64,000 bases of DNA from Cyclobacteriaceae bacterium. Its GTDB lineage: Bacteria > Bacteroidota > Bacteroidia > Cytophagales > Cyclobacteriaceae. Of the stretch, positions 1 to 64,000 are shown piece after piece (the first letter of the stretch is position 1; every line of letters begins with the position of its first letter). The notes under the pieces are model-generated. The model saw only the letters and a program-made list of their open reading frames with translations, did not search any database and was not told where the DNA came from. The position numbers and the translations under genes are program-made. The stretch is from NCBI GenBank assembly GCA_026129485.1, contig JAHCHY010000006.1:124001-188000 (forward strand). Reading direction: 5' to 3'.

Positions 1-1147
1 CTGGTTTTCCATCGATAACCATCACATCGATTTGCTGGTAGATGTAGCTGAGCGCTGGTACACCTTCCCGGTTCCCATCTTCGAATTATCAGACCGCAAC
101 TTTAACGAGTGGTGGCAAAATTACAACCACGATTTCAGGCGGGTGAATTATGGCGTAAGGTTGTACCAGTATAATTCCCGCGGGCGTAACGAAACCTTGC
201 GGCTTACTGCGCAGTTCGGCTTTACAAGGCGCTTCGAGCTAACTTATCGGATTCCTTACATCGATCAGAAACAAAAGCACGGGCTGATCTTTGATTTTAA
301 CTACATCGAACCACGCAACATGGCCTACTTTACGGACGATCATAAGCTCGTATTCAGAAAAGATACCCGGCCATTACAAGCTTCTTTCCAATCGGGCATA
401 TCTTACACGTACCGGAAAAATTTCTACCAAACACACACCTTCCAGTATCACTACCAGGACAACAGGGTATCGGATTCAATCGTGCACTTTAACCCGAACT
501 ACTTTGGAGCAAACAGCACGCGGCAATCCTTCAGCAGCCTGCGGTATTTTTTTAATGCCGATCACCGCGATGTGTTTGCCTACCCGCTTAAGGGTTACCA
601 GTTCCTGGCTATGGCTTCAAAATCGGGCCTCGGCTTTGGCCGTGTAAACCTGTGGGAGTTAAGCGCCAGCTATGCCCGGTTCCTTGACCTGGATAAAGGT
701 TATTACCTGTCTAATTACTCTGCTTTCTATTTAAGCTCACCCGATAACCAACCGTACAACCTGTATAGCGCGCTGGGTTACCGCAGGCAGCTTGTAAAAG
801 GATATGAAGTTTATGTAATTGAAGGCCCCCGCTATGTGTTAAACAAAACCACGCTTCGCAAAAAAATCTTTTCACGAACCTGGCAATTAGATAATGTTTC
901 CATTGAGCAATTCAGGCACTTTCCGCTGGCTATTTACCTGAAAGGGTACCTCGACCTGGGCTACGTAGAAAATTACCCTTACTATGAACAGCTTGGTATA
1001 AACTCAAGATTATCGAACCGGTTGCTGGCGGGCACCGGAACAGGATTGGATATTGTAACCGCTTACGATGCCATATTGCGTTTAGAGTACACGTTTACAC
1101 GCGAAAAAACACATGGCTTCTTTCTGCACATGAAGAAAGAGTTCTGA
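1..1147 (+). CDS. BamA/TamA-family outer membrane beta-barrel protein (5' end cut)
   Basis: The reading frame is open from base 2, so the N-terminal part, where POTRA domains would lie, is outside the window. What remains (about 381 residues) is rich in alternating aromatic/polar strands and ends in KKEF, a C-terminal Phe typical of outer-membrane barrels. The stretch with ERWYTFPVP and the later NYG strand resembles the start of a BamA/TamA (Omp85) barrel in Bacteroidetes. The inferred role is assembly or translocation of outer-membrane or secreted proteins. The stop is TGA at 1145-1147, 4 bp before the convergent stop of the next gene. Family assignment is by pattern only; another Omp85-type porter is possible. 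Confidence 0.7.
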   Translation, partial: WFSIDNHHIDLLVDVAERWYTFPVPIFELSDRNFNEWWQNYNHDFRRVNYGVRLYQYNSRGRNETLRLTAQFGFTRRFELTYRIPYIDQKQKHGLIFDFNYIEPRNMAYFTDDHKLVFRKDTRPLQASFQSGISYTYRKNFYQTHTFQYHYQDNRVSDSIVHFNPNYFGANSTRQSFSSLRYFFNADHRDVFAYPLKGYQFLAMASKSGLGFGRVNLWELSASYARFLDLDKGYYLSNYSAFYLSSPDNQPYNLYSALGYRRQLVKGYEVYVIEGPRYVLNKTTLRKKIFSRTWQLDNVSIEQFRHFPLAIYLKGYLDLGYVENYPYYEQLGINSRLSNRLLAGTGTGLDIVTAYDAILRLEYTFTREKTHGFFLHMKKEF

Positions 1148-1151
1148 TGAA

Positions 1152-1811
1152 TCAATAGCGTTTATAAACTTTCTTTTTCCCCTTTTCAAACCGGTACCAG
1201 GTTCCCACCTCGCGTCCCTGACTATAATCCCCGATAAATTCAAGCTCACCGGTATCCGTATAAAACTTCCATTCTCCATCTTCCTTGCCTTGCAGATAGC
1301 TGCCTTCCTGGATCAGAACCCCCGATTCATTATATACCCGTATAGGGCCTTCCGGTACACCAAACTCGTAATGCACAATTCGTTCAACTTTTCCATTCTC
1401 AAAATAATGAATCCACTTACCGGTATATTCACTTTGCGCATACTTGCCTTTACGGTGCAGCTTACCCGATGGATGATAGTACCAGGCTGAATCAACCAAT
1501 GCACCCGCCAGCCAGCTCTCTTTTCCCTGGAGCTTACCGGTTGGGTAGTAATAAATCACCTCACCGTTTAGAAATCCATCAGAAAAATTTTCAACAGCGC
1601 TTTGCTGTCCGTTCGGGTAGTAATACGTCCATTGTCCTGTTTTAAGCTCGTTTTGTTTAAAGCCGAAAGCTTTTAACTCACCTGTAGCGTAGTATTCTTT
1701 TATCTCCTGCGCATGGGCTTGCGTTTTTACCAGCAAAAAAATCACAAAAAAAAGTATCTTAGGTACGTAAACCCCGCCCGGTGAGCCGACTGCTGATCTT
1801 GCTTTTTTCAT
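1152..1811 (-). CDS. Secreted YwqK/MORN-like repeat protein
   Basis: This protein of about 219 aa has a hydrophobic signal segment (ILFFVIFLLV) followed by repeated units such as G-x-W-x-Y-Y-x-x-G-x, about 22-24 residues each. These are typical of the MORN-like 'toxin-antitoxin YwqK antitoxin' family that is common in Bacteroidetes envelope proteins. The name of the family should not be read as proof of a toxin-antitoxin role, and no toxin is adjacent. I chose ATG 1811 because it is the closest start that keeps the signal peptide; ATG 1817 is equally possible. Either start makes the gene overlap head-to-head by about 31 bp with the divergent gene that starts at GTG 1781. A TAnnTTTA-type -7 element on the minus strand lies at 1821-1828. 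Confidence 0.7.
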   Translation of the reverse strand: MKKARSAVGSPGGVYVPKILFFVIFLLVKTQAHAQEIKEYYATGELKAFGFKQNELKTGQWTYYYPNGQQSAVENFSDGFLNGEVIYYYPTGKLQGKESWLAGALVDSAWYYHPSGKLHRKGKYAQSEYTGKWIHYFENGKVERIVHYEFGVPEGPIRVYNESGVLIQEGSYLQGKEDGEWKFYTDTGELEFIGDYSQGREVGTWYRFEKGKKKVYKRY

Positions 1812-2605
1812 TCGCATTTGTAAAGGTAATAAATGCGCAAAGCACATCCACACAAATGGGCGCCCGCGGCCTGGGTATGGGTAATGCAAGTACCGGCATT
1901 GCTTACGAATGGGGCTTATTTAACAATCCGGGCTCAATCGGGTTGCTTACCGAAACTACTGCAGCGGCAGCATATCACGCTCAAACCCGGTTAACCAATG
2001 CCAACCGGGCGGCTTTTGTTCTCAATTCACCCTTCCGGTTTGGTGTGGCTTCCGTTGGCACATTTCGTTTTGGCGATGATTTATATAATGAGCACCTGGT
2101 GAGTGCCGGCATGGCAAACAAATTCGGAATTACATCACTTGGATTAAAGGTTAACTACATTCAATACCAGGCGCAGGGATTTGATTCCCACAGGGCTATG
2201 ACACTTGATTTTGGCGGTATTACGCAGCTTACTGAAGCGATCTTTATTTCGGCCAGCATTAACAATCTTACGCAATCCAAAATTAAATCGGAGCACATTC
2301 AGGAATCGTTGCCTACGCGGCTTACTGCCGGGCTTACCTGTAAAGTAAACAGCAAGGTTCTTGTCGCCACAGAAATTGAGAAAGACCTGCTATATGCCGC
2401 TACCTGGCGCACCGGGCTTGAGTACGAGTTCAGAAACAAATTTTTTGCACGTACCGGCTTTAACCTTCAACCTTCCAGCGGTTTTTTCGGATTAGGTACA
2501 AAGCAAAAATCCATCCGGGCAGATTATGCCATTCAACTGAATGCATTAACCGGTGCAAGCCACCAGGCTTCCGTAACATACCAATTCAACCGCAAAAAAT
2601 CATGA
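1781..2605 (+). CDS. PorV/PorQ-like outer membrane beta-barrel protein
   Basis: 274 aa with a signal peptide that ends near VINAQ. It is followed by the motif MGARGLGMGNAS and an asparagine/proline turn (FNNPGSIG), the hallmark start of the PorV/PorQ (FadL-like) barrels of Bacteroidetes. In those proteins PorV acts as an outer-membrane shuttle for type IX secretion cargo; PorQ-like paralogues are less defined. The start is GTG, because no ATG precedes the signal peptide. The stop overlaps the next start (ATGA at 2602-2605), so it is co-translated with the HhH barrel gene. Whether it serves type IX secretion cannot be told from this window. Confidence 0.68.
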   Translation: MSRLLILLFSFAFVKVINAQSTSTQMGARGLGMGNASTGIAYEWGLFNNPGSIGLLTETTAAAAYHAQTRLTNANRAAFVLNSPFRFGVASVGTFRFGDDLYNEHLVSAGMANKFGITSLGLKVNYIQYQAQGFDSHRAMTLDFGGITQLTEAIFISASINNLTQSKIKSEHIQESLPTRLTAGLTCKVNSKVLVATEIEKDLLYAATWRTGLEYEFRNKFFARTGFNLQPSSGFFGLGTKQKSIRADYAIQLNALTGASHQASVTYQFNRKKS

Positions 2606-4653
2606 GAACAACATTGCTTGCGATTTCCATACTGGGTGCAGGCGTTTGTTTTTCGCAGGATATAGCGCGCAAGGAAGTTGACCTTGAACAATTAGTGGAT
2701 GAGCTGATGGCCGGGCAGGATGAAGATTTCAATTATGAGGAACTCTACGAAAATCTTGCGCTGCTGCTTTCGCACCGGGCAGATCTGAACTTAGTTACGG
2801 CTGAACAACTGCGAACGCTTTACATTTTAAACGAAGCCCAGGTACAAGCCATTCTCGATTACCGTAATGAAACCGGCCCGTTCGTTTCACTTTATGAATT
2901 GCAAGCTATTCCGCAAATAGACAGGCAAACGTTTGACCGGCTGATTCAATTCGTAACGGTTCCGGATCCGCAAAGCGGATTGAATAGATCTTTACTCATC
3001 AGGATTCTTAAGGAGCGGAACAACTACCTGATCTTGCGACATGATCGCACGCTGGAACGCAGACGGGGTTATAGCCCTGATGCGTCAGAAGCAAGCCGGT
3101 ACACCGGTTCACCCGATCGTTTTTACACACGTTTTCGCACCAGCCGCCCCGGAGATTTCAGCATAGGCTTTACTGCCGAGAAAGATGCCGGTGAAAAAAT
3201 TGAATGGGCGCCCGGCCGGAAACAATATGGGCCGGGCTTTCTCTCCTTTCATGCGCAGGTCATCAACAAGCATAAATTAAAGAACCTGGTAATGGGTGAT
3301 TACCAGGCCCAGTTCGGGCAAGGCCTGGTATTAGGTTCTGCATTCGGCATTGGAAAAAATGCCGAGGCTGTTGCTGCTATACGAAGAGCGAACATCGGCT
3401 TTCTCCCCTACACATCTGCCTACGAAGCCGGTTATTTCAGAGGTGTCGCTACAAGCTACCAGCTTTCACGATCAGTAACGCTAAACGGTTTTTTTTCTAC
3501 ACGCTGGCGCGATGGCAGCCTTCAGGCTGATTCAACCGGTGCGTGGGGTGTTTCATCGCTTGGCACCACCGGGCTGCATCGGATACGTGCTGAAATCGCC
3601 AACCAGAATAGTGTTCGCGAAAGCAATGCCGGAATAGTCCTCTCCTTTAAATACAAGCGGCTGGATGCGGGAACCATCCTTCACCACACCCGGTTCAGTG
3701 TTCCACTACAGCGCAATGCCACACCATATAATCAATTTTATTTCCAGGGCGACAGGAATACCAACGGCAGCATCTTTGTTAACTATGCCTACCGCAACGT
3801 ATCGGTATTTGGTGAAGCAGCTTACAGCTTTGCGCATGGCGCTGCTGCAATTGCCGGCAGCATCATGAGCCTTACACCGGCCCTTGATGTAGCCCTCCTT
3901 TACCGGAACTTCAGCAGGTCTTATTATACGTTTTACAGCAATGCCGTAAGTGAGAACTCCCTGCCACAAAACGAACAGGCGCTTTACTGGGGATGGAAAT
4001 ACACGTTCAATAAAAAATACTGGATCAGCGGCTACTTCGATTGGTTCCGGTTTAACTGGCTTCGGTACCGGGGTTACAGTCCTTCGGAAGGGCAGGAATG
4101 GCTGCTGCGGTTCAACTACAAACCTTCACGCCATGTAAGTTTCTTTGCACAAATGCGCGAAGAGCGCAAAATCAGAAACCAATCCGTTGAATCTAACCTC
4201 TATTCCACCGCCATAGGCACCAAGCGTAATTACTGGCTAAATGCCAGCTACCAGGCAACACCCGGGCTTTCATTACGAACCCGGGCCCAGTTCAGCAGCT
4301 ATGCGCTTACCGCCCCGCCAACACGGGGCATGGCGCTTATCCAGGACATAACTTTTCAGCGCAGAAAGTTTACGCTAAACGGCCGTTACGCCCTGTTTGA
4401 TACAGACGACTACGACAACCGTTTGTATGCTTTTGAAAAAGATGTATGGCTGGCCTTCTCATTTCCTGCTTATTATGGCGTAGGCGTAAGAAGCTATGTA
4501 CTGGTTCAATACAGCATTTCACCGGCAGCAGATATTTGGTTGCGATGGGCGCGCACTACCTATTCCAACACCGAAACCATTGGTTCGGGCAGCGAAACTA
4601 TTATCGGAAATACCCGAAATGATCTTAAATTTCAGGCCAGAATTCGACTTTAA
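2602..4653 (+). CDS. Helix-hairpin-helix protein with outer-membrane barrel
   Basis: 683 aa. After a signal peptide comes an acidic segment, then a ComEA-like helix-hairpin-helix region (about residues 55-115, with ADLNLVTAEQL and LYELQAIPQI). A long C-terminal portion of amphipathic strands ends in ARIRL, consistent with a barrel. This HhH-plus-barrel layout is widespread and uncharacterised in Bacteroidetes. In ComEA the HhH binds DNA, so a role in DNA binding or uptake at the outer membrane is conceivable but not shown. The 4-bp overlap with the preceding PorV-like gene suggests one transcription unit and perhaps one complex. Confidence 0.72.
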   Translation: MRTTLLAISILGAGVCFSQDIARKEVDLEQLVDELMAGQDEDFNYEELYENLALLLSHRADLNLVTAEQLRTLYILNEAQVQAILDYRNETGPFVSLYELQAIPQIDRQTFDRLIQFVTVPDPQSGLNRSLLIRILKERNNYLILRHDRTLERRRGYSPDASEASRYTGSPDRFYTRFRTSRPGDFSIGFTAEKDAGEKIEWAPGRKQYGPGFLSFHAQVINKHKLKNLVMGDYQAQFGQGLVLGSAFGIGKNAEAVAAIRRANIGFLPYTSAYEAGYFRGVATSYQLSRSVTLNGFFSTRWRDGSLQADSTGAWGVSSLGTTGLHRIRAEIANQNSVRESNAGIVLSFKYKRLDAGTILHHTRFSVPLQRNATPYNQFYFQGDRNTNGSIFVNYAYRNVSVFGEAAYSFAHGAAAIAGSIMSLTPALDVALLYRNFSRSYYTFYSNAVSENSLPQNEQALYWGWKYTFNKKYWISGYFDWFRFNWLRYRGYSPSEGQEWLLRFNYKPSRHVSFFAQMREERKIRNQSVESNLYSTAIGTKRNYWLNASYQATPGLSLRTRAQFSSYALTAPPTRGMALIQDITFQRRKFTLNGRYALFDTDDYDNRLYAFEKDVWLAFSFPAYYGVGVRSYVLVQYSISPAADIWLRWARTTYSNTETIGSGSETIIGNTRNDLKFQARIRL

Positions 4654-4664
4654 ACACACCCGGT

Positions 4665-4766
4665 ATGCACGCAGTTAAGCTGATAACCCCTGTTGTTTTC
4701 TTTATAATATGCGTGGGATTAGCCCTGTTTGTGTGGATTTTCTGGTACATTTTCAAAAAAAAATAA
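4665..4766 (+). CDS. Candidate 33-aa single-span membrane protein
   Basis: A small frame starts at ATG 4665, 11 bp after the stop of the HhH gene, and ends at TAA 4764. It encodes a short polar start, one hydrophobic helix of about 23 residues rich in Phe, Trp, Val and Ile, then WYIFKKK. The positive-inside tail and clean hydrophobic core look selected rather than random. It may be the last gene of the PorV-like/HhH operon. No family is recognised, and a chance frame cannot be excluded. Confidence 0.4.
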   Translation: MHAVKLITPVVFFIICVGLALFVWIFWYIFKKK

Positions 4767-4792
4767 CATCGACAGGATAAGTTTAACCCCGG

Positions 4793-4825
4793 TTTAGTCA
4801 TTTTATCCGGCTGCTGGTAGCTTTA
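4793..4825 (+). promoter_or_regulatory. Bacteroidetes-type promoter of the DUF2807 gene
   Basis: A TTTAG element at 4793 is followed about 20 bp later by TAGCTTTA (4818-4825). This matches the Bacteroidetes pattern -33 TTTG / -7 TAnnTTTG with one mismatch each. The start codon follows at 4891. Confidence 0.4.
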
Positions 4826-4890
4826 CCGAATTATCACTTCTGCAATCTGTAAAGCTTTGCAGTTTGGCAAACTATCTAACTAAGCTTAAG

Positions 4891-5637
4891 ATGAGAAAGA
4901 TCAACTTCATTTTCGCCATTATCCTCGTTTCGCTGGTGCTCCTGTCTGTGGCATCATTCACCTTTGCACAAACCACCAAAAAAACATTAGAGCTTCCCGA
5001 ATTCAAAAGCATTTACGTAAACTCAAACTACACGGTTTATGTAAAGCAAACCAACAAACAAGAGGTAACGGTGGAGGCCCTTACCGAAATCTGGGAGCTT
5101 ACCACGGTAAAAGTTGAAAATGGAGTTTTACTTATTAACGTAGAGCGTAAGCCTGATAATCCTAACAAAAGCATCTGGGCAAAAATCGATGATATTAAAA
5201 TCCGCCCGACCATGAAAATTATGGTGAGCGTAAAAAACCTGAACGAGCTGCAGGTAAACGGTGGCGGCAAAATTATCTCTGAAAACTCCATAGCGGCTGA
5301 TTACATCAGCCTGGCTGTGTCAGGCAGTGGCGCAATAGACCTGGATCTGAAAGGCAATAATGTAAAAACTGAAATCAGCGGCTCCGGTAACGTTACCCTG
5401 AAAGGCTATGCTGCGGCCAATGATATTGTGATGAGCGGCAGCGGGTCGCTGAACGGATTTTCATGCGAGCTGGAAAACGCCAAAGTAAAAATGAGCGGTT
5501 CCGGAATCTGCGAGCTTACTGCTTCAGCTTCTTTGGATGCTACCGTTTTGGGGAGCGGCACCATCAAACACAAAGGCAACACCAAAAACGTAACCAAAAA
5601 AGTTTACGGTTCGGGCAATGTAGACCGCGCGTACTGA
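4891..5637 (+). CDS. DUF2807 (head GIN domain) secreted protein
   Basis: 248 aa from ATG 4891; the upstream TTG at 4864 is less likely. There is a signal peptide (FAIILVSLVLL...FTFAQ), then a right-handed beta-helix-like fold built of repeated G-S-G-x-I/V/L units (SGSGAIDL, SGSGNVTL, SGSGSLNG, SGSGICEL, GSGTIKH). This is the DUF2807 'putative auto-transporter adhesin, head GIN' domain. The protein is probably periplasmic or cell-surface. The function of the family is unknown and the adhesin label is only a prediction. It is a monocistronic unit that converges on the reductase gene with only 13 bp between stops. Confidence 0.85.
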   Translation: MRKINFIFAIILVSLVLLSVASFTFAQTTKKTLELPEFKSIYVNSNYTVYVKQTNKQEVTVEALTEIWELTTVKVENGVLLINVERKPDNPNKSIWAKIDDIKIRPTMKIMVSVKNLNELQVNGGGKIISENSIAADYISLAVSGSGAIDLDLKGNNVKTEISGSGNVTLKGYAAANDIVMSGSGSLNGFSCELENAKVKMSGSGICELTASASLDATVLGSGTIKHKGNTKNVTKKVYGSGNVDRAY

Positions 5638-5650
5638 CCGGCTACTTTAC

Positions 5651-6778
5651 TTACCCGATTTCGATCACTACATCGTCTGACACCGGGTGGCCTACGCAGG
5701 TTAGCACATAACCTTCGGCACGTTCCGATTGTGATAAGCCTTCTTCTTCATCCAGCTTAACCTGGCCGCTTAATGCCCGGCCCCGGCAAGCTGTGCACAA
5801 GCCGCTCTGACAGGAGTACGGCAGATCTATCCCGTTATCCAAAGCTGTTTCGAGGATAGTACGATCGGGTTCGACCACAAACTTATATTCCTGGCCATCG
5901 TAACGCACTGTAACTTCATGCGCACGCGGCCCATCCCCTGCTGCCGGGGCAGCTTCTTTCTTGTTCTCCTTGTCGATGGTGCCTTGCACAAAGCTCTCTT
6001 TGAAAATCTTTCCGGCCGGTATGTGGCGTGCTTCCAGCAAGGTTTGCACGTTTTTCATCATCCCTTCGGGGCCACACATCAGGTACGTGGTGCTGTCCAT
6101 GCCCCAGTCCGGAATACGCTCCAGGATTTTAGCGAGCATATCGTGATTAAGCAACCCCGAATGCCCCTGCCAGTTTAAGGGTGCATTATCCAACACATGG
6201 ATTACATGAAGGCGGCCTTCATACTTTGTCTGCAATTCATCGAATGTATTTTTAAAAATGATGCTGTCGATATCGCGGTTGCAGTAAATGAGCGAACAGA
6301 TACTCTCAGGCTCTTCTACCAACGTTGTTTTTATGATCGACATCATGGGTGTAATGCCTGAGCCCCCGGCAAACAAAACAAGGTGCCGTTTATTCTCTTT
6401 TTTAAATTCGGTAGTAAACTGGCCCATTGGCTCCATCACCTTCAGCGTACTTCCGGCCTTTACATTGTCGGGCAACCAGTTGGACATAAGGCCGTCATCC
6501 ACACGCTTTACGGTTACCGACAAATCTGCATCCGTTACGGGCGAAGAATTAAGTGAATAGGCCCTGCGCACCTCTTTACCTGCAATGGTGGCGATGAGGG
6601 TAAGAAACTGGCCGGCCTTATACGAAATCTTTTTTTCCGGCTGCTCAAAAACAATGCTGATGGCATCTTTTGTTTCCTGCACCACCTGCTTTACACGCAG
6701 GTTGTGATAATGCGGGCCTGCCGGTGCAGGCGCCTCTTTTTTCTCACCCTTCTTAAATAAACCAAACGCCATGCTCAA
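5651..6778 (-). CDS. PaaE-like flavin reductase with 2Fe-2S ferredoxin domain
   Basis: 375 aa. From the N-terminus there is an FAD-binding barrel with RAYSLNSSP (flavin-binding RxYS), an NAD(P)-binding domain with GGSGITPMMS, then a linker rich in Lys/Glu/Ala. A plant-type 2Fe-2S domain follows with CQSGLCTAC and a distal VLTC. This order is that of PaaE, the reductase of phenylacetyl-CoA epoxidase, and of related ferredoxin-NADP reductases. No paaABCD genes are nearby, so the electron acceptor is unknown. Two in-frame ATGs exist (6778 and 6772). Confidence 0.85.
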   Translation of the reverse strand: MSMAFGLFKKGEKKEAPAPAGPHYHNLRVKQVVQETKDAISIVFEQPEKKISYKAGQFLTLIATIAGKEVRRAYSLNSSPVTDADLSVTVKRVDDGLMSNWLPDNVKAGSTLKVMEPMGQFTTEFKKENKRHLVLFAGGSGITPMMSIIKTTLVEEPESICSLIYCNRDIDSIIFKNTFDELQTKYEGRLHVIHVLDNAPLNWQGHSGLLNHDMLAKILERIPDWGMDSTTYLMCGPEGMMKNVQTLLEARHIPAGKIFKESFVQGTIDKENKKEAAPAAGDGPRAHEVTVRYDGQEYKFVVEPDRTILETALDNGIDLPYSCQSGLCTACRGRALSGQVKLDEEEGLSQSERAEGYVLTCVGHPVSDDVVIEIG

Positions 6779-6903
6779 TAAAAATTTCCTGCAAAGGTAG
6801 CATGATAGCGCGAATAATCCTTAACCTATGGGTTCACTTATCAGGATTCAGGCATACTAAGGCAAATCACACAGACACACACAGGACACATAGAAATGAC
6901 TCA

Positions 6904-9174
6904 TTATAAATTAAGCCAGTAGGTAAATTTGAATACCAAAGCACGATTTTTACTGCGCATATTTTCGGGCAGGTAATTTTCGGTATATACTACAAAAAAA
7001 TCACTGGCCGGCTTGTAACGCCATTGCAGGCGGGTGTTCAGGTTTACATTATCAGCCAGGTTGTTGTATTGAACAAACGTGGTCAGAAAAATCTTGTCGG
7101 TAAATGTCAGGTCTATCCGGGGCCCCACCAGCAATAATTTTTCTTTGCCATACCCTTCGGCCAGGCGCAAATCATTATAATCGAATCTTACCGCCACGCT
7201 GCCATAGGGCTGGTACCGGTAATTCATTTCACCGGTAACATTAAAGTTGCTGCCATTATAAAATCCGCCATACCGGGCTTCAAGCTGGTAATAAAAGAGC
7301 TTGCGCTGATCGGAACTGACCCTTACCCCTGTACCATCCCAGGTGTACTCTTCTCCTGCTTTAAATTCAATATATTTTTCAGCGTCAACGGGGTTAAAAG
7401 AATTGGTAAGCTGCTGGTAGGTCTGGTAGTAATAAAATACAAGCTCGGATGTATTCATAAAATTAAAACCATAACCCAGGCTAAAGGATTTATCCGTAAC
7501 CCTGCCACCCGGAATTACATTCATGCTTAATTCGGTGCCCACACCCATATTTACCAGGCGCTTTGTTTTCGGGAACATGATGTACTCGCCTCCGCCAAAA
7601 TAACTCTGCACACCCGGGTAAACATTACGACTGGGCACAAAGCCTGCTTCTGCATTGTAGTTCTTTTGCACAAAAGTATTACCCGCCAAAAAATTTACTT
7701 TGCGCTTGGTATAGCGAATAAAGCTGCCGCCCGACATACGCTTGCCTGTCATCATGGGCGAAAAGGAACCGGAGTAGTAGAAATTGGCTGTCCATGTGTT
7801 ATTGGCGCTGCGCATATCCAGGTCGGCCGTAAGCACCCGGTTATAGCGGCTGAACGCAGGAACGGTATCGTTCCCGGTAACCCGGTACTTTAACAAATCC
7901 TCGTGAAAATATTTTAAGGTATCGCGGTCGTTTACTTTTAATGATTCCTTGTTCACATACATGAAGGTAATGTTGCTTTGTTTCCAGAAGTTGCGTTGCA
8001 CGGCAGCTACACTATAATTCTGAGCGGGTAACCCGGCCGATAGCTTTTCTTTGGTATGCATGTTCAACGCGCTTATGCGCCACTGTTTGTTGATTGACCC
8101 GCTCAGGCGGGCGCCATACAGAATCGGCACGCGCGTTAAGCTGCCTGTACTGTCTTTTGCAATTCCAATCCGCCTCGAAAAAAACGGGCGCGCTTCCGGA
8201 AAGCCTGCCCCGGCAAACAAATCATTATTCTCGAGAAAAAATTGCCTGCGCTCCGGAAACTGAAATTCAAACCGGGTAAGATTAATAACCTGCCTGTCCA
8301 CCTCTACCTGCGAAAAATCAGGGTTAACCGTAAGGTCAAGATTCAGCGCGGGTGTAACCGCTATCTTGGCATCAAAGCCGACCTGCAAATCTGTATCGCG
8401 CGAAGCCGGCAGGGTTTCATTATCGCGATAAGCGCCACCCGCCACGTATGGAATAACCGAAACATTCCCTTTGCTTTTGGGTGGAAGCTCACTCCATACA
8501 AGCTGGCCGGAGTATGCAAAAGATGCCGGGATAAACTGAATGGGCGTGGCAATCCAGCTTGAAGAAAGGTTACGTTTCCGATCCCACCTTAAAAAAGTAA
8601 TGTTCCACTCTTCCATGCTTTTATAGCGAAAGCTCTTGAACGGAATAGCCAGCTCAGCCACCCATTTGTCTTTTGAGCGCACTACTTTCGAGTACCACTT
8701 GTTATCCCAGGTATCGTTGTAGCTGTCATCACCTGCGCCCCCGGTGGAGATCACGCCTTCGGCCTGTACTCCGTAAGGCGTAACCTGGAAGTAGAAGCCA
8801 TTGATGCGATCGTTGTACGGCCCTAAATAAATACCGATGTTATCCGTACGATCGAAATCAAAATCCCTTCTCAAAGATTGCATCAGGTCAGGTGTATCAT
8901 CATCATAACACACAAACGACACATACAGCATGTGCTCGTCAAACGCCAGCCTCGCCTCTGTCTGAAAAGGAGCCAGCGCGGTATCGTACGGGTAGTTCAT
9001 GTAAAAACCGGTTGCTACAGATGCGTCTTTCCAGGCTTCCTCATCCAGCTTGCCATCCAATACAATGGGCGAAGAAATTTTTTTGATGGGCAATTGCATG
9101 CCCGGTTTATTCTGGGCCGGCAAGGCAAAAGGTAACAAGACCAGGGCAGCAATACGAATAAGGCGGAAGTTCAT
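6904..9174 (-). CDS. DUF5916 protein with CBM9-like domain
   Basis: 756 aa with a signal peptide (ALVLLPFALPAQ). About residues 30-230 form a CBM9-like carbohydrate-binding domain (IVLDGKLDEEAW, then LYVSFVCYDD). The remainder is the DUF5916 region, which reads as an outer-membrane barrel (FARRQFFLENN-like stretch FPERRQFFLENNDLF, many alternating strands). This is a common Bacteroidetes secreted or outer-membrane protein whose role is unproven; sugar binding or hydrolysis is inferred. It stands alone on the minus strand. Confidence 0.85.
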   Translation of the reverse strand: MNFRLIRIAALVLLPFALPAQNKPGMQLPIKKISSPIVLDGKLDEEAWKDASVATGFYMNYPYDTALAPFQTEARLAFDEHMLYVSFVCYDDDTPDLMQSLRRDFDFDRTDNIGIYLGPYNDRINGFYFQVTPYGVQAEGVISTGGAGDDSYNDTWDNKWYSKVVRSKDKWVAELAIPFKSFRYKSMEEWNITFLRWDRKRNLSSSWIATPIQFIPASFAYSGQLVWSELPPKSKGNVSVIPYVAGGAYRDNETLPASRDTDLQVGFDAKIAVTPALNLDLTVNPDFSQVEVDRQVINLTRFEFQFPERRQFFLENNDLFAGAGFPEARPFFSRRIGIAKDSTGSLTRVPILYGARLSGSINKQWRISALNMHTKEKLSAGLPAQNYSVAAVQRNFWKQSNITFMYVNKESLKVNDRDTLKYFHEDLLKYRVTGNDTVPAFSRYNRVLTADLDMRSANNTWTANFYYSGSFSPMMTGKRMSGGSFIRYTKRKVNFLAGNTFVQKNYNAEAGFVPSRNVYPGVQSYFGGGEYIMFPKTKRLVNMGVGTELSMNVIPGGRVTDKSFSLGYGFNFMNTSELVFYYYQTYQQLTNSFNPVDAEKYIEFKAGEEYTWDGTGVRVSSDQRKLFYYQLEARYGGFYNGSNFNVTGEMNYRYQPYGSVAVRFDYNDLRLAEGYGKEKLLLVGPRIDLTFTDKIFLTTFVQYNNLADNVNLNTRLQWRYKPASDFFVVYTENYLPENMRSKNRALVFKFTYWLNL

Positions 9175-9355
9175 GCGGGTGTGTGAGGCAGGTACAGCCT
9201 GATACGGCTGCTGACGTGCTATGTTTCTGGTTTTTGACGAATGGTGTTAGATGCTTGTTAAACAGTAAAGCGACAAAAATCCTGAAAAATTTTTAAAAAA
9301 GAATGTAATAATCGGGTAGCTGATTGCATCTGAGCATTAAAAAACCAAAAAGCTT

Positions 9356-9448
9356 ATGAAAAAGACGATCCTCCGGCTGCTGACCTCATGCTCCGTTACA
9401 GCCCTGTCGCAACCCCCTGCGGTAAAAATTGAAAAAACAGTTTTTTAA
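9356..9448 (+). pseudogene. Possible orphan signal-peptide remnant (30 aa)
   Basis: ATG 9356 opens a frame starting MKKTILRLLTSC and ending at TAA 9446. It looks like an export signal plus about ten mature residues (QPPAVKIEKTVF) and then stops. It may be the leftover 5' end of a secreted-protein gene whose body was deleted, with the DUF7010 gene now directly behind it. A chance frame is possible. Confidence 0.3.
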
Positions 9449-9458
9449 CCAGATAGCT

Positions 9459-10031
9459 ATGATAAGCCAGAACAATTTTGACCTGCTGCGCATTGAGCTT
9501 TCGGTAAAAGCCAAGAATGGAATAGACTTTATAGTTGCCGCCAGTCTGGTTTGGTTGGTTATCAGCTACGTGTGGATGCTTGATCTGACTGCCTACAACC
9601 GGGCGGTTTTAACCTTTTGCGTTGGTGCCATCATGCTTCCGCTCGCAGCTTTATTTTCAAGGCTGTTTAAAACTGCATGGACTTTAAAAAATAATCCGTT
9701 AAACCCATTGGGGCTTTGGCTAAACTTCGCTCAGCTTTTCTATTTTCCTTTTTTGTTTTTTACCCTGCTTAAAATGCCCGAATACTTTGTAATGGTTTAT
9801 GCTATTATTACAGGCGCCCATTTTTTTCCGTATAGCTGGTATTACAAGAATAAGCTATTCGCCATTTCGGCTGGCGTTATTTCAGTTGGCGCATTTCTGC
9901 TTGGCATGTATCTTCCAACGGATAAAATTTACCTGATACCTTTACTGCTTGGCTTTTGCCTGATGGCGCTGGCCGGCTTGTTATATTTTGATTTTAAAAG
10001 CAAAGCCCTGAAAACCCGGGCAGAAGAATAA
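9459..10031 (+). CDS. DUF7010-like integral membrane protein
   Basis: 190 aa from ATG 9459; an in-frame TTG at 9429 overlaps the upstream remnant and is less likely. It begins with a short soluble segment (FDLLRIELSVKAKNGIDFI), followed by about six hydrophobic helices and a basic tail. The IELSVKAKNGI start fits the DUF7010 family. Function unknown. The next gene, the sigma factor, starts 22 bp downstream on the same strand. Confidence 0.6.
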   Translation: MISQNNFDLLRIELSVKAKNGIDFIVAASLVWLVISYVWMLDLTAYNRAVLTFCVGAIMLPLAALFSRLFKTAWTLKNNPLNPLGLWLNFAQLFYFPFLFFTLLKMPEYFVMVYAIITGAHFFPYSWYYKNKLFAISAGVISVGAFLLGMYLPTDKIYLIPLLLGFCLMALAGLLYFDFKSKALKTRAEE

Positions 10032-10053
10032 TGCTCCACGCCTTTAACCAGCC

Positions 10054-10557
10054 ATGAACCAGGCACACTTACCCGAATTTGAAAAAATACACCGCCAATA
10101 CTATAGTATGGTGCTGAACCTGTGCCGGGGCTTTATGAAAGGTGATATGGATCTGGCACACGATCTTGCCCAAGAAGTATTTATAAATGTGTGGAATGCC
10201 CTGCCGGGATACCGGGCCGAAGCGTCTTATAAAACATGGATCTATCGCATAACGGTTAATACCTGCCTGCTGCAAATCCGTAAAGACAAGAACAAAATAA
10301 AAGTTTCGTTGGAAACAGCAGCACATGCCACCGAAACAGATGCTGCCGCACAGGAAAACGAGAAAGTCCTGTACCGGGCCATTGGCCAACTGGACGAGGT
10401 AGACCGGTTAATGATGATGATGGTACTGGATGAAGTAACGTACGAAGAAATTGCACGCATAATGGGTGTAACCGAAAACAACCTGCGGGTAAAAATTCAC
10501 CGCATTAAAACGAAACTAAAAACATTCATTGAATATGAAAGACGCAGAAATGGATGA
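10054..10557 (+). CDS. ECF RNA polymerase sigma factor
   Basis: 167 aa, the normal length of sigma-70 group 4 (ECF) factors. Region 2 is seen as HDLAQEVFINVWNAL with YKTWIYRITVNTCL. Region 4 is a helix-turn-helix (EEIARIMGVTENNLRVKIHRIKTKLK). It would direct RNA polymerase to a stress or envelope regulon. Its 3' end overlaps the next gene by 23 bp, the usual arrangement for a sigma factor and its anti-sigma. Confidence 0.92.
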   Translation: MNQAHLPEFEKIHRQYYSMVLNLCRGFMKGDMDLAHDLAQEVFINVWNALPGYRAEASYKTWIYRITVNTCLLQIRKDKNKIKVSLETAAHATETDAAAQENEKVLYRAIGQLDEVDRLMMMMVLDEVTYEEIARIMGVTENNLRVKIHRIKTKLKTFIEYERRRNG

Positions 10558-11140
10558 TGTGGCTGCCCTTTGGGAACAAGTCCGTGCAACCGGAAACGAA
10601 CAACCGAAAGCCAACATTAAAACATTGATTGAGGCTGGCCAGGCTCGTAAAAAGAAGACACTTGCTGCACATTACGGTAATGCGGCTGTGCTTTCCGCTA
10701 CGGTGGTGGTGCTCATGTTTTACTTCTACTATCTCTACAGCTTCCAGGACATGCTCAGTAAGATCGGTTATAACCTGATGATAGGAGGATTAGTGATACG
10801 GATTGCGGTTGAGCTTTTCAGCGTATGGCGCTCGCGTAAAATAAAAGTTTCGGATACGGCTGCCGCATCACTTCAAAATACAGTATCCTTCCTCAAGTTC
10901 CGGAAACACATACACGGGCCCGTTACAATCATAATCCTGGTCGTGTATTTTATTGGGTTCTATATGCTTACCCCCGAATTCAGCAGGCACTTTTCAACCT
11001 TCTGGATGATCGCGTTAGATGCAGGTGCGCTTGTAATAGCTGTTCTGCTTACCCTCATGATCCGGAAAGGAATAAAACAGGAGCTGCACCACCTGGAAAA
11101 GATCGTGGAGTTACAACGTAGCCTGGTTTACCCGGAATAG
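10535..11140 (+). CDS. Membrane protein, candidate anti-sigma factor
   Basis: 201 aa from ATG 10535. There is a cytoplasmic N-terminal segment of about 50 residues (acidic start, then EAGQARKKK), about four transmembrane helices in two pairs, and a charged C-terminal helix (ELHHLEKIVELQRS). The short soluble head followed by membrane spans, and the 23-bp overlap with the ECF sigma gene, suggest it restrains that sigma factor. No zinc-binding anti-sigma motif (HxxxCxxC) is visible, so it is not a classic ZAS protein. The role is inferred from position. Confidence 0.55.
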   Translation: MKDAEMDDVAALWEQVRATGNEQPKANIKTLIEAGQARKKKTLAAHYGNAAVLSATVVVLMFYFYYLYSFQDMLSKIGYNLMIGGLVIRIAVELFSVWRSRKIKVSDTAAASLQNTVSFLKFRKHIHGPVTIIILVVYFIGFYMLTPEFSRHFSTFWMIALDAGALVIAVLLTLMIRKGIKQELHHLEKIVELQRSLVYPE

Positions 11141-11179
11141 TCAGCACTTAATTCATACCCGAGGGTAATCTGAATTTTG

Positions 11180-11187
11180 TATCTTTA
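11180..11187 (+). promoter_or_regulatory. -7 element upstream of purB
   Basis: TATCTTTA lies 18 bp before the GTG start of purB and matches TAnnTTTG at all but the last base. No convincing -33 TTTG is visible. Confidence 0.4.
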
Positions 11188-11205
11188 CACCTTAACAGAT
11201 TATTC

Positions 11206-12543
11206 GTGTCCGCATCACTTCATGCTCTTTCGCCCCTTGACGGGCGTTATGCTTCCGCTACCCAGCCACTTGCTCCCTACTTTTCTGAATATGGATTGAT
11301 TTATTACCGTGTGCGTGTGGAAGTTGAATACCTGGTTGCCCTTACGCGCGTATTACCCGATCTGAAAAATTTTTCGGGGGGGGAAACAGCAGATGTGCGA
11401 AGCATCTATACGAAATTCAGCGAAGCCGATGCCGTGGCAATAAAAGAAATCGAAAAAACGACCAACCACGATGTTAAGGCTGTTGAATATTTTCTGAAAA
11501 AGAAATTTGACGAGCTGGGCTTATCGGATTTCAAAGAGTTTATTCACTTCGGGCTTACTTCGCAGGATATAAACAATACGGCTATTCCGCTTTCGCTGAA
11601 GGAAGCCATCGCAAATGTTCTGGCGCCTGCTATTCAAAACATCATTACAACCCTGAATAAACTTTCTGCCGAATGGCAGGATATTGCCATGCTGGCCCGC
11701 ACACATGGCCAGCCTGCATCGCCTACACGACTTGGCAAAGAGATCCGGGTATTTGTTGTTCGGTTACAAAAGCAGGTTCAGTTGCTGGACACCATTCCTT
11801 ACTCAGCCAAATTTGGTGGCGCTACCGGCAACTTCAACGCGCATCATATTGCCTATCCGCAAATCAATTGGATTGATTTTGCCGATTCATTTGTAAATAC
11901 GCAATTAGGGTTACTGCGCAGCAACCCAACCACACAGGTAGAGCATTACGATAACCTGGCGGCCTTGTTCGATAACCTGAAACGCATCAACACTATTCTG
12001 GTTGATTTCAGTCGCGATGCATGGCAATACATTTCTATGAATTATTTCAGGCAGAAAATTAAAGCTGGCGAAGTAGGTTCCAGCGCCATGCCACACAAGG
12101 TAAACCCGATTGACTTTGAAAATGCGGAAGGCAACCTGGGCATTGCCAATGCATTGTATGAGCACCTGGCAGGCAAGCTACCCATATCCAGGCTTCAGCG
12201 CGACCTGACTGATTCTACGGTATTACGCAATATTGGAGTACCGTTAGGCCATACGCTGCTTGCGCTTAAATCGCTGGAGAAAGGAATTAACAAGCTGGAG
12301 CTTAATAAAGCGGCTATTGATCACGACCTCGAAGAAAACTGGGCCGTGGTAGCCGAAGCGATTCAAACCGTTTTGCGAAAAGAGAACTATCCGAATCCCT
12401 ACGAAGCATTAAAAGAACTTACCCGCACTAACGAAAAAATTACGCAGGCCGGTATTCACAAATTTATTGATGGTCTGGATGTGAAGCCTGAATTGAAAGT
12501 AAGACTAAAAGAAATTAGTCCGTTCAATTATACGGGCATATAG
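11206..12543 (+). CDS. purB: Adenylosuccinate lyase
   Basis: 445 aa. It cleaves SAICAR to AICAR plus fumarate and adenylosuccinate to AMP plus fumarate in purine synthesis. Visible features are the N-terminal LSPLDGRYAS, the TSQDINNTA substrate loop, ARTHGQPASPT (catalytic His), and the fumarase/aspartase superfamily signature GSSAMPHKVNP at about residues 290-300. The length is between the 430 and 456 residues of the two main types. The start is GTG; no upstream ATG is in frame. It stands as a single-gene unit. Confidence 0.96.
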   Translation: MSASLHALSPLDGRYASATQPLAPYFSEYGLIYYRVRVEVEYLVALTRVLPDLKNFSGGETADVRSIYTKFSEADAVAIKEIEKTTNHDVKAVEYFLKKKFDELGLSDFKEFIHFGLTSQDINNTAIPLSLKEAIANVLAPAIQNIITTLNKLSAEWQDIAMLARTHGQPASPTRLGKEIRVFVVRLQKQVQLLDTIPYSAKFGGATGNFNAHHIAYPQINWIDFADSFVNTQLGLLRSNPTTQVEHYDNLAALFDNLKRINTILVDFSRDAWQYISMNYFRQKIKAGEVGSSAMPHKVNPIDFENAEGNLGIANALYEHLAGKLPISRLQRDLTDSTVLRNIGVPLGHTLLALKSLEKGINKLELNKAAIDHDLEENWAVVAEAIQTVLRKENYPNPYEALKELTRTNEKITQAGIHKFIDGLDVKPELKVRLKEISPFNYTGI

Positions 12544-12643
12544 TAATGGATTTCTATTTCTTTAAGCTTCTGACCACAATTAACACAAACTGTTCTACCA
12601 TAGAAATCACATAGTTTTATATGATTTAAACAACCCGAAACAA

Positions 12644-12682
12644 AAAAGCTTCGTTTTGCTTATGCAGGTCAACGAAGCTTTT
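12644..12682. terminator. Terminator hairpin between purB and the IorAB-type genes
   Basis: Perfect 12-bp arms, AAAAGCTTCGTT (12644-12655) and AACGAAGCTTTT (12671-12682), enclose a 15-nt loop. The arms' own A/T tracts give a T-run on either strand. The hairpin lies between convergent stops and is probably bidirectional, with the stronger T-run on the minus strand. Confidence 0.75.
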
Positions 12683-12703
12683 CAAATCAATCTGTCCTGT
12701 ACC

Positions 12704-14854
12704 TTACATCTTCAGCCCCAGCTTCACGCCTTTCATTTCTTCCTGTAAGATAAACGGCTGATTGTACAATCGCTTGCCGGTTGCTTTAAAGATGGCGTTG
12801 GCCACTGCACCACCGGTTGGCGGCAGTGCGGGTTCGCCCAAACCGGTCGGATCAATTCCGTTATCTACAAAATGTACCTCTACTTCCGGAACTTCATTGT
12901 AACGAATCAACCGGTAATTGTTGAAGTTGTGTTGTTCGGCAGCGCCTTCCTTAAAGGTAACTTGTCCGTAAAGCGCATGACCCAATCCATCTACAATACC
13001 CCCCATTACCTGCTGCCGGGCGCCACTCAGGTTAATCACAATTCCACAATCCGAAGCGGCATAGATTTTTTTCAGCACCGGGTTACCACTAACCATTTCT
13101 ACTTCGGCCACCTGCGCCACGTACGAACGGTGCGAGAAATAAACACTAAAGCCCTGCGCGAGGTTTTTCTTTTTACCCCATCCGGATTTTTCGGCCACCA
13201 GGTTGATGACCGACTTTGTACGGTCAATATCATACCGGATTGCACCTACCGGGGATTGCTTTGCTTTATCCAGCAGCTCCAACCGGAATTGTACCGGGTC
13301 TTTCTTGGCTGCCAGCGCCACTTCATCTAAAAATGCCTGTTCTGCGAAAGCAAGAAAGTTGGTAATGGGCGCACGCCAGGCACCCGTGGTAATAGGCGAT
13401 TGATGATCGATTGATTCAATCAATAAATTATCGACCGCGCCTGATGGAAAATTATCTTCGCGTGTAGAGTTGCCCGCGTTGATTCCCACACCCCGAAGCT
13501 TATAGCCCGTCATGCTTCCTTTCGCATCAAGGGCAGCTTCAAACCGGTAGCGAACTGCAGGGCGGTAGCTTCCTCCCATCATATCATCTTCCCGGCTCCA
13601 CGTAACTTTTACCGGGGCATTGATCAGCTTAGATAGCTCGGCTGCTTCTACTACATAGTCAGCTTGCAATCTTCTTCCAAATCCGCCACCCAGCCGGGTT
13701 AACTCAACCGTAACTTTATCGGGCGAAATGCCCAGCAACTGCGCGGTGGCATTACGCGCCCGATCGGGAGTTTGCGTAGGGCCAACTAATTCAACGCTAT
13801 CGGCTTTTACATGCGCAAAAAAGTTCATCGGTTCCATAGGCGCGTGCGAAAGAAACGGACATTGATACTCACGCTTGATGACCGTAGCTGCATTTTTAAA
13901 TGCCGCTACTACATCGCCATCCTGCCTTCTTACGGTTGCTTCGGGCTTATCCAGCAATTCTTTAAACAGCTTATCGTGATCGGTTGTGCTTTCGATATTA
14001 CCTTCTTTTTCATACTCTACCTTCAGCACCCTGCGGGCTTTCATTATCTCCCAGGTGGATTTTCCTACAATGGCTACATTGTTTTTGAATGTAACCACAT
14101 CTACAATGCCGGGTAATGCTTTGGCAGCGGCAGCATTTACAGATTTGATCTTCGTGCCAAACGCAGGCGGGCGCTGAATCATGGCATGCAACATGCCCTC
14201 GCGGTAGAAGTCAAGCCCGTACAACGGCTTGCCCGTAACCATCTCTTTATTATCAACATTAGGCACCGCAGTACCGATCAGCTTAAAGTCTTTGGGGTTT
14301 TTCAGCTTTACTTCGGTGGGCACAGGAATACCGGCTGCATCGGCAGCCAGCGCACCGTAGCTGAGCTTACGCCCGTCCGCATGGATCACAAACCCGTTGC
14401 TTGCAGTGAGCGATGAAGCTGACACGTTCCATTTTTTTGCTGCTGCTTCCATTAACATCTGTCGCGCTGTGGCGCCTGCTTTACGCAGACGTTCCCACGA
14501 ATGCGGCACTGCACCGCTTCCACCGGTTAGCTGGCGGTCGTATTTTTTTACATCTAATGCAGCCTGCACTACGTTTACTTTTTTCCAGTCGGCATCCAGC
14601 TCTTCGGCCACCACCATCGGGAAAGAGGTTTTAATGTTCTGGCCCAATTCCGGGTTAGGCGAAAAGATGGTAATCACATCATCGGGCGAAATGGACAGGT
14701 AGCTGTTGAAATCTACATTGACTGCGGCTTCATCTCCCGCATGGGTAATCCGCGCAAGCGAATCACTCCAGTTAAAGCTCAGCACCAATCCGCCACCGGC
14801 AGTAAGTCCGAGCTTCAGAAAATCCCTTCTGCTTGTTTTGGTTAATGTTTCCAT
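12704..14854 (-). CDS. Molybdopterin-binding aldehyde/isoquinoline oxidoreductase, large subunit (IorB-like)
   Basis: 716 aa. A Tat signal is visible at residues 8-16 (SRRDFLKLG) followed by a hydrophobic stretch, so the folded enzyme is exported to the periplasm. The body is the xanthine-dehydrogenase family molybdenum subunit in its split IorB form. It has LGGGFGRR and TTGAWRAP-type cofactor loops, and GLGEPALPP near the C-terminus with a conserved Glu. It would hydroxylate an aldehyde or N-heterocycle. Its partner with the 2Fe-2S clusters is 2 bp upstream. There is no FAD subunit, so electrons probably pass to a cytochrome c, as in known IorAB enzymes. The substrate is unknown. Confidence 0.9.
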   Translation of the reverse strand: METLTKTSRRDFLKLGLTAGGGLVLSFNWSDSLARITHAGDEAAVNVDFNSYLSISPDDVITIFSPNPELGQNIKTSFPMVVAEELDADWKKVNVVQAALDVKKYDRQLTGGSGAVPHSWERLRKAGATARQMLMEAAAKKWNVSASSLTASNGFVIHADGRKLSYGALAADAAGIPVPTEVKLKNPKDFKLIGTAVPNVDNKEMVTGKPLYGLDFYREGMLHAMIQRPPAFGTKIKSVNAAAAKALPGIVDVVTFKNNVAIVGKSTWEIMKARRVLKVEYEKEGNIESTTDHDKLFKELLDKPEATVRRQDGDVVAAFKNAATVIKREYQCPFLSHAPMEPMNFFAHVKADSVELVGPTQTPDRARNATAQLLGISPDKVTVELTRLGGGFGRRLQADYVVEAAELSKLINAPVKVTWSREDDMMGGSYRPAVRYRFEAALDAKGSMTGYKLRGVGINAGNSTREDNFPSGAVDNLLIESIDHQSPITTGAWRAPITNFLAFAEQAFLDEVALAAKKDPVQFRLELLDKAKQSPVGAIRYDIDRTKSVINLVAEKSGWGKKKNLAQGFSVYFSHRSYVAQVAEVEMVSGNPVLKKIYAASDCGIVINLSGARQQVMGGIVDGLGHALYGQVTFKEGAAEQHNFNNYRLIRYNEVPEVEVHFVDNGIDPTGLGEPALPPTGGAVANAIFKATGKRLYNQPFILQEEMKGVKLGLKM

Positions 14855-14856
14855 AC

Positions 14857-15318
14857 CTATTTCATTTTGGATGATGCCAGTACAACCGCTTCTTTAATAC
14901 GATGATAAGTTCCGCAGCGGCAAATGTTACCATTCATAGCTGTGGCAATCTGGTCTTCCGATGGCGATGGATTTTTGGTCAGCAATGCAGCCGCACTCAT
15001 GATCTGGCCTGCCTGACAATAGCCGCATTGCGGTACATCTACTTCCTGCCAGGCTTGCTGCACCGGGTGGTCGCCCTCTTTGGAAAGGCCCTCTATGGTG
15101 GTAACTTTACTTGCCCCAATGGCTGAAATGGGCAATGAGCATGAACGTACAGCAGTGCCATTCAGGTGTACGGTACAGGCACCGCATTGTGCAATACCGC
15201 ATCCGTATTTGGTACCCACAAGACCCAATGAATCCCGCAATACCCATAATAATGGTGTATCGGAAGCGACATCTATCTTTTTGGTTTCTCCGTTTACATG
15301 GATTGAATAGGCTGCCAT
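14857..15318 (-). CDS. 2Fe-2S subunit of molybdenum hydroxylase (IorA-like)
   Basis: 153 aa, the normal size for the small subunit. The N-terminal plant-type ferredoxin domain has [15 protein letters not shown] plus a Cys near residue 60. The C-terminal helical domain carries the second cluster ([12 protein letters not shown], then [11 protein letters not shown]). It shuttles electrons from the molybdenum centre of the adjacent IorB-like subunit. It has no signal of its own and is probably carried through the Tat system with the large subunit. It is the first gene of a two-gene operon. Confidence 0.92.
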
Positions 15319-15440
15319 ATCAACTTGGTTATAGTTTTGGATTTTTATGCAAAAGAAATCATCAAGGAAAGTTAATGATTTAAATCACTATTGCTAATCT
15401 AAAACCTGTTGAAATGCCGGAACGCTTTACCGGTGGTTAT

Positions 15441-16274
15441 TTAGAACGAATGTGAATAACGGCCAGGCAACGAGTCATGCGGGGCTGATCGTTTCGCAGG
15501 TTGTTTATCCAATTGTTTATCCAATGCCAGGATAGCCTGCCTGTAGCGGGCTGGCAGGATTAACGATTTTAGAAATCCGTCCAGCTTAACTACCCGGCTT
15601 GCCCGATAGCAAACTACAACCGGGTACAGAAAAGATACTTTATGAAAGCCCAGCAAATTTCGCACATGCCCCGGCATAATACAGGCTTGCACTTCCAGCA
15701 AAAGCCGATACCGCATTCCTCCCAAATGCTTCCGGTATTGTGCAAACAGATGGTTTGTATATTCACTGTATTGCAGGTTTTGCTGAAGATGTGCTTTGCG
15801 CATAGTCTGCCACGCTTCAAATGACCGAGGTAAACCGCGCAAGCCCATCCGGTTCCCCAGCCGGTTAAAGACATCAAACACTTCTTTCTTTTCGGCCAAA
15901 CCCAGCTTATGCTCCAACACTTCAAACGCCCGAATGGAATAATCCGTAAGCATAAATAACACATCGCGGTATGCCTGATCCGGTATCCTGGTTCCGCGTT
16001 TTGCTTCTACCTGCGCATGTATCTGTGTCATGGCATCAATGGTGCGCCAGGCTGTTTGCTTTTCCGAGAACACAATAGCACGCGCATATGAAACCGTGGA
16101 GAACAACCGGCCGACCGGGTCGGCCGGAAGACGACCGGTAAAGTACAGCCAGTCCACCGATTTGTTTAACGCAAACTCGGCAGCAGCTCCTGCAAAAATA
16201 AACAGGATGGTATCGCTTCGTCCCCATATCTGCCGCACAATGGAGCGTTCATCTACAAAATATTCCTTCTTCAT
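15441..16274 (-). CDS. MpaB/rubber-oxygenase-like protein (DUF2236)
   Basis: 277 aa from ATG 16274; a GTG at 16307 would add 11 residues. The sequence has the DUF2236/MpaB pattern: an early WGRSDTILFIFAGAAAEFALN, then GRLFSTVSYARAIVFSEKQTA and a later His-containing helix region. Members include latex-clearing haem oxygenases and fungal MpaB. Histidines that could bind haem are present, but I cannot prove cofactor binding. The substrate is unknown. The gene directly abuts a DUF2809 fragment upstream on the same strand. Confidence 0.75.
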   Translation of the reverse strand: MKKEYFVDERSIVRQIWGRSDTILFIFAGAAAEFALNKSVDWLYFTGRLPADPVGRLFSTVSYARAIVFSEKQTAWRTIDAMTQIHAQVEAKRGTRIPDQAYRDVLFMLTDYSIRAFEVLEHKLGLAEKKEVFDVFNRLGNRMGLRGLPRSFEAWQTMRKAHLQQNLQYSEYTNHLFAQYRKHLGGMRYRLLLEVQACIMPGHVRNLLGFHKVSFLYPVVVCYRASRVVKLDGFLKSLILPARYRQAILALDKQLDKQPAKRSAPHDSLPGRYSHSF

Positions 16275-16300
16275 ATCACCGGCTTTTTCAACACATATTT

Positions 16301-16498
16301 CTACCACTCCGGCAAGTCAATAAACGATTTAACAAAACAATAAATCAGGATCACCACCAGCACATCGCCCACGTAAGGCCTGATGAAGCTGTCGTGTACA
16401 AACAAGGCGATCAAAACCTCGGCTATGAAAATTGCCAAAGACCACACGAGGTAATTCCTGTTGAAATTTTCACATACCCGACTTTGGATGTACGTGTT
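16301..16498 (-). pseudogene. Truncated DUF2809 membrane protein gene
   Basis: A minus-strand frame open from 16498 to a TAG at 16301-16303 encodes NFNRNYLVWSLAIF, then EVLIALFVHDSFIRPYVGD and VLVVILIYCFVKSFID. This matches the first half of DUF2809 proteins (normally about 125-130 aa). The sequence then diverges (LPEW) and stops, so the second half is missing. There is no in-frame ATG before the conserved part; an ATG in a neighbouring frame sits just upstream, suggesting a start-region frameshift as well. It overlaps by a few bases the optional GTG start of the DUF2236 gene. Confidence 0.6.
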
Positions 16499-16511
16499 TT
16501 ATCGCGGATGA

Positions 16512-17084
16512 TCAACTGGCCGATTTCTGAGCCTGGCGTTCAGGCGCTATGTAGCGAAACAACAATCCTGAAACAGTATACAGCATTACGAAAAAAGCAT
16601 TCACGCCAATGATCTCGCCTACAGAAGAACCGGGATAAGCCTGCATATTGACAAGCAAAGCAATTGCCGCAAGCAGCATCAACGAAAGCGCAGCGCCAAA
16701 CATGACCAGCTCCATTCCTTTTGCTGCAAGTTTTGAAAAGTATGTACCCACGATAACCACCGCCACCACACCGATATACATGAGATTACCTGCATGCGGA
16801 CCGCTGCCAATCAATCCCACAGCCAGGTTAGCCCACACCATCAGGAACGTAGCGCCTATGGCCAACCCAATAGCCGCACGATAAATGAAGCCGGGGGCAT
16901 AACGGCTAATCAGCACATAAGCCAGCATGGTGCTGAAAACAAGAATGCCCATGATCACAAAATCCGATACGCTCCAATTCACCTCGTTGGTAAACTGCAT
17001 GGCTACAAACGGCACCGATAAGATGAGTAAGGTAATTACTGCCACACCGGGAATGGTGCGGCAAAATTTAACCAGGTTTTTCAT
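16512..17084 (-). CDS. Six-helix membrane protein of unknown function
   Basis: 190 aa. It begins MKNLVKFCRTIPGVAV and has about six hydrophobic helices separated by short loops, ending in a charged tail (YIAPERQAQKSAS). There is no signal peptide beyond the first helix. Similar small integral membrane proteins occur in Bacteroidetes without known roles. It is 120 bp downstream of the symporter gene on the same strand. I do not recognise a named family. Confidence 0.6.
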   Translation of the reverse strand: MKNLVKFCRTIPGVAVITLLILSVPFVAMQFTNEVNWSVSDFVIMGILVFSTMLAYVLISRYAPGFIYRAAIGLAIGATFLMVWANLAVGLIGSGPHAGNLMYIGVVAVVIVGTYFSKLAAKGMELVMFGAALSLMLLAAIALLVNMQAYPGSSVGEIIGVNAFFVMLYTVSGLLFRYIAPERQAQKSAS

Positions 17085-17204
17085 AGTGGGCTTGCTGATT
17101 ATTTTTTTTATTCAAAAGTACTTTGTATTTAAAAGTAAAGCAAGCAAAGCCAGAATTTTTTTACTGCTGCCCCTAAAAACAGGTCGTTTTAGAGAAAATC
17201 CAGG

Positions 17205-18479
17205 TTATTGCCCGGCTTCATTTACGAGCGTTTCCCGGGCCGGAGGGTGAAATTCGTTTTCGCTTTTAGCTACCACCACGGTTGCCACGCTGTTACCAAT
17301 CAGGTTGGTGATGGCGCGCGCCTCAGACATAAACCGGTCTACCCCTATTAACAGTGTTAGTCCTTCCACCGGGATAGCCGGGTAAGCCGAAAGTGTAGAA
17401 GCCAGTACAATAAATCCGCCACCCGTAATAGCGGCAGCCCCTTTGCTGGTGATCATCAACACACCGATAATGGATGCCTGATCCCAAAACGTAAGCGGTA
17501 CATTAAAAACCTGTGCCAGAAAAATGATTGCCATTGAAAGGTAAATGGTTGTTCCATCCAGGTTAAAGGAGTAACCTGCCGGTATAACCAGGCCCGTTAC
17601 CGGTTTCGAGCAACCGTATTGCTCAAGTCGTTTGATTACAAGGGGCAGGGCCGCTTCGGATGAAGAGGTGCCCAATACAATCAACAATTCGTTACGAATG
17701 TATTTGATCAGGCCCCAGACACTGAACTTGTAGAGGTAGCCCACCAGGCCCAGCACTCCGAAAATGAAAATGAACATGGTAGCATACACCGAGCCCATGA
17801 GCCTGGCTAACGGCAATAAAGCTGCAAACCCGTAATTGCCCACTGTAAATGCTATACCACCAAAAGCGCCCAGCGGGGCCAGCTTCATAACCATACGCAT
17901 GATTTCGAAGAAGACTTTCAATACCTTATCGAACATGCCGGTTATGGCTTCACCGGTTTTGCCGAGGCGGGTAACCGCCACACCAAACAACACCGAGAAA
18001 ACCAACACCTGCAGAATATCGCCTTGTGCAAAAGCGCCAATGGCATTATGCGGAACCAGGTGACTGAAAAACTCGCCCCAGTTTACACCTTGTGCCTGCT
18101 TCTCGTATTGCGAGGCCGCTTCAGAAGCGGCAGCAGTAAACTCTACACCATCGCCCGGGCGTATCACATTGGCTACAATCAACCCGATTACCAGGGCCAG
18201 TGTAGTTATTACTTCAAAATACAGCAGGGCCTTGCCCCCTACCCGGCCCAGCTTTTTCAGACTTCCCACACCCGCTATGCCTATCACCACTGTAAAAAAA
18301 ATGATGGGTGCCACCACCATGCGAATCAGGTTGATAAATACTTCGCTGATCAGTTTAGCTGTTGATGCAAATGCCGGGAACAACGCACCCACGATAATAC
18401 CTAATACAATGGCGATAAGAACCTGGACAGTCAGGTTGCTGAATATACTTTTCTTTTCCGATGCTCCCGGATTTTCCAT
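17205..18479 (-). CDS. Dicarboxylate/amino acid:cation symporter (DAACS family)
   Basis: 424 aa, typical for GltP/DctA proteins. Signature parts are the serine-rich re-entrant loop (LGTSSSEAALPLV), the NLDGTTIYLSMA motif of TM7, and a late VDRFMSEARAITNLIGNSVATVVV with the substrate-binding Asp/Arg/Asn. It imports glutamate, aspartate or C4-dicarboxylates with H+ or Na+. The C-terminal tail is short and soluble. Substrate choice cannot be settled from sequence alone. Confidence 0.93.
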   Translation of the reverse strand: MENPGASEKKSIFSNLTVQVLIAIVLGIIVGALFPAFASTAKLISEVFINLIRMVVAPIIFFTVVIGIAGVGSLKKLGRVGGKALLYFEVITTLALVIGLIVANVIRPGDGVEFTAAASEAASQYEKQAQGVNWGEFFSHLVPHNAIGAFAQGDILQVLVFSVLFGVAVTRLGKTGEAITGMFDKVLKVFFEIMRMVMKLAPLGAFGGIAFTVGNYGFAALLPLARLMGSVYATMFIFIFGVLGLVGYLYKFSVWGLIKYIRNELLIVLGTSSSEAALPLVIKRLEQYGCSKPVTGLVIPAGYSFNLDGTTIYLSMAIIFLAQVFNVPLTFWDQASIIGVLMITSKGAAAITGGGFIVLASTLSAYPAIPVEGLTLLIGVDRFMSEARAITNLIGNSVATVVVAKSENEFHPPARETLVNEAGQ

Positions 18480-18560
18480 CGCGCTAAAGATAGGAAACTA
18501 ATAACACGATGCTAAACCTATTTGCAGGGTTGCCGGGAAAACCTGAGCCCGGATGAAAGC

Positions 18561-18917
18561 TTACTTCCGCAGGATCTTTTCCATCGCTCTTCCTTTTGCC
18601 AGCTCATCAATCAGCTTATCCATGTACCGGATCTTTTGCATGAGGGGCTCTTTGATATCTTCTACACGATAGCCGCAGATTACACCGGTAATCATCGACA
18701 CATTCGGGTTAAGCTGCGGAGCCTGCGCGAAAAAAGTTTCCAAATCAACTTTTGTATCGATTTGCTTTTGCAGGGATTTTTTGGTGTACCCGGTCAGCCA
18801 GCAAATAATGGTATCCACCTCTTCTTTGGTGCGCCCTTTCTTCTCTGCCTTTGTAATGTAATGCGGATAAACTCCGGCAAAAGACATTTTGTAAACTCGT
18901 GTATTGTTAGGGTTCAT
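18561..18917 (-). CDS. DUF2200 family protein
   Basis: 118 aa, full length for the family. It shows the family start ([15 protein letters not shown]), the [22 protein letters not shown] motif, and a C-terminal [15 protein letters not shown] helix. It is cytoplasmic; the function of the family is unknown. It lies 24 bp downstream of the DUF4199 gene on the same strand. Confidence 0.88.
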
Positions 18918-18941
18918 GTTATTTATGCGCGATTTTTTAAG

Positions 18942-19445
18942 TTAATTACTCTTTTTCTTTACAATCCATGCGCTCACCAGGGCCACCAAAAGCCCTACCG
19001 GTAAAACTTCAAAATAGGAAATCAAAATTGCAAAGAGAGGATTTTTATACATTTCCTTGAAATTCTCCATCTCGGCAGTACGCGCCTGCAGCTCTGCAGG
19101 TGGTGTGTGTTTCAGAATATACTGAACATAGACCTCAATAAAATCAGGAACCATGAGGTAATAATAAGATAACCCCAGTATCACATAGATGGTTGATGCC
19201 ACAAAAGCAATCCATGCTCCTATTTTAAATGCATTTCCAAATGAAATAAATCCATCCAGGTGCTTGTTCCGGTAATTCCTGACGCCAACGAAAATAAGCG
19301 AAAAAAGCGCAACCATAGCAGCATAGCCCAATATGTCGTTGCCTTTAAAATCCGGATCGGTATACATCCTGTTCATCATTACAATGGTATTGGCTGATAA
19401 AATCGTCCCGATGATCAGTCCAATAACGGAAACTGTTCTTTTCAT
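18942..19445 (-). CDS. DUF4199 integral membrane protein
   Basis: 167 aa with about four helices in the DUF4199 pattern: a start with GLIIGTILSANTIVMMN, then YAAMVALFSLIFVGVRNYRNKH, GNAFKIGAWIAFVAS and a C-terminal span before VKKKSN. The family is confined largely to Bacteroidetes and has no known function. The gene for a membrane-tethered LuxR-type regulator lies just upstream; the two are often neighbours, suggesting the regulator controls it or senses through it. Confidence 0.85.
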   Translation of the reverse strand: MKRTVSVIGLIIGTILSANTIVMMNRMYTDPDFKGNDILGYAAMVALFSLIFVGVRNYRNKHLDGFISFGNAFKIGAWIAFVASTIYVILGLSYYYLMVPDFIEVYVQYILKHTPPAELQARTAEMENFKEMYKNPLFAILISYFEVLPVGLLVALVSAWIVKKKSN

Positions 19446-19556
19446 TTGTTCAGTTGTTAAAATTCACTGCAAGCTAAAACCGGCAAATGCGGTAAGGCTC
19501 ATACTTAAGTACCAAAGTTTAATTTCAAAACGGTTTGTACTAAAGTATGAAATCAC

Positions 19557-20024
19557 TTATTCAATGATTCTCAATCTTTTAGCTTTTTCCAATGCCTGTG
19601 TCCTGCTTTTTACATCCATTTTGGAGTACAGGTTGGAGAGGTGTGTTTTTATAGTGCTCAGGGAAAGGAACAGGCTTTCCGCAATCTCCGTATTACTGTG
19701 TCCTTTTGTCAAAAGCTGTAATACTTCATACTCCCGGTTGCTTAAATCGAGTTTTTTTAGCTCGACCTCGTTAATGGCAAATTCCCGGGGTTGCGTTATA
19801 AAAATCTCTTTTTCCACAATTACGGTTTGTATTTTCGGCTTTGCCAGTTGTGTTGCCACCCAAACCCCCAAAGCCGTAAAAAAGACTGCAACAAGCCCGA
19901 TGTAGATATCTATCGCGTTGTCGATAATCAAAATCTTCCATTGCAGCCACTTCAGTGCAAAAACCAAAATCGCCAAAACTAATCCGTATAAAAAAATATG
20001 TTTAAAGTCCTTTAAAAGGGGCAT
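19557..20024 (-). CDS. Membrane-anchored LuxR-type HTH regulator
   Basis: 155 aa. Two N-terminal transmembrane helices (IFLYGLVLAILVFALKWL and IYIGLVAVFFTALGVWVATQL) are followed by a linker. A C-terminal GerE/LuxR helix-turn-helix begins at about residue 90 (LSNREYEVLQLLTKGHSNTEIAESL, then LSTIKTHLSNLYSKMDVKSR). There is no receiver domain. It is probably a membrane-tethered transcription regulator of the adjacent DUF4199 gene; the signal it senses is unknown. Confidence 0.88.
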   Translation of the reverse strand: MPLLKDFKHIFLYGLVLAILVFALKWLQWKILIIDNAIDIYIGLVAVFFTALGVWVATQLAKPKIQTVIVEKEIFITQPREFAINEVELKKLDLSNREYEVLQLLTKGHSNTEIAESLFLSLSTIKTHLSNLYSKMDVKSRTQALEKAKRLRIIE

Positions 20025-20029
20025 GGCTG

Positions 20030-20176
20030 TTACTTATTCGTCAGCCGTTTAATTTCTTCAGCAATTTGCCCTATCACTTCTTCGTTTTTTAATCTTGTCG
20101 TCAATGCTGAAAACAACGAAAATCTATCATCATAATTATCGTCCCGAACTATATGAACAAAGTTTAGGCAAGCCAA
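20030..20176 (-). pseudogene. Out-of-frame coding remnant downstream of the GIY-YIG gene
   Basis: In another minus-strand frame, just past the end of the GIY-YIG gene and overlapping its last codons, lies a protein-like stretch: ACLNFVHIVRDDNYDDRF, then SLFSALTTRLKNEEVIGQ and IAEEIKRLTNK, ending at TAA 20030-20032. The only start is TTG 20176. It could be a 48-aa gene, a C-terminal extension of the nuclease lost through a frameshift, or a fragment of another gene. Confidence 0.4.
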
Positions 20177-20852
20177 CGTCTTCTCTCCACTTTTTTTCAA
20201 TAAAATCAAGATATAACGAAGACAATCCTGTTATATAATAAACTCTAAACTCAAAATTTTTATGTTTATCTTCACGGATGTCTATTCCATTTCTAAAATA
20301 TATCTTTTCATATCCTACAGTCTCTATAATAGTTTTTTCAGAATCAGTAAGATAGATTTTTAAAAAATCGTCTTTACTTCTAATTGCTTTGAACACATCT
20401 ACTTCATCGCCTTTAATATGCTGTTTTGTTTTTCTTTGTAACACTTTTTTTTCTTTTATGTAAGGAACTTTTCCTTTTTCAGATAATGCTTTCTTTCTGT
20501 GTGAAGTAGTGTCCCCGAAATGTATGTCAAGGCTGATACCCGACCAACCTGCGTCAACTTCACCGAAGAGATGATGTTTTACTCTCCCTTTAACATCATC
20601 TTTTGCAATCCCGTTGTATATAATTTCTCCTCCATTGAAAGGTAGTGGAGTGGGATTTTTATGAAGTGAATGTAAAACAGGCTCATTCGTCCAAATCCAA
20701 TAACATCCACCTCCTTTTGGAATTGAATCGAGGTCTATTATCACTTTGGGCACTATGAGTGCAACATCTTCTAATTGTGCATTTGGAATTTTAACATCCT
20801 GTATTGCTTGCAAAAATTTTTGTTCTTCTTGCAGCCATAATTTATTTTCCAT
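20136..20852 (-). CDS. Candidate GIY-YIG restriction endonuclease
   Basis: 238 aa, no close family recognised. A GIY-YIG-like core can be read: GGCYWIW at about residues 48-54 (the 'GIY' strand) and EIIYNGIA at 76-83 (the 'YIG' strand as YNG). Arg90 follows in VKGRVKHHL, and Glu177 with a later Asn188 lie in IIETVGYEKIYFRNG. These are the expected positions of the catalytic Tyr, Tyr, Arg, Glu and Asn. The start overlaps the end of the methyltransferase gene by 11 bp, the arrangement of a type II restriction-modification pair. The assignment rests on motif reading plus context. Base composition is AT-rich like the methylase and unlike neighbours, suggesting shared transfer. Confidence 0.6.
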   Translation of the reverse strand: MENKLWLQEEQKFLQAIQDVKIPNAQLEDVALIVPKVIIDLDSIPKGGGCYWIWTNEPVLHSLHKNPTPLPFNGGEIIYNGIAKDDVKGRVKHHLFGEVDAGWSGISLDIHFGDTTSHRKKALSEKGKVPYIKEKKVLQRKTKQHIKGDEVDVFKAIRSKDDFLKIYLTDSEKTIIETVGYEKIYFRNGIDIREDKHKNFEFRVYYITGLSSLYLDFIEKKWREDVGLPKLCSYSSGR

Positions 20853-22161
20853 TGCTTAACTCAAGAAGGTTTAAAAATTTGTTCTTGTACTTGAAATCCA
20901 TATCGCTGTCCACTTGCACCAAACCGTTTTTGATTAAATGAGCGTTGATAAACGTTTTGTTTTCCAAATAGAGATAGCAAAGCAAATTGTTTTCACTATC
21001 ATGTTTTACGTTATCATATTTAAGAAAAACCCGTTTGCCCTTTGTTTTTTCAATCAGAAAAGAAGTGGCTTTCCCATTAATTTTCGGATTTTCTTTTATG
21101 CCGATAAGTTTTACGGTTAAGTCGTTGCTTAACCGAATTTTTTCAGGGCTGATTACTTCTTTGATTGTATAAAGCTCCTCGCGTTTGGTTGAACTGTTTT
21201 TATCTATCTTACTGCCAAACTGTAATTTTTTTATATCAATTTTTTTGTCAAGCACATGAGGGTCTTTGAAAATATAAGGGAGGCCTTGAATTTCTTTTTC
21301 AAAATCTGTTTTAGTTTTTTTCTGCTTCACAAATTCACAAGTCGTACCGCGCAAATCTTTTTGACCTGCCTTGCCGGCAGGCAGGTGAATTTCCAACTTG
21401 TCTTTAATGAATGGAATAAATTCAGGATTGATTTCGTACCCAACTGAATTTCTACCAAGATTTTTTGCTGCTAATGCAGTTGTTCCGCTCCCCGCAAAGG
21501 GGTCAAGAATTGTTTCTCCAACAAACGAAAACATTTTAATCAATCGCTTGGGCAATTCCTCCGGAAACATTGCGATATGTCCGTTTTGTCTTGCTCCCGC
21601 AAAATTCCAATGACCGGCAAAGTATGTATTCCATTCCTGGGCAGTCATTTTTGAAAGTTCTTTTTGTTCTTTTGTTGGTTTCGGGGCTTCTCCCAATTTT
21701 TTGAACACAAGAATAAATTCGTAATCTAATTTTAAAATGCCGTTTCTGGGATAAGGATAAGAACCCATTTGAACTCCGCCTCCTGTTGTATTGGAAGTTG
21801 TAACCTTTTGCCAAATGATTGCTCCCATGTAGTCAAACCCTATGTTCTCGCAGAATTTGATAATTTCTTCCCGAATAGGAATAACTTTGTACCGTCCGTA
21901 ATAAACCGAACGCGCAAATTGGTCGCCAATGTTTACGCACAATCGGCAACCGTTATGTAACGTGCGGTAGCACTCTTTCCAAACCAAATTCAGATTATTA
22001 ATGTAATTCTCGTAACTGTCGTGGAAACCGATTTGATTATCCGTTCCGTAGTCTTTGAGTTGCCAATAAGGAGGAGAAGTGATAGCCAAATGCACCGAAT
22101 TGTCGGGCAGTTCAGTCATCAGCCGGCTATCTCCGTTGATTATTTTGTGCCTAGTTCCCAA
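20842..22161 (-). CDS. Beta-class DNA methyltransferase with C-terminal SNase-like domain
   Basis: 439 aa from TTG 22161; the next ATG is at residue 15, too late. Residues 1-260 form an amino-methyltransferase in beta-class order: motif IV SPPYW (29-33) first, then motif I DPFAGSGTT (220-228). SPPY favours N4-cytosine, though N6-adenine is possible. Residues 261-266 (PAGKAG) come from a GC-rich palindrome in the DNA. Residues about 335-439 look like a staphylococcal-nuclease/thermonuclease fold (VKLIGIKENP, VFLKYDNVKHD, CYLYLENKTFINAHLIKNG). The usual catalytic Asp/Arg/Glu of active SNases are not where expected, so this domain is probably non-catalytic and may bind DNA or RNA. It overlaps the candidate nuclease gene and would protect self DNA. 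Confidence 0.85.
   Translation of the reverse strand: MGTRHKIINGDSRLMTELPDNSVHLAITSPPYWQLKDYGTDNQIGFHDSYENYINNLNLVWKECYRTLHNGCRLCVNIGDQFARSVYYGRYKVIPIREEIIKFCENIGFDYMGAIIWQKVTTSNTTGGGVQMGSYPYPRNGILKLDYEFILVFKKLGEAPKPTKEQKELSKMTAQEWNTYFAGHWNFAGARQNGHIAMFPEELPKRLIKMFSFVGETILDPFAGSGTTALAAKNLGRNSVGYEINPEFIPFIKDKLEIHLPAGKAGQKDLRGTTCEFVKQKKTKTDFEKEIQGLPYIFKDPHVLDKKIDIKKLQFGSKIDKNSSTKREELYTIKEVISPEKIRLSNDLTVKLIGIKENPKINGKATSFLIEKTKGKRVFLKYDNVKHDSENNLLCYLYLENKTFINAHLIKNGLVQVDSDMDFKYKNKFLNLLELSNGK
21365..21385. repeat. GC-rich palindrome inside the methyltransferase gene
   Basis: CCTGCC-T-TGCCGGCA-GGCAGG is an almost perfect palindrome with one unpaired T. It is translated in frame as the PAGKAG linker between the methylase and the SNase-like domain. 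It stands out from the AT-rich gene around it and looks like a small inserted repeat. Confidence 0.7.
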
Positions 22162-22186
22162 TTTCTTTCAATTTCACTATTTCATC

Positions 22187-22194
22187 CAAATTTA
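22187..22194 (-). promoter_or_regulatory. -7 element upstream of the methyltransferase
   Basis: On the minus strand this reads TAAATTTG, a perfect TAnnTTTG, 25 bp before the TTG start. A possible -33 TTG sits about 27 bp further upstream, slightly longer than usual. Confidence 0.45.
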
Positions 22195-22339
22195 GTCAAA
22201 AAACCGACTTTCTTAGATTGTCAATTTTCTTCTTGGTTGGGAATGACTTAGTTATTTTGAATTGGAAATTCAATCTATCATGGTTCGCCATTGCAAATGG
22301 CGAACAGGTTTGTTTAGATTCTTCTATAATTATATAAAC

Positions 22340-22455
22340 TTGAAACGTTATCGGTTTGGTCGTCATTTTTTCGCGAACTGCGTTGCGTACAATGTGAGCG
22401 CATATGCAGTGGTGGGTTTGGACGCGCAAAAAATGCAGCGAAACGGAATGTTTAG
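22340..22455. repeat. Long imperfect inverted repeat (attC-like or structured element)
   Basis: In the 805-bp gap between the methyltransferase and hrpB, arms CATTTTTTCGCG (22364-22375) and CGCGCAAAAAATG (22423-22435) pair with one bulge. Inner arms ACTGCGTTGCG and CGCATATGCAGT continue the stem, and looser outer arms around AAACGTTATCGGTTT and AAACGGAATGTTT extend it to about 115 bp. Stem-with-bulges geometry next to an accessory gene resembles integron attC sites, but the R-box consensus GTTRRRY is not met. Confidence 0.45.
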
Positions 22456-22528
22456 CACGACCTGCCAAAACTGTCCCACGTGACTAAACTTAATTTTGAA
22501 AGATAATACTTTTCGTTTACACTAAACC

Positions 22529-22562
22529 CGGCAATGACTTATAGCTTTTGTTGTAAGCCGGG
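22529..22562 (-). terminator. Possible hairpin behind the 84-aa gene
   Basis: CCCGGC and GCCGGG arms enclose an A/T-rich loop immediately downstream of the small minus-strand gene. The T-run is weak, so terminator function is tentative. Confidence 0.3.
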
Positions 22563-22580
22563 CGCATACACTCCTTCATT

Positions 22581-22835
22581 TCATGTCCAACTATATGTCA
22601 AGTGCAGGTTTTTCGCTGAACTTATTTCATCCGTCCTTTTCTTAAGTTCAATTAGATACTGGAACTTAATAAGTTGTCGCTTAAACCAGTTTCTCTCGGT
22701 ACTAAGACGCGCCTGACATTTGTCCTTTAGCTCTTGCTTTACTTTATTAATTCTCTTCTTAAACTCATCAGTCCGCTCCCAAGTATCCTTGCCTTTGTCG
22801 AACAGGTTATTTTGTTTATCAACCCCTATTTTCAT
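22581..22835 (-). CDS. Small hydrophilic protein of unknown function (84 aa)
   Basis: 84 aa, starting MKIGVDKQNNLFDKG. It is rich in Lys, Glu and Arg with likely helical or coiled-coil character (FKKRINKVKQELKDKCQARL, later LIELKKRTDEISSAKNLHL) and no membrane segment. Composition and codon pattern look coding, and there is no competing frame. It sits in the AT-rich accessory stretch upstream of the methyltransferase on the same strand. No family recognised. Confidence 0.45.
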   Translation of the reverse strand: MKIGVDKQNNLFDKGKDTWERTDEFKKRINKVKQELKDKCQARLSTERNWFKRQLIKFQYLIELKKRTDEISSAKNLHLTYSWT

Positions 22836-22966
22836 ATAATTTTGAATTTGGTCTTCATTGCGTATGGCTTACGACACCGAATATACACACCGGTACACAT
22901 ATTTCAGCTATACCGTGCCTGAAAAGGCGCATATATCTTTCGCTATAAGGCAGCTATATGCACGTT

Positions 22967-25477
22967 CTACCTCCTCCTCACCCCTCTTACCGCCTCGGCC
23001 GTCCACGGGTCTTCGGGCCAATGGTGTTTGGGATAGCGCATGCGCAACTCCTTGCGCACTTCGTGGTAGGTGGTTTGCCAGAAGCTTTTTAAGTCCTGCG
23101 TAACCTGCACGGGCTTGTAGCCGGGTGAGAGCAGGTGCAGTAAAATTTTTGTCCGGCCTTCATTTACGGCAGGTGTTTCCGGCAGGCCAAACATTTCCTG
23201 CAGGCGCACTTCCATTACAGGCGCGCGGCCATCGGCAAAATAACTGAGCTTAATTTGCGAACCGCTGGGCACACTTAATCGTGCAGGCGCGAGCTTATCT
23301 AATTCAGGTTGCAGATCCCACGGCAACAAGCCCGCGAGCATGTTCAGCAAATCAAGCTTTTGCAGTTCGGTGCGTTTGGTAATGTTGTTAAGGTAAGGTG
23401 TGAGCCACGCTTCGGCTGTAGCCAACAGGTTTTCGGTGGTTACATCGGGCCAGCCTTCGTCCGGGCGCCACGCGTGTAAACTCAGCACACGGTTTTGCCA
23501 TTCGGTGTGCGCATCATCCCAACCTAACAGCTTCAATCCTTCCTCGCGCAAAGCAGACAACAGCACGGCAATACGTTTGGCATCGGGTATTTGTGTAACC
23601 GGTTTAGCGGATAGCACCGTATTGCCGATTTTCTTTTCGAGCTGCGCCACTACCATACCGCGTGCAGCATCCCACTTTATAATTTCTGTTTCGGTTGCAC
23701 GATGTACCAGATCGGTTTCGTCTAAAGGTGCAGCCAGAAAAATTTTGCCTTCATGGCTGCCGGCATCGAGATGCGCAACGGCCAGCCAGCGTTCGCGTGC
23801 AAGCGCATCATGATCGGGCAGCTTCACTATACGTCCGTTGGCCAACTTGTAGCGTTCGCTATGTTTGTCCTGCTGCTGTGCAATGCGTTCGGGATACGCT
23901 TCCGCTATCAATCGCCCTGTTTCGGTATCAGGTGGAATGGTGTTATCCGCATTCAGCTTAAAAATCCTGCGCCAGTTGGAAGCCAGGCGTTCAATACGCT
24001 CCAGCACATTGCGGTCGGCATTTACACGCTCGCCTGCACGCCACTTGCGCAGAGCTTCCACCCGCAGGCTTAAATCGGCACCGGATTCTTTCGGCAGCGG
24101 ATCGCGTTCTTCGAGAATGGAGGCGATGTCGGTGGCGACCTCACCCCTATCCCCTCTCCAAAGGGAGAGGGGAACTGCTCCGGCCTTGTTTGCTGAATAA
24201 ATCGGAAATAACAACATGTGTGCGATGCGCGGATGTGTCGGTAATTTCAGCATCTCTTTTCCGCGCAGTGTGATCTTGTTTTCGTGTAACGCTTCGAGGT
24301 TGTGCAGCAGCTCACGCGCCTGGCTTACCGCACCCGGTGGTGGCGGTGTAATCCACGTAAGCTCACTCAGGTTGTTTACGCCCCAGTTGGCCAGCTCCAG
24401 CACGAGCGATGCCAAATCAGCTTCTAATATTTCCGGCTGGCGATTGGGCTGTAATGTATGATGGGTTGCCTCCGGCCATAACCGATAACACACACCGGGG
24501 CCCAAACGTGCTGCACGACCGGCACGCTGATCGGTTGCATCGCGCGTTACGCGCACGGTTTCCAGTCGCGTTAAGCCGCTGCGCGGATCAAATCGCGGCA
24601 CACGGGCATAACCACTGTCAATTACCGTAGTAATGCCTTCAATGGTTAAGGATGTTTCGGCAATAGAAGTGGCCAGCACAATTTTTCGCAAGCCTTGCGG
24701 ATGCGGCAATATGGCTTCCTGCTGCTTCTTAAAAGGCAGATCGCCAAAGAGCGGCACCACCCCGGAAATGTTTTCCGATTCCAGCAGTTGCTGCACCTGT
24801 TGTATCTCTCCCGCTCCGGGCAGAAACACAAGCATATCGCCCTGCTGTTCGTTTAATGCCTTGCGGATAACACGCGCTGCGTTTTGAGTTAAGCGTAAAT
24901 CCTTATCGGGAGTAATGTACTGATGCGTGATGGGGTATTGCCTGCCCATGCTGGTAAGAACAGGTGCGTTATTCAGTATGCCGGAAATTTTTTCTCCATC
25001 CAGCGTGGCCGACATGATGAGCAGCCGCAGGTCATCGCGCAGCAAGCTTTGTACCTGTAAGCATAACGCCAATGCAAGATCGGCCTGTAAGCTGCGTTCA
25101 TGAAATTCATCGAAGATCACAAGTCCCGCGTCCTCCAGCGTGCTGTCGGTTTGGATCATACGCGTGAGAATACCTTCGGTAACTACTTCGATACGTGTTT
25201 TAGCGCTCACCTTGTTTTCAAAGCGAACGCGATACCCTGCGGTTTCTCCCACTTCTTCATCCAGCAACTGCGCCATGCGCATGGCTACCGAGCGTGCGGC
25301 CAGCCGCCTCGGCTCAAGCATAATGATTTTTTTATCCCGAAGCCACGGCTCGTTTAACACATGCAACGGCAGCACCGTACTCTTACCTGCACCAGGTGGC
25401 GCCTGCAGGATCAGAATTTTATGTTGAGTGAACTGTTCTTTGAGCTGCGGAACAATTTCAAGCACGGGGTATTGCAT
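22967..25477 (-). CDS. hrpB: ATP-dependent helicase HrpB
   Basis: 836 aa, the usual length of HrpB (about 820) plus a small insert. It is a DEAH-box helicase: Walker A GAGKST at residues 29-34, DEFHER (motif II), SATLDG (motif III), then the helicase C-terminal motifs with DQRAGRAAR (motif VI). The HrpB-specific C-terminal domain follows. Around residues 430-445 the conserved region carries an extra KAGAVPLSLWRGDRGEV. Its DNA is a GC-rich palindrome, so a mini-repeat has been inserted in frame. The biological role of HrpB is poorly known; it is an RNA/DNA helicase of the cytoplasm. Confidence 0.93.
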   Translation of the reverse strand: MQYPVLEIVPQLKEQFTQHKILILQAPPGAGKSTVLPLHVLNEPWLRDKKIIMLEPRRLAARSVAMRMAQLLDEEVGETAGYRVRFENKVSAKTRIEVVTEGILTRMIQTDSTLEDAGLVIFDEFHERSLQADLALALCLQVQSLLRDDLRLLIMSATLDGEKISGILNNAPVLTSMGRQYPITHQYITPDKDLRLTQNAARVIRKALNEQQGDMLVFLPGAGEIQQVQQLLESENISGVVPLFGDLPFKKQQEAILPHPQGLRKIVLATSIAETSLTIEGITTVIDSGYARVPRFDPRSGLTRLETVRVTRDATDQRAGRAARLGPGVCYRLWPEATHHTLQPNRQPEILEADLASLVLELANWGVNNLSELTWITPPPPGAVSQARELLHNLEALHENKITLRGKEMLKLPTHPRIAHMLLFPIYSANKAGAVPLSLWRGDRGEVATDIASILEERDPLPKESGADLSLRVEALRKWRAGERVNADRNVLERIERLASNWRRIFKLNADNTIPPDTETGRLIAEAYPERIAQQQDKHSERYKLANGRIVKLPDHDALARERWLAVAHLDAGSHEGKIFLAAPLDETDLVHRATETEIIKWDAARGMVVAQLEKKIGNTVLSAKPVTQIPDAKRIAVLLSALREEGLKLLGWDDAHTEWQNRVLSLHAWRPDEGWPDVTTENLLATAEAWLTPYLNNITKRTELQKLDLLNMLAGLLPWDLQPELDKLAPARLSVPSGSQIKLSYFADGRAPVMEVRLQEMFGLPETPAVNEGRTKILLHLLSPGYKPVQVTQDLKSFWQTTYHEVRKELRMRYPKHHWPEDPWTAEAVRGVRRR
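24151..24172. repeat. Palindromic mini-repeat inside hrpB
   Basis: CCCCTCTCC and GGAGAGGGG arms around an AAAG loop form a strong hairpin. It translates in frame to the PLSLWRG insert, which interrupts an otherwise conserved segment of the helicase. Confidence 0.75.
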
Positions 25478-25514
25478 AGGTGCGAAGATAGCAGGTATTA
25501 GGTAAGACCTAAGT

Positions 25515-25603
25515 CAATAATCACAAATCACTGATCTATAATCGCCAATCAAGAAGAATTCAGGATTTGCGATTATAGACTGGTGATTAGCGATCAGTGA
25601 TTT
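25515..25603. repeat. AATCAC-word repeat unit, copy 1
   Basis: The left arm (25515-25550) is built of words AATAATCAC, AAATCAC and ATAATCGCC. The right arm (25564-25603) is made of the complementary words GATTTGCG, ATTATAGA, GTGATTAG and CAGTGATT. The unit could fold into one long hairpin. It is the first of three copies in 800 bp. Confidence 0.7.
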
Positions 25604-25636
25604 TAAGATCAGATAAACTATATATTGAAGGGTCTA

Positions 25637-25733
25637 AAGTCAATAATCGCAAATCAATAATCACTAATCGCCAATCATGAAAGCACCATTCAGGATTTGT
25701 GATTAGTGATTATAGATCAGTGATTGGTGATTT
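25637..25733. repeat. AATCAC-word repeat unit, copy 2
   Basis: Left arm 25637-25677 and right arm 25694-25733 are made of the same words as copy 1 in a different order. Copies 1 and 2 are joined by an A/T-rich spacer (AAGATCAGATAAACTATA...) that recurs after copy 3. Confidence 0.7.
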
Positions 25734-25755
25734 ACGAGAAACAGGCAACCGGCAA

Positions 25756-26160
25756 CTAAAGAATATCCACATGATACACATCCAGCTCGTTTCGCTTGAT
25801 GCCGGAAACAAAGAAGCCGCCTGCCTGCGGAATATCTTCTACGAGATCGAACACTTTACAATCTTTAGGCAAGGCTGAAAAAATAAGCAGGAAAGAAAAA
25901 ACCATTTTACCTTGTATAAGCGTCCATTGCGGAGCGTATGAAATATTTTCGGCATGAATCAATTCGCTGCGTGAGCCGGTGGCTTTATCAATCAGAAAAG
26001 TAGATCGCCACACCCGGATCAGCATGTCATCCAGCTCGTTTTTATAATAACAATGCACATACACGTGCTGATCTTCCAGTGTCCACGAATCGATGGAAGT
26101 AAGCACATCGGTCTCCACTTTGGGCTTTACGGGAACAGGAATTTCAATTGAACCGCTCAT
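25756..26160 (-). CDS. Conserved hypothetical protein (134 aa)
   Basis: 134 aa from ATG 26160 (MSGSIEIPVPVKP); an upstream start at 26175 lies within the repeat unit and is less likely. It is soluble with mixed alpha/beta character. Notable runs are SWTLEDQHVYVHCYYKN and a C-terminal VEDIPQAGGFFVSGIKRNE. There is no signal peptide. I do not recognise a named family. It is enclosed on both sides by copies of the AATCAC-word repeat, and its stop codon falls inside a GGCAACCGGCAAC word. Confidence 0.6.
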   Translation of the reverse strand: MSGSIEIPVPVKPKVETDVLTSIDSWTLEDQHVYVHCYYKNELDDMLIRVWRSTFLIDKATGSRSELIHAENISYAPQWTLIQGKMVFSFLLIFSALPKDCKVFDLVEDIPQAGGFFVSGIKRNELDVYHVDIL

Positions 26161-26162
26161 CA

Positions 26163-26256
26163 AGTCAGTAATCACAAATCAATAATCTATAATCGCAAAT
26201 CTAAAAGGCACTGTTTGGATTTGTGATTAGTGACTGGTGATTAGCGATCTGTGATT
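26163..26256. repeat. AATCAC-word repeat unit, copy 3
   Basis: Left arm 26163-26201 and right arm 26217-26256, followed by the same spacer (AAGATCAGAGAAACTATA) as behind copy 1. A partial left arm (26288-26316) follows. Confidence 0.7.
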
Positions 26257-26348
26257 TTAAGATCAGAGAAACTATACATTGAAGACCTAAAGTCAATAAT
26301 CGTTAATCACAAATCAAAGCATTAAATATCAAGTAACCGGCAACTCCT

Positions 26349-26846
26349 TCACTCCTCACCGGATTTACGCATTCTGTTATTATACGCCCCGGATTTCACT
26401 TTATTCATCAGGTAAAGCGCACGTTCAATCCTCAAGTCCACATTTTTGGTACTATTAATATAGTGTACCAGGCTGCGCTGCAAGCCCACGGTAAGCTTAC
26501 TCCAAAGCTTGGCGCCCTCATCATCCTGCGCCAGCACCGCTTCCATTTCTTCAGGCAGCTCCAGCTTATCCGGGTCAACTACCTGGAAGCTTACTTTCAC
26601 TTTACCGCCCGGCTTAACCTTGGCCGACCTTCGCATGGCCTGGCTGATGCTTAAATACCGCGCCCCGTTTTTCTTAAACTGGATGGCAAGGTTAAACGCC
26701 ACTTCGTTCAGCTTGCCTTCTACCCGTACGCGACCTTTCGGTAGCTTTTTCAGGATGTCGGCCGGTATCTCCACTACGGCAGATACCAGCGTATCCTCGT
26801 ATTCCACCAGGCGGGCTTCAAAAGAAAAACGTTGCTTTTTTACCAC
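26349..26846 (-). CDS. DUF1905 / YdeI-OmpD-associated family protein
   Basis: 165 aa. The N-terminal DUF1905 beta-barrel (about residues 5-95) has FEARLVEYEDTLVSAVVEIP and KGRVRVEGKLNEVAF. The C-terminal YdeI/OmdA-type helical domain has LTVGLQRSLVHYINSTKN and RIERALYLMNKVKSG. It is cytoplasmic. Members are linked loosely to resistance to peptides or bacteriocins, but the molecular role is unproven. Its divergent neighbour, a MaoC gene, starts 59 bp away. Confidence 0.85.
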   Translation of the reverse strand: MVKKQRFSFEARLVEYEDTLVSAVVEIPADILKKLPKGRVRVEGKLNEVAFNLAIQFKKNGARYLSISQAMRRSAKVKPGGKVKVSFQVVDPDKLELPEEMEAVLAQDDEGAKLWSKLTVGLQRSLVHYINSTKNVDLRIERALYLMNKVKSGAYNNRMRKSGEE

Positions 26847-26904
26847 AATATGAATTATGTTACCAAATCTTTAATTTCGCTCGCTTTACAAACCTACTAA
26901 ATCA

Positions 26905-27366
26905 ATGCCTCTCCTCATCAGCAGCCACGAAGAATTTGAAGCCTATAAAGGAAAAGAGCTTGGCGTATCGGAATACCTGAAAATTTCGCAGGAGCAAATC
27001 AACCTGTTTGCCGATGCCACGCTCGACCATCAATGGATACATACCGACCCGAAACGGGCCGAAACGGAATCACAATTTAAAAGCACCATTGCACACGGCT
27101 ATCTTACACTTTCATTGGTGCCGCACCTGTGGGATCAGATTGCCGAATTCCGCAATGTGAAAATGATGATCAACTATGGCATCGAAAAATTCAAATTCAA
27201 TCAGCCGGTTACCGTTAACAGCGAAGTACGCCTGCGGGCCAAACTACATTCCATTGCCAACCTGCGCGGCATTACCAAGTTTGAAGTAGAGGTTACGCTG
27301 GAGATAAAAGATAATCCCAAGCCTGCGTTTAACGGGTTGCTGGTGTTTTTGTATCACTTTCATTGA
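26905..27366 (+). CDS. MaoC-family (R)-hydratase/dehydratase
   Basis: 153 aa, a single hot-dog domain. It shows the catalytic hydratase signature: FADATLDHQWIHTDP with Asp/His, then STIAHGYLTLSL. It probably hydrates an enoyl-CoA or acts in acyl-CoA metabolism. It is a single gene; a -7-like TAATTTCG lies at 26872-26879. The stop is followed at once by a CAGTTGGCAGTT word repeat. Confidence 0.9.
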   Translation: MPLLISSHEEFEAYKGKELGVSEYLKISQEQINLFADATLDHQWIHTDPKRAETESQFKSTIAHGYLTLSLVPHLWDQIAEFRNVKMMINYGIEKFKFNQPVTVNSEVRLRAKLHSIANLRGITKFEVEVTLEIKDNPKPAFNGLLVFLYHFH

Positions 27367-27411
27367 AATCAGTTGGCAGTTAACAATTGACAACAGGCAG
27401 TTGACAATTAT
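27367..27411. repeat. GTTGACA-word repeat
   Basis: Words CAGTTGGCAGTT, AACAATTGACAA and GGCAGTTGACAATT follow one another right after the MaoC stop. The same word family recurs inside icmF. Confidence 0.55.
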
Positions 27412-27549
27412 TAGCAGACAAAGAAGTTAATTGTCGGGAACAAGCAAACCAGTTGTCCGTCATTTTAGAACAACCGGAATTAGCAGGAATATTCTCACAA
27501 GAAAGGTCACGTAACTTCCAAACTTGGCCCTTACAACAATACAAGTACA

Positions 27550-28119
27550 ATGAACCTCTACATAAAAAGAATCAAAGACTTACATAGCAGGTTAGATACT
27601 GAAATCCTTACAGCATTAGAGGAAGCATTTACAGATAAGAGATTTGAAAAAGGCTCATACCTGCTAAGGCCCGGACAAATATGCACATCGCACTTACTTA
27701 TAAAAGAAGGCATAGCGAGAAAATTTTATATTCATCAAGACAGAGAAATCACGACAGAAATATACTTTCACGATGACGTAGCTATATCGTTGGACAGTTA
27801 CATTATGCAAAATCCGGGAGATATATATATTGAAGCGTTGACGGAATTAGAAGTTACGGTGATTGATTACAGCCGGTTTTATTCTATGAAAAGCAAATAC
27901 CCGGAAGTGATGATGCTCGACAAAATGTTTATAGAATATTACGCAGTGTGGTTTGAACAACAGCTTAGGGCCTTTCAAACCCTCAATGCAACACAGCGAT
28001 ATTTGAAATTGTTAGAAAAAGAGCCGCAGGTTGCCCAACTCCTGCCTGTTACGATTGTGGCTTCTTACCTGAATATCTCTTTGGAAACCTTGTCCAGGAT
28101 CAGGTCTAAAGTTTCATAA
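27550..28119 (+). CDS. Crp/Fnr-family transcription regulator
   Basis: 189 aa. The N-terminal cyclic-nucleotide-binding-like barrel (about residues 10-120) contains RPGQICTSHLLIKEGIARKF. The C-terminal helix-turn-helix (about 160-189) has VASYLNISLETLSRIRSKV. The ligand-contacting Arg/Glu of true CRP are not evident, as is usual for this Bacteroidetes subgroup. It probably regulates the oxidoreductase gene that begins 75 bp downstream on the same strand. Base composition of both genes is more AT-rich than the neighbours. Confidence 0.88.
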   Translation: MNLYIKRIKDLHSRLDTEILTALEEAFTDKRFEKGSYLLRPGQICTSHLLIKEGIARKFYIHQDREITTEIYFHDDVAISLDSYIMQNPGDIYIEALTELEVTVIDYSRFYSMKSKYPEVMMLDKMFIEYYAVWFEQQLRAFQTLNATQRYLKLLEKEPQVAQLLPVTIVASYLNISLETLSRIRSKVS

Positions 28120-28194
28120 GTATTTTTTGACTTGCGTCAAATTTCCGGATTGTCGGGGAATATAGCTTTGGGCTTGTATAAAACAAGTGTCCCG

Positions 28195-29190
28195 ATGAAA
28201 GCAGTTATATTCACAAAGTTTGGGAATCCTGAAGTATTGCAATTGGCTGAAATTGAAAAGCCGGTTCCTAAAAGCAATGAAGTGTTGGTGAAAATATATG
28301 CGACTTCTGTTACCGTAGAAGACCCCAAGATGAGAAGCTTTAATCATTCGCCCCTGTTAAAATTGCCCGTTGGACTGATGTATGGCTTCAGGAAACCCAA
28401 AAAGCCCGTGCTTGGTATGGAATTTTCCGGGATAGTTGAATCCATTGGCGATAAAGTCAAAAGCTACATACCGGGCGACCGGGTATTTGGATATACCGGT
28501 ATTGGCTTTGGCGCGTATGCCGAGTTCAAGTGTATGCCCGAAAATAGTATCATGCACATCAAGCCGGAAAATTTATCGTTTGCTCAATCAGCAAGTATGG
28601 TCAATGGTTTCCTTACAGCTTTAGCCTACTTAAAAAAGAAGGGCAAAGTAAAAACAGGGGACCGTGTGCTTGTATATGGAGCATCAGGCTCAGTAGGAAC
28701 GGCTGCCGTTCAGTTGGCGAAATACTTTGATGCCCATGTTACCGGAGTTTGCAGCACAAGAAGTATCGACCTGGTAAAATCAATCGGGGCAGACGATGTA
28801 ATTGACTACACCAAAGAAGATTTTACCGGAAGAAATGAAAAGTTTGATATCATGTTTGATACTGTCGGTAAAACATCCATGAAAGAGTGTTTGAAGTTGC
28901 TCAAACCCAATGGAAAATATTTGTTGACTGAATTTGGCATTTCGCATATCCTTGCGGCAATTTATACTTCCCTTTTCAGAAGCAAAAAAGTAATGGTTAC
29001 GGCTTCAAATATGTATTGGGAAAAAGAGGGTTTAATATTTTTAAAGGAGCTTGCCGAAAAGAGGCATTTTAAACCTGTACTTGACAGAAGTTTTCGGTTA
29101 GATGAAATTGTGGAAGCCCATAAATATGTGGAAACCGGGCATAAAGTTGGAAATGTGGCTGTCCTGGTTCAGCAAGATAATTTGACATAA
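28195..29190 (+). CDS. MDR-family NAD(P)-dependent oxidoreductase (quinone reductase-like)
   Basis: 331 aa from ATG 28195. The medium-chain dehydrogenase layout is clear: an N-terminal GroES-like domain (KAVIFTKFGNPEVLQL, GMEFSGIVESIGDKV) and a Rossmann domain with GASGSVGTAAVQLAKYF. The structural zinc cysteines are missing, so it belongs to the zinc-free quinone oxidoreductase/enoyl reductase branch. The likely role is detoxification of quinones or enones using NADPH. It lies directly behind a Crp-family regulator. Confidence 0.88.
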   Translation: MKAVIFTKFGNPEVLQLAEIEKPVPKSNEVLVKIYATSVTVEDPKMRSFNHSPLLKLPVGLMYGFRKPKKPVLGMEFSGIVESIGDKVKSYIPGDRVFGYTGIGFGAYAEFKCMPENSIMHIKPENLSFAQSASMVNGFLTALAYLKKKGKVKTGDRVLVYGASGSVGTAAVQLAKYFDAHVTGVCSTRSIDLVKSIGADDVIDYTKEDFTGRNEKFDIMFDTVGKTSMKECLKLLKPNGKYLLTEFGISHILAAIYTSLFRSKKVMVTASNMYWEKEGLIFLKELAEKRHFKPVLDRSFRLDEIVEAHKYVETGHKVGNVAVLVQQDNLT

Positions 29191-29344
29191 AAAACGAACG
29201 CACAACAGGATTTGGTGTCAGGCAGGGTGAAACGGCTTCGTATGAATTCAATCGTTGCGGAACTAAGCTTGAACTATAGTTCTCCGATTAGGCAGCAGTG
29301 TCAAAATTCCGGTCTTAACGCATGCTGCAACCGGGAACCGGCAA

Positions 29345-29740
29345 CTACTCCTCTTCCGGCTCGCCTTCATAAAACTCCTGCAATGAAGCCATATAGGTAT
29401 ATATCCAGCCTTCGGCAATATCCTCGTAATCTTCATCGGGTATGTTGGTTTGCCTAACTTCTACGGAAGTGCCCTGTACATGCGGGTGTAGCTTAATGGT
29501 TACAACAGAAGGCTCAGGCTGATCACCAAAGTACCATTGCTGCACAATCTTTTTGTCTTGCTCAAATTCTATGTTTTTACCTGCAATGCTGCCATCCCAC
29601 AACGAAAACTCGGTGCCGGGTTCGGCCTTCATCTCGGCTTTATCTCCCGACCATAATTGAATAGTTGCCTCGGTAGTCAGCGCCAGATATACCTGGTCGG
29701 GCCTGGCGGTAACAATAAAATATTTTTTAAAGTCTTTCAT
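29345..29740 (-). CDS. START/AHSA1-like domain protein
   Basis: 131 aa. The SRPBCC helix-grip fold pattern is seen: RPDQVYLALTTEATIQLW, SLWDGSIAGKNIEFEQDKKIVQQW, then TIKLHPHVQGTSVEV and a C-terminal helix (EGWIYTYMASLQEFYEGE). It is cytoplasmic and may act as an Hsp90 activator-like or hydrophobic-ligand-binding protein. It is single-copy and monocistronic. Its stop codon lies at a CCGGCAACT word shared with the ends of two other minus-strand genes. Confidence 0.82.
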   Translation of the reverse strand: MKDFKKYFIVTARPDQVYLALTTEATIQLWSGDKAEMKAEPGTEFSLWDGSIAGKNIEFEQDKKIVQQWYFGDQPEPSVVTIKLHPHVQGTSVEVRQTNIPDEDYEDIAEGWIYTYMASLQEFYEGEPEEE

Positions 29741-29832
29741 CTTCTCCGTAAAAGTAAGCTCTCATTTTGAATACAGGGTCATTAATAATAAGCCGTTAAT
29801 CAAAAAAGTCCGCCTAAAGCCATTGTCATTCA

Positions 29833-29863
29833 TTTGAATTAACCGCCTGTAGTGCTAAGTTTA
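29833..29863 (+). promoter_or_regulatory. Promoter of the serine hydrolase operon
   Basis: TTTG at 29833-29836, a 19-bp spacer, and TAAGTTTA at 29856-29863 match the Bacteroidetes -33/-7 consensus with one mismatch. The start codon follows at 29886. Confidence 0.6.
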
Positions 29864-29885
29864 GCTACGCAAAAAAGCTCACCAC

Positions 29886-31166
29886 ATGAGGTATTTCTTC
29901 ACACTATGCTTATCGCTGCTCCTGCTATGGAGCTGCCAGGCACCGGTTAAGCAATCCAACAGCAAGTTAATCGCAGCTCAACCCGAAGCTGCTGGTTTTT
30001 CCGGGGAGCGGTTAACCCGACTTGATTCTACTTTTACCAAATGGGTGGATGCCGGCTGGATGAACGGAGCCGTAGCCTTTATTGCCCGCGATGGAAAAAT
30101 AGTGTACCACAAAGCAACAGGCTACAATAACTTAGAAACAAAAGAAGCATTAGAAGTCAATGACATCTTCAGAATTGCTTCACAAACCAAAGCCATTACC
30201 AGTGTGGCGGTGATGATGCTTTGGGAAGAAGGAAAGTTTTTATTAGATGACCCGGTTTCAAAATACATCCCGGCATTTGCTGATGCTACGGTGCTGGATA
30301 AGTTCAATGCAAAAGATACCACGTACACGACCATACCCGCCAAAAGACAGGTTACCGTTCGCGATTTGCTAACCCATACTTCGGGTATTGGGTACGCACA
30401 AATCGGAAGTCCGGAAGCCAATGCCATCTATGCAAAGCACAACATAACGGCAGGGTTGGATGTAAGTGGCGATGGGCTCGAAGCGGCCATGAACCGGCTG
30501 GGGCCGCTGCCCCTGATGCATGAGCCCGGCAAGCAATGGACATACGGCTTAAATACCGATTTGCTCGGGCGGCTGGTAGAAGTATGGTCGGGCAAAACAT
30601 TAGACGAATTTTTCAGCGAACGCATCTTCAAGCCATTGGGCATGAACGATACCTACTTCAATCTTCCGGAAGATAAAGCTGATCGCCTTGTTAATTTTTA
30701 TCAGCAAGATTCTACCGGTCTAAAATTGCAACCCACCGTTTTCGGGGCGCTGGATATGAGTTTCCCGCTTAAAAAGAAATCCTATTTTTCAGGCGGGGGC
30801 GGACTCTCTTCAACTATTTATGATTATGCCATTTTCCTGCAGATGTTGTTGAACAATGGCGAATACAACGGAGTGCGTTTGCTGGCACGCAACACCGTTC
30901 GGCTTATGACCATGAACCAGATCAATGACCTGGAATTTGGCAACGACAAATTCGGTTTGGGATTCTTAGTGGTAACCGAAAAAGGTTCTGCCATTGCCCC
31001 TTACCGGGCCGGAACCTATGGGTGGGGCGGTGCCTTCTCCACCACCTATTGGGTTGATCCCGAAGAAAAATTAGTTGTGCTGCTGTACCGGCAAATGTGG
31101 GGTGCACATGATTCTGAAATTACCGACATCTATCGCATACTTGTTTACCAGGCGCTTAATGATTGA
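29886..31166 (+). CDS. Beta-lactamase-family serine hydrolase lipoprotein
   Basis: 426 aa. A lipobox (LLLWSC) gives a lipid-anchored Cys at residue 17. The serine-hydrolase core has S-x-x-K as SQTK at about residue 99, YGLN at about residue 219 as the Y-x-N equivalent, and a late GWGGAFSTTYWVDP in place of KTG. It is a class C beta-lactamase/esterase relative; family members act as esterases or peptidases and the substrate is unknown. It is followed 3 bp later by an SUMF1-fold gene, so co-transcribed. It opens the catabolic region. Confidence 0.9.
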   Translation: MRYFFTLCLSLLLLWSCQAPVKQSNSKLIAAQPEAAGFSGERLTRLDSTFTKWVDAGWMNGAVAFIARDGKIVYHKATGYNNLETKEALEVNDIFRIASQTKAITSVAVMMLWEEGKFLLDDPVSKYIPAFADATVLDKFNAKDTTYTTIPAKRQVTVRDLLTHTSGIGYAQIGSPEANAIYAKHNITAGLDVSGDGLEAAMNRLGPLPLMHEPGKQWTYGLNTDLLGRLVEVWSGKTLDEFFSERIFKPLGMNDTYFNLPEDKADRLVNFYQQDSTGLKLQPTVFGALDMSFPLKKKSYFSGGGGLSSTIYDYAIFLQMLLNNGEYNGVRLLARNTVRLMTMNQINDLEFGNDKFGLGFLVVTEKGSAIAPYRAGTYGWGGAFSTTYWVDPEEKLVVLLYRQMWGAHDSEITDIYRILVYQALND

Positions 31167-31169
31167 TCC

Positions 31170-32042
31170 ATGTTCAGGGTTACCGTTGCTTCCGTTTTAT
31201 TAATCTTAAACATCAACTTTGCAGGTTATACGCAATCCTTAAAAACTTACACCAACAGCCTGGGTATGGAATTTATCGAAGTGCCTGCCGGTAGCTTTAC
31301 GGTTGGTAAATTTCAGCCCGTTACATCGCAGTTTGGGTTTATGGAGCAATACCGGAAAAATGAAAATGACGACATGGGGTTGCCCCGGCTAAAAAAAAGT
31401 GATTATGAAAATGCACAGCAACTGGCTTTGCGCGATGCAAGTGCCGGATTTGAAGTAACTATTCCTCATTCATTTTACATTGGTAAGTTTGAAGTAACAC
31501 AGGCGCAATGGAAAAAAGTAATGGGCACCAATCCGTCTTTTTTTCAGGGAAATATTATAGAAGGCAATACCGATAATTTTCCCGTTGAAACCGTAAGCTG
31601 GAAAGATGCACAGGCATTTATCAAAAAGCTGAACCAGCTTGAAAAAGGAAAAGCGGTCTATCGTTTACCTACCGGGTTTGAATGGGAATATGCAGCGCGT
31701 GCCGGAAATAAAGATGACATTGCGTGGAATGAGATAAACGAAACCGCACACATCGCCAAACAAGCTCCGCAGGCCGTTGGCCGGAAAAAACCGAATGCCT
31801 GGAGCTTGTACGATATGCTGGGCAACGTATGGGAATGGGTTGATGATTATTACAACGAAAAAATATTTGCTGATCCGGGTACTCCAAAAAAATCAAAAGA
31901 ACATGTATTGAAAGGCTCTTGCTTTTATGGTGATGTAAAGAACGCCACGTATATGACACATGCCGGTGGGCCCGGAAGCGGGTATGATACGGGGTTTAGA
32001 TTAGTGGTGGAGATAGTCAGAGTTTTAGAGGTACACGATTAA
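31170..32042 (+). CDS. SUMF1-fold protein lacking the FGE cysteines
   Basis: 290 aa with a signal peptide. The FGE-sulfatase domain pattern is clear: GMEFIEVPAGSFTVG, YIGKFEVTQAQWKKVM, VSWKDAQAFIKKLN, YRLPTGFEWEYAARAG and MLGNVWEWVDDYY. The C-terminal segment (LKGSCFYGDVKNATYM, then GYDTGFRLV) lacks the paired catalytic cysteines of formylglycine-generating enzyme. It is thus probably not a sulfatase maturase but a binding or structural relative. It is co-transcribed with the serine hydrolase. Confidence 0.85.
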   Translation: MFRVTVASVLLILNINFAGYTQSLKTYTNSLGMEFIEVPAGSFTVGKFQPVTSQFGFMEQYRKNENDDMGLPRLKKSDYENAQQLALRDASAGFEVTIPHSFYIGKFEVTQAQWKKVMGTNPSFFQGNIIEGNTDNFPVETVSWKDAQAFIKKLNQLEKGKAVYRLPTGFEWEYAARAGNKDDIAWNEINETAHIAKQAPQAVGRKKPNAWSLYDMLGNVWEWVDDYYNEKIFADPGTPKKSKEHVLKGSCFYGDVKNATYMTHAGGPGSGYDTGFRLVVEIVRVLEVHD

Positions 32043-32086
32043 AAGGTTGATCTGCGATTAGTGAGTAGTGATTTATGATTTGCGAT
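32043..32086. repeat. Half copy of the AATCAC-word repeat
   Basis: Between the SUMF1-fold and DUF1080 genes lie words GCGATTAGTGA, GTAGTGATTTATGATTTGCG. They match the right arm of the repeat seen at 25.5-26.3 kb; the left arm is absent. Confidence 0.55.
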
Positions 32087-32088
32087 AT

Positions 32089-32766
32089 ATGAGACTCTGT
32101 ATTACGTTACTTTTTGCGTTTATTGCTACCATTGGGTTTTCACAAATCCCGAAAGGATTTAAACCGCTCTTCAACGGGAAGAACCTGAAAGGCTGGCATG
32201 TGAGCCGGACTACACACCAGGGCACTACTCCCAATTTTTATGTAGAAGATGGCGCTATTGTAGCCAGTCAGCAGCCGTTTGGCCAGGGTGGCATTTTACT
32301 TACGGATAAAACCTTTCGCGATTTTGAGTTGTATATGGAAATCAAAATCGATTCCTTTTCCAATGGCGGAATTTTCCTGCGCTCCAACGAAGGCGGGGCT
32401 GCTTACCAGGTCGAATTAGTGCTGCCCGGCAACACGGGCGATTTATTGGGCGAACGCATCCGCGTAAGCAAACCGGGCAAGGCCACCAAACGCGATTCGG
32501 TCTGGAAAGCAGGCGACTGGAATTCATTCCGCATTCGCATGACCGGAGAAATTCCACACATTACCTTATGGATTAACGGGGTTGAAATGTGGAGCGTGCA
32601 GCAAACCCGTAACGATTTTATTGCGGGTGCTACCGAAGGCATGGTCGCCCTGCAATGCCACTGGACGGCCGTATATTCGCCAGCAGCCAGTGGGGGTATG
32701 CCCTTAAGTTCGTGGATACCGGGCGCAAAACACCGGTATAGAAATATTGGGATCAAGAAATTGTAA
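32089..32766 (+). CDS. DUF1080 (3-keto-glycoside hydrolase-like) secreted protein
   Basis: 225 aa from ATG 32089; an earlier ATG at 32068 lies in the repeat. There is a signal peptide, then the DUF1080 concanavalin-like fold: GFKPLFNGKNLKGWHV, a glycine-rich LRSNEGGAAYQVEL and WNSFRIRMTGEIPHITLWING. DUF1080 proteins have been linked to hydrolysis of 3-keto-glycosides in Bacteroides. The protein acts outside the inner membrane. It faces a second DUF1080 gene with 31 bp between stops. Confidence 0.85.
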   Translation: MRLCITLLFAFIATIGFSQIPKGFKPLFNGKNLKGWHVSRTTHQGTTPNFYVEDGAIVASQQPFGQGGILLTDKTFRDFELYMEIKIDSFSNGGIFLRSNEGGAAYQVELVLPGNTGDLLGERIRVSKPGKATKRDSVWKAGDWNSFRIRMTGEIPHITLWINGVEMWSVQQTRNDFIAGATEGMVALQCHWTAVYSPAASGGMPLSSWIPGAKHRYRNIGIKKL

Positions 32767-32797
32767 GGGTTTTATATATGGCAATTTTGTCTTTCTT

Positions 32798-33532
32798 CTA
32801 CAATTGCTTCAACCGGATATTTCGGTACTCCACTTTCATAGGTGGTCCTACATGCACCTGCATACCGAGCAAACCTTTTAGTTTTCTGTTCACATTATCG
32901 TTATCGGTAACATCACTCATCAAAATACCATTTACAAAATGCTGTAGCCTGTTACCCTTTATTACCAGGTGAATTTCATTCCAATCTTCCTGCCGGATAA
33001 AGCTTTGCAGGGAATCTCTATTCATGGACCTGATCACTTCCGCTTTTTCCCATGCATTATTTTTTACAGCCGAATTTTTATCGGCTTCATTGATCCTTGT
33101 TGTCTGCCCGCGATAGGCCAACGTGGTTCTTCCGCGCTCTTCATAGTTCTGCCCCGTGTACCGGTTCATCCCGTCTATATCGGCCTGGTATCCTTTTAAC
33201 GCATACGGTACTTCCGTAAGCCGAACGCTCCGGTAGTTAATGCCGCTGTTTCCTTCTTTACTGATTTTAAATTCAAGCTTCAATTCAAAATCACCGGGCT
33301 CGCCACCACGCCAGATGATAAACGTGTTTGCTTTCAATAGCTTATCTGTGGTTATTTCACCCACTATGCTTCCGTTCTCTACCCGCCAGTATGCAGTATC
33401 ACCCTCCCAGCCTCTCAGCGTTTTTCCATCAAAGATCGAAACGAATCCATCTTTCTTTTGTGCTACTACTGTTGCTGCGATCAGCAGGCCGAACATCAAA
33501 ACCGTGTATTTTGTTTTTTGCAGGTTTCTCAT
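32798..33532 (-). CDS. DUF1080 (3-keto-glycoside hydrolase-like) secreted protein
   Basis: 244 aa with a signal peptide (VLMFGLLIAATVVAQ). The domain reads GFVSIFDGKTLRGWEG, DFELKLEFKISKEGNSGINYRS, YQADIDGMNRYTGQNYE and DWNEIHLVIKGNRLQHFVNG. It is a different subtype from the convergent DUF1080 neighbour and shares little direct identity, so the two may act on different linkages. It lies in the same catabolic region as the haem lipoprotein gene that follows on the same strand. Confidence 0.87.
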   Translation of the reverse strand: MRNLQKTKYTVLMFGLLIAATVVAQKKDGFVSIFDGKTLRGWEGDTAYWRVENGSIVGEITTDKLLKANTFIIWRGGEPGDFELKLEFKISKEGNSGINYRSVRLTEVPYALKGYQADIDGMNRYTGQNYEERGRTTLAYRGQTTRINEADKNSAVKNNAWEKAEVIRSMNRDSLQSFIRQEDWNEIHLVIKGNRLQHFVNGILMSDVTDNDNVNRKLKGLLGMQVHVGPPMKVEYRNIRLKQL

Positions 33533-33627
33533 GCCGTTTATCTTTTAATTGCCACGAGGGCATCAGGACACTAAGGGGTTAAGAAAATCTAAAATGTATT
33601 CTTGCCTTTGTGGCTAAACTTTTAAAA

Positions 33628-36267
33628 TTATTTATAAACTGCATGATCGGGATTCCCGCCCGCCACTAAGTAAGCTACTATATCTTTTATCTCTTCATCG
33701 TTCAATCGGCCCAACAAGCCCGGCAACATTAATGAAACGGTTGATCGCCTGGTAGAAACCACATCCGCTTTGGCAACTTCACGCAAGGATTGCGGCATAA
33801 ACGGGTTCTGTGATACGAAATACTTACCGTCTTCTTCATTGATCAACCTGCCTACAATGGAGCTTCCGTCTTTCATGGTAAACACCGTGGCCGCATACTG
33901 ATCGGATATTTCCTTATTGGGATCAAGCGTGTGCTCCAGAATATCTTTTGCCGAAAAGCGCGTACCTACCTGTGTTAAGTCAGGGCCAACTGCACCGCCC
34001 TCACCCCGCATACTATGACACGAGCTGCACAAGGTTGCTTCATACATATTTTTTCCCTGTTCAAAATTCCGCCCTGAAAGCGTTCCGTCCACCAATGCCA
34101 ACGCTTCTTCCAGGCTTCGTCTTCTGCCGGGACCTTTCGGTTGTGGCTTATCCGCAAGATCATTGCCGGATTCGGTTAACAAAGCAGCTCCCGAGAGTGC
34201 ATTGAAATATTCCGTCCTATCGGCTGGTGTGTGCGTCAATGCTTTCTTCCTCGCTTTGTCGATAAATCCGATATAACTCATACCGCCTTTATAGGTAAAC
34301 GCATTGGCAAACCATTTAAAATAGGTTTCATGCAGCGCGGGTGTCCAGCCTTCGACTGCTTCGGAAAGTACAGTAGCTAAATAAGTTTGCTGTGCGGGCG
34401 GAACGTTCGACAACATGCGGGCAATATCTAATCCATATTGCGGATTGCGCATAATTAAATCGCTGGAAGCGCTTACGGTTTTTTCCTGCGGATCGTCTTT
34501 GGCATTAAGTAATAACGCCAATGTTTTTTCGGTAGAGCCCGGGGCTTCCATGTAAACCAGCACTTTACTCAACACACGATCCAATTCATTCGAGGAAGAA
34601 GGATAGCGGGCATCGAGGTAGGCAATTAACTGCTTCCGGGCATCGCCTTCCGGTTTACCCAAACGAAAGATCAGCACCTCGAATGCCCGTGCAAGATCAA
34701 TCTTTTGTGGTGGCGTAAGCTTATCGAAATCAACCTTCACCAATGCCTGGATCATTTTATTCTTTACTGCCGGTTTGCCGTGTCGCGCCAGCGCAATCAT
34801 GGCCTGTGTTAATGCTACCGGGTCGGCTTCGTTGAGGGCCCGATCCTGCCACTCCGCAACCGGCTGATGTTCTATCGCAATACGCGCAGCATACCGTACA
34901 AACCGGTCTTCGTGCTTCAGGTTTGGCCAGGCAATATCTACAGCGCCTTTCTTCGGCTCATGATATTGCTCCAGTGTTCTTCGTAATTGATTTGCTTCGT
35001 TAACCGTTGCGGCTGCCATCGGGGCAGCATCTACATTTTCTGTTGCCGTAATACGATACAAATCCGATTCTAATCTTCTTCCGCCTGTTAAAAAATACAT
35101 GGCGCCATCGGGGCCAATGCCTCCATCGGTTAACGGCAATGGTGAGCCAGACAAAAATTCTTCTGCTGAGGCCGTATAGGAAGCGCCATCCGGAGTAAGG
35201 TGAATCGCATAGATAATTCCAAAGCTCCAGTCGAACGCGAACAAGGCATTGCGATACTTTCCAGGGAACTTTGCGCTGGAGCCATTCATAAAGTTAGTGG
35301 GCGAGCCCTGACCGATATTAATTACCGCGGGAAGATTATCCGGATACGCTGGCGTCCACTTTCCGTTTCCGGTTCGCCAGCCAAACTCACTGCCGCTGGT
35401 TACATGACAAATCCGTGTAGGGCGATACCACGGCATTCCGAAATCCCACTCCATGTCCGAATCGTAGGTGAACAAATCGCCTGCATGGTTGAACGCGATA
35501 TCAAACTCATTACGAAAGCCCGCACCTACCAACTCCCACTTCTCACCCAATGAATCAATATGCGCAATCCATCCGCCCGGTGCTTCACGCTTAGTGGCAT
35601 GACCACGCGGATCTTTGATCTGCGGAAACAGGTTATCCTCCTGCCAGACCGGGGGCAGCCGGTAAACATCAAACTCCGGAACATCCACATGATTACCCGC
35701 AGCAATGTAAATAGACTTTTTATCGGGCGCCAACACAATGCTGTGCGGGCCGTGCTCGCCCGGCTCGCCCGCCAATGATTTCAGCAAGGTTATCTTATCA
35801 AACTGATCATCGCCATCCGTATCCTGAAGCCGGTACAAGCCTGTATTCTTATCAAAGTTTTTATCGCTGTTATGGTTTACCATCACATATAAGCTATTGA
35901 AGGCATACAACAATCCCTGCGCAAAGCCCATTCCTATCTTTAACGTTGTGGTGTCGGCATTACGATCGGCTTCCGAACCGATAACCAGCTTTTCTACTTT
36001 TACTTTGGCGGTATCGCCAACGGCAGGCAATTCAACCCGGTAAATAGCGCCATACTGATCGGATGTAATCATCCTGCCCTTGTTGTCGAACGTCATAGCT
36101 ACCCACGAGCCCTGGCCGTGTTCTTCGGGGCTATATAAATGTTCGGCCTTAAAGCCGGGGGGCAGCTTTAGCTTGTCAAGCTTAGGATTTGCAACCTGAT
36201 TGGGTTCCTGGTTGCAGGATATGGCAACCATACCCAGTAAGAGCACCGGCAAAAGAAGTTTATTCAT
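33628..36267 (-). CDS. PVC-type haem-binding lipoprotein with beta-propeller
   Basis: 879 aa from ATG 36267, giving the lipoprotein signal LLLGMVAISC. Residues about 30-430 form a glucose-dehydrogenase-like propeller (DUF7133 type: LPPGFKAEHLYSPEEHGQGSW, then APDKKSIYIAAGNH). The middle is helical repeats. The C-terminus is a c-type cytochrome with CSSCH and an axial Met region. It would oxidise a sugar or alcohol in the periplasm and pass electrons to a cytochrome. Such proteins are common beside DUF1080 and sugar-isomerase genes. Confidence 0.85.
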   Translation of the reverse strand: MNKLLLPVLLLGMVAISCNQEPNQVANPKLDKLKLPPGFKAEHLYSPEEHGQGSWVAMTFDNKGRMITSDQYGAIYRVELPAVGDTAKVKVEKLVIGSEADRNADTTTLKIGMGFAQGLLYAFNSLYVMVNHNSDKNFDKNTGLYRLQDTDGDDQFDKITLLKSLAGEPGEHGPHSIVLAPDKKSIYIAAGNHVDVPEFDVYRLPPVWQEDNLFPQIKDPRGHATKREAPGGWIAHIDSLGEKWELVGAGFRNEFDIAFNHAGDLFTYDSDMEWDFGMPWYRPTRICHVTSGSEFGWRTGNGKWTPAYPDNLPAVINIGQGSPTNFMNGSSAKFPGKYRNALFAFDWSFGIIYAIHLTPDGASYTASAEEFLSGSPLPLTDGGIGPDGAMYFLTGGRRLESDLYRITATENVDAAPMAAATVNEANQLRRTLEQYHEPKKGAVDIAWPNLKHEDRFVRYAARIAIEHQPVAEWQDRALNEADPVALTQAMIALARHGKPAVKNKMIQALVKVDFDKLTPPQKIDLARAFEVLIFRLGKPEGDARKQLIAYLDARYPSSSNELDRVLSKVLVYMEAPGSTEKTLALLLNAKDDPQEKTVSASSDLIMRNPQYGLDIARMLSNVPPAQQTYLATVLSEAVEGWTPALHETYFKWFANAFTYKGGMSYIGFIDKARKKALTHTPADRTEYFNALSGAALLTESGNDLADKPQPKGPGRRRSLEEALALVDGTLSGRNFEQGKNMYEATLCSSCHSMRGEGGAVGPDLTQVGTRFSAKDILEHTLDPNKEISDQYAATVFTMKDGSSIVGRLINEEDGKYFVSQNPFMPQSLREVAKADVVSTRRSTVSLMLPGLLGRLNDEEIKDIVAYLVAGGNPDHAVYK

Positions 36268-36401
36268 AGCAGCGAGGTAGATATTTTTTTCAATAAACAT
36301 TTCTGAATGTAATTAAAAGTATGATCAAATCGTGCAATTAATTTTTAGTGGCCGCATAATTTTCGGTAAGGTTACAGATGCCGTAAAAACACCATTAAAA
36401 A

Positions 36402-37586
36402 TCAGTTTGCTGAAACAGGCTGGGTCCAGGCCATTTCAAAATCACCTTCCTGAAAAGGATTTTCCTTTTGTTTGGTTGATGTTATGCGTGCACGGACAAA
36501 AACATAATCATCCGTTACTTTAAATTGAGCACGGGCGCCCTGATGCGAAATCGCTTCCGTTTTATCTGCGCCCGCTTTCAGGCTGATCATATCGATAGTG
36601 TACTCAATTCCCGGCTCCTCATCAATCTCAACGGTCAAAAGGTTGTTCTCAAACGATACATCTCGCAAGGTAACACCGGTTGAGGCATAGAACCGGCCTG
36701 CTTCCATAGCCTCGATAAGCGAAGCCGCATCAAGCTTCTTCGCCTGTACCATTACCCAACCCCGACCTGCATTGCTAAACGAAGATCCAAACTGGTGATA
36801 GCTATGACTGTCGTCTGTAGCCAGGCCAAACATCAGCGGCTGATTGCGATTCGCATAAGCGATATTGATTTTATCCCACATGGCTTCCGTACCCGGGCGG
36901 GTGGAATCGCCATAATTATGCACTAAGGGATGGCCGTTATAAACCTCGAAGAACCGTTCGCCCTTAAGCGCGGTCATGTCATCGGGTGTAATGGCCCAGC
37001 CAAAGTTCGGATGATTGATGTGCGGAAACATCGGCACACCGGTTTCTTCTCTTTGTTTCAATACGGCATCAACAGATTGCTGCATGGTTTCCACCACGGT
37101 TGCGGCATTGGGCGGTGCAATAAACTGCTGCAGGTTAGTGGCATTTACATGCACCGGAATTTTTCCGGCCACATAATTCGTAATCTCCTCCGAAGGAATG
37201 ACCAGGAAACCGGGGCTTTCCATTTTCGATTTATATTCGGCAAAAGTTTTCAGCTTTACCTGAATGCGACCTGTATCTGTCTTGTACACCACCCAGTCCT
37301 CACCAAATTTTTCGAGGTACTTCCTGAAGCTCTCTTCATACAGCGGGCTCTTGGTGATCAGCTTCCACTTTTCGTCTTGTGCGAGGGTATTATGATCAGA
37401 CAACGCAATAAAATCATACCCGTTCGACTTATACCAGTCCAGCACCATTTCCGGAAATTCATCGCCATCGCTCCAGTACGTGTGCGTATGCAGGTTGCCT
37501 TTGTACCAGGTTAACGATTCTTTGTCGGGTGCGCATGCCATCATGGCCATACCGGCCAGCAGCAGGAAACCTAATTTGTAATTCAC
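36402..37586 (-). CDS. PHP-domain metallophosphoesterase lipoprotein
   Basis: 394 aa with a lipoprotein signal (FLLLAGMAMMAC). The PHP active-site motifs are visible: GNLHTHTYWSDGD, YDFIALSDHNTL, and a later FPHINHPNFGW and ATDDSHSYHQFG, which together supply the His/Asp metal ligands. It resembles the CehA/McbA group of exported phosphoesterases. The substrate is probably a phosphodiester or a sugar phosphate released outside the cell. The small C-terminal beta domain (about residues 320-394) may be an accessory fold. Confidence 0.85.
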   Translation of the reverse strand: MNYKLGFLLLAGMAMMACAPDKESLTWYKGNLHTHTYWSDGDEFPEMVLDWYKSNGYDFIALSDHNTLAQDEKWKLITKSPLYEESFRKYLEKFGEDWVVYKTDTGRIQVKLKTFAEYKSKMESPGFLVIPSEEITNYVAGKIPVHVNATNLQQFIAPPNAATVVETMQQSVDAVLKQREETGVPMFPHINHPNFGWAITPDDMTALKGERFFEVYNGHPLVHNYGDSTRPGTEAMWDKINIAYANRNQPLMFGLATDDSHSYHQFGSSFSNAGRGWVMVQAKKLDAASLIEAMEAGRFYASTGVTLRDVSFENNLLTVEIDEEPGIEYTIDMISLKAGADKTEAISHQGARAQFKVTDDYVFVRARITSTKQKENPFQEGDFEMAWTQPVSAN

Positions 37587-37593
37587 AGCTTTA

Positions 37594-37628
37594 CTTGGTT
37601 ATGATGGATAAAAATAATTCTAACTTTA
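37594..37628 (+). promoter_or_regulatory. Promoter of the esterase fusion gene
   Basis: TTG in TTACTTGG at 37591-37598 and TAACTTTA at 37621-37628, about 22 bp apart, resemble the -33/-7 consensus. The start codon is 11 bp downstream, implying a short leader. Confidence 0.45.
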
Positions 37629-37638
37629 GCAGAAACCA

Positions 37639-39228
37639 ATGTTCATGAAAAGGATATTACTTGCGCTTGCTATTATTTCGCATGCAGCATTTGCACAACA
37701 GGAAATAGCGCTTTATAAAGGCATTGTTCCCAATGCGATCAGGCCCACCGTAACCATCGACACATCCGTAACGCGCAACGTGGGCGACAATAAGATCGAC
37801 ATTCTGCATGGTGTGATCACACCAACGCTAACCTTGTATTTGCCTGACCCCGCCAAAGCAACCGGAACTGCGGTAATCATTTGTCCCGGTGGCGGCTATT
37901 CTATCCTGGCCATCAGCCATGAAGGACACGACATGGCTAAGAAATTTAATGAAGCCGGAATTGCGGCCTTTGTTTTAAAGTATCGCTTGCCACGAAAAGA
38001 GCTGATGCCGGACAAACGCATAGGCCCGCTACAAGATGCGCAACGCGCCATTCAATTAGTACGCGAAAATGCCCGGCAATGGAATATCCATCCGAATAAA
38101 ATCGGCATACTCGGTTCGTCTGCGGGCGGGCATCTTGCTTCAACAGCAGGAACGCATTTTGAAAAAGCCTATATCGATAATCTCAACAGCATCAACCTGC
38201 GGCCGGACTTTATGATTCTGAATTACCCGGTAATCAGCTTCTCGGATAGTCTTACTCACCAGGGTTCGCGCATGAACCTGATCGGCAACCCGGATGTTGC
38301 CGTAAAGGGCTCAAAAAAATTCCAGGAGCTGGGCATGACGAAAGAAGATGTGATCCTGTTTTCCAACGAGCTGCAGGTAACACCTAAAACTCCGCCCACA
38401 TTTATTACCGCACCGTTAACCGACAACGTGGTGCCGGCAGGCAACACCTTCGCCTTTATAGCCGCCATGCAGCAAAACAAAGTGCCGGTTGAAACTTTCA
38501 TTTATGAAAAAGGGCCGCATGGCTTCGGTATGCATAACGCCACCGCCAGGGAACAATGGTTTGATGCCTGCCTGCGCTGGATAAAGAAAAATTTTGAGCC
38601 GAACATGGATTGGGCCAACCTGAAACGTTTTGAAAATGATAATAAAAAAGTATTGCAACCAGCAGCCAGCGAAAACCGCATCGTATTTATGGGCAACTCC
38701 ATTACCGAAGGCTGGAGCAAGCTCCACCCCGATTTCTGGAAAGACAAGCCTTATATAAACCGGGGCATCAGCGGGCAAACCACTCCGCAAATGTTGCTCC
38801 GCTTTAAACAAGATGTGATTGATCTTAAACCGAAAGTGGTAGTGATACTGGCCGGCACCAACGACATTGCCGGCAATACCGGCTCAATGACATTGGAACA
38901 AAGCCGCGACAATATTATTGCGATGGCGCAATTAGCGAAAGCTAATGGAATAAAAGTGGTGCTCTCATCTGTTATCCCGGCTTACGATTTTCCGTGGCGG
39001 CCCGGGCTGGAACCGGCCGGTAAAATTGTTGCCCTCAACCAAATGATTAAACGTTATTGCGATGCCAACAAGATCGTGTACCTCGATTATCACGCGGCCA
39101 TGAAAGACGAACGTAACGGACTGAAGAACGAGCTGGGTTATGATGGCGTGCATCCGAATGAAGCCGGGTATAAAGTAATGGGGCCGTTAGCCGAGAAGGC
39201 AATCGCAGAAGCGCTGAAAAGGAAATAA
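37639..39228 (+). CDS. Fused alpha/beta-hydrolase and SGNH esterase
   Basis: 529 aa with a signal peptide (LALAIISHAAFAQ). Residues about 25-300 are an alpha/beta hydrolase of the acetyl-xylan esterase/BD-FAE type: oxyanion PGGGYS, nucleophile GSSAGGHLAS, a late GPHGFGMHN for the His. Residues about 330-529 are an SGNH/GDSL esterase: block I GNSITEG, block II GISGQTT, block III GTNDI, block V YDGVHPN. Both domains keep their catalytic residues, so it is a two-headed carbohydrate esterase that could remove different acyl groups from a polysaccharide. Confidence 0.92.
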   Translation: MFMKRILLALAIISHAAFAQQEIALYKGIVPNAIRPTVTIDTSVTRNVGDNKIDILHGVITPTLTLYLPDPAKATGTAVIICPGGGYSILAISHEGHDMAKKFNEAGIAAFVLKYRLPRKELMPDKRIGPLQDAQRAIQLVRENARQWNIHPNKIGILGSSAGGHLASTAGTHFEKAYIDNLNSINLRPDFMILNYPVISFSDSLTHQGSRMNLIGNPDVAVKGSKKFQELGMTKEDVILFSNELQVTPKTPPTFITAPLTDNVVPAGNTFAFIAAMQQNKVPVETFIYEKGPHGFGMHNATAREQWFDACLRWIKKNFEPNMDWANLKRFENDNKKVLQPAASENRIVFMGNSITEGWSKLHPDFWKDKPYINRGISGQTTPQMLLRFKQDVIDLKPKVVVILAGTNDIAGNTGSMTLEQSRDNIIAMAQLAKANGIKVVLSSVIPAYDFPWRPGLEPAGKIVALNQMIKRYCDANKIVYLDYHAAMKDERNGLKNELGYDGVHPNEAGYKVMGPLAEKAIAEALKRK

Positions 39229-39230
39229 TA

Positions 39231-39977
39231 TCAGAAGCTAAGTCGCAAGCCCTGCTTCATAGCTTTGTCATACTTCCGTTTATCGAAGCGATAAAGAAAA
39301 GGCGCTTTGTGCGCGCCACCGGTTTTGCGTTCCTTCAACCGGATCAGCACATCCAGCGATATCATTTGCTTTTGAAAATTTCTGCGATCCAGCGCTTCAT
39401 TCAGGATAGTTTCATATAATTTCTGAAGCTGGGGCATCGTAAACTTTTCAGGCAGCAGGTTATACCCTACAGGATGATCGTTAAGGCTAAGACGCAGCGC
39501 TTCCAGCGCTTTACTCATAATCTGGTTATGATCGTAGATCAGTTCCGGAACATTATCTACATCCCACCATTTACATTCGCTGCTTAATAAATCCGGTTCC
39601 GGAAACACTTGGGAATAATCCACCAACGCATAATACCCGATCGTTACAAATCGCTTTCCTATCCACGTGCCTTCGTGTCGTTTGCCTTTCTCCCGGTCCG
39701 GATCGCCAAAGGCATAAAATTGTTTCAGAAATATTTCCGCCAGGCCGGTCCGCTCCTTTAAAGTCCGGATGGCGGACTGATCGATTGACTCTTTATGTTT
39801 CACAAAACCACCCGGCAGGCACCAGGGCCCGTTTTTCCATTTCAACAACAGGACTTTAAGCGAATTTTCATGAAAGCCGAAAATCACGCAATCTACCGAC
39901 AGGTGCGACAGATACACCCGGTCGCCCGATTCCTGAAACTCCTGCAAAGAGGTAAAGTCCGCCTTACTACGCGCCAT
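39231..39977 (-). CDS. NrtR-like Nudix transcription regulator
   Basis: 248 aa. The Nudix domain (about residues 25-150) keeps the glycine and spacing of the Nudix box (GFVKHKES, then RTLKERTGL). The box lacks the REUxEE acidic pair expected for hydrolysis, the pattern of NrtR-type regulators in which the domain binds a sugar nucleotide. The C-terminal part (about 170-248) is a winged helix (LLPEKFTMPQLQKLYETIL, DRRNFQKQMISL). It is divergent from the sugar dehydrogenase gene with a perfect palindrome between them, so it probably represses that operon in response to a sugar. Confidence 0.85.
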   Translation of the reverse strand: MARSKADFTSLQEFQESGDRVYLSHLSVDCVIFGFHENSLKVLLLKWKNGPWCLPGGFVKHKESIDQSAIRTLKERTGLAEIFLKQFYAFGDPDREKGKRHEGTWIGKRFVTIGYYALVDYSQVFPEPDLLSSECKWWDVDNVPELIYDHNQIMSKALEALRLSLNDHPVGYNLLPEKFTMPQLQKLYETILNEALDRRNFQKQMISLDVLIRLKERKTGGAHKAPFLYRFDKRKYDKAMKQGLRLSF

Positions 39978-40013
39978 ACGTGCAAATCATCCGTTTATCA
40001 CTATTTCCGAAAA

Positions 40014-40021
40014 CAAAACTA
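40014..40021 (-). promoter_or_regulatory. -7 element of the Nudix regulator gene
   Basis: On the minus strand this reads TAGTTTTG, a perfect TAnnTTTG, 37 bp before the start codon. The palindrome at 40056-40080 sits upstream of it. Confidence 0.45.
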
Positions 40022-40055
40022 ACATCATTCTGTGAATCGTCATCGGAAATAAATA

Positions 40056-40080
40056 TTATTGTGTATATCGTACACAATAA
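40056..40080. promoter_or_regulatory. Palindromic operator for the Nudix-type regulator
   Basis: TTATTGTGTA-N5-TACACAATAA is a perfect 10-bp inverted repeat between the divergent regulator and sugar dehydrogenase genes. It ends 4 bp before ATG 40085, so bound regulator would block the dehydrogenase leader, and it lies 35 bp upstream of the regulator's own -7 element. Confidence 0.75.
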
Positions 40081-40084
40081 ATCC

Positions 40085-43039
40085 ATGAAACCGAAACTCA
40101 TTACCGGGCCTGAACCAACAGCCAAACACATGCACCACACGCCTGTTCCTGCCGCATGGAGAAAGTCCGGGATACTTACCTTGTTTCTCGCTACCATGCT
40201 GATCACATGCAAACAAGCTGAAGAACCGGGCGACTCGCTTCCACCGGAAGAAAATCGTTTTGTCCGCTCCGTGCTTACGCAGCCCGGCCAGTTAGACGAG
40301 CCTATGGTAATGTCTTTTCTGAAAGACGGGCGCATCCTGCTTATTGAACGCAAGGGAAACCTGAAGGCATTCAACCCTGCCACCAGCGAAGTAATAACAA
40401 TTGCCACCATACCCGTCAATACAAAATACACAAGCAGGGAAGGCCAGGTAACCGAAGCAGAAGAAGGGTTAATGGGACTAATTGCTCACCCGGATTTTGA
40501 TAAGAACCATTGGATTTACCTGTACTATGCTGATCCTTCGGAACCCAAGCATGTATTGGCCCGATGGGAGCTGCATGGCGATTCATTGTATGCTTCTACC
40601 AAGAAAATTGTACTGGAGATACCTACGCAACGCGAAACCTGCTGCCACACAGGCGGGGGAATGGTGTTTGACAAAGCAGGTAATCTTTTTTTAACAGTTG
40701 GAAATAATACCGGCAACCCCGCCAACGGCACTGCCGGTTTTGATGAACGTGCAGGGCGAGAGAGCTGGGACGACCAGCGCGCAGCAGGAAGCACCAACGA
40801 CCTTCGTGGAAAAATTCTTCGCATTCACCCGGAAGATGATGGTTCATATACCATTCCGGAAGGCAACTTATTTCCGAAAGGAACTGACAAAACACTCCCT
40901 GAAATTTATACGATGGGGCATCGCAATCCCTGGCGGATTTCCATGGATAGTAAAACCGGTTACATCTACTGGGGTGAAGTAGGCCCTGATGCTTCGCGCG
41001 ATTCTACAATCGGGCCAAAGGGCTATGATGAATTTAACCAGGCGCGCCAGGCCGGTTTCTTCGGGTGGCCTTATTTTATTGGTGATAACATACCGTATAG
41101 TCATTACAATTATGAAACCGGTGTAGTGGGCGAAAAATTTAATGCCGCGCAACCGGTCAATAACTCACCTAACAACACCGGCCTGAAAGAATTGCCACTA
41201 CCCCAAAAAGCGCTTATCTGGTATCCTTATTCAAACTCGGAAGAATTTCCATTAGTGGGCAGCTCGGGCCGAAGCGCAACAGGCGGCCCGGTGTTCAGGA
41301 AAACCGATTTCAAAAACGCGTCCCGCCCCTTTCCTTCCTATTATGAGGGTAAGTGGTTCATCGTAGAATTTATGCGCGGCTGGATTATGGTGGTTACGAT
41401 GGATGGAGAAGGTAACTATAAAAGCATGGAGCGGTTTTTACCCAATGAAAATTTCAGCAGCGCCATTGATATGCAGTTTGGCCCGGAAGGCGACTTGTAT
41501 GTGCTGGAATATGGCTCGGCCTGGTTCAGAGGCAATGATAATGCACGCATTGTAAAGATCGAATACAATGGCGGAAACCGTAAGCCCATTGTAGCGGCTA
41601 ATGCCGACAAGCTTGCAGGAGCATTGCCTTTGCAGGTAAAGCTATCTTCAGCAGGCACTACCGATTACGATAAGTATGACCGGGATGCCCTGACGTACGA
41701 ATGGAAGCTTGAATCTTCAAACGGTTACAAGCAAACCATTCAGGAAGCTAACCCCGTTGTTACGTTCGATGAGGCCGGTGAATACTTAGTAACACTAACG
41801 GTAACCGATACCAAAGGTGAATCAAATTACCAGGCTGTCAAAATACAGGCTGGTAATGATGCACCTGTGGTAGAACTTAACATACTTCGGGGGAACAAAA
41901 CGTTCTATTTCGAAAACAGCACGATTGATTACGAGATAGCGGTGAATGACAAAGAGGACGGAACGCTTGGTCAGGGTATTCCACACAACGAAGTAGCTGT
42001 GAATTTTGATTACGCACCGGAAGGGTTTGATCTTATTGAGATCGCCTCTACCCACAGGAGCACCGATGAGTGGATTACATTTTCGGCAGGCCTGAACCTG
42101 ATCAATAAAAGCGATTGCAAGTCTTGCCACCTGGATGACAAAAAATCGGTTGGCCCGTCTTACTTAGATATTGCCAACCGGTACAAAGGCGACAGAACCG
42201 CACAGGAAAAACTTGCCCAAAAAATTATTATGGGGGGCGGTGGCGTTTGGGGCGACCATGCTATGGCTGCTCATCCACAGGTTACTCCGCCACAGGCCGC
42301 CAATATGGTAAAGTACATTATGAGCATTACCGATACTAAACAAACCGTAAAGGAAATTCCGTTGAAAGGCACCTTTACCATGAAGGCCCCGGCCGATGAT
42401 AATAAGCGGGGCGGTTATTTGCTGCGCGTAGCGTACAAAGACAAAGGCACATCTGTTATGCAACCTATTACATCGGAAAAAATTCTTGCGCTGCGCAACC
42501 CTGTGCTGGATCCCGAACTTCATGATGTCTCTTACGGCACACAATTGTTTACTACACCAAGCCGCTCTTTCTCTATGGTGGGTGATCAATCCTATCTCGG
42601 TTATAAGAACATCGACTTTACCGGCATTCGCCAGATTGAGCTCATGTTGCAGGCGCAACCTCGTTCAGGCGCTATCGGGGGAACGGTAGAAATTCATCTC
42701 GATAGTCCGGATGGGCCGCTGGTCGGGAAATCAGAACAAATTGTTCCTAAAGAAATCGATTTTATGACAGCTATACAGCTTATGCAACAGGAACAACAAA
42801 AGAACAATAAGAATAAACCAAAAGCTAATTCGGGAAGTGATGCGCCCAGTGCGGCCTCTATCGATTTCAACGCGCTGCGCAAGTTTATGTCTGATGTTAT
42901 CAAAGTGCCCGTTAACAATATACAAGGCACGCATGATGTTTATTTTGTATTCAGAAATCCTGAAGCAGACGAAAATAAAATTCTGGTACAGATGGTTGAA
43001 ATACAATTTCAGAACAGGATTGATCCGACAGGCAAATAA
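40085..43039 (+). CDS. PQQ-type sugar dehydrogenase fused to PKD and cytochrome c domains
   Basis: 984 aa from ATG 40085. A later ATG at 40130 gives a cleaner lipoprotein signal (ILTLFLATMLITC) and is not covered by the operator, so it may be the real start. In order: a soluble glucose dehydrogenase-type propeller (GLMGLIAHPDF, MGHRNPWRISMD), a PKD domain (about residues 530-630), a cytochrome c domain with CKSCH, and a C-terminal carbohydrate-binding-like beta domain. It would oxidise a sugar in the periplasm and pass electrons to its own haem. It heads a two-gene unit with a sugar isomerase. Confidence 0.9.
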   Translation: MKPKLITGPEPTAKHMHHTPVPAAWRKSGILTLFLATMLITCKQAEEPGDSLPPEENRFVRSVLTQPGQLDEPMVMSFLKDGRILLIERKGNLKAFNPATSEVITIATIPVNTKYTSREGQVTEAEEGLMGLIAHPDFDKNHWIYLYYADPSEPKHVLARWELHGDSLYASTKKIVLEIPTQRETCCHTGGGMVFDKAGNLFLTVGNNTGNPANGTAGFDERAGRESWDDQRAAGSTNDLRGKILRIHPEDDGSYTIPEGNLFPKGTDKTLPEIYTMGHRNPWRISMDSKTGYIYWGEVGPDASRDSTIGPKGYDEFNQARQAGFFGWPYFIGDNIPYSHYNYETGVVGEKFNAAQPVNNSPNNTGLKELPLPQKALIWYPYSNSEEFPLVGSSGRSATGGPVFRKTDFKNASRPFPSYYEGKWFIVEFMRGWIMVVTMDGEGNYKSMERFLPNENFSSAIDMQFGPEGDLYVLEYGSAWFRGNDNARIVKIEYNGGNRKPIVAANADKLAGALPLQVKLSSAGTTDYDKYDRDALTYEWKLESSNGYKQTIQEANPVVTFDEAGEYLVTLTVTDTKGESNYQAVKIQAGNDAPVVELNILRGNKTFYFENSTIDYEIAVNDKEDGTLGQGIPHNEVAVNFDYAPEGFDLIEIASTHRSTDEWITFSAGLNLINKSDCKSCHLDDKKSVGPSYLDIANRYKGDRTAQEKLAQKIIMGGGGVWGDHAMAAHPQVTPPQAANMVKYIMSITDTKQTVKEIPLKGTFTMKAPADDNKRGGYLLRVAYKDKGTSVMQPITSEKILALRNPVLDPELHDVSYGTQLFTTPSRSFSMVGDQSYLGYKNIDFTGIRQIELMLQAQPRSGAIGGTVEIHLDSPDGPLVGKSEQIVPKEIDFMTAIQLMQQEQQKNNKNKPKANSGSDAPSAASIDFNALRKFMSDVIKVPVNNIQGTHDVYFVFRNPEADENKILVQMVEIQFQNRIDPTGK

Positions 43040-43071
43040 CTGATTTAAACGATTCACTTAAACCTTCAACT

Positions 43072-44109
43072 ATGAAAACCAAAACAACCAGGCGACAATT
43101 TATCGGGGCCGCATCCACGCTGCTGGCAGGTTCGGTGCTGGCAGGCCAACAGGCTTTTGCCATGCCTAACTTCATTAACAACCTGGGCAAATCAGGTTCA
43201 ACCATCAAAGGAGTAAGATTAGGTGTAATCACCTACTCTTTCCGCGACCTGCCCGACCAAAGCGCGGAAGCTACATTGGATTATATCCGTAAGTGTGGGA
43301 TCACGAATATTGAATTGATGGGAGGCCCTGCGGAATCATTTGCAGGCGCTCCGAAAAACCCGGTGGATTTTCGCACCCTGTTTCCGTTGTGGCGCAAGCG
43401 GCAGCAAAAAGAGGAGCTAACGGAAGAAGAAGCGAAAACACTGGCAGATGCCGAAGCCAAAACAAAAGCATACCGCGATGAAATGGCTGTCTGGAGATTA
43501 AAGGCTTCTATTTCAAAATTTGAAGAGTTTGCAAAAATGTATAAGAAGGCCGATATAGACATTTATGCTTTTAAGCCCGATGCCTTCGGTATGCAAAATT
43601 CAGATGCAGATATTGACTATGGCTTACGGGCCGCCAAAGCCTTGGGCGCATCGCATGTTACGCTGGAACATCCGGCCAACGATGCACACACCCTGAAGCT
43701 TGGTAAAGCTGCTGAAAAGTACGGGTTGAAAATAGGTTATCACGGCCACGAACAACAAACACCCACCTTCTGGGATACTGCCCTCAGCCAATCAACAGCC
43801 AACGCGCTTAATCTTGATTTCGGTCATTACATAGCAGCCGGCAATACCAATGGTCTTGATTTCATTAAGGAAAAAAGCAAGCACATTGTGAGCATGCACA
43901 TGAAAGACCGCAAGTCAAAGGCTAATGGTGGCGATAACCTGCCCTGGGGCACGGGCGATACACCGCTTGCTGATGCATTACGCTTAATGCGCGATAACAA
44001 ATACGCTTTCCCGGCTACTATTGAGCTGGAATATAAGATCCCGGAAGATTCCAACCCGATTGAAGAAGTGAAGAAGTGCCTCGAGTTTTGTAAAGCAGCG
44101 CTTGGATAA
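43072..44109 (+). CDS. Tat-exported sugar phosphate isomerase/epimerase-like TIM barrel
   Basis: 345 aa. A Tat signal (TTRRQFIGAASTLLAGSVLA) shows export as a folded protein. The AP-endonuclease-2 (xylose isomerase-like) barrel has GVITYSFRDLPDQ, IELMGGPAE, VTLEHPANDAH, GYHGHEQQTPTF, NLDFGHYIAAG and HMKDRKSK, with the Glu/His/Asp metal ligands in place. The periplasmic location and the sugar dehydrogenase 32 bp upstream suggest action on the oxidised sugar, for example as a 3-keto-sugar lyase or isomerase. Confidence 0.9.
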   Translation: MKTKTTRRQFIGAASTLLAGSVLAGQQAFAMPNFINNLGKSGSTIKGVRLGVITYSFRDLPDQSAEATLDYIRKCGITNIELMGGPAESFAGAPKNPVDFRTLFPLWRKRQQKEELTEEEAKTLADAEAKTKAYRDEMAVWRLKASISKFEEFAKMYKKADIDIYAFKPDAFGMQNSDADIDYGLRAAKALGASHVTLEHPANDAHTLKLGKAAEKYGLKIGYHGHEQQTPTFWDTALSQSTANALNLDFGHYIAAGNTNGLDFIKEKSKHIVSMHMKDRKSKANGGDNLPWGTGDTPLADALRLMRDNKYAFPATIELEYKIPEDSNPIEEVKKCLEFCKAALG

Positions 44110-44130
44110 TGGAAGATTCCGAGATAAGTC

Positions 44131-45144
44131 CTAATCCTGTGCGCAGCGAAATCCCAGGTTAGACATTCCGGAATCGAAGGCAGTGCCTTGCCGGGCAGTG
44201 GGCCGGTAGTTTATACAATAATTGGAAGCGCAAAGAAAGGAGCCCCCGCGCGTTACATGCTTTGTTATGTTGGGTTCGCGCGGATCAAAGGCTTTATCGG
44301 CACCTTTCGGGTTTACGGTTATTTCTGCTTTTGCCAGGTGCTGGTAATAGCTGATATTGTAGTAATCGCTGGTCCACTCCCACACGTTTCCGATCATATC
44401 ATACAAGCCGCGTTCATTAGGCGGAAACGTTTTTACAGGAGCTGTTGAAGTGAACCCGTCTTCACCGGTATCTTTTACGGGAAAGCTCCCCTGAAATGTG
44501 TTTGCCATGAACTTTCCCCTTGGCGAAAGCTCATCGCCCCAGGCATAGGCAGCCTGTTCATCACCCTTAGCTGCAAACTCCCACTCTGCTTCCGTAGGCA
44601 AACGTTTGCCCATCCATCGGCAATAGGCCTGCGCATCTTCAAAGGCAATGTGAACCACCGGGTGATTCATTTTTCCGGCAAGATTACTTTGAGGCCCTTC
44701 AGGGTGTTGCCAGTCTGCACCGGTTACCCACTTCCACCATTGCGCATAATCATTTAATGTTACCACATCAGCAGGCGCCACATATACCAGCGACCCCGCC
44801 ACCATCATGCTATCGGGCGGTTGAGGCGTGCCTGCAGGAAGCTGCTTCTTCAATTCGTCCCAGCCAGGTTTTCGCTCGGCTACGGTTTTATATCCTGTAG
44901 CATCTGCAAAAGCTTTAAAAGATTGATTCGTAACCTCTGTTTCATCTATCCAGTAGCTGTCAACCTTCACCCGGTGAGCCGGGCGCTCATGCTCGTAGGC
45001 ATTGGGGTGATTCGTTCCCATTACAAACGTTCCTCCTGCTACCCGAACCATGCCTTCAGGTTTGTTGGCCACAGATTCTTTCTTGGCCGAACAGGCTACC
45101 ACCAGTAAGCCCACGATGAGTAAAAAGAATTTTTCAGAATACAT
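44131..45144 (-). CDS. Formylglycine-generating-enzyme-type lipoprotein
   Basis: 337 aa with a lipoprotein signal (LLIVGLLVVAC). The full FGE domain is present: GMVRVAGGTFVMGTNH, IDETEVTNQSFKAFADATGY, RLPTEAEWEFAAKG, IGNVWEWTSDYY and the C-terminal RGGSFLCASNYCINYRPTAR. The paired Cys305 and Cys310 align with the catalytic cysteines of authentic FGE, and SNLGFRC follows. It would convert the sulfatase active-site Cys to formylglycine. Its gene overlaps the end of the sulfatase gene by 11 bp, so maturase and substrate are co-translated. Confidence 0.93.
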   Translation of the reverse strand: MYSEKFFLLIVGLLVVACSAKKESVANKPEGMVRVAGGTFVMGTNHPNAYEHERPAHRVKVDSYWIDETEVTNQSFKAFADATGYKTVAERKPGWDELKKQLPAGTPQPPDSMMVAGSLVYVAPADVVTLNDYAQWWKWVTGADWQHPEGPQSNLAGKMNHPVVHIAFEDAQAYCRWMGKRLPTEAEWEFAAKGDEQAAYAWGDELSPRGKFMANTFQGSFPVKDTGEDGFTSTAPVKTFPPNERGLYDMIGNVWEWTSDYYNISYYQHLAKAEITVNPKGADKAFDPREPNITKHVTRGGSFLCASNYCINYRPTARQGTAFDSGMSNLGFRCAQD

Positions 45145-46678
45145 CTTTATTACGATGGTCGCCCCACTTTCCTTTCACGGTTCGCTTAAGCGGAATCTGC
45201 ATTCCTCCCGTGCTCTCCAGCCAATCATAAATTTCAACCGTTAATCCTTTGATTAGCTGCTGATGCTCCGGGCTTGCGATCAGGTTATTCATTTCATGAG
45301 GATCTTCCTGCAAATCGTAAAGCTCGTTGGTATCCCAGATACCATGATACCGGATTAACTTATAACGATCGGTACGAACACCGTGCATGGTAGGCGTCTG
45401 CGGAAAATCATATTCCCAATAATACTCGTAGAAAATTTTGTCGCGCCAGTTTTCCTGCCGGCCCTGCAATACCGGAATAATCGATCGGCCCTGCATGTGT
45501 GGCGGCTTTTGAATACCGGCCACTTCCAGGATAGTAGGCGCCACATCAATATTTTGAATCATGGGATCCAGTGTTTTGCCGCCAGCAAAGATTTCAGGGC
45601 AACGGATCAGAAAAGGAATTTTTGCAGACTCTTCATAAAAATGACGTTTATCAATCAGCCCATGCTCTCCGAACGAAAACCCGTTGTCGCCCATATAAAT
45701 TACCAGGGTGGATTCGGCTAATCCCTGCTCGTCTAAGTAATCGAGCATCCGCGCCACGCTCTCATCTACAGCCCGCAAAGTTTCACAGTAGCGTTTGTAA
45801 AAGCTTTCGAAATCCATTTCGCCATGATACATATAGTCCACACCGTGCCAGCTTTCGCGCTGCATCTTCTGCCAGTCTGGTGTACGGCCTTCGCCATAAT
45901 AATCATTGCCTCTCAAAGGGGCCTGCTCTTTCTTCAAAGGCATCATGCTCAGCTTGCCTTTCACAGCCTGGTCAGATGTTTGAAAGGAAGGAGGATATTC
46001 AATCTTTTCATTACGATAGCTTCCACGATGCCGCTTTGCCGGCTGAAACTCGGCATGCACAGCTTTATGCGACAGGTAGAGAAAGAATGGCTTTTCCGTA
46101 TTCCTGTTTTTCAACCAGTCAAGAGCATGATCGGTAAGCAAATCCGTAATGTAGATGGAATCACCGTACTCCATTTGCTTTCCGTTAATATTCAGTTTCG
46201 GGTTATAATAAACTCCCTGGCCTTTAAAGCTTTCCCAATGGTCGAAACCGGGACGTGGATCATCTTCCTCTCCACCCATGTGCCACTTACCAAAAAAGCT
46301 GGTTTGGTAGCCGGCCTCCTGCAAATACCGGGGAAAGTAAATAAGGCTGTCAGGAGCCGGGGCAATATTGTCTACCACGGTATGCGTATGCGAATACAGC
46401 CCGGTAAGGATGGAGGCCCGGCTGGGTGAGCAGAGCGCTGTAGTAACAAAAGCATTCTTAAAATAAATACCTTCTTTGCTTAGCCGATCCATGGCTGGGG
46501 TTTGCAGCCAGGGAACTTTTCCGGTGAAGCCCATAAAATCAAACCGGTGATCATCGGACAAAATAAAAATAACATTGCGCGGTTGCACATTTTTATCACG
46601 CACCAAATGCAATTTCTTCTCGTCCGGTGCGCAACCGGCAAGCAGAATTAAAACAGAAAAGCAGGTAAATAATCTCAT
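45134..46678 (-). CDS. Cys-type sulfatase lipoprotein
   Basis: 514 aa with lipobox LLAGC (Cys16). The sulfatase signature CSPSR at residues 83-87 places Cys83 as the residue converted to formylglycine. Metal-binding SDDHRFDFMG lies at about 41-50 and the late GDNGFSFGEHGLIDK supplies further ligands. It cleaves sulfate esters from a carbohydrate or phenol in the periplasm or at the surface. The substrate is not determinable here. Its gene is followed by its likely maturase in the same operon. Confidence 0.94.
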   Translation of the reverse strand: MRLFTCFSVLILLAGCAPDEKKLHLVRDKNVQPRNVIFILSDDHRFDFMGFTGKVPWLQTPAMDRLSKEGIYFKNAFVTTALCSPSRASILTGLYSHTHTVVDNIAPAPDSLIYFPRYLQEAGYQTSFFGKWHMGGEEDDPRPGFDHWESFKGQGVYYNPKLNINGKQMEYGDSIYITDLLTDHALDWLKNRNTEKPFFLYLSHKAVHAEFQPAKRHRGSYRNEKIEYPPSFQTSDQAVKGKLSMMPLKKEQAPLRGNDYYGEGRTPDWQKMQRESWHGVDYMYHGEMDFESFYKRYCETLRAVDESVARMLDYLDEQGLAESTLVIYMGDNGFSFGEHGLIDKRHFYEESAKIPFLIRCPEIFAGGKTLDPMIQNIDVAPTILEVAGIQKPPHMQGRSIIPVLQGRQENWRDKIFYEYYWEYDFPQTPTMHGVRTDRYKLIRYHGIWDTNELYDLQEDPHEMNNLIASPEHQQLIKGLTVEIYDWLESTGGMQIPLKRTVKGKWGDHRNKDVF

Positions 46679-46773
46679 GCCTGAAATTACTTACCTGACC
46701 AGCTAAATCACAACGTTTTTCTGTAAAAGGGTCAATTATTGGAACTCATCTTAAAGAATACTGGTGTAAACCG

Positions 46774-46781
46774 TATTTTTG
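46774..46781 (+). promoter_or_regulatory. -7 element upstream of lutA
   Basis: TATTTTTG matches TAnnTTTG perfectly, 33 bp before the lutA start. No clear -33 element was found. Confidence 0.45.
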
Positions 46782-46813
46782 TTGATGGTAGGTTTAGCTA
46801 TAACCTGATTGAC

Positions 46814-47548
46814 ATGAACGTTGGCCTATTCATTCCCTGCTACATCGATCAGCTATATCCACAGGTAGGCATTGCCACGCTGGAACTGTTAGAGAAGCAT
46901 GGCGTTAAGGTCAGCTACCCGGCAAATCAAACCTGCTGCGGTCAACCTATGGCCAACTCCGGCTTTGAACACCTGGCGCACAACTGCAACCGGAATTTCA
47001 TTAACAGCTTCGCCAGCTTTGATTACATTGTATGTCCTTCCGGAAGCTGTACGCTTCATATCAAAGAACATCTGCATGATGCTAAGCTTGAAGCAGAAGC
47101 AACCGAAATAAGAAAGCGCATTTTTGAGCTGACAGAATTTCTTACTGATGTGGTGGGCATCCAACATTTGAATGCACGGTTTCCGCATAAAGTAGGTATA
47201 CACCAAAGCTGTCATGGATTAAGAGGCCTGCACCTTGCACAGATGTCGGAGCTGATGGCGGCACCATTTTCCAAGCCAGGGCAATTGCTCAGGCAAGTAC
47301 AAGACCTTGAACTGATTTCGCTGGATCGCAAAGATGAGTGTTGCGGCTTTGGCGGCACCTTTTCCGTTTTCGAGGAAGCGGTAAGCGTAAAGATGGGGCA
47401 GGATCGCGTAGCTGATCACGTGAATCACGAAGCAGAATACATTACGGGTGTGGACATGAGCTGCCTGATGCACTTAGACGGAATTCTGAAACGAAAAAAA
47501 AGTCCCGTAAAGGTTATTCACATTGCTGAAATCCTGAACTCGAAATAG
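46814..47548 (+). CDS. lutA: Lactate utilisation protein LutA (Fe-S oxidoreductase)
   Basis: 244 aa from ATG 46814 (MNVGLFIPCYIDQLYP). It has two CCG cysteine-rich domains: QTCCGQPMANSG with the earlier Cys, and DECCGFGGTFSVF. It is a subunit of the cytoplasmic L-lactate oxidation complex LutABC (LldEFG). Length and start are standard. lutB follows after 1 bp. It suggests lactate made or released during sugar breakdown is used here. Confidence 0.93.
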   Translation: MNVGLFIPCYIDQLYPQVGIATLELLEKHGVKVSYPANQTCCGQPMANSGFEHLAHNCNRNFINSFASFDYIVCPSGSCTLHIKEHLHDAKLEAEATEIRKRIFELTEFLTDVVGIQHLNARFPHKVGIHQSCHGLRGLHLAQMSELMAAPFSKPGQLLRQVQDLELISLDRKDECCGFGGTFSVFEEAVSVKMGQDRVADHVNHEAEYITGVDMSCLMHLDGILKRKKSPVKVIHIAEILNSK

Positions 47549-47549
47549 T

Positions 47550-48910
47550 ATGTACGTTCAGCATAAATCGCATGCCCAATTAGCCGAACAATTTAACCGC
47601 GATGCCAAGCGCGTAGATTGGCATGATGAAACCTTGTGGCTTGTTCGCATAAAGCGCGATCGGGCGGCAAGTCAGGTTGCGGAGTGGGAACAACTGCGTG
47701 AAGCGGCATCGCAGATCAAGAATAATGTGCTGAGCAATTTGCATGATTACCTGCTTCAGTTCGAACAGCACGCATTAGCCAATGGCATTCATGTGCACTG
47801 GGCCGCTGATGCAACGGAGCACAATGAAATTGTTCACGCTATCATTCGGAAGCATAATATCAACCACATTGTGAAAAGCAAATCGATGCTTACCGAAGAA
47901 TGCGGGTTGAACGAATACCTGCACGGGCAGGACATCGAAGTTATTGATACCGATTTGGGCGAACGCATTGTTCAGTTGGCAAAAGAGCCACCCAGCCACA
48001 TTGTGCTGCCCTGCATTCACTGGAAGAAGGAAGAAATTGGCGAGCTGTTTCACCAGCACCTGGGCACGCCAAAAGGCAATGCCGATCCGCAGTTTCTTAC
48101 GGCTGCAGCACGGGCGCACCTGCGCGAACATTTTTTAGCCGGCAAGCTTGCCATTACCGGTGTTAACTTCGCTGTTGCAGAAACGGGTGAGGTTGTAGTA
48201 TGCACCAACGAAGGCAATGCTGATTTAGGCGTACAGTTAGCCGATGTGCACATTGCCTGCATGGGCATTGAGAAAATTATTCCGCAACGAAAACATCTTG
48301 CAATATTTCTCCGGCTGCTGGCGCGGAGCGCTACCGGTCAACCGATCACTACGTATTCATCGCATTTTCAGAAACCACGCGAAGGACAGGAAATGCATAT
48401 TGTGCTGGTGGATAATGGCCGAAGCAGGCGATTAGCCAGCGATGATTTCCGGAACGTATTAAAGTGCATCCGGTGTGGCGCCTGTTTTAATACATGTCCG
48501 GTCTATCGCAGAAGTGGCGGGCACAGCTACCATACCGCTGTTGCAGGACCTATTGGCTCTATCCTGGCACCCGGGCTTGATACGATTTACCTTTTGCCTC
48601 TACCCTGTGTGGGTCGTGCACCAATGTTTGCCCGGTAAAGATCGACATTCACCAGCAGCTTTTCAGGTGGCGGCAGGTGCTGGTTAAAAACGGCCACGTG
48701 GCTGCAACCAAAAAAATCGGGATGGGTGCAGCCGCATTTATATTGGCACGTCCGTGGCTCTACAAAGCAGCGGGTAATGTCGGCAGATTTTTTATGCGTA
48801 CCATGCCTGTACTGATCAACAATAAATTTAATCCCTGGTATAAGCAACGTGAGATGCCAAAAGCAACACCGCAATCTTTCCATTCGTGGTATAAGCAAAA
48901 CAGGAAATGA
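47550..48910 (+). pseudogene. lutB: lutB with a frameshift between its two Fe-S clusters
   Basis: The first frame (47550-48638) encodes the LUD domain and the first 4Fe-4S motif CIRCGACFNTCPVYRR. It then runs into the nonsense sequence LLPLPCVGRAPMFAR and stops. From about 48584 the continuing homology is in a frame shifted by +2: DLPFASTLCGSCTNVCPVK, then the usual C-terminus (IDIHQQLFRWRQVL...) to TGA 48908-48910. The two frames together give a normal LutB of about 450 aa. The shift lies near 48579-48584 and equals one lost base or two extra. It may be a true mutation or a read error; without the shift the second cluster is lost. Confidence 0.85.
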
Positions 48911-49491
48911 GCAGCCGCGAAAAAATATTAGCTGCGTTAAAGCAAAATCAGCCAGCACGACAACCGTTGCCCGATGCGCATACCGGTCGCACACAGCCCG
49001 GCAACCTGAAAGAAAAATTTATTCAAGCGCTTACCGATATTGGCGGTAAGGCTGTTGAAGCTCAGGGTTGGAAAGCTATTGCCGCTGCCTTACGTGAAGC
49101 ATTTCCTGCTCCTGCACAAATTATTAACACAATACCCGGATTAAATTCAGAATTTGAAATTTTGAGTTCAAAATTTCATCCGCATGATTTCAGAAATGTA
49201 TCCCCCGCAATTTTACAAGGTCAGTTCGGAGTGGCCGAAAACGGGGCTGTCTGGTTAACCAACGAGCAGATGGGCGATCAGGCGCTACCTTACATTTGCG
49301 AACATCTTGCGCTCATCATCAGCCAACGGGACATTATACCCACATTACACGAGGCTTATGATCGGATAAGTAATTCAACTTACCGGTTGGGAGCCTTTAT
49401 AGCAGGCCCTTCCAAAACAGCAGATATTGAACAGTCGCTGGTGCTGGGGGCGCACGGCCCTAAAAGTCTTACCGTATTTATTCTTGATTAA
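48907..49491 (+). CDS. lutC: Lactate utilisation protein LutC
   Basis: 194 aa. The LUD domain pattern is seen: NVSPAILQGQFGVAENGAVWL, then ALPYICEHLALIIS and the C-terminal GPSKTADIEQSLVLGAHGPKSLTVFILD. It is the third subunit of the lactate oxidation complex. Its ATG overlaps the last codons of the lutB frame (ATGA), which supports the reading of lutB as running to 48910. Confidence 0.93.
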   Translation: MSSREKILAALKQNQPARQPLPDAHTGRTQPGNLKEKFIQALTDIGGKAVEAQGWKAIAAALREAFPAPAQIINTIPGLNSEFEILSSKFHPHDFRNVSPAILQGQFGVAENGAVWLTNEQMGDQALPYICEHLALIISQRDIIPTLHEAYDRISNSTYRLGAFIAGPSKTADIEQSLVLGAHGPKSLTVFILD

Positions 49492-49529
49492 CTGATGCTA
49501 CGCAGGGTGCATTTCATGCCTAAGTCCGG

Positions 49530-49829
49530 TTAAGTAATCCGCTCAACCTTCACAATAGCGCTTTTGTTTATCGCACCATATACATGCGGAAACAATTCAT
49601 CGTTAGTCGATTTTTCGAAGCGCAGCCCGGGCTGAAGCTTACTTTCGTCTATCTCCAGCATAAGCAGACCGGTCTGCCCCTTGAAATACCGGGACAATAC
49701 ACCTTCTACCTGTTGCTGTGTGCAGCAATGTATAAAACCTTCCGTTTGCAATGTTGAAACACTGATCGATTCCGATTCTTCCTGCAACTGCGTATGCCAG
49801 TCTGCTTCGGCTATAATATGGTATATCAT
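49530..49829 (-). CDS. DUF952 family protein
   Basis: 99 aa, full length for the family. It shows MIYHIIAEADW, the signature TLQTEGFIHCCTQQQVEGV, LLMLEIDESKL and the final FPHVYGAINKSAIVKVERI. It has an ADP-ribosyltransferase-like fold by family; the molecular function is unknown. It overlaps the small upstream gene by 4 bp (ATGA), so the two are co-translated. Confidence 0.9.
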   Translation of the reverse strand: MIYHIIAEADWHTQLQEESESISVSTLQTEGFIHCCTQQQVEGVLSRYFKGQTGLLMLEIDESKLQPGLRFEKSTNDELFPHVYGAINKSAIVKVERIT

Positions 49830-50044
49830 ATCTCCACCACGATCCAGCGGCCATTTTCATCTTTCGCATAACGCAGTCCGTTGCTCATCTCGTATACAGG
49901 CTGTCCCTCCACCTCTGTTACCTTCTTTTCGTACACGCGAATTCCATTATTCTCACGCGTTAGGAAATTAATCAATGCGGGAAGTGTGGGCGAAATATCC
50001 GACAAGCTTAGCTCATCCCCTTCTCTTACAAATGCCTGGCTCAT
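49826..50044 (-). CDS. Small conserved hypothetical protein (72 aa)
   Basis: 72 aa, starting MSQAFVREGDELSLSDISPT. It has a soluble, mixed fold with a repeated RYAKDENGRWIVVEI-type end. The start resembles a short conserved Bacteroidetes protein of the MSRAFVKEDD type with no assigned role. It is translationally coupled to the DUF952 gene. No membrane segment or signal is seen. Confidence 0.7.
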   Translation of the reverse strand: MSQAFVREGDELSLSDISPTLPALINFLTRENNGIRVYEKKVTEVEGQPVYEMSNGLRYAKDENGRWIVVEI

Positions 50045-50128
50045 GGTTTGTTCTGTTAAAACACGAAAGTAACGTATTGAGAGGAATTATCAATCCGGTT
50101 TACGGACATTACACTTCGTGAAAATCCT

Positions 50129-50159
50129 TTTGCTGCTCCTTCCAAAATCCGTACCTTTT
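50129..50159 (+). promoter_or_regulatory. Promoter of the M16 peptidase operon
   Basis: TTTG at 50129-50132, a 19-bp spacer and TACCTTTT at 50152-50159 match the Bacteroidetes -33/-7 consensus with one mismatch. Confidence 0.6.
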
Positions 50160-50185
50160 AGGTTCAAAAAATCCGCTATCATCTT

Positions 50186-51553
50186 ATGAAGCATTCATTA
50201 ACCAAACTGGCCGGAACTATGCTTTTGCTGGTAATCATAGCTCCGTTGCAGGCACAGGAGCTGACTGTGCCTTATGAACAATTTACATTACCCAATGGTC
50301 TTACGGTTATTCTGCACCAGGATAAAACGGTGCCTATGGTGAGCGTAAATGTGTGGTACCATGTGGGGTCGGGCAGTGAAAAGCCGGGGCGTACAGGCTT
50401 TGCCCATTTATTTGAGCACATTCTTTTTGAAGGGTCGGAACATGTGCCGGAAGGAAAATTTGATGAATGGCTTGAGGCGGCCGGTGCAAATAATAATGGA
50501 TCGACTACCGAAGACCGCACGAACTACTATGAAGACCTGCCGGGCAATGCCCTTGACCTGGCCTTGTTCCTCGAATCTGATCGCATGGGCTTTTTATTAA
50601 AGCATCTTTCGGAAGCAACCGTAAACGGCCAGCGTGATGTGGTAAAAAATGAACGCAGGCAATCGTACGAAAACCGTCCTTACGGAAAAGCATGGCTGGA
50701 GTTACCCGCCCTGCTGTATCCTAAAGATCATCCGTATTCGTGGACGGTAATCGGATCGATGGAAGATCTTTCCGCGGCCAGCTACCAGGATGTAGTGGAT
50801 TTCTTCACCTTATACTATGCTCCCGGAAATGCTTCGCTATCCATTGCCGGTGATATTGATTTAAAAGAAGCCCGTCAGAAAGTAGAGAAATGGTTCTCGG
50901 ATGTTCCGGCCGGCAAAAAAGTACCGAAAGTAAATCCGCCTGCTGCTGAGCTTACCGAAGAAAAACGGGTTGTGCTGGAAGATAAAGTTCAGCTCCCGCG
51001 CCTGATGATGGTGTGGCTGACACCCGCCAACTTTACGCCCGGCAATGCTGAAACAGATCTGCTGGCCGACTTGCTGGCAGGCGGAAAGAACTCACGCCTT
51101 TACCAGAAGCTGGTGTACGAGCTGCAAATTGCCCAATCGGTAAGCGCCTACCAGGATTCTAAAAAATTCGCATCTGAATTTATCATTACAGCCACCGCGC
51201 GACCCGGTATAACACTCTCGCAGCTTGAAGAAGTTATCCAGGAAGAGCTTAACAAGCTTAAAGCCGAACATCCGCAGGAACGTGAATTGCAACGCATCAA
51301 AAATCAATATGAATCGGGCTTTTACCGGCAGATGGAGCGGGCCGGTGGTTTCAGCGGAAAAGCCAATCAGCTTAACCAATACCTCTACTACACCGGCAAC
51401 CCGGATTACTTTAACGAAGACCTGCAACGGTACAAGGCGATTGGAACAAGTGATATTTCCGCCACTGCGCTTCAGTACCTGAAAGATGATGCACGCGTGG
51501 TGATGAGCATTGTGCCTGAAGGCAAAACGGATCTCGCGGCCAAAAAGAATTAA
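50186..51553 (+). CDS. M16 zinc metallopeptidase (active subunit)
   Basis: 455 aa with a signal peptide ending near LQAQ. The inverted zinc motif HLFEH (HxxEH) is at about residue 73 and the distal Glu lies in the following helix, so the site is intact. A second M16 domain half follows. It is a periplasmic peptidase of the pitrilysin/processing-peptidase type. The next gene encodes a homologue without this motif, the usual heterodimer of active and inactive subunits. Confidence 0.93.
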   Translation: MKHSLTKLAGTMLLLVIIAPLQAQELTVPYEQFTLPNGLTVILHQDKTVPMVSVNVWYHVGSGSEKPGRTGFAHLFEHILFEGSEHVPEGKFDEWLEAAGANNNGSTTEDRTNYYEDLPGNALDLALFLESDRMGFLLKHLSEATVNGQRDVVKNERRQSYENRPYGKAWLELPALLYPKDHPYSWTVIGSMEDLSAASYQDVVDFFTLYYAPGNASLSIAGDIDLKEARQKVEKWFSDVPAGKKVPKVNPPAAELTEEKRVVLEDKVQLPRLMMVWLTPANFTPGNAETDLLADLLAGGKNSRLYQKLVYELQIAQSVSAYQDSKKFASEFIITATARPGITLSQLEEVIQEELNKLKAEHPQERELQRIKNQYESGFYRQMERAGGFSGKANQLNQYLYYTGNPDYFNEDLQRYKAIGTSDISATALQYLKDDARVVMSIVPEGKTDLAAKKN

Positions 51554-51570
51554 CAACAAAAGACATTGGT

Positions 51571-53001
51571 ATGAAAAACTATATTACAATCGCATTCCTG
51601 CTCTTTACAGCCTCAGCTTTTGCGCAGACACCGGATCGCTCGGCACCGCCCGCGCTTGCAAAAGCACGTAACCTGCAGCTTCCACCCATTCAAAAATTTA
51701 CGCTCTCCAACGGGTTGAATGTTTGGCTGGTGGAAAAGCACACAGTACCACTGGTGCAGGTTAACCTCCTGGTCCAAACCGGGGCATTTGATGACCCGCA
51801 GGGAAAAGAAGGGTTAAGCAGCCTTGCATTCGATATGCTGGATGAAGGTGCCGGAACCTATACGGCACTGCAATTGGCCGATGAGATAGAATTTCTGGGC
51901 GCTACCATCAGTACCGGCAGCGGAAGCTTCAGCTCGCAAATCAGTTGTGCTGCACCTGTTTCAAAGCTGGATGCCGTCTTAAAGCTTTTCAGCGATATTA
52001 CGCTTCGCCCGGCCTTTGCAGATACTGAGCTGGAAAGACTCCGCAAGCTCCGGCTCAACAGCATCCTGCAGAGTTACGATGAAGCTACCCTGATCGCGCA
52101 ACGCGCCTACAATAAGCTATTGTTCGGGGTACAAATGCCATACGGAAAATTTCCGACCGAACAATCCGTAAGATCATATACCAAAGAAGACCTGCTTTCA
52201 TTTCATAAAAGCAATTTCGTTACGGGCAACAGCACATTAATTGTGGTGGGTGATGTTTCAAAAGAATCCATTACACCATTGCTTGAAAAGCACCTGGCAA
52301 GCTACCCAAAAGGTGAAGCTGCGAAAAAAGATCGCCCTGTTGCCAAAGCCATACAAGGCAGAACAATTTACTTAGTGGACAAGCCCGGTGCCGCACAATC
52401 CGTAATTCGCATTGGCCGTATCGGCACAACCCGCAACGATCCGGATTTCAGCAACATTATGGTGATGAACACCATCCTGGGAGGATCGTTTGCTTCGCGG
52501 CTGAATACCAACCTGCGGGAAGAGCACGGCTATTCTTATGGAGCAGGTTCTAACTTTGGATTCTGGTCGGTACCCGGCCCCTTTACGGCCAGCTCATCCG
52601 TTCAAACCGATGTTACCGGCCCCGCTTTAGGAGAATTTTTTGTGGAGTTTAACAAAATGCTCAAGCCCATACCAGATGCAGATCTTACCCGTGGAAAAAA
52701 TTATGAAGCGTTGGGTTATGCGGCAAACTTTGAAACAAACGGAAGCGTGGCCGCGCAATTGGCGGATATGATTTCCAACCGGTTGCCCGACAATTATTTC
52801 AATACCTATGTAGATAAAACGCTTGCGGTAACCAAAAAGGGAGTGGAAGCCGCAGCCAAAAAGTACATAACACCCAAAAGCATGCTGGTGGTGATTGTAG
52901 GCGACCGGGCTAAAGTGGAAGAAGGCATTAAGAAGCTCAATCTCGGGAAAATTACTTTCTTAACCATTGAAGATGTGCTGGGTAAGAAACCAGAGCTCTA
53001 A
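51571..53001 (+). CDS. M16 peptidase-like protein (inactive partner)
   Basis: 476 aa with a signal peptide (TIAFLLFTASAFAQ). It has the M16 fold (FTLSNGLNVWLVEKHTVPLVQVNLLV) but the zinc motif is replaced by SLAFD in GLSSLAFDMLDEGAGT, so the protein cannot bind the catalytic zinc. It keeps the C-terminal FASRLNTNLREEHGYSYGAGS glycine-rich substrate region. It probably forms the non-catalytic subunit of a heterodimer with the product of the preceding gene. Confidence 0.92.
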   Translation: MKNYITIAFLLFTASAFAQTPDRSAPPALAKARNLQLPPIQKFTLSNGLNVWLVEKHTVPLVQVNLLVQTGAFDDPQGKEGLSSLAFDMLDEGAGTYTALQLADEIEFLGATISTGSGSFSSQISCAAPVSKLDAVLKLFSDITLRPAFADTELERLRKLRLNSILQSYDEATLIAQRAYNKLLFGVQMPYGKFPTEQSVRSYTKEDLLSFHKSNFVTGNSTLIVVGDVSKESITPLLEKHLASYPKGEAAKKDRPVAKAIQGRTIYLVDKPGAAQSVIRIGRIGTTRNDPDFSNIMVMNTILGGSFASRLNTNLREEHGYSYGAGSNFGFWSVPGPFTASSSVQTDVTGPALGEFFVEFNKMLKPIPDADLTRGKNYEALGYAANFETNGSVAAQLADMISNRLPDNYFNTYVDKTLAVTKKGVEAAAKKYITPKSMLVVIVGDRAKVEEGIKKLNLGKITFLTIEDVLGKKPEL

Positions 53002-53022
53002 CCGGTAAAAGATGTTACAAAA

Positions 53023-53060
53023 AAACTGGCAGCTCTGATGTTTATCCGGGCTGCCGGTTT
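53023..53060 (+). terminator. Terminator of the M16 operon
   Basis: AAACTGGCAGC (53023-53033) and GCTGCCGGTTT (53050-53060) form an 11-bp stem with one mismatch (or wobble) followed by a T-rich tail. It is the only hairpin between the M16 operon and the convergent kinase gene. Confidence 0.6.
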
Positions 53061-53087
53061 TGTTCTTATCTGTTTTAAAGGCAGCGC

Positions 53088-55067
53088 CTAATCATTAATA
53101 CCATTATAGCTTCTGATATAAGATTCCATCCAGCTAATGGCATCTTCCAGCTCGCTGAACAATTTTAATTCAATACCCAGCGATTCTGTTTTCGCTATCA
53201 TGCGCTGAAAATATTCTTTACGTATAGGGTCGGCCAGCCCAACTCCTGCAATTCTTTTTAATCCGTGCCTGACCGCTTCGGGTATTACTGTCCCTATCAG
53301 CCAATGTTGCTCCTCGTCCGGCACCACGCCCTGTAACCTGAAGTCGGTAATGCACCCGGGAGAGTTATAGGTTTTTAAAGAATGCAGTACAGCCTGAAAA
53401 GCTTTTCTATACTCTATAGCAGTAATATTTCTCCGCCAGAGGATAACCGTATTATTAATATCTGCATCAAAATAAATCTGGGCGGCCTCGCTTTCAAAAA
53501 TGATCTGCTTGCTTACGTTCTGCGGGTGAGGCAAGGTAACGATAAACGTAGTGCCCCGGTTAATCTCGCTTTCAATCGAAATTGAACCGCCAAGCGTATC
53601 CACCTGTGTTTTTACGAGGTACAATCCTAACCCTTTGCCATCCACATGAGAATGAAACCTGCGGTAAAGCTTGAATACATTATCCTTCTGGGTTCCCAGG
53701 TTAATACCAAGACCATTGTCGCTAACGCTTAGCTGCACAGCATGATCGGATTGCCGGGTGGTTGAAATTTCGATGCACAGCTCACGTTCAGGGTTACGAT
53801 ACTTGATGGCATTGCTCACCAGGTTGTACAGGATGCTTTGAATCATTGCCCTGATCGAATAAATGACCGGGGCCTGCTCAAAATTGGTTTGAATTTTATA
53901 CCCCGGCCTGATCTGATCCTGGAGAACAAATAATGTTTTCTGCCATTCTTCCTGGAACTGAATTTTTTCCCGTACGCGGTAAAGGTCATTCCGCAGGTCA
54001 ATAATCTGGTTAAGATCTTTCAACACTTCATCCAGCTCCCTTCCCGACCTTTGAATCATCAGGGCGATTTCATTCTTATCATGATCCTGCTGAGATCGTT
54101 TGAACAAATCGGTAAGCCCCAGCAAACGGGCTACGGGCGCCCTGAGATTATGCGAAACCGTATATGAAAACTGGCGCAGCTCATTATTATGGCGAATCAA
54201 CTCTTCATTCGTCCACGTTAAAGCATCTGTCTTCTGCTCCACCAGCTTGGCCAGTTCTTTATTCGATTCTACCAGCTTTTCCTGCTGCTGGCTGATTAAT
54301 AAGTTAGCTTCTGCAATTAACTCCCTGCTTTCCTGAATTTCTTTTTTCTGCCGGATCAGCTCCTCACTTTGCTGAGCCATCGATTCATTCAGGCTCATCA
54401 GCTCTTCATTCTTAGCCAGCAATAACCGGTTACTTGAATTCAGCTCCTGAATAGATTTTTTAACCTGTACCTCTGCACGACCGGTTATTATTTTCAAAAC
54501 AATTACACCAAACGATAATACAAGAAAAGATATGAGGGCTATATAATTAATATAATAATAAGAGCGTGCCGTAAATCCCCGCTGAAAATACCCCAGGCCC
54601 AGTGCATTGTGAACGGGGTCAAACAAAAGCAGGCATACAAGCGTGGAAACCATGCAAGCCGTGATCTTCCACTTCTCTTCAATTACAAATGCGATTGCGG
54701 GCAAAATGGTCGTAACCAGGATGATAAACCGGGCGTCAAAATAGGTGATGTATGATTGTTCGGGCACTTTAAGCTTTCCATACAATGAAATGCCGAACGT
54801 AACATATACCGGAACCAAGCAAAACAAAAGGCGGCCAACATTATAGTTAACCCTGTTGATTACGGGTATGATTCCGAAAATTACGGATACAAGAATTATG
54901 AAGATTGATGTTTTTGTCCAGCCAAACAACGAGAAGAGAACACCGAAAAGAATAAAGGCCAGAAAGGCAAAAATCGAAGAAAGGATATTGGTAATAAATA
55001 CAGATTGCCTCAGCGCATCAGGAATTTTCCCGGAAGGCGCATAGGTATTAAATTGGCTCAGCATCAA
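53088..55067 (-). CDS. Sensor histidine kinase with C-terminal STAS-like extension
   Basis: 659 aa. The N-terminus has about six transmembrane helices (residues about 25-195). A long coiled coil follows (about 195-290), then the HisKA box with SHNLRAP and His306. The HATPase domain has the N box NLVSNAIKYRNPE, G1 DNGLGIN and G2 GKGLGLYLVK. After it, residues about 530-659 form a separate alpha/beta segment (IYFDADINNTVILWRRNITAIEYRKAF, then a helix before WMESYI). This resembles the STAS/SpoIIAA-like domain seen alone in other Bacteroidetes proteins. No response regulator gene is adjacent; the signal is unknown. Confidence 0.88.
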   Translation of the reverse strand: MMLSQFNTYAPSGKIPDALRQSVFITNILSSIFAFLAFILFGVLFSLFGWTKTSIFIILVSVIFGIIPVINRVNYNVGRLLFCLVPVYVTFGISLYGKLKVPEQSYITYFDARFIILVTTILPAIAFVIEEKWKITACMVSTLVCLLLFDPVHNALGLGYFQRGFTARSYYYINYIALISFLVLSFGVIVLKIITGRAEVQVKKSIQELNSSNRLLLAKNEELMSLNESMAQQSEELIRQKKEIQESRELIAEANLLISQQQEKLVESNKELAKLVEQKTDALTWTNEELIRHNNELRQFSYTVSHNLRAPVARLLGLTDLFKRSQQDHDKNEIALMIQRSGRELDEVLKDLNQIIDLRNDLYRVREKIQFQEEWQKTLFVLQDQIRPGYKIQTNFEQAPVIYSIRAMIQSILYNLVSNAIKYRNPERELCIEISTTRQSDHAVQLSVSDNGLGINLGTQKDNVFKLYRRFHSHVDGKGLGLYLVKTQVDTLGGSISIESEINRGTTFIVTLPHPQNVSKQIIFESEAAQIYFDADINNTVILWRRNITAIEYRKAFQAVLHSLKTYNSPGCITDFRLQGVVPDEEQHWLIGTVIPEAVRHGLKRIAGVGLADPIRKEYFQRMIAKTESLGIELKLFSELEDAISWMESYIRSYNGIND

Positions 55068-55149
55068 GTACTTGAATGATCTGCAAAATTAAGAGAAACC
55101 ATTAAGTCTCAAACACCTACCGCCTGTTAGCTTAATCTTATTTTATCAG

Positions 55150-55157
55150 TACTTTTA
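55150..55157 (+). promoter_or_regulatory. -7 element of icmF
   Basis: TACTTTTA matches TAnnTTTG with one mismatch, 20 bp before the start codon of icmF. Confidence 0.4.
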
Positions 55158-55177
55158 CGCGATTAATCGGTTAAGCA

Positions 55178-58100
55178 ATGAGCGCTGAAACGAAGACTGC
55201 CCAAACTCCTCAAGCCAGGTTAGCCGGTCATGCGGCACCACAACCCTATAAGCCCCAAAACAAAGTACGTATTGTTACCGCTGCCAGCTTGTTTGATGGG
55301 CACGATGCAGCCATCAACATCATGCGCAGGATTATCCAGGCAACAGGTGTAGAGGTAATTCACCTCGGCCACGACCGCAGTGTGGAAGAAGTAGTGAACA
55401 CTGCCATACAGGAAGATGCGCAGGCCATCGCCATAACAAGCTATCAGGGCGGCCATAATGAATACTTTAAATACATGTACGACCTGCTTCAGCAGAAAGA
55501 AGCCGGGCACATTAAAATCTTTGGCGGTGGCGGTGGTGTAATCCTCCCGGAAGAAATTAAAGAGCTCATGGATTATGGCATCACCAAGATCTATTCGCCC
55601 GATGATGGCCGCGCGTTAGGGTTGCAGGGAATGATTAATGACCTGGTAGAAAAGAGTGATTTTCCAACCGGCCGGACAGTTGACAGTCAACGGTTGACTG
55701 TTGACAACCATTTAGAGATAGCACAATTAATATCGGCAGCAGAGAATTATTATGACGATCATAAGCAGGTTTTTGATGCCATCAACAAACAGGCAACTCA
55801 ATCCAAAGCCCCGGTATTGGGTATAACCGGTACGGGCGGTGCGGGAAAATCTTCAATGGTGGATGAGCTTGTAAGGCGTTTCCTCATCGACTTCAAAGAT
55901 CCCGACAATAACGGGACAGGCAAAAATATCGGGATTGTTTCAGTCGATCCGTCCAAACGCAAAACAGGCGGTGCGTTGCTGGGCGACCGCATCCGCATGA
56001 ATGCGATCAACAACAAACGCGTGTACATGCGTTCGCTGGCCACGCGGCAAAGCAACCTCGCACTTTCGGCTTATGTAAAAGAAGCCATCAATATATTGAA
56101 GGCTGCGGGGTTCGATCTTATCATTTTAGAAACATCAGGCATTGGCCAGAGCGATACCGAAATTCTCGACCACAGCGATGTATCGCTTTATGTGATGACA
56201 CCCGAATACGGTGCCGCTACCCAGCTCGAAAAAATCGACATGCTGGATTTTGCCGATGTAATTGCGCTGAACAAGTTTGATAAACGGGGCGGATTAGATG
56301 CTTTGCGCGATGTAAAAAAGCAATATCAGCGCAACCATCAGCTGTTCGATCAAAAGCCCGAAGATATGCCGGTGTTCGGGACTATCGCTTCGCAGTTTAA
56401 TGATCCGGGCACCAATCGTTTGTATAAGCACATCATTGAAAAAATTGTGTCGAAAACCGGGGCAGACCTAACATCATCGTTTGAGATCACACAGGAAATG
56501 TCGGAGAAGGTGTTTGTTATCCCTCCGCACCGCACCCGTTACCTCAGCGAAATTTCAGAAAACAACCGCAGCTATGACGAATGGGTAAATGAGCAAGCCG
56601 CTGTTGCCGAAAAGCTGTTCGCCATTTCCAAAACACTTGAATCATTTACCGGTCAGCCTGATATTAAAAAAGTATTGCAGGCCGAATTCGATCGTATAAA
56701 GCTGAATCTCGATCCTAAAAACTGGCGGGTTATTGAAGGCTGGAGCGAGCGCGTAAAGCAATACAGGGAGCCGGTTTTTAAATTTAAGGTGCGTGATAAG
56801 GAAATCGGTATTCAAACCCACAGCGAGTCGCTGTCGCATTTGCAAATACCGAAAGTAGCGTTGCCAAAATATTCCAACTGGGGCGATTTATTAAAATGGA
56901 ACTTACAGGAAAACGTTCCGGGTGAGTTTCCCTACACGGCAGGCATTTATCCGTTCAAGCGTGAAGGCGAAGATCCTACCCGCATGTTTGCCGGGGAAGG
57001 CGGCCCCGAACGCACCAACCGAAGGTTTCATTATGTCAGCATTGCCATGCCGGCCAAGCGTTTGTCCACGGCTTTCGATTCGGTAACCCTGTATGGAAAC
57101 GATCCGGATTACCGCCCGGATATTTATGGCAAGATAGGCAACTCCGGTGTAAGCATCTGTTGTTTGGACGATGCCAAGAAATTATACAGCGGGTTCAACT
57201 TAGCCGATCCGAAAACATCGGTGTCCATGACCATCAACGGCCCGGCCCCTATGCTGCTCGGCTATTTTATGAATGCCGCGATTGACCAGCAGTGTGAGAT
57301 ATACATTAAGAAGAACGGACTTGAAGAAGAAGTTAGAGAAAAGATTAATTCTATTTATAAAAATGTCCGGGGTCCACGGTCAACAGTGGACTGTGAACGT
57401 CCTTCGTATCAGGGCAGCCTGCCCAAAGGCAATGATGGTTTAGGATTGATGTTGTTAGGCGTAACTGGCGACCAGGTATTACCCAAAGATGTCTATGAAA
57501 AAATCAAGGCCGAAACATTATCGCAGGTGCGCGGCACGGTGCAGGCCGATATTCTGAAAGAAGACCAGGCACAGAACACCTGCATTTTCTCTACCGAGTT
57601 TGCCCTGCGCCTGATGGGCGATGTGCAGCAATATTTTATCGATAAAAACGTACGGAATTTTTATTCCGTATCCATTTCGGGATATCATATTGCCGAAGCG
57701 GGCGCTAACCCGGTTACACAGTTGGCGTTTACACTGGCCAACGGTTTCACTTACGTGGAATATTATTTGAGCCGCGGAATGGACATCAACGACTTTGCTC
57801 CTAACCTGTCGTTCTTCTTCAGCAACGGCATCGATCCGGAATATTCAGTAATCGGGCGCGTGGCGCGCAGAATATGGGCCAAGGCCATGAAGAAAAAATA
57901 TGGCGCCAATGCCCGCAGCCAGATGCTGAAATACCACATTCAAACATCGGGACGTTCGTTGCACGCGCAGGAAATTGACTTTAACGACATCCGCACCACG
58001 TTACAGGCGCTTTACGCGATTTATGACAACTGTAACTCGCTGCACACCAATGCGTATGACGAAGCCATTACCACACCCACCGAAGAAAGCGTGCGCAGGG

Positions 58101-58630
58101 CTATGGCTATTCAGCTGATCATCAACAAAGAATTAGGACTTGCCAAAAACGAAAACCCGTTACAGGGCTCATTCATTATTGAAGAGCTTACCGACCTGGT
58201 GGAAGAAGCGGTGTTAGCCGAGTTCGACCGCATTACCGAACGTGGTGGCGTGCTGGGTGCGATGGAAACCATGTACCAGCGCGGAAAAATACAGGAAGAG
58301 AGCTTGTATTACGAAACCCTGAAACATACCGGTGAATACCCGATCATTGGTGTGAATACTTTTTTAAGCTCAAAAGGTTCGCCCACCATCATTCCGCAGG
58401 AAGTAATTCGTGCTACTACCGAAGAAAAAGAATACCAGATTACCATGCTGAAAGACCTGCATGCCACACAAGGGAAAAAAGCAACGGCTATGCTGGAACG
58501 TGTGAAGCACGCAGCCATTCAAAACAAAAACATCTTTGAAGAGCTGATGGAAGCCTGTAAAGTGTGCTCGCTGGGCGAGATCACCAAAGCCCTGTTTGAG
58601 GTAGGCGGACAGTACCGGAGGAACATGTAG
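55178..58630 (+). CDS. icmF: Fused isobutyryl-CoA mutase IcmF
   Basis: 1150 aa, slightly longer than the usual 1090-1125. In order: a B12-binding domain with DGHDAAIN at residues 40-47 (His42 ligates cobalt), a MeaB-type GTPase chaperone domain with P-loop GTGGAGKSS at about 215-225, then the mutase barrel with the acyl-CoA subunit features. It interconverts isobutyryl-CoA and butyryl-CoA using adenosylcobalamin. Two in-frame inserts break conserved stretches: [12 protein letters not shown] at about 165-177 and [12 protein letters not shown] at about 731-743. In the DNA both are palindromic word repeats. Confidence 0.93.
55675..55705. repeat. GTTGACA palindrome inside icmF (first)
   Basis: ACAGTCAAC-G-GTTGACTGT is a perfect palindrome flanked by further GTTGACA words. 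It is translated in frame as the linker [11 protein letters not shown] between the B12 and GTPase domains. Confidence 0.75.
57370..57400. repeat. GTCCAC/GTGGAC repeat inside icmF (second)
   Basis: GTCCAC and GTGGAC arms with GGTCAACA between, same word family as the first. It is translated as [12 protein letters not shown], an insert in the mutase domain before the conserved [14 protein letters not shown]. Confidence 0.65.
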
Positions 58631-58650
58631 GGAAGTGTTATAAAAAAAGA

Positions 58651-58671
58651 ACCCCGCCCTTTGCAGGGCGA
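58651..58671 (-). terminator. Terminator of the first secreted-protein gene
   Basis: ACCCCGCCCT and AGGGCGAGGT form a 10-bp stem with one mismatch around a TTGC loop. On the minus strand it is followed by a T-run (TTCTTTTTTTA), so it ends transcription of the gene at 58709. It may also stop icmF transcripts. Confidence 0.75.
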
Positions 58672-58708
58672 GGTCTTCACACACTCCTAAAACAACAATT
58701 AGGTATCT

Positions 58709-59269
58709 TTAATATCTCACTACTTTAGTAGCTGATGCGCTGCTCACTTCAAAGCGGGGTGATCCAATAATTTTGTTCAGGTCATATACTAACCCGATGC
58801 TGCCGTTTACAGCTACATCCTGATCGTGCACCAGCGTATTGGTTCCATCATAAATTTTCACGTTCACAGCTTTTGTGTTCGCTACTGCCAACAGGTATTT
58901 ATTCTCAGCAGCCAGTTTAGCCACGTGAATTGCACTCTCATCAGAAGCGGGCTGATAATTAATTTTCTGAGATCGTGTACCGCCTGCGCTTACAACTTCA
59001 ATCGTATATTCACCGGCAGTCATACCAGCGAAATTTAAAGTACGCATAAAACCTTCCACGTTTGAAATGGTTTCAGACACTACCTTTCTACCTTCGCTGT
59101 TAATAATTCTCAAGGTAATTTTTCCAGCCTGGCTACCTTCGTATATTACTTTGAAAGTCCCCGGATCCTTTTGGTTAACTACAACCATCTTGGGCCCTAC
59201 CGGATCAGCCGCAAGCGCTGCCACTGATACGAACGCCATTAACAAGGCAAATACAACTGATTTTTTCAT
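58709..59269 (-). CDS. Secreted Ig-like-fold protein, paralogue 1
   Basis: 186 aa from ATG 59269 (MKKSVVFALLMAFVSVAALAA is the signal peptide). The body has a beta-sandwich pattern with GKITLRIINSEGRKVVSETISN and AGEYTIEVVSAGGTRSQKI, like the T9SS type A sorting-domain fold, and a second similar half. It is secreted or periplasmic with unknown role. Its sister gene lies 360 bp upstream, giving a tandem pair. It has a strong terminator. Confidence 0.75.
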   Translation of the reverse strand: MKKSVVFALLMAFVSVAALAADPVGPKMVVVNQKDPGTFKVIYEGSQAGKITLRIINSEGRKVVSETISNVEGFMRTLNFAGMTAGEYTIEVVSAGGTRSQKINYQPASDESAIHVAKLAAENKYLLAVANTKAVNVKIYDGTNTLVHDQDVAVNGSIGLVYDLNKIIGSPRFEVSSASATKVVRY

Positions 59270-59296
59270 AGTCTTTTTCGTTTTGTTTCGATACAA

Positions 59297-59630
59297 ATGT
59301 ACGATCGACTATGTATGCAGGTTGAAAGTTGTAAGTAAAGTTGATTTTTAAAATGAAAAATCGTTTGCGGATTTTTTGCAATTCATTTCATGAAAAATGA
59401 TTGTACGCCAGCGCTATTCATAACGCAAAAACGAAGGCGGACAAAAAAATAAATCACTCAAACGATTGCATTCTCCATAAAAAAATAGAGGCTGTTTCAA
59501 AATACATTCCACTGTCAGGTTGAGCTTGTCGAAACCGGTTTTTAAGGCTCTAAATAGCCTTCGACAGGCTCAGGCTGACAATGAAGTTAATTTTTGAAAC
59601 AGCCTCATTTTCATCACGTATCCTGCCCTT
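59297..59630. other. Intergenic stretch between the two paralogues
   Basis: A 334-bp gap. The first 190 bp is A/T-rich with no gene seen and probably holds the leader and promoter of paralogue 1. The rest is the MITE-like element at 59488-59606. Confidence 0.6.
59488..59606. mobile_element. MITE-like nested inverted-repeat element (119 bp)
   Basis: Perfect 15-bp terminal inverted repeats, GAGGCTGTTTCAAAA (59488-59502) and TTTTGAAACAGCCTC (59592-59606). Inside, GTCAGGTTGAGCTTGTCGAA and TTCGACAGGCTCAGGCTGAC pair (with wobbles), and AAGGCT/AGCCTT forms the tip. There is no coding capacity. The ends resemble those of Bacteroidetes IS-derived MITEs; no clear target duplication is visible. It lies directly downstream of paralogue 2 and may serve as its terminator. 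Confidence 0.75.
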
Positions 59631-60206
59631 CTAATTCTTTAAAGTCTTCAGTACACCCTGGCTATCGGTAACCTCGATAGTGAAATCATTAATGTCCTTT
59701 AGATTAAGCACTTCCGCAAAATCACTTTTGATATCACGAGATACAGAATGAATCAGCTTGTTGCTGCTGTCATACACATTTACATTAATCTTATCTGAAG
59801 CTGCTGATCTGACCGATAGTAAATATTTGCCTTGCTCAGGCAAACGCACAATATTGATAAACTTTTCGATCTTGCCGGCTGAGTAATTTACTTCTTCTTT
59901 GCGTACACCATTCCTGTCCTCTATCACGATGGTATATTTTCCGGCAGCCATACCGGTAAGGTTATAAGGCCTCACAAACCCGGATACTTTCCTGAACCTT
60001 TCCGTGTATACAGACCGATCTTTCCTGTCCAGGATGGAAACCTTTACATCGCCTGCCTGCGCTGAAGCATAGTAAACTTTCAAAACTGAACTTCCCGCAA
60101 CATGCGTAACCGCTACACCTTCTGCTGAACCTGGCTCATCCGCCACTCCCGCAAACGCACATGTGCTTACAAGCACACCTGCCAACAACAATCGTAATGC
60201 TTTCAT
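59631..60206 (-). CDS. Secreted Ig-like-fold protein, paralogue 2
   Basis: 191 aa with a signal peptide (LLLAGVLVSTCAFA). It shares its layout with paralogue 1: GDVKVSILDRKDRSVYTERFRKVSG, AGKYTIVIEDRNGVRKEEV and a second half with KYLLSVRS and NVNVYDSSNKLIHSV. The two genes arose by tandem duplication and have since diverged. Function unknown. Confidence 0.75.
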   Translation of the reverse strand: MKALRLLLAGVLVSTCAFAGVADEPGSAEGVAVTHVAGSSVLKVYYASAQAGDVKVSILDRKDRSVYTERFRKVSGFVRPYNLTGMAAGKYTIVIEDRNGVRKEEVNYSAGKIEKFINIVRLPEQGKYLLSVRSAASDKINVNVYDSSNKLIHSVSRDIKSDFAEVLNLKDINDFTIEVTDSQGVLKTLKN

Positions 60207-60375
60207 AAAAAATTTTAAATTATAGCCTTAGGACGCTGCACAAACGTTAATTGTTGCATCGATGCAGTTAAAGAATGTTAAATATTTTATGAAGCGGGTG
60301 TGATACGAAAAGACTCCTCAAACGGGCATCTGGGGTAAAGGTTTTGTTTCAGCAAAAAAATTCTGACAACGAAAC

Positions 60376-60963
60376 TTAGTTGAGGTGATATACGTCTTTA
60401 GCTTTTTCAACTTCTTTTAACAGCTGCATCTGGTACTTCAGACGAGTTATCAGAAAAGATGATTTACGATCGTCCGCTGACTGTACGAATTTGAGACGAT
60501 CCTCAAAACCGAGGTTAAGCTCGTTGGCTGCATCATACATGGATATGGCTTTTTCCGGGTGATTCAGTCGCATCATGCTCATGTATTCCGAAAAATATTC
60601 GCGTAAAGCCTGCTCCATAGGCTCGGCCAGGTTAATATTCCATAGCTGAACCTCTGCGCCCGGATAAAGCTTATCGCGAAAGGTGCGGTACAGCTTACTC
60701 ATGGAAAGCAGGTCCACGCACTTTACAATAATATCCGATTCGCCTGTGCGATAGCGTTTGATCACACTTTCCAGCTTAACCAACGAGCCCAGCTTTTCGA
60801 CATTCGACACATGATTGTAATAAATGCCAAACGCAATGTCTTTGTTCTCGGCATCTTCCAGCAACTGGCGGTAGCGCGGTTCAAAAATATGCAGCGGAAC
60901 CATTTCTCCCGGTAATGGAAAAATGGAAAGGGGGAACATCGGGATTTTTATCACATTCATCAC
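60376..60963 (-). CDS. Lon substrate-binding-domain protein
   Basis: 195 aa. It contains only the N-terminal (LAN/PUA-like) domain of Lon protease: IPMFPLSIFPLPGEMVPLHIFEPRYRQLLEDA and a C-terminal helical bundle. There is no AAA or protease domain. Stand-alone proteins of this type occur across bacteria and may recruit substrates or act as regulators. It is cytoplasmic and lies downstream of apt on the same strand. Confidence 0.88.
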   Translation of the reverse strand: MMNVIKIPMFPLSIFPLPGEMVPLHIFEPRYRQLLEDAENKDIAFGIYYNHVSNVEKLGSLVKLESVIKRYRTGESDIIVKCVDLLSMSKLYRTFRDKLYPGAEVQLWNINLAEPMEQALREYFSEYMSMMRLNHPEKAISMYDAANELNLGFEDRLKFVQSADDRKSSFLITRLKYQMQLLKEVEKAKDVYHLN

Positions 60964-61019
60964 CCTTCTTTAACAATCAATTTTACCTGAAAGTTATATG
61001 TAAATTAATTTCGCACAAA

Positions 61020-61556
61020 TTAATTGTACCTGGCTAAGTAATGCGGGTTAACACCAAACTTACCAGTCAGAAATTGCTCACCGGGTAAAAAAGCCAGGTT
61101 TATAATAAAGGAGAACCCGGCCACCACACCTCCCAGCTTATGAATCAGGTTACCGGCTGCACCGGCAGTACCGCCTGTTGCCAGCAAATCATCGTGAATC
61201 AGCACGCGACTTCCCGGCTTAAGGGCGTCCACATGCATTTCGATTGATGCCTTTCCATATTCCAGGTCGTACTCTTCCCTTATCTTATGATAAGGGAGTT
61301 TTCCAGCCTTACGCACCGGCACAAACGCTACATCAAGCGCCTCGGCTAATAATATTCCGAAAATAAATCCCCTGGCCTCCACGGCAGCAACCGCATCAAC
61401 CTGCTGATCCCGAAAGTGATTGGCTATTTCTTCCACTACCAGCTTGCGGGCGCCCGGATCGGCCAAAAGAGGTGTTATGTCTTTAAACAAAATACCCGGC
61501 TTTGGAAAGTCCGGCACATCCCGCAACAAGGTTTTTACTGTTTCTTCTTTCAACAT
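61020..61556 (-). CDS. apt: Adenine phosphoribosyltransferase
   Basis: 178 aa, normal length. It catalyses adenine + PRPP to AMP in purine salvage. Signature parts are the N-terminal FPKPGILFKDITPLLADPGA, AVEARGFIFG, the flexible loop before EYDLEYGKASIEMHV and the PRPP-binding motif VLIHDDLLATGGTAGA. The gene is 7 bp downstream of hutI on the same strand, so likely one operon. Confidence 0.96.
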   Translation of the reverse strand: MLKEETVKTLLRDVPDFPKPGILFKDITPLLADPGARKLVVEEIANHFRDQQVDAVAAVEARGFIFGILLAEALDVAFVPVRKAGKLPYHKIREEYDLEYGKASIEMHVDALKPGSRVLIHDDLLATGGTAGAAGNLIHKLGGVVAGFSFIINLAFLPGEQFLTGKFGVNPHYLARYN

Positions 61557-61563
61557 CAGCGTT

Positions 61564-62808
61564 TTATCCAGTTATGATTTTTCCATTCAGAATCGCCTGG
61601 CTTACCGGGTTGCTGCTATAGGAATAAGGCATAGCCGCTACCGATCGCATGGGTTTGGTAATAAATACGTTGGCTACTTTACCTTTTGTAATAGTAGCGT
61701 GCGTTTGAGAGAGGCCCAATGTGTAAGCTGTATTAATCGTAGCTGCATTGATGGCTTCCTCCGGCAACAGGCGCATCTTAACACATGCCAACGAAATAAT
61801 AAACGGCATGCTTCCACCGGGTGCGCTTCCCGGGTTGTAATCGGTGGCGATGGCAATGGGCAAACCTGCATCTATAATTTGTCGCGCAGGTGTAAAAGGC
61901 AGGTTGAGAAAAAATGCCGCCCCGGGTAACGAAACAGGCATGGTTGAAGTGCCCTTCAATGCTTCAATTTCTTCCGTACCTATATTTTCAAGATGATCGA
62001 CACTAATCGCATTTGTTTTAACACCCACCTGCACCCCGCCTGACCGATTTAGCTGATTGGCATGCAGGCGCGGTATAAGTCCATATCGCTTTCCGGCTTC
62101 CACAATGCGTTCGGTTTCTTCAGGCGAAAAGAACCCGGTTTCACAAAACACATCCACATAGTCGGCCAGCTTTTCTTCGGCTGCAGCCGGAATCATTTCA
62201 TCAATTACCTCATCTATGTATTGTTGCTTCGATTTGTCCTGGGGTACCGCATGCGCACCCAGCAAAGTTGTTTTTACGGTTAAGGGCGTGTGCTTCCCTA
62301 ATCTTCTTGCCACGCGAAGCATTTTCAATTCATCTCGTGTGGTAAGTCCATAGCCGCTCTTGATCTCAACTGCACCCGTCCCGGTTTTAATAATTTCATC
62401 CACACGAACAAGCGCTTTTTCAAAAAGCTCATCTTCACTGGCTTGCTGAAGCTTACGGGCCGAGTTGAGAATACCGCCACCCGAGGCGGCAATCTCCTGG
62501 TAAGTGGCTCCTTTCAGCTTCATCACAAATTCCTCTTCGCGTGTATCGGCAAATACCAGGTGCGTGTGCGAATCCACAAAAGAAGGCAAGACCAGCCGGC
62601 CCGAAGCATTTAATATGGTGGTCGCCTTTATGCCAGGCGGCAAATTATCCATTGAACCATAATCCGCAATCAGGCCATTTGAAATAGCTAAGTATGCATT
62701 TTCCAATACCGGTAGCTCACGCATGGAAGCTCCCGCTACAAAATCCAACGCATGCTCCCGCACTTGCACTAAGTTGCGGATGTGCGTGATCAGGATGTCG
62801 TGCGTCAT
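61564..62808 (-). CDS. hutI: Imidazolonepropionase
   Basis: 414 aa. It opens imidazolonepropionate to formiminoglutamate in histidine breakdown. The amidohydrolase metal motif HTH is in DSHTHLVFADTREEEF, followed by GGGILNSARK, EIKSGYGLTTRDELKML, HANQLNRSGG and ATDYNPGSAPGGSMPF. No other hut genes are in the window. It overlaps neither neighbour. Confidence 0.96.
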   Translation of the reverse strand: MTHDILITHIRNLVQVREHALDFVAGASMRELPVLENAYLAISNGLIADYGSMDNLPPGIKATTILNASGRLVLPSFVDSHTHLVFADTREEEFVMKLKGATYQEIAASGGGILNSARKLQQASEDELFEKALVRVDEIIKTGTGAVEIKSGYGLTTRDELKMLRVARRLGKHTPLTVKTTLLGAHAVPQDKSKQQYIDEVIDEMIPAAAEEKLADYVDVFCETGFFSPEETERIVEAGKRYGLIPRLHANQLNRSGGVQVGVKTNAISVDHLENIGTEEIEALKGTSTMPVSLPGAAFFLNLPFTPARQIIDAGLPIAIATDYNPGSAPGGSMPFIISLACVKMRLLPEEAINAATINTAYTLGLSQTHATITKGKVANVFITKPMRSVAAMPYSYSSNPVSQAILNGKIITG

Positions 62809-62816
62809 TCCTTGAG

Positions 62817-63851
62817 CTACTTTTGGAAAGCTTCGACTTTATTGTCGAGGTTGGAACTGAAAACGGGAAAGGCAATTTTAAATACGGCAAAGAAACCGCG
62901 GCCATCCACCGAAGGACGATAACCTACCTCGCCTCCATACGACCATCCAAGCGTGCGATTGTATTTACCTTCAAAACCTGCGCGCACGCCAATCTTGTTT
63001 AACTTAATGGCGCTTGTAGAATAATCAAATCCGTTATAGCTAACCGGATCGAGCTTTACAGAAGGCGCAAAGAGCACATCGAAGTAAACGTTGAAGATAC
63101 CATCATCCACAGCCGCATCATACTGATCAAAGCTTACCGCAATATTCCTGATCCACGTAAGCGAACCTCCTACATATACATTGGTGGCATACAGGTTGGC
63201 AAATGCCTGCATGTCCTGTGTTTCGCCATTTCCATCCACATAGGTAGCCGGCAAGCTGGTGCCTTCGCTATTGACCAGATCGGCATAGGTTAACCCCTGC
63301 TTTTCGAGCGTACGATTGATGTCTGCTGTTGCATCCCAGATAACCGTACCAAGCCTTGCCCCGTAAATTTTTCTGAGCTTACTGGGTACTTCTGCATAGT
63401 TTGCAACTGTTGCCGACCATTTGGTTTTGGCCATTTTTTTCCGGTGCAAAAATATTTTGGCCGTTGAGCTTTCATCAAAGTCCTTGATATGGTACGTGCC
63501 TCCGAATTCAAAATAGTTGAAAATTTCGGGTGTGATGGAAACCGTGCTGTTGCGCAGCGCTATCTCACGGTTAAAATCCATGAACTTGCTGCTGTAGGAT
63601 TTACGGAACTGACCTTTGATGTTGAACTTATTCTTATGAAAATACTGGGCCTCCAGTCCATAGCCGGCATTTACATTGGTGGCAAAAATTTCTCCGTAAA
63701 GCGGTTGAAAGGCAATGAACAGCTTATTGATGGAATAGGGTTCATCATAAAGCTCATCGAAAGTAACTGCAATCTTTTCGCTGGCCTGGCCAAACACCAT
63801 TGCCGAAGCCAGTAACAGCAGGCAGGTAAACGTAACGCGCACTTTAACCAT
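62817..63851 (-). CDS. Outer-membrane-associated protein of unknown function
   Basis: 344 aa with a signal peptide (TCLLLLASAMVFGQ). The body reads as amphipathic strands (ATNVNAGYGLEAQYFHKNKFNIKGQFR, ISINYRS-like runs) with DEPYSINKLFIAFQPLYGEIF near the start. This is a pattern of a Bacteroidetes outer-membrane barrel of no known function. It lies 9 bp upstream of hutI on the same strand. I do not recognise a named family. Confidence 0.65.
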   Translation of the reverse strand: MVKVRVTFTCLLLLASAMVFGQASEKIAVTFDELYDEPYSINKLFIAFQPLYGEIFATNVNAGYGLEAQYFHKNKFNIKGQFRKSYSSKFMDFNREIALRNSTVSITPEIFNYFEFGGTYHIKDFDESSTAKIFLHRKKMAKTKWSATVANYAEVPSKLRKIYGARLGTVIWDATADINRTLEKQGLTYADLVNSEGTSLPATYVDGNGETQDMQAFANLYATNVYVGGSLTWIRNIAVSFDQYDAAVDDGIFNVYFDVLFAPSVKLDPVSYNGFDYSTSAIKLNKIGVRAGFEGKYNRTLGWSYGGEVGYRPSVDGRGFFAVFKIAFPVFSSNLDNKVEAFQK

Positions 63852-63887
63852 AAGTTTGATCCTAAAAGTAGTAAAAGAAGCGGACTT

Positions 63888-63998
63888 CTATTGCGATTCA
63901 AAGGTATTAAATGCCGTGCGAATGGCCCGTTTGGTGTAAGGAATTGACCAAAATACAACCGGCCCTACTCCGGGATGCTTACCGTAATAGCCCCGTTC
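63888..63998 (-). CDS. C-terminal fragment of a gene cut by the window end
   Basis: A minus-strand frame enters from the right edge and ends at TAG 63888-63890. It encodes ERGYYGKHPGVGPVVFWSIP, then YTKRAIRTAFNTFESQ. The stop lies 37 bp before the start of the outer-membrane gene on the same strand. Too little is visible to name it. Confidence 0.5.
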   Translation of the reverse strand, partial: ERGYYGKHPGVGPVVFWSIPYTKRAIRTAFNTFESQ

Positions 63999-64000
63999 TG

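Follow-up and report, generated by a model that had tools for sequence, protein, structure and literature searches.

Palindromic mini-elements read in frame in conserved genes of a Cyclobacteriaceae bacterium and their candidate link to hairpin-framed DUF559 nuclease units

Passages of PMC2229807 describe palindromic elements of Rickettsia and Wolbachia (RPE) that are translated in frame in conserved genes and also occur between genes, and date the description of the Rickettsia in-frame palindromes, as a citing source, to 2000. The window analyzed here, a stretch of 64,000 nucleotides from an uncultivated bacterium with a Cyclobacteriaceae-like genome whose nearest named relative is Chryseotalea, raises the question of whether short palindromes have also been seeded into conserved genes of Bacteroidota and, if so, by what. 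The first-pass annotation of this window had claimed four palindrome-encoded peptides, in a DNA methylase, in hrpB and twice in icmF, and all four were recovered where it had placed them:

20842..22161, minus strand: host gene, N6/N4 DNA methylase with a C-terminal SNase-like match
21364-21381, minus strand: PAGKAG peptide of the methylase
21364..21386, minus strand: CCTGCC-family hairpin with 8-bp arms, 23 nt, read as PAGKAG in the methylase
22967..25477, minus strand: host gene, hrpB
24139..24172, minus strand: CCTCTCC hairpin and GGGGTGAGG tail, 34 nt, inside hrpB
24152-24172, minus strand: PLSLWRG peptide of hrpB
55178..58630, plus strand: host gene, icmF (fused isobutyryl-CoA mutase)
55676-55708, plus strand: icmF site 1 peptide, 11 residues
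55679..55705, plus strand: GTNNACN heptad array in the icmF site 1 peptide, net length unchanged
57371-57406, plus strand: icmF site 2 peptide, 12 residues, containing GPRSTVDCE
57372..57398, plus strand: GTNNACN heptads within GPRSTVDCE, which lengthen the protein by about 9 residues net

The peptides had been taken as additions to their proteins, and this was borne out by alignment with homologues for hrpB and for GPRSTVDCE of icmF, probably for the methylase, and not for icmF site 1. Between the hrpB anchors, 5 of 23 genus rows had 34-53 residues and the other 18 only 18-27 (the count omits one duplicate row, two outgroup rows and three empty ones). Among the genus members, this one place holds three kinds of insert. 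Around GPRSTVDCE the segment was 26-35 residues long in 4 of 21 genus rows and 18-21 in the remaining 17, and the four long rows carry two families, heptads (the window and G001) and CCTCTCC elements (G008 and G011). Judged from these alignments, both are real, lineage-specific, in-frame palindromic inserts. The methylase hairpin, directly after the methylase domain, is probably a third, as PAGKAG has no counterpart in both close homologues found (n = 2), which are 5 and 7 residues shorter there and come only from outside the genus. The icmF site 1 segment, on the other hand, is 27 residues long in 12 of the 21 genus rows (window included) and 28-29 in the other nine, and the linker with which it aligns in the solved IcmF 4xc6 exceeds it by two residues; its DNA consists of four GTNNACN heptads, though the protein is not lengthened. 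An AlphaFold model of icmF, weak overall (mean pLDDT 59.9, pTM 0.44), has residues 167-177 as coil and residues 731-739 at pLDDT < 50.

The window as a whole holds 15 perfect hairpins (arms of at least 8, loop 2-8) vs. 2-7 in eight first-order Markov controls, and three of the four peptide sites are among them. The ends of the window elements are GGGGTGAGG, GGCAGGT or heptads. Among the window's orthologues, 23 gap blocks of at least four residues were counted, and only those in hrpB and icmF have repeat families; by eye, most of the 23 are terminal, lie in broken frames or belong to a gene that is only 43% alike in G019. When contig C37 (217 kb) was compared with 245 kb of G009, synteny broke down outside the window and nothing reliable was gained.

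Across the own genome the repeat words exceeded chance, and the claim held that conserved genes of this member of the Bacteroidota carry unrelated palindromic families in frame, with at least three repeat families present. The CCTCTCC hairpin with its GGGGTGAGG tail has 15 copies, the CCTGCC palindrome occurs at 15 places (one mismatch allowed), and four consecutive GTNNACN heptads gave 5 matches at 4 places, with a control of 0 in each case, although the heptad control pattern does match in two other genomes searched (1 in G013 and 28 in G026). The 21-nt CCTGCC palindrome, a family that keeps the frame because of its length, is read in frame at 9 of its 15 places in seven genes: the methylase, glyA, an E1 dehydrogenase (2), thrS, gcvP, kynureninase (2) and leuS. 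Four copies are net 21-nt inserts; those of glyA, thrS and kynureninase site 2 add 7 residues relative to solved structures, and the one in leuS adds 7 relative to most genus members. CCTCTCC elements are in frame in an E1 gene, hrpB, a DUF559-amidohydrolase fusion and an acetylornithine-carbamoyltransferase-like gene, which has 11 residues beyond 1js1. A count of repeated 14-mers over 464 kb of the genome surfaced only a CRISPR array, so the families are low in copy number and varied rather than exact high-copy words; exact seven-base periodic runs are likewise rare, with 2 in the same sample. Set against shuffles, the elements did not stand out by a lack of stops in six frames.

What is shared with RPE, as had been pointed out, is that palindromic repeats lie in frame in conserved genes and are read as part of the protein, as seen against homologues. 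The elements here, at 21-36 nt, differ from the 105-146 bp given for RPE in the portion of PMC2229807 consulted, their host is Cyclobacteriaceae-like, and one family resembles the frame of a nuclease gene (see below).

An active or recent mechanism had also been suggested, and the related species agree with it: the same loops of icmF, hrpB and leuS hold different repeat families in different species, which, on sequence grounds, suggests activity that is recent or still going on. When occupied and empty sites in leuS and icmF are compared by eye, part of the loop looks replaced, without clear target-site duplication. Replication slippage and template switching could in principle make palindromes and heptads locally in such tolerant loops with no mobile element involved, and the heptads that leave net length unchanged in icmF site 1 and in fmt, together with a leuS loop full of AT-rich heptads in this genome (G000), G007, G009 and G013, would fit local origin. 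We nevertheless consider this quite unlikely, because one identical CCTGCC 21-mer sits at five separate places and a near-identical CCTCTCC element (1 difference in 30) occupies the same icmF place in two species while their closer relatives are without it. The heptads may still arise differently, and no link of either the heptad or the CCTGCC family to DUF559 was found.

For the CCTCTCC family, relatives of the genome provided a larger context. There, a nuclease domain of the DUF559 (Vsr-like) type lies between CCTCTCC hairpins, and in 5 of 17 genus members the entire unit is in frame inside leuS. Its layout is a CCTCACCCC tail, a hairpin, a DUF559 frame of about 110 codons, a second hairpin and a GGGGTGAGG tail. 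In order to count hairpins around DUF559 across Bacteroidota, 44 of 53 DUF559 loci were used, the 9 without full flanks being left out: 67 hairpins lay within 300 bp of DUF559 vs. 6 in the control, and 24 of the 44 loci had hairpins on both sides, with a stem common to both sides in 20 of these 24 (control 0), while the other 20 loci were without a hairpin on at least one side. The stems of matched hairpins differ between loci. At 29 of 34 bases the hrpB element of the window agrees with one end of the DUF559 unit that lies next to hrpB in G009, the closest agreement among the 13 loci compared. A single DUF559 copy is present in the own genome and does not adjoin the window's inserts, and G007 has DUF559 with no strict CCTCTCC copy. 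Hosts of in-frame DUF559 identified by Pfam were LeuRS, IleRS, MetH, HsdR, a type ISP enzyme, a GATase_5 protein and an amidohydrolase, whereas those of loci L413, L419, L423, L425, L434 and L435 were named by eye from sequence; the reading frame stays open across host gene and DUF559, and the Pfam matches listed include no intein family. Our preferred reading, to which we assign a probability of roughly 0.55, is that the inserts are copies of several palindromic mini-element families and that the CCTCTCC elements are solo ends of mobile or homing DUF559 units.

The history of the nuclease was traced in a tree of the DUF559 loci (2 of 53, without a domain match, omitted), in which DUF559 groups by host gene across families. 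The leuS site is occupied in distant taxa and patchily in close ones, and its DUF559 tree is unlike that of the host (leuS tree without G010, G015, G018, G030 and G034), the AU test rejecting four host-like topologies (delta lnL 63-64). There are two DUF559 lineages at this site, so ancient paralogues with losses may be involved. In 10 of 10 pairs pN was smaller than pS, although with dS saturated the purifying selection may be past. Of 395 Bacteroidota genomes sampled, 222 had DUF559, namely 31 of 37 with at least four palindromes vs. 191 of 358 others (p = 0.0004, relatedness ignored), and a comparison of 19 genomes within the genus gave p = 0.001 (relatedness likewise ignored).

These data would be consistent with a scheme in which several short palindromic families spread through the genome and are translated wherever they fall in frame, the CCTCTCC family, hrpB insert included, being the solo end of the larger hairpin-DUF559-hairpin unit. 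DUF559, a PD-(D/E)XK Vsr-like nuclease, would nick or cut DNA either at a target or where the hairpin has its foot, and the whole unit, or one end only, would be copied into the break during repair. Copies would survive where they leave the frame open in a surface loop that tolerates them, which would account for the leuS, icmF and hrpB loops collecting different elements in different species. We infer that DUF559 catalyzes the movement and that the solo hairpins derive from full units. DUF559 could alternatively be a passenger, with another enzyme using the palindromes as recombination or insertion sites between which small cassettes, many of them nuclease genes, collect. Six of the 37 palindrome-rich genomes had no DUF559 match (one of them with 32 palindromes) and other palindrome families have no associated gene at all, as a passenger would allow; matched hairpins with differing stems at 20 of 24 two-sided loci, as well as the grouping of DUF559 by host gene, fit a mover better and leave the passenger role unlikely.

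As alternative movers, Y1 transposases were searched for. Passages of PMC3733652 describe REP/REPtron systems as 20-40 bp hairpins tagged at one end that frame an enzyme gene, some copies being intragenic. The hairpins here similarly frame an enzyme gene in inverted orientation, with DUF559 in the place of RAYT. Movement by a Y1 (RAYT) transposase, as in ordinary REP elements, would fit the hairpin with its one-sided tail; Y1_Tnp is present in 22 of 29 genomes searched, and copy number correlates weakly with Y1 number (Spearman 0.41, p = 0.08). However, no Y1_Tnp (PF01797) match was found in the own genome despite its 15 CCTCTCC copies, the hairpins frame DUF559 where a Y1 transposase would be expected, and their tail reads GGGGTGAGG, the REP/RAYT end tags GTAG or CGTC being absent from the window elements; this explanation is therefore disfavored for the own genome and we regard it as very improbable. 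The same passages report CGTC repeats for Bacteroidetes and assign an RPE of Rickettsia to them, apparently without a dedicated transposase; here, only the hrpB insert of G009 showed a palindrome starting with CGTC.

Homing endonuclease genes offer a second comparison, and PD-(D/E)XK and EDxHD are among the six families named in the relevant part of PMC6083498. The DUF559 units share with them a small nuclease frame in conserved genes, a patchy presence in close relatives, occupation of the same site in distant taxa and a tree unlike the host's, but no intron or intein was seen in the open frames and Pfam matches viewed, DUF559 apparently being an extra domain in the host frame, and it is framed by matched hairpins. 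Whether DUF559 nucleases are the movers of widespread hairpin-ended Bacteroidota elements, which would home to specific sites as whole units, seed short coding palindromes by one end and invade conserved genes in frame without splicing, seems to us evenly poised; if true, a PD-(D/E)XK nuclease would here run a REP-like system in the place of an HUH enzyme. What moves coding palindromes becomes open to direct test with a nuclease that is framed by matched palindromes, sits in frame in essential enzymes and has ends like the solo ones. DUF559 also gains a suggested role, and core enzymes, aminoacyl-tRNA synthetases among them, come into view as places where mobile domains land. No title on DUF559 together with palindromes was among the literature matches listed.

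The heptads, for their part, share a seven-base period with the heptamer direct repeats (TAACTGA) that sections of PMC4679880 describe from Cyanobacteria, Beggiatoaceae and some Bacteroidetes, but their words are GTNNACN, in mixed orientation, and they are translated inside genes.

The genome that holds the window comprises 4.08 Mb in 40 contigs (98% complete; the window is C37:124001-188000). Chryseotalea sanaruensis was the nearest named relative for icmF (88%) and Cyclobacteriaceae MAGs were also among the near matches, in a comparison that may lack entries from the source genome itself, so the source was placed with the uncultivated Bacteroidota of that group. Homologues of icmF, hrpB and the methylase were found in 37, 26 and 15 of the 39 genomes searched, respectively; the only close methylase homologues came from two genomes outside the genus. 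The four peptides that the first-pass annotation had proposed as in-frame palindromic inserts were all present in the window:

21364-21381, minus strand, peptide in the methylase
24152-24172, minus strand, peptide in hrpB
55676-55708, plus strand, first peptide in icmF
57371-57406, plus strand, second peptide in icmF

Alignment with genus members supported the hrpB peptide as an insert, 5 of 23 rows having 34-53 residues at the site and 18 having 18-27. The site holds a GGGGTGAGG-tailed CCTCTCC hairpin in the window, a related but different insert in G019, and a longer insert in three other relatives (G009, G013, G023), the G009 copy including a palindrome starting with CGTC. For icmF, the proposed insertion held at the second site, which is long in 4 of 21 genus rows (GTNNACN heptads in the window and G001; CCTCTCC elements differing at 1 of 30 bases in G008 and G011), and the G011 element was missing from G012, which is sister to G011 on the leuS tree. 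The first icmF stretch showed no length gain and was ruled out as an insert: 12 of 21 genus rows, the window among them, have 27 residues there and the other nine have 28-29. It is encoded by a heptad array that appears decayed in relatives, and the linker of IcmF 4xc6 is longer there by two residues. The methylase hairpin lies directly after the methylase domain.

Both hairpin-forming repeats exceeded chance in the source genome. The 21-nt CCTGCC palindrome occurred at 15 places (≤ 1 mismatch; control 0), five of them with an identical 21-mer. Among the 14 places read for gene context, nine were in frame within genes (methylase, serine hydroxymethyltransferase, threonyl-tRNA synthetase, glycine dehydrogenase, leuS, and two places each in the E1 dehydrogenase and kynureninase), one was at an N-terminus, one was intergenic, and three were in frames without the full palindrome. 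Compared with solved structures, the net insert was seven residues in glyA, thrS, the second kynureninase site and, split in two pieces, the first E1 place, four in gcvP, and about two at the first kynureninase site; at the leuS place the source genome, G011 and G013 have 29 residues, against 20-27 in 14 further genus rows. The CCTCTCC hairpin had 15 copies (control 0), four of which were in frame within E1, hrpB, an acetylornithine-carbamoyltransferase-like gene (11 residues more than 1js1) and a DUF559-amidohydrolase fusion, the remainder being intergenic, close to starts, or at gene ends. Its in-frame hosts in G009 were uvrA, an RND efflux gene, hsdM, icmF (at a third place) and E1, the last at a place common to both genomes. 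Two CCTCTCC hairpins (loci L206 and L209) shared similar longer surroundings with no notable gene over them, possibly another repeat or RNA.

DUF559 (PF04480), a Vsr-like nuclease domain, was found in 16 of 29 genomes searched, with one copy in the source genome, and in 222 of 395 sampled Bacteroidota. In Caulobacter, a DUF559 protein, VsrA, is described in PMC12907096 as tied to an SOS response and assigned to the PD-(D/E)XK superfamily. In the Bacteroidota sample at least 37 places lay in frames of ≥ 800 residues (150 checked among the matches listed). DUF559 hosts identified by Pfam were LeuRS, IleRS, MetH, HsdR, a type ISP enzyme, a GATase_5 protein, a methylase-like protein and an amidohydrolase. 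At the 44 of 53 DUF559 loci with full flanks, 67 hairpins lay within 300 bp on either side, compared with 6 in the control zone (1000-1300 bp); they were two-sided at 24 loci (control 0), 20 of these with a stem common to both sides, and stems varied in sequence from genome to genome. A DUF559 frame immediately adjoins the hrpB 3' end in G009 and G006, and the window hrpB element and the G009 unit's hairpin end agree at 29 of 34 bases. Free-standing DUF559 genes of other Bacteroidota (L420, L421, L422, L426, L430) were framed by CCCCCTTT/AAAGGGGG and TCCCCTTA/TAAGGGGA stems, among others. The source-genome copy is fused in frame to an amidohydrolase that has no ATG of its own close to its start, and at two loci (L224, L232) DUF559 has a formylglutamate-amidohydrolase-like frame on one side and an amidohydrolase on the other.

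A hairpin-DUF559-hairpin unit was present inside the leuS frame of five genomes (G001, G008, G011, G014, G017; Pfam assignment made on the G008 copy), with hairpin tails that point outward and resemble CCTCACCCC and GGGGTGAGG. The site is a loop of 10-17 residues in 12 other genus rows and is filled with AT-rich heptads in the source genome, G007, G009 and G013. In columns 945-1185 of the leuS alignment, the source genome and seven other genus members have 78-90 residues of varying sequence, and the remaining members a conserved LeuRS segment of 28-30.

In the DUF559 domain tree, grouping followed the host gene, not the taxon: one supported branch united five metH copies, drawn from three families, with the ileS copy and one other, and a second consisted of three hsdR copies, each family again contributing to a total of three. 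The five leuS carriers were scattered in the leuS tree, where well-supported branches require four changes, a number no lower than in 137 of 500 shuffles. With the five leuS domains and three leuS outgroups, the AU test rejected four host-like topologies (p < 0.0001, delta lnL 63-64), the underlying host groupings having only moderate support (80-84 bootstrap). In all 10 leuS DUF559 pairs pN (0.23-0.36) was below pS (0.78-0.98; dS saturated), and the domain has therefore been under purifying selection.

Palindrome copy number tracked DUF559 among 19 genomes of the genus (p = 0.001) and across the sampled phylum, where 31 of 37 genomes with ≥ 4 copies had DUF559 vs. 191 of the other 358, both tests ignoring relatedness; there were exceptions, among them a genome that has 32 copies yet gave no match to DUF559. 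A Y1 transposase was not found in the source genome, and passenger cassettes are a possible explanation for parts of the picture. Coding palindromes are of an already known kind; their tie to a nuclease unit that is itself in frame in conserved genes looks new, and none of the paper titles listed in a literature search described it.

Local slippage may likewise account for parts of the picture, the heptads most of all. GTNNACN heptads occurred at four places in the source genome, of which three are genic (two in icmF, one in fmt); net length was unchanged at the fmt site, and the control pattern had matches in two other genomes of the 29-genome search and outnumbered the real pattern in one. 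AATCNNN/GATTNNN heptad arrays (68-nt copies, 91% alike) lie in inverted order on either side of a conserved 139-aa gene in the window (25508-25733 and 26159-26316), and similar arrays also turned up in the stretches of some relatives and at one further place in the source-genome sample. Contig C1 of the source genome carries a CRISPR array (L129, 6742-10660) with 52 repeat-core copies spaced at ~77 nt.
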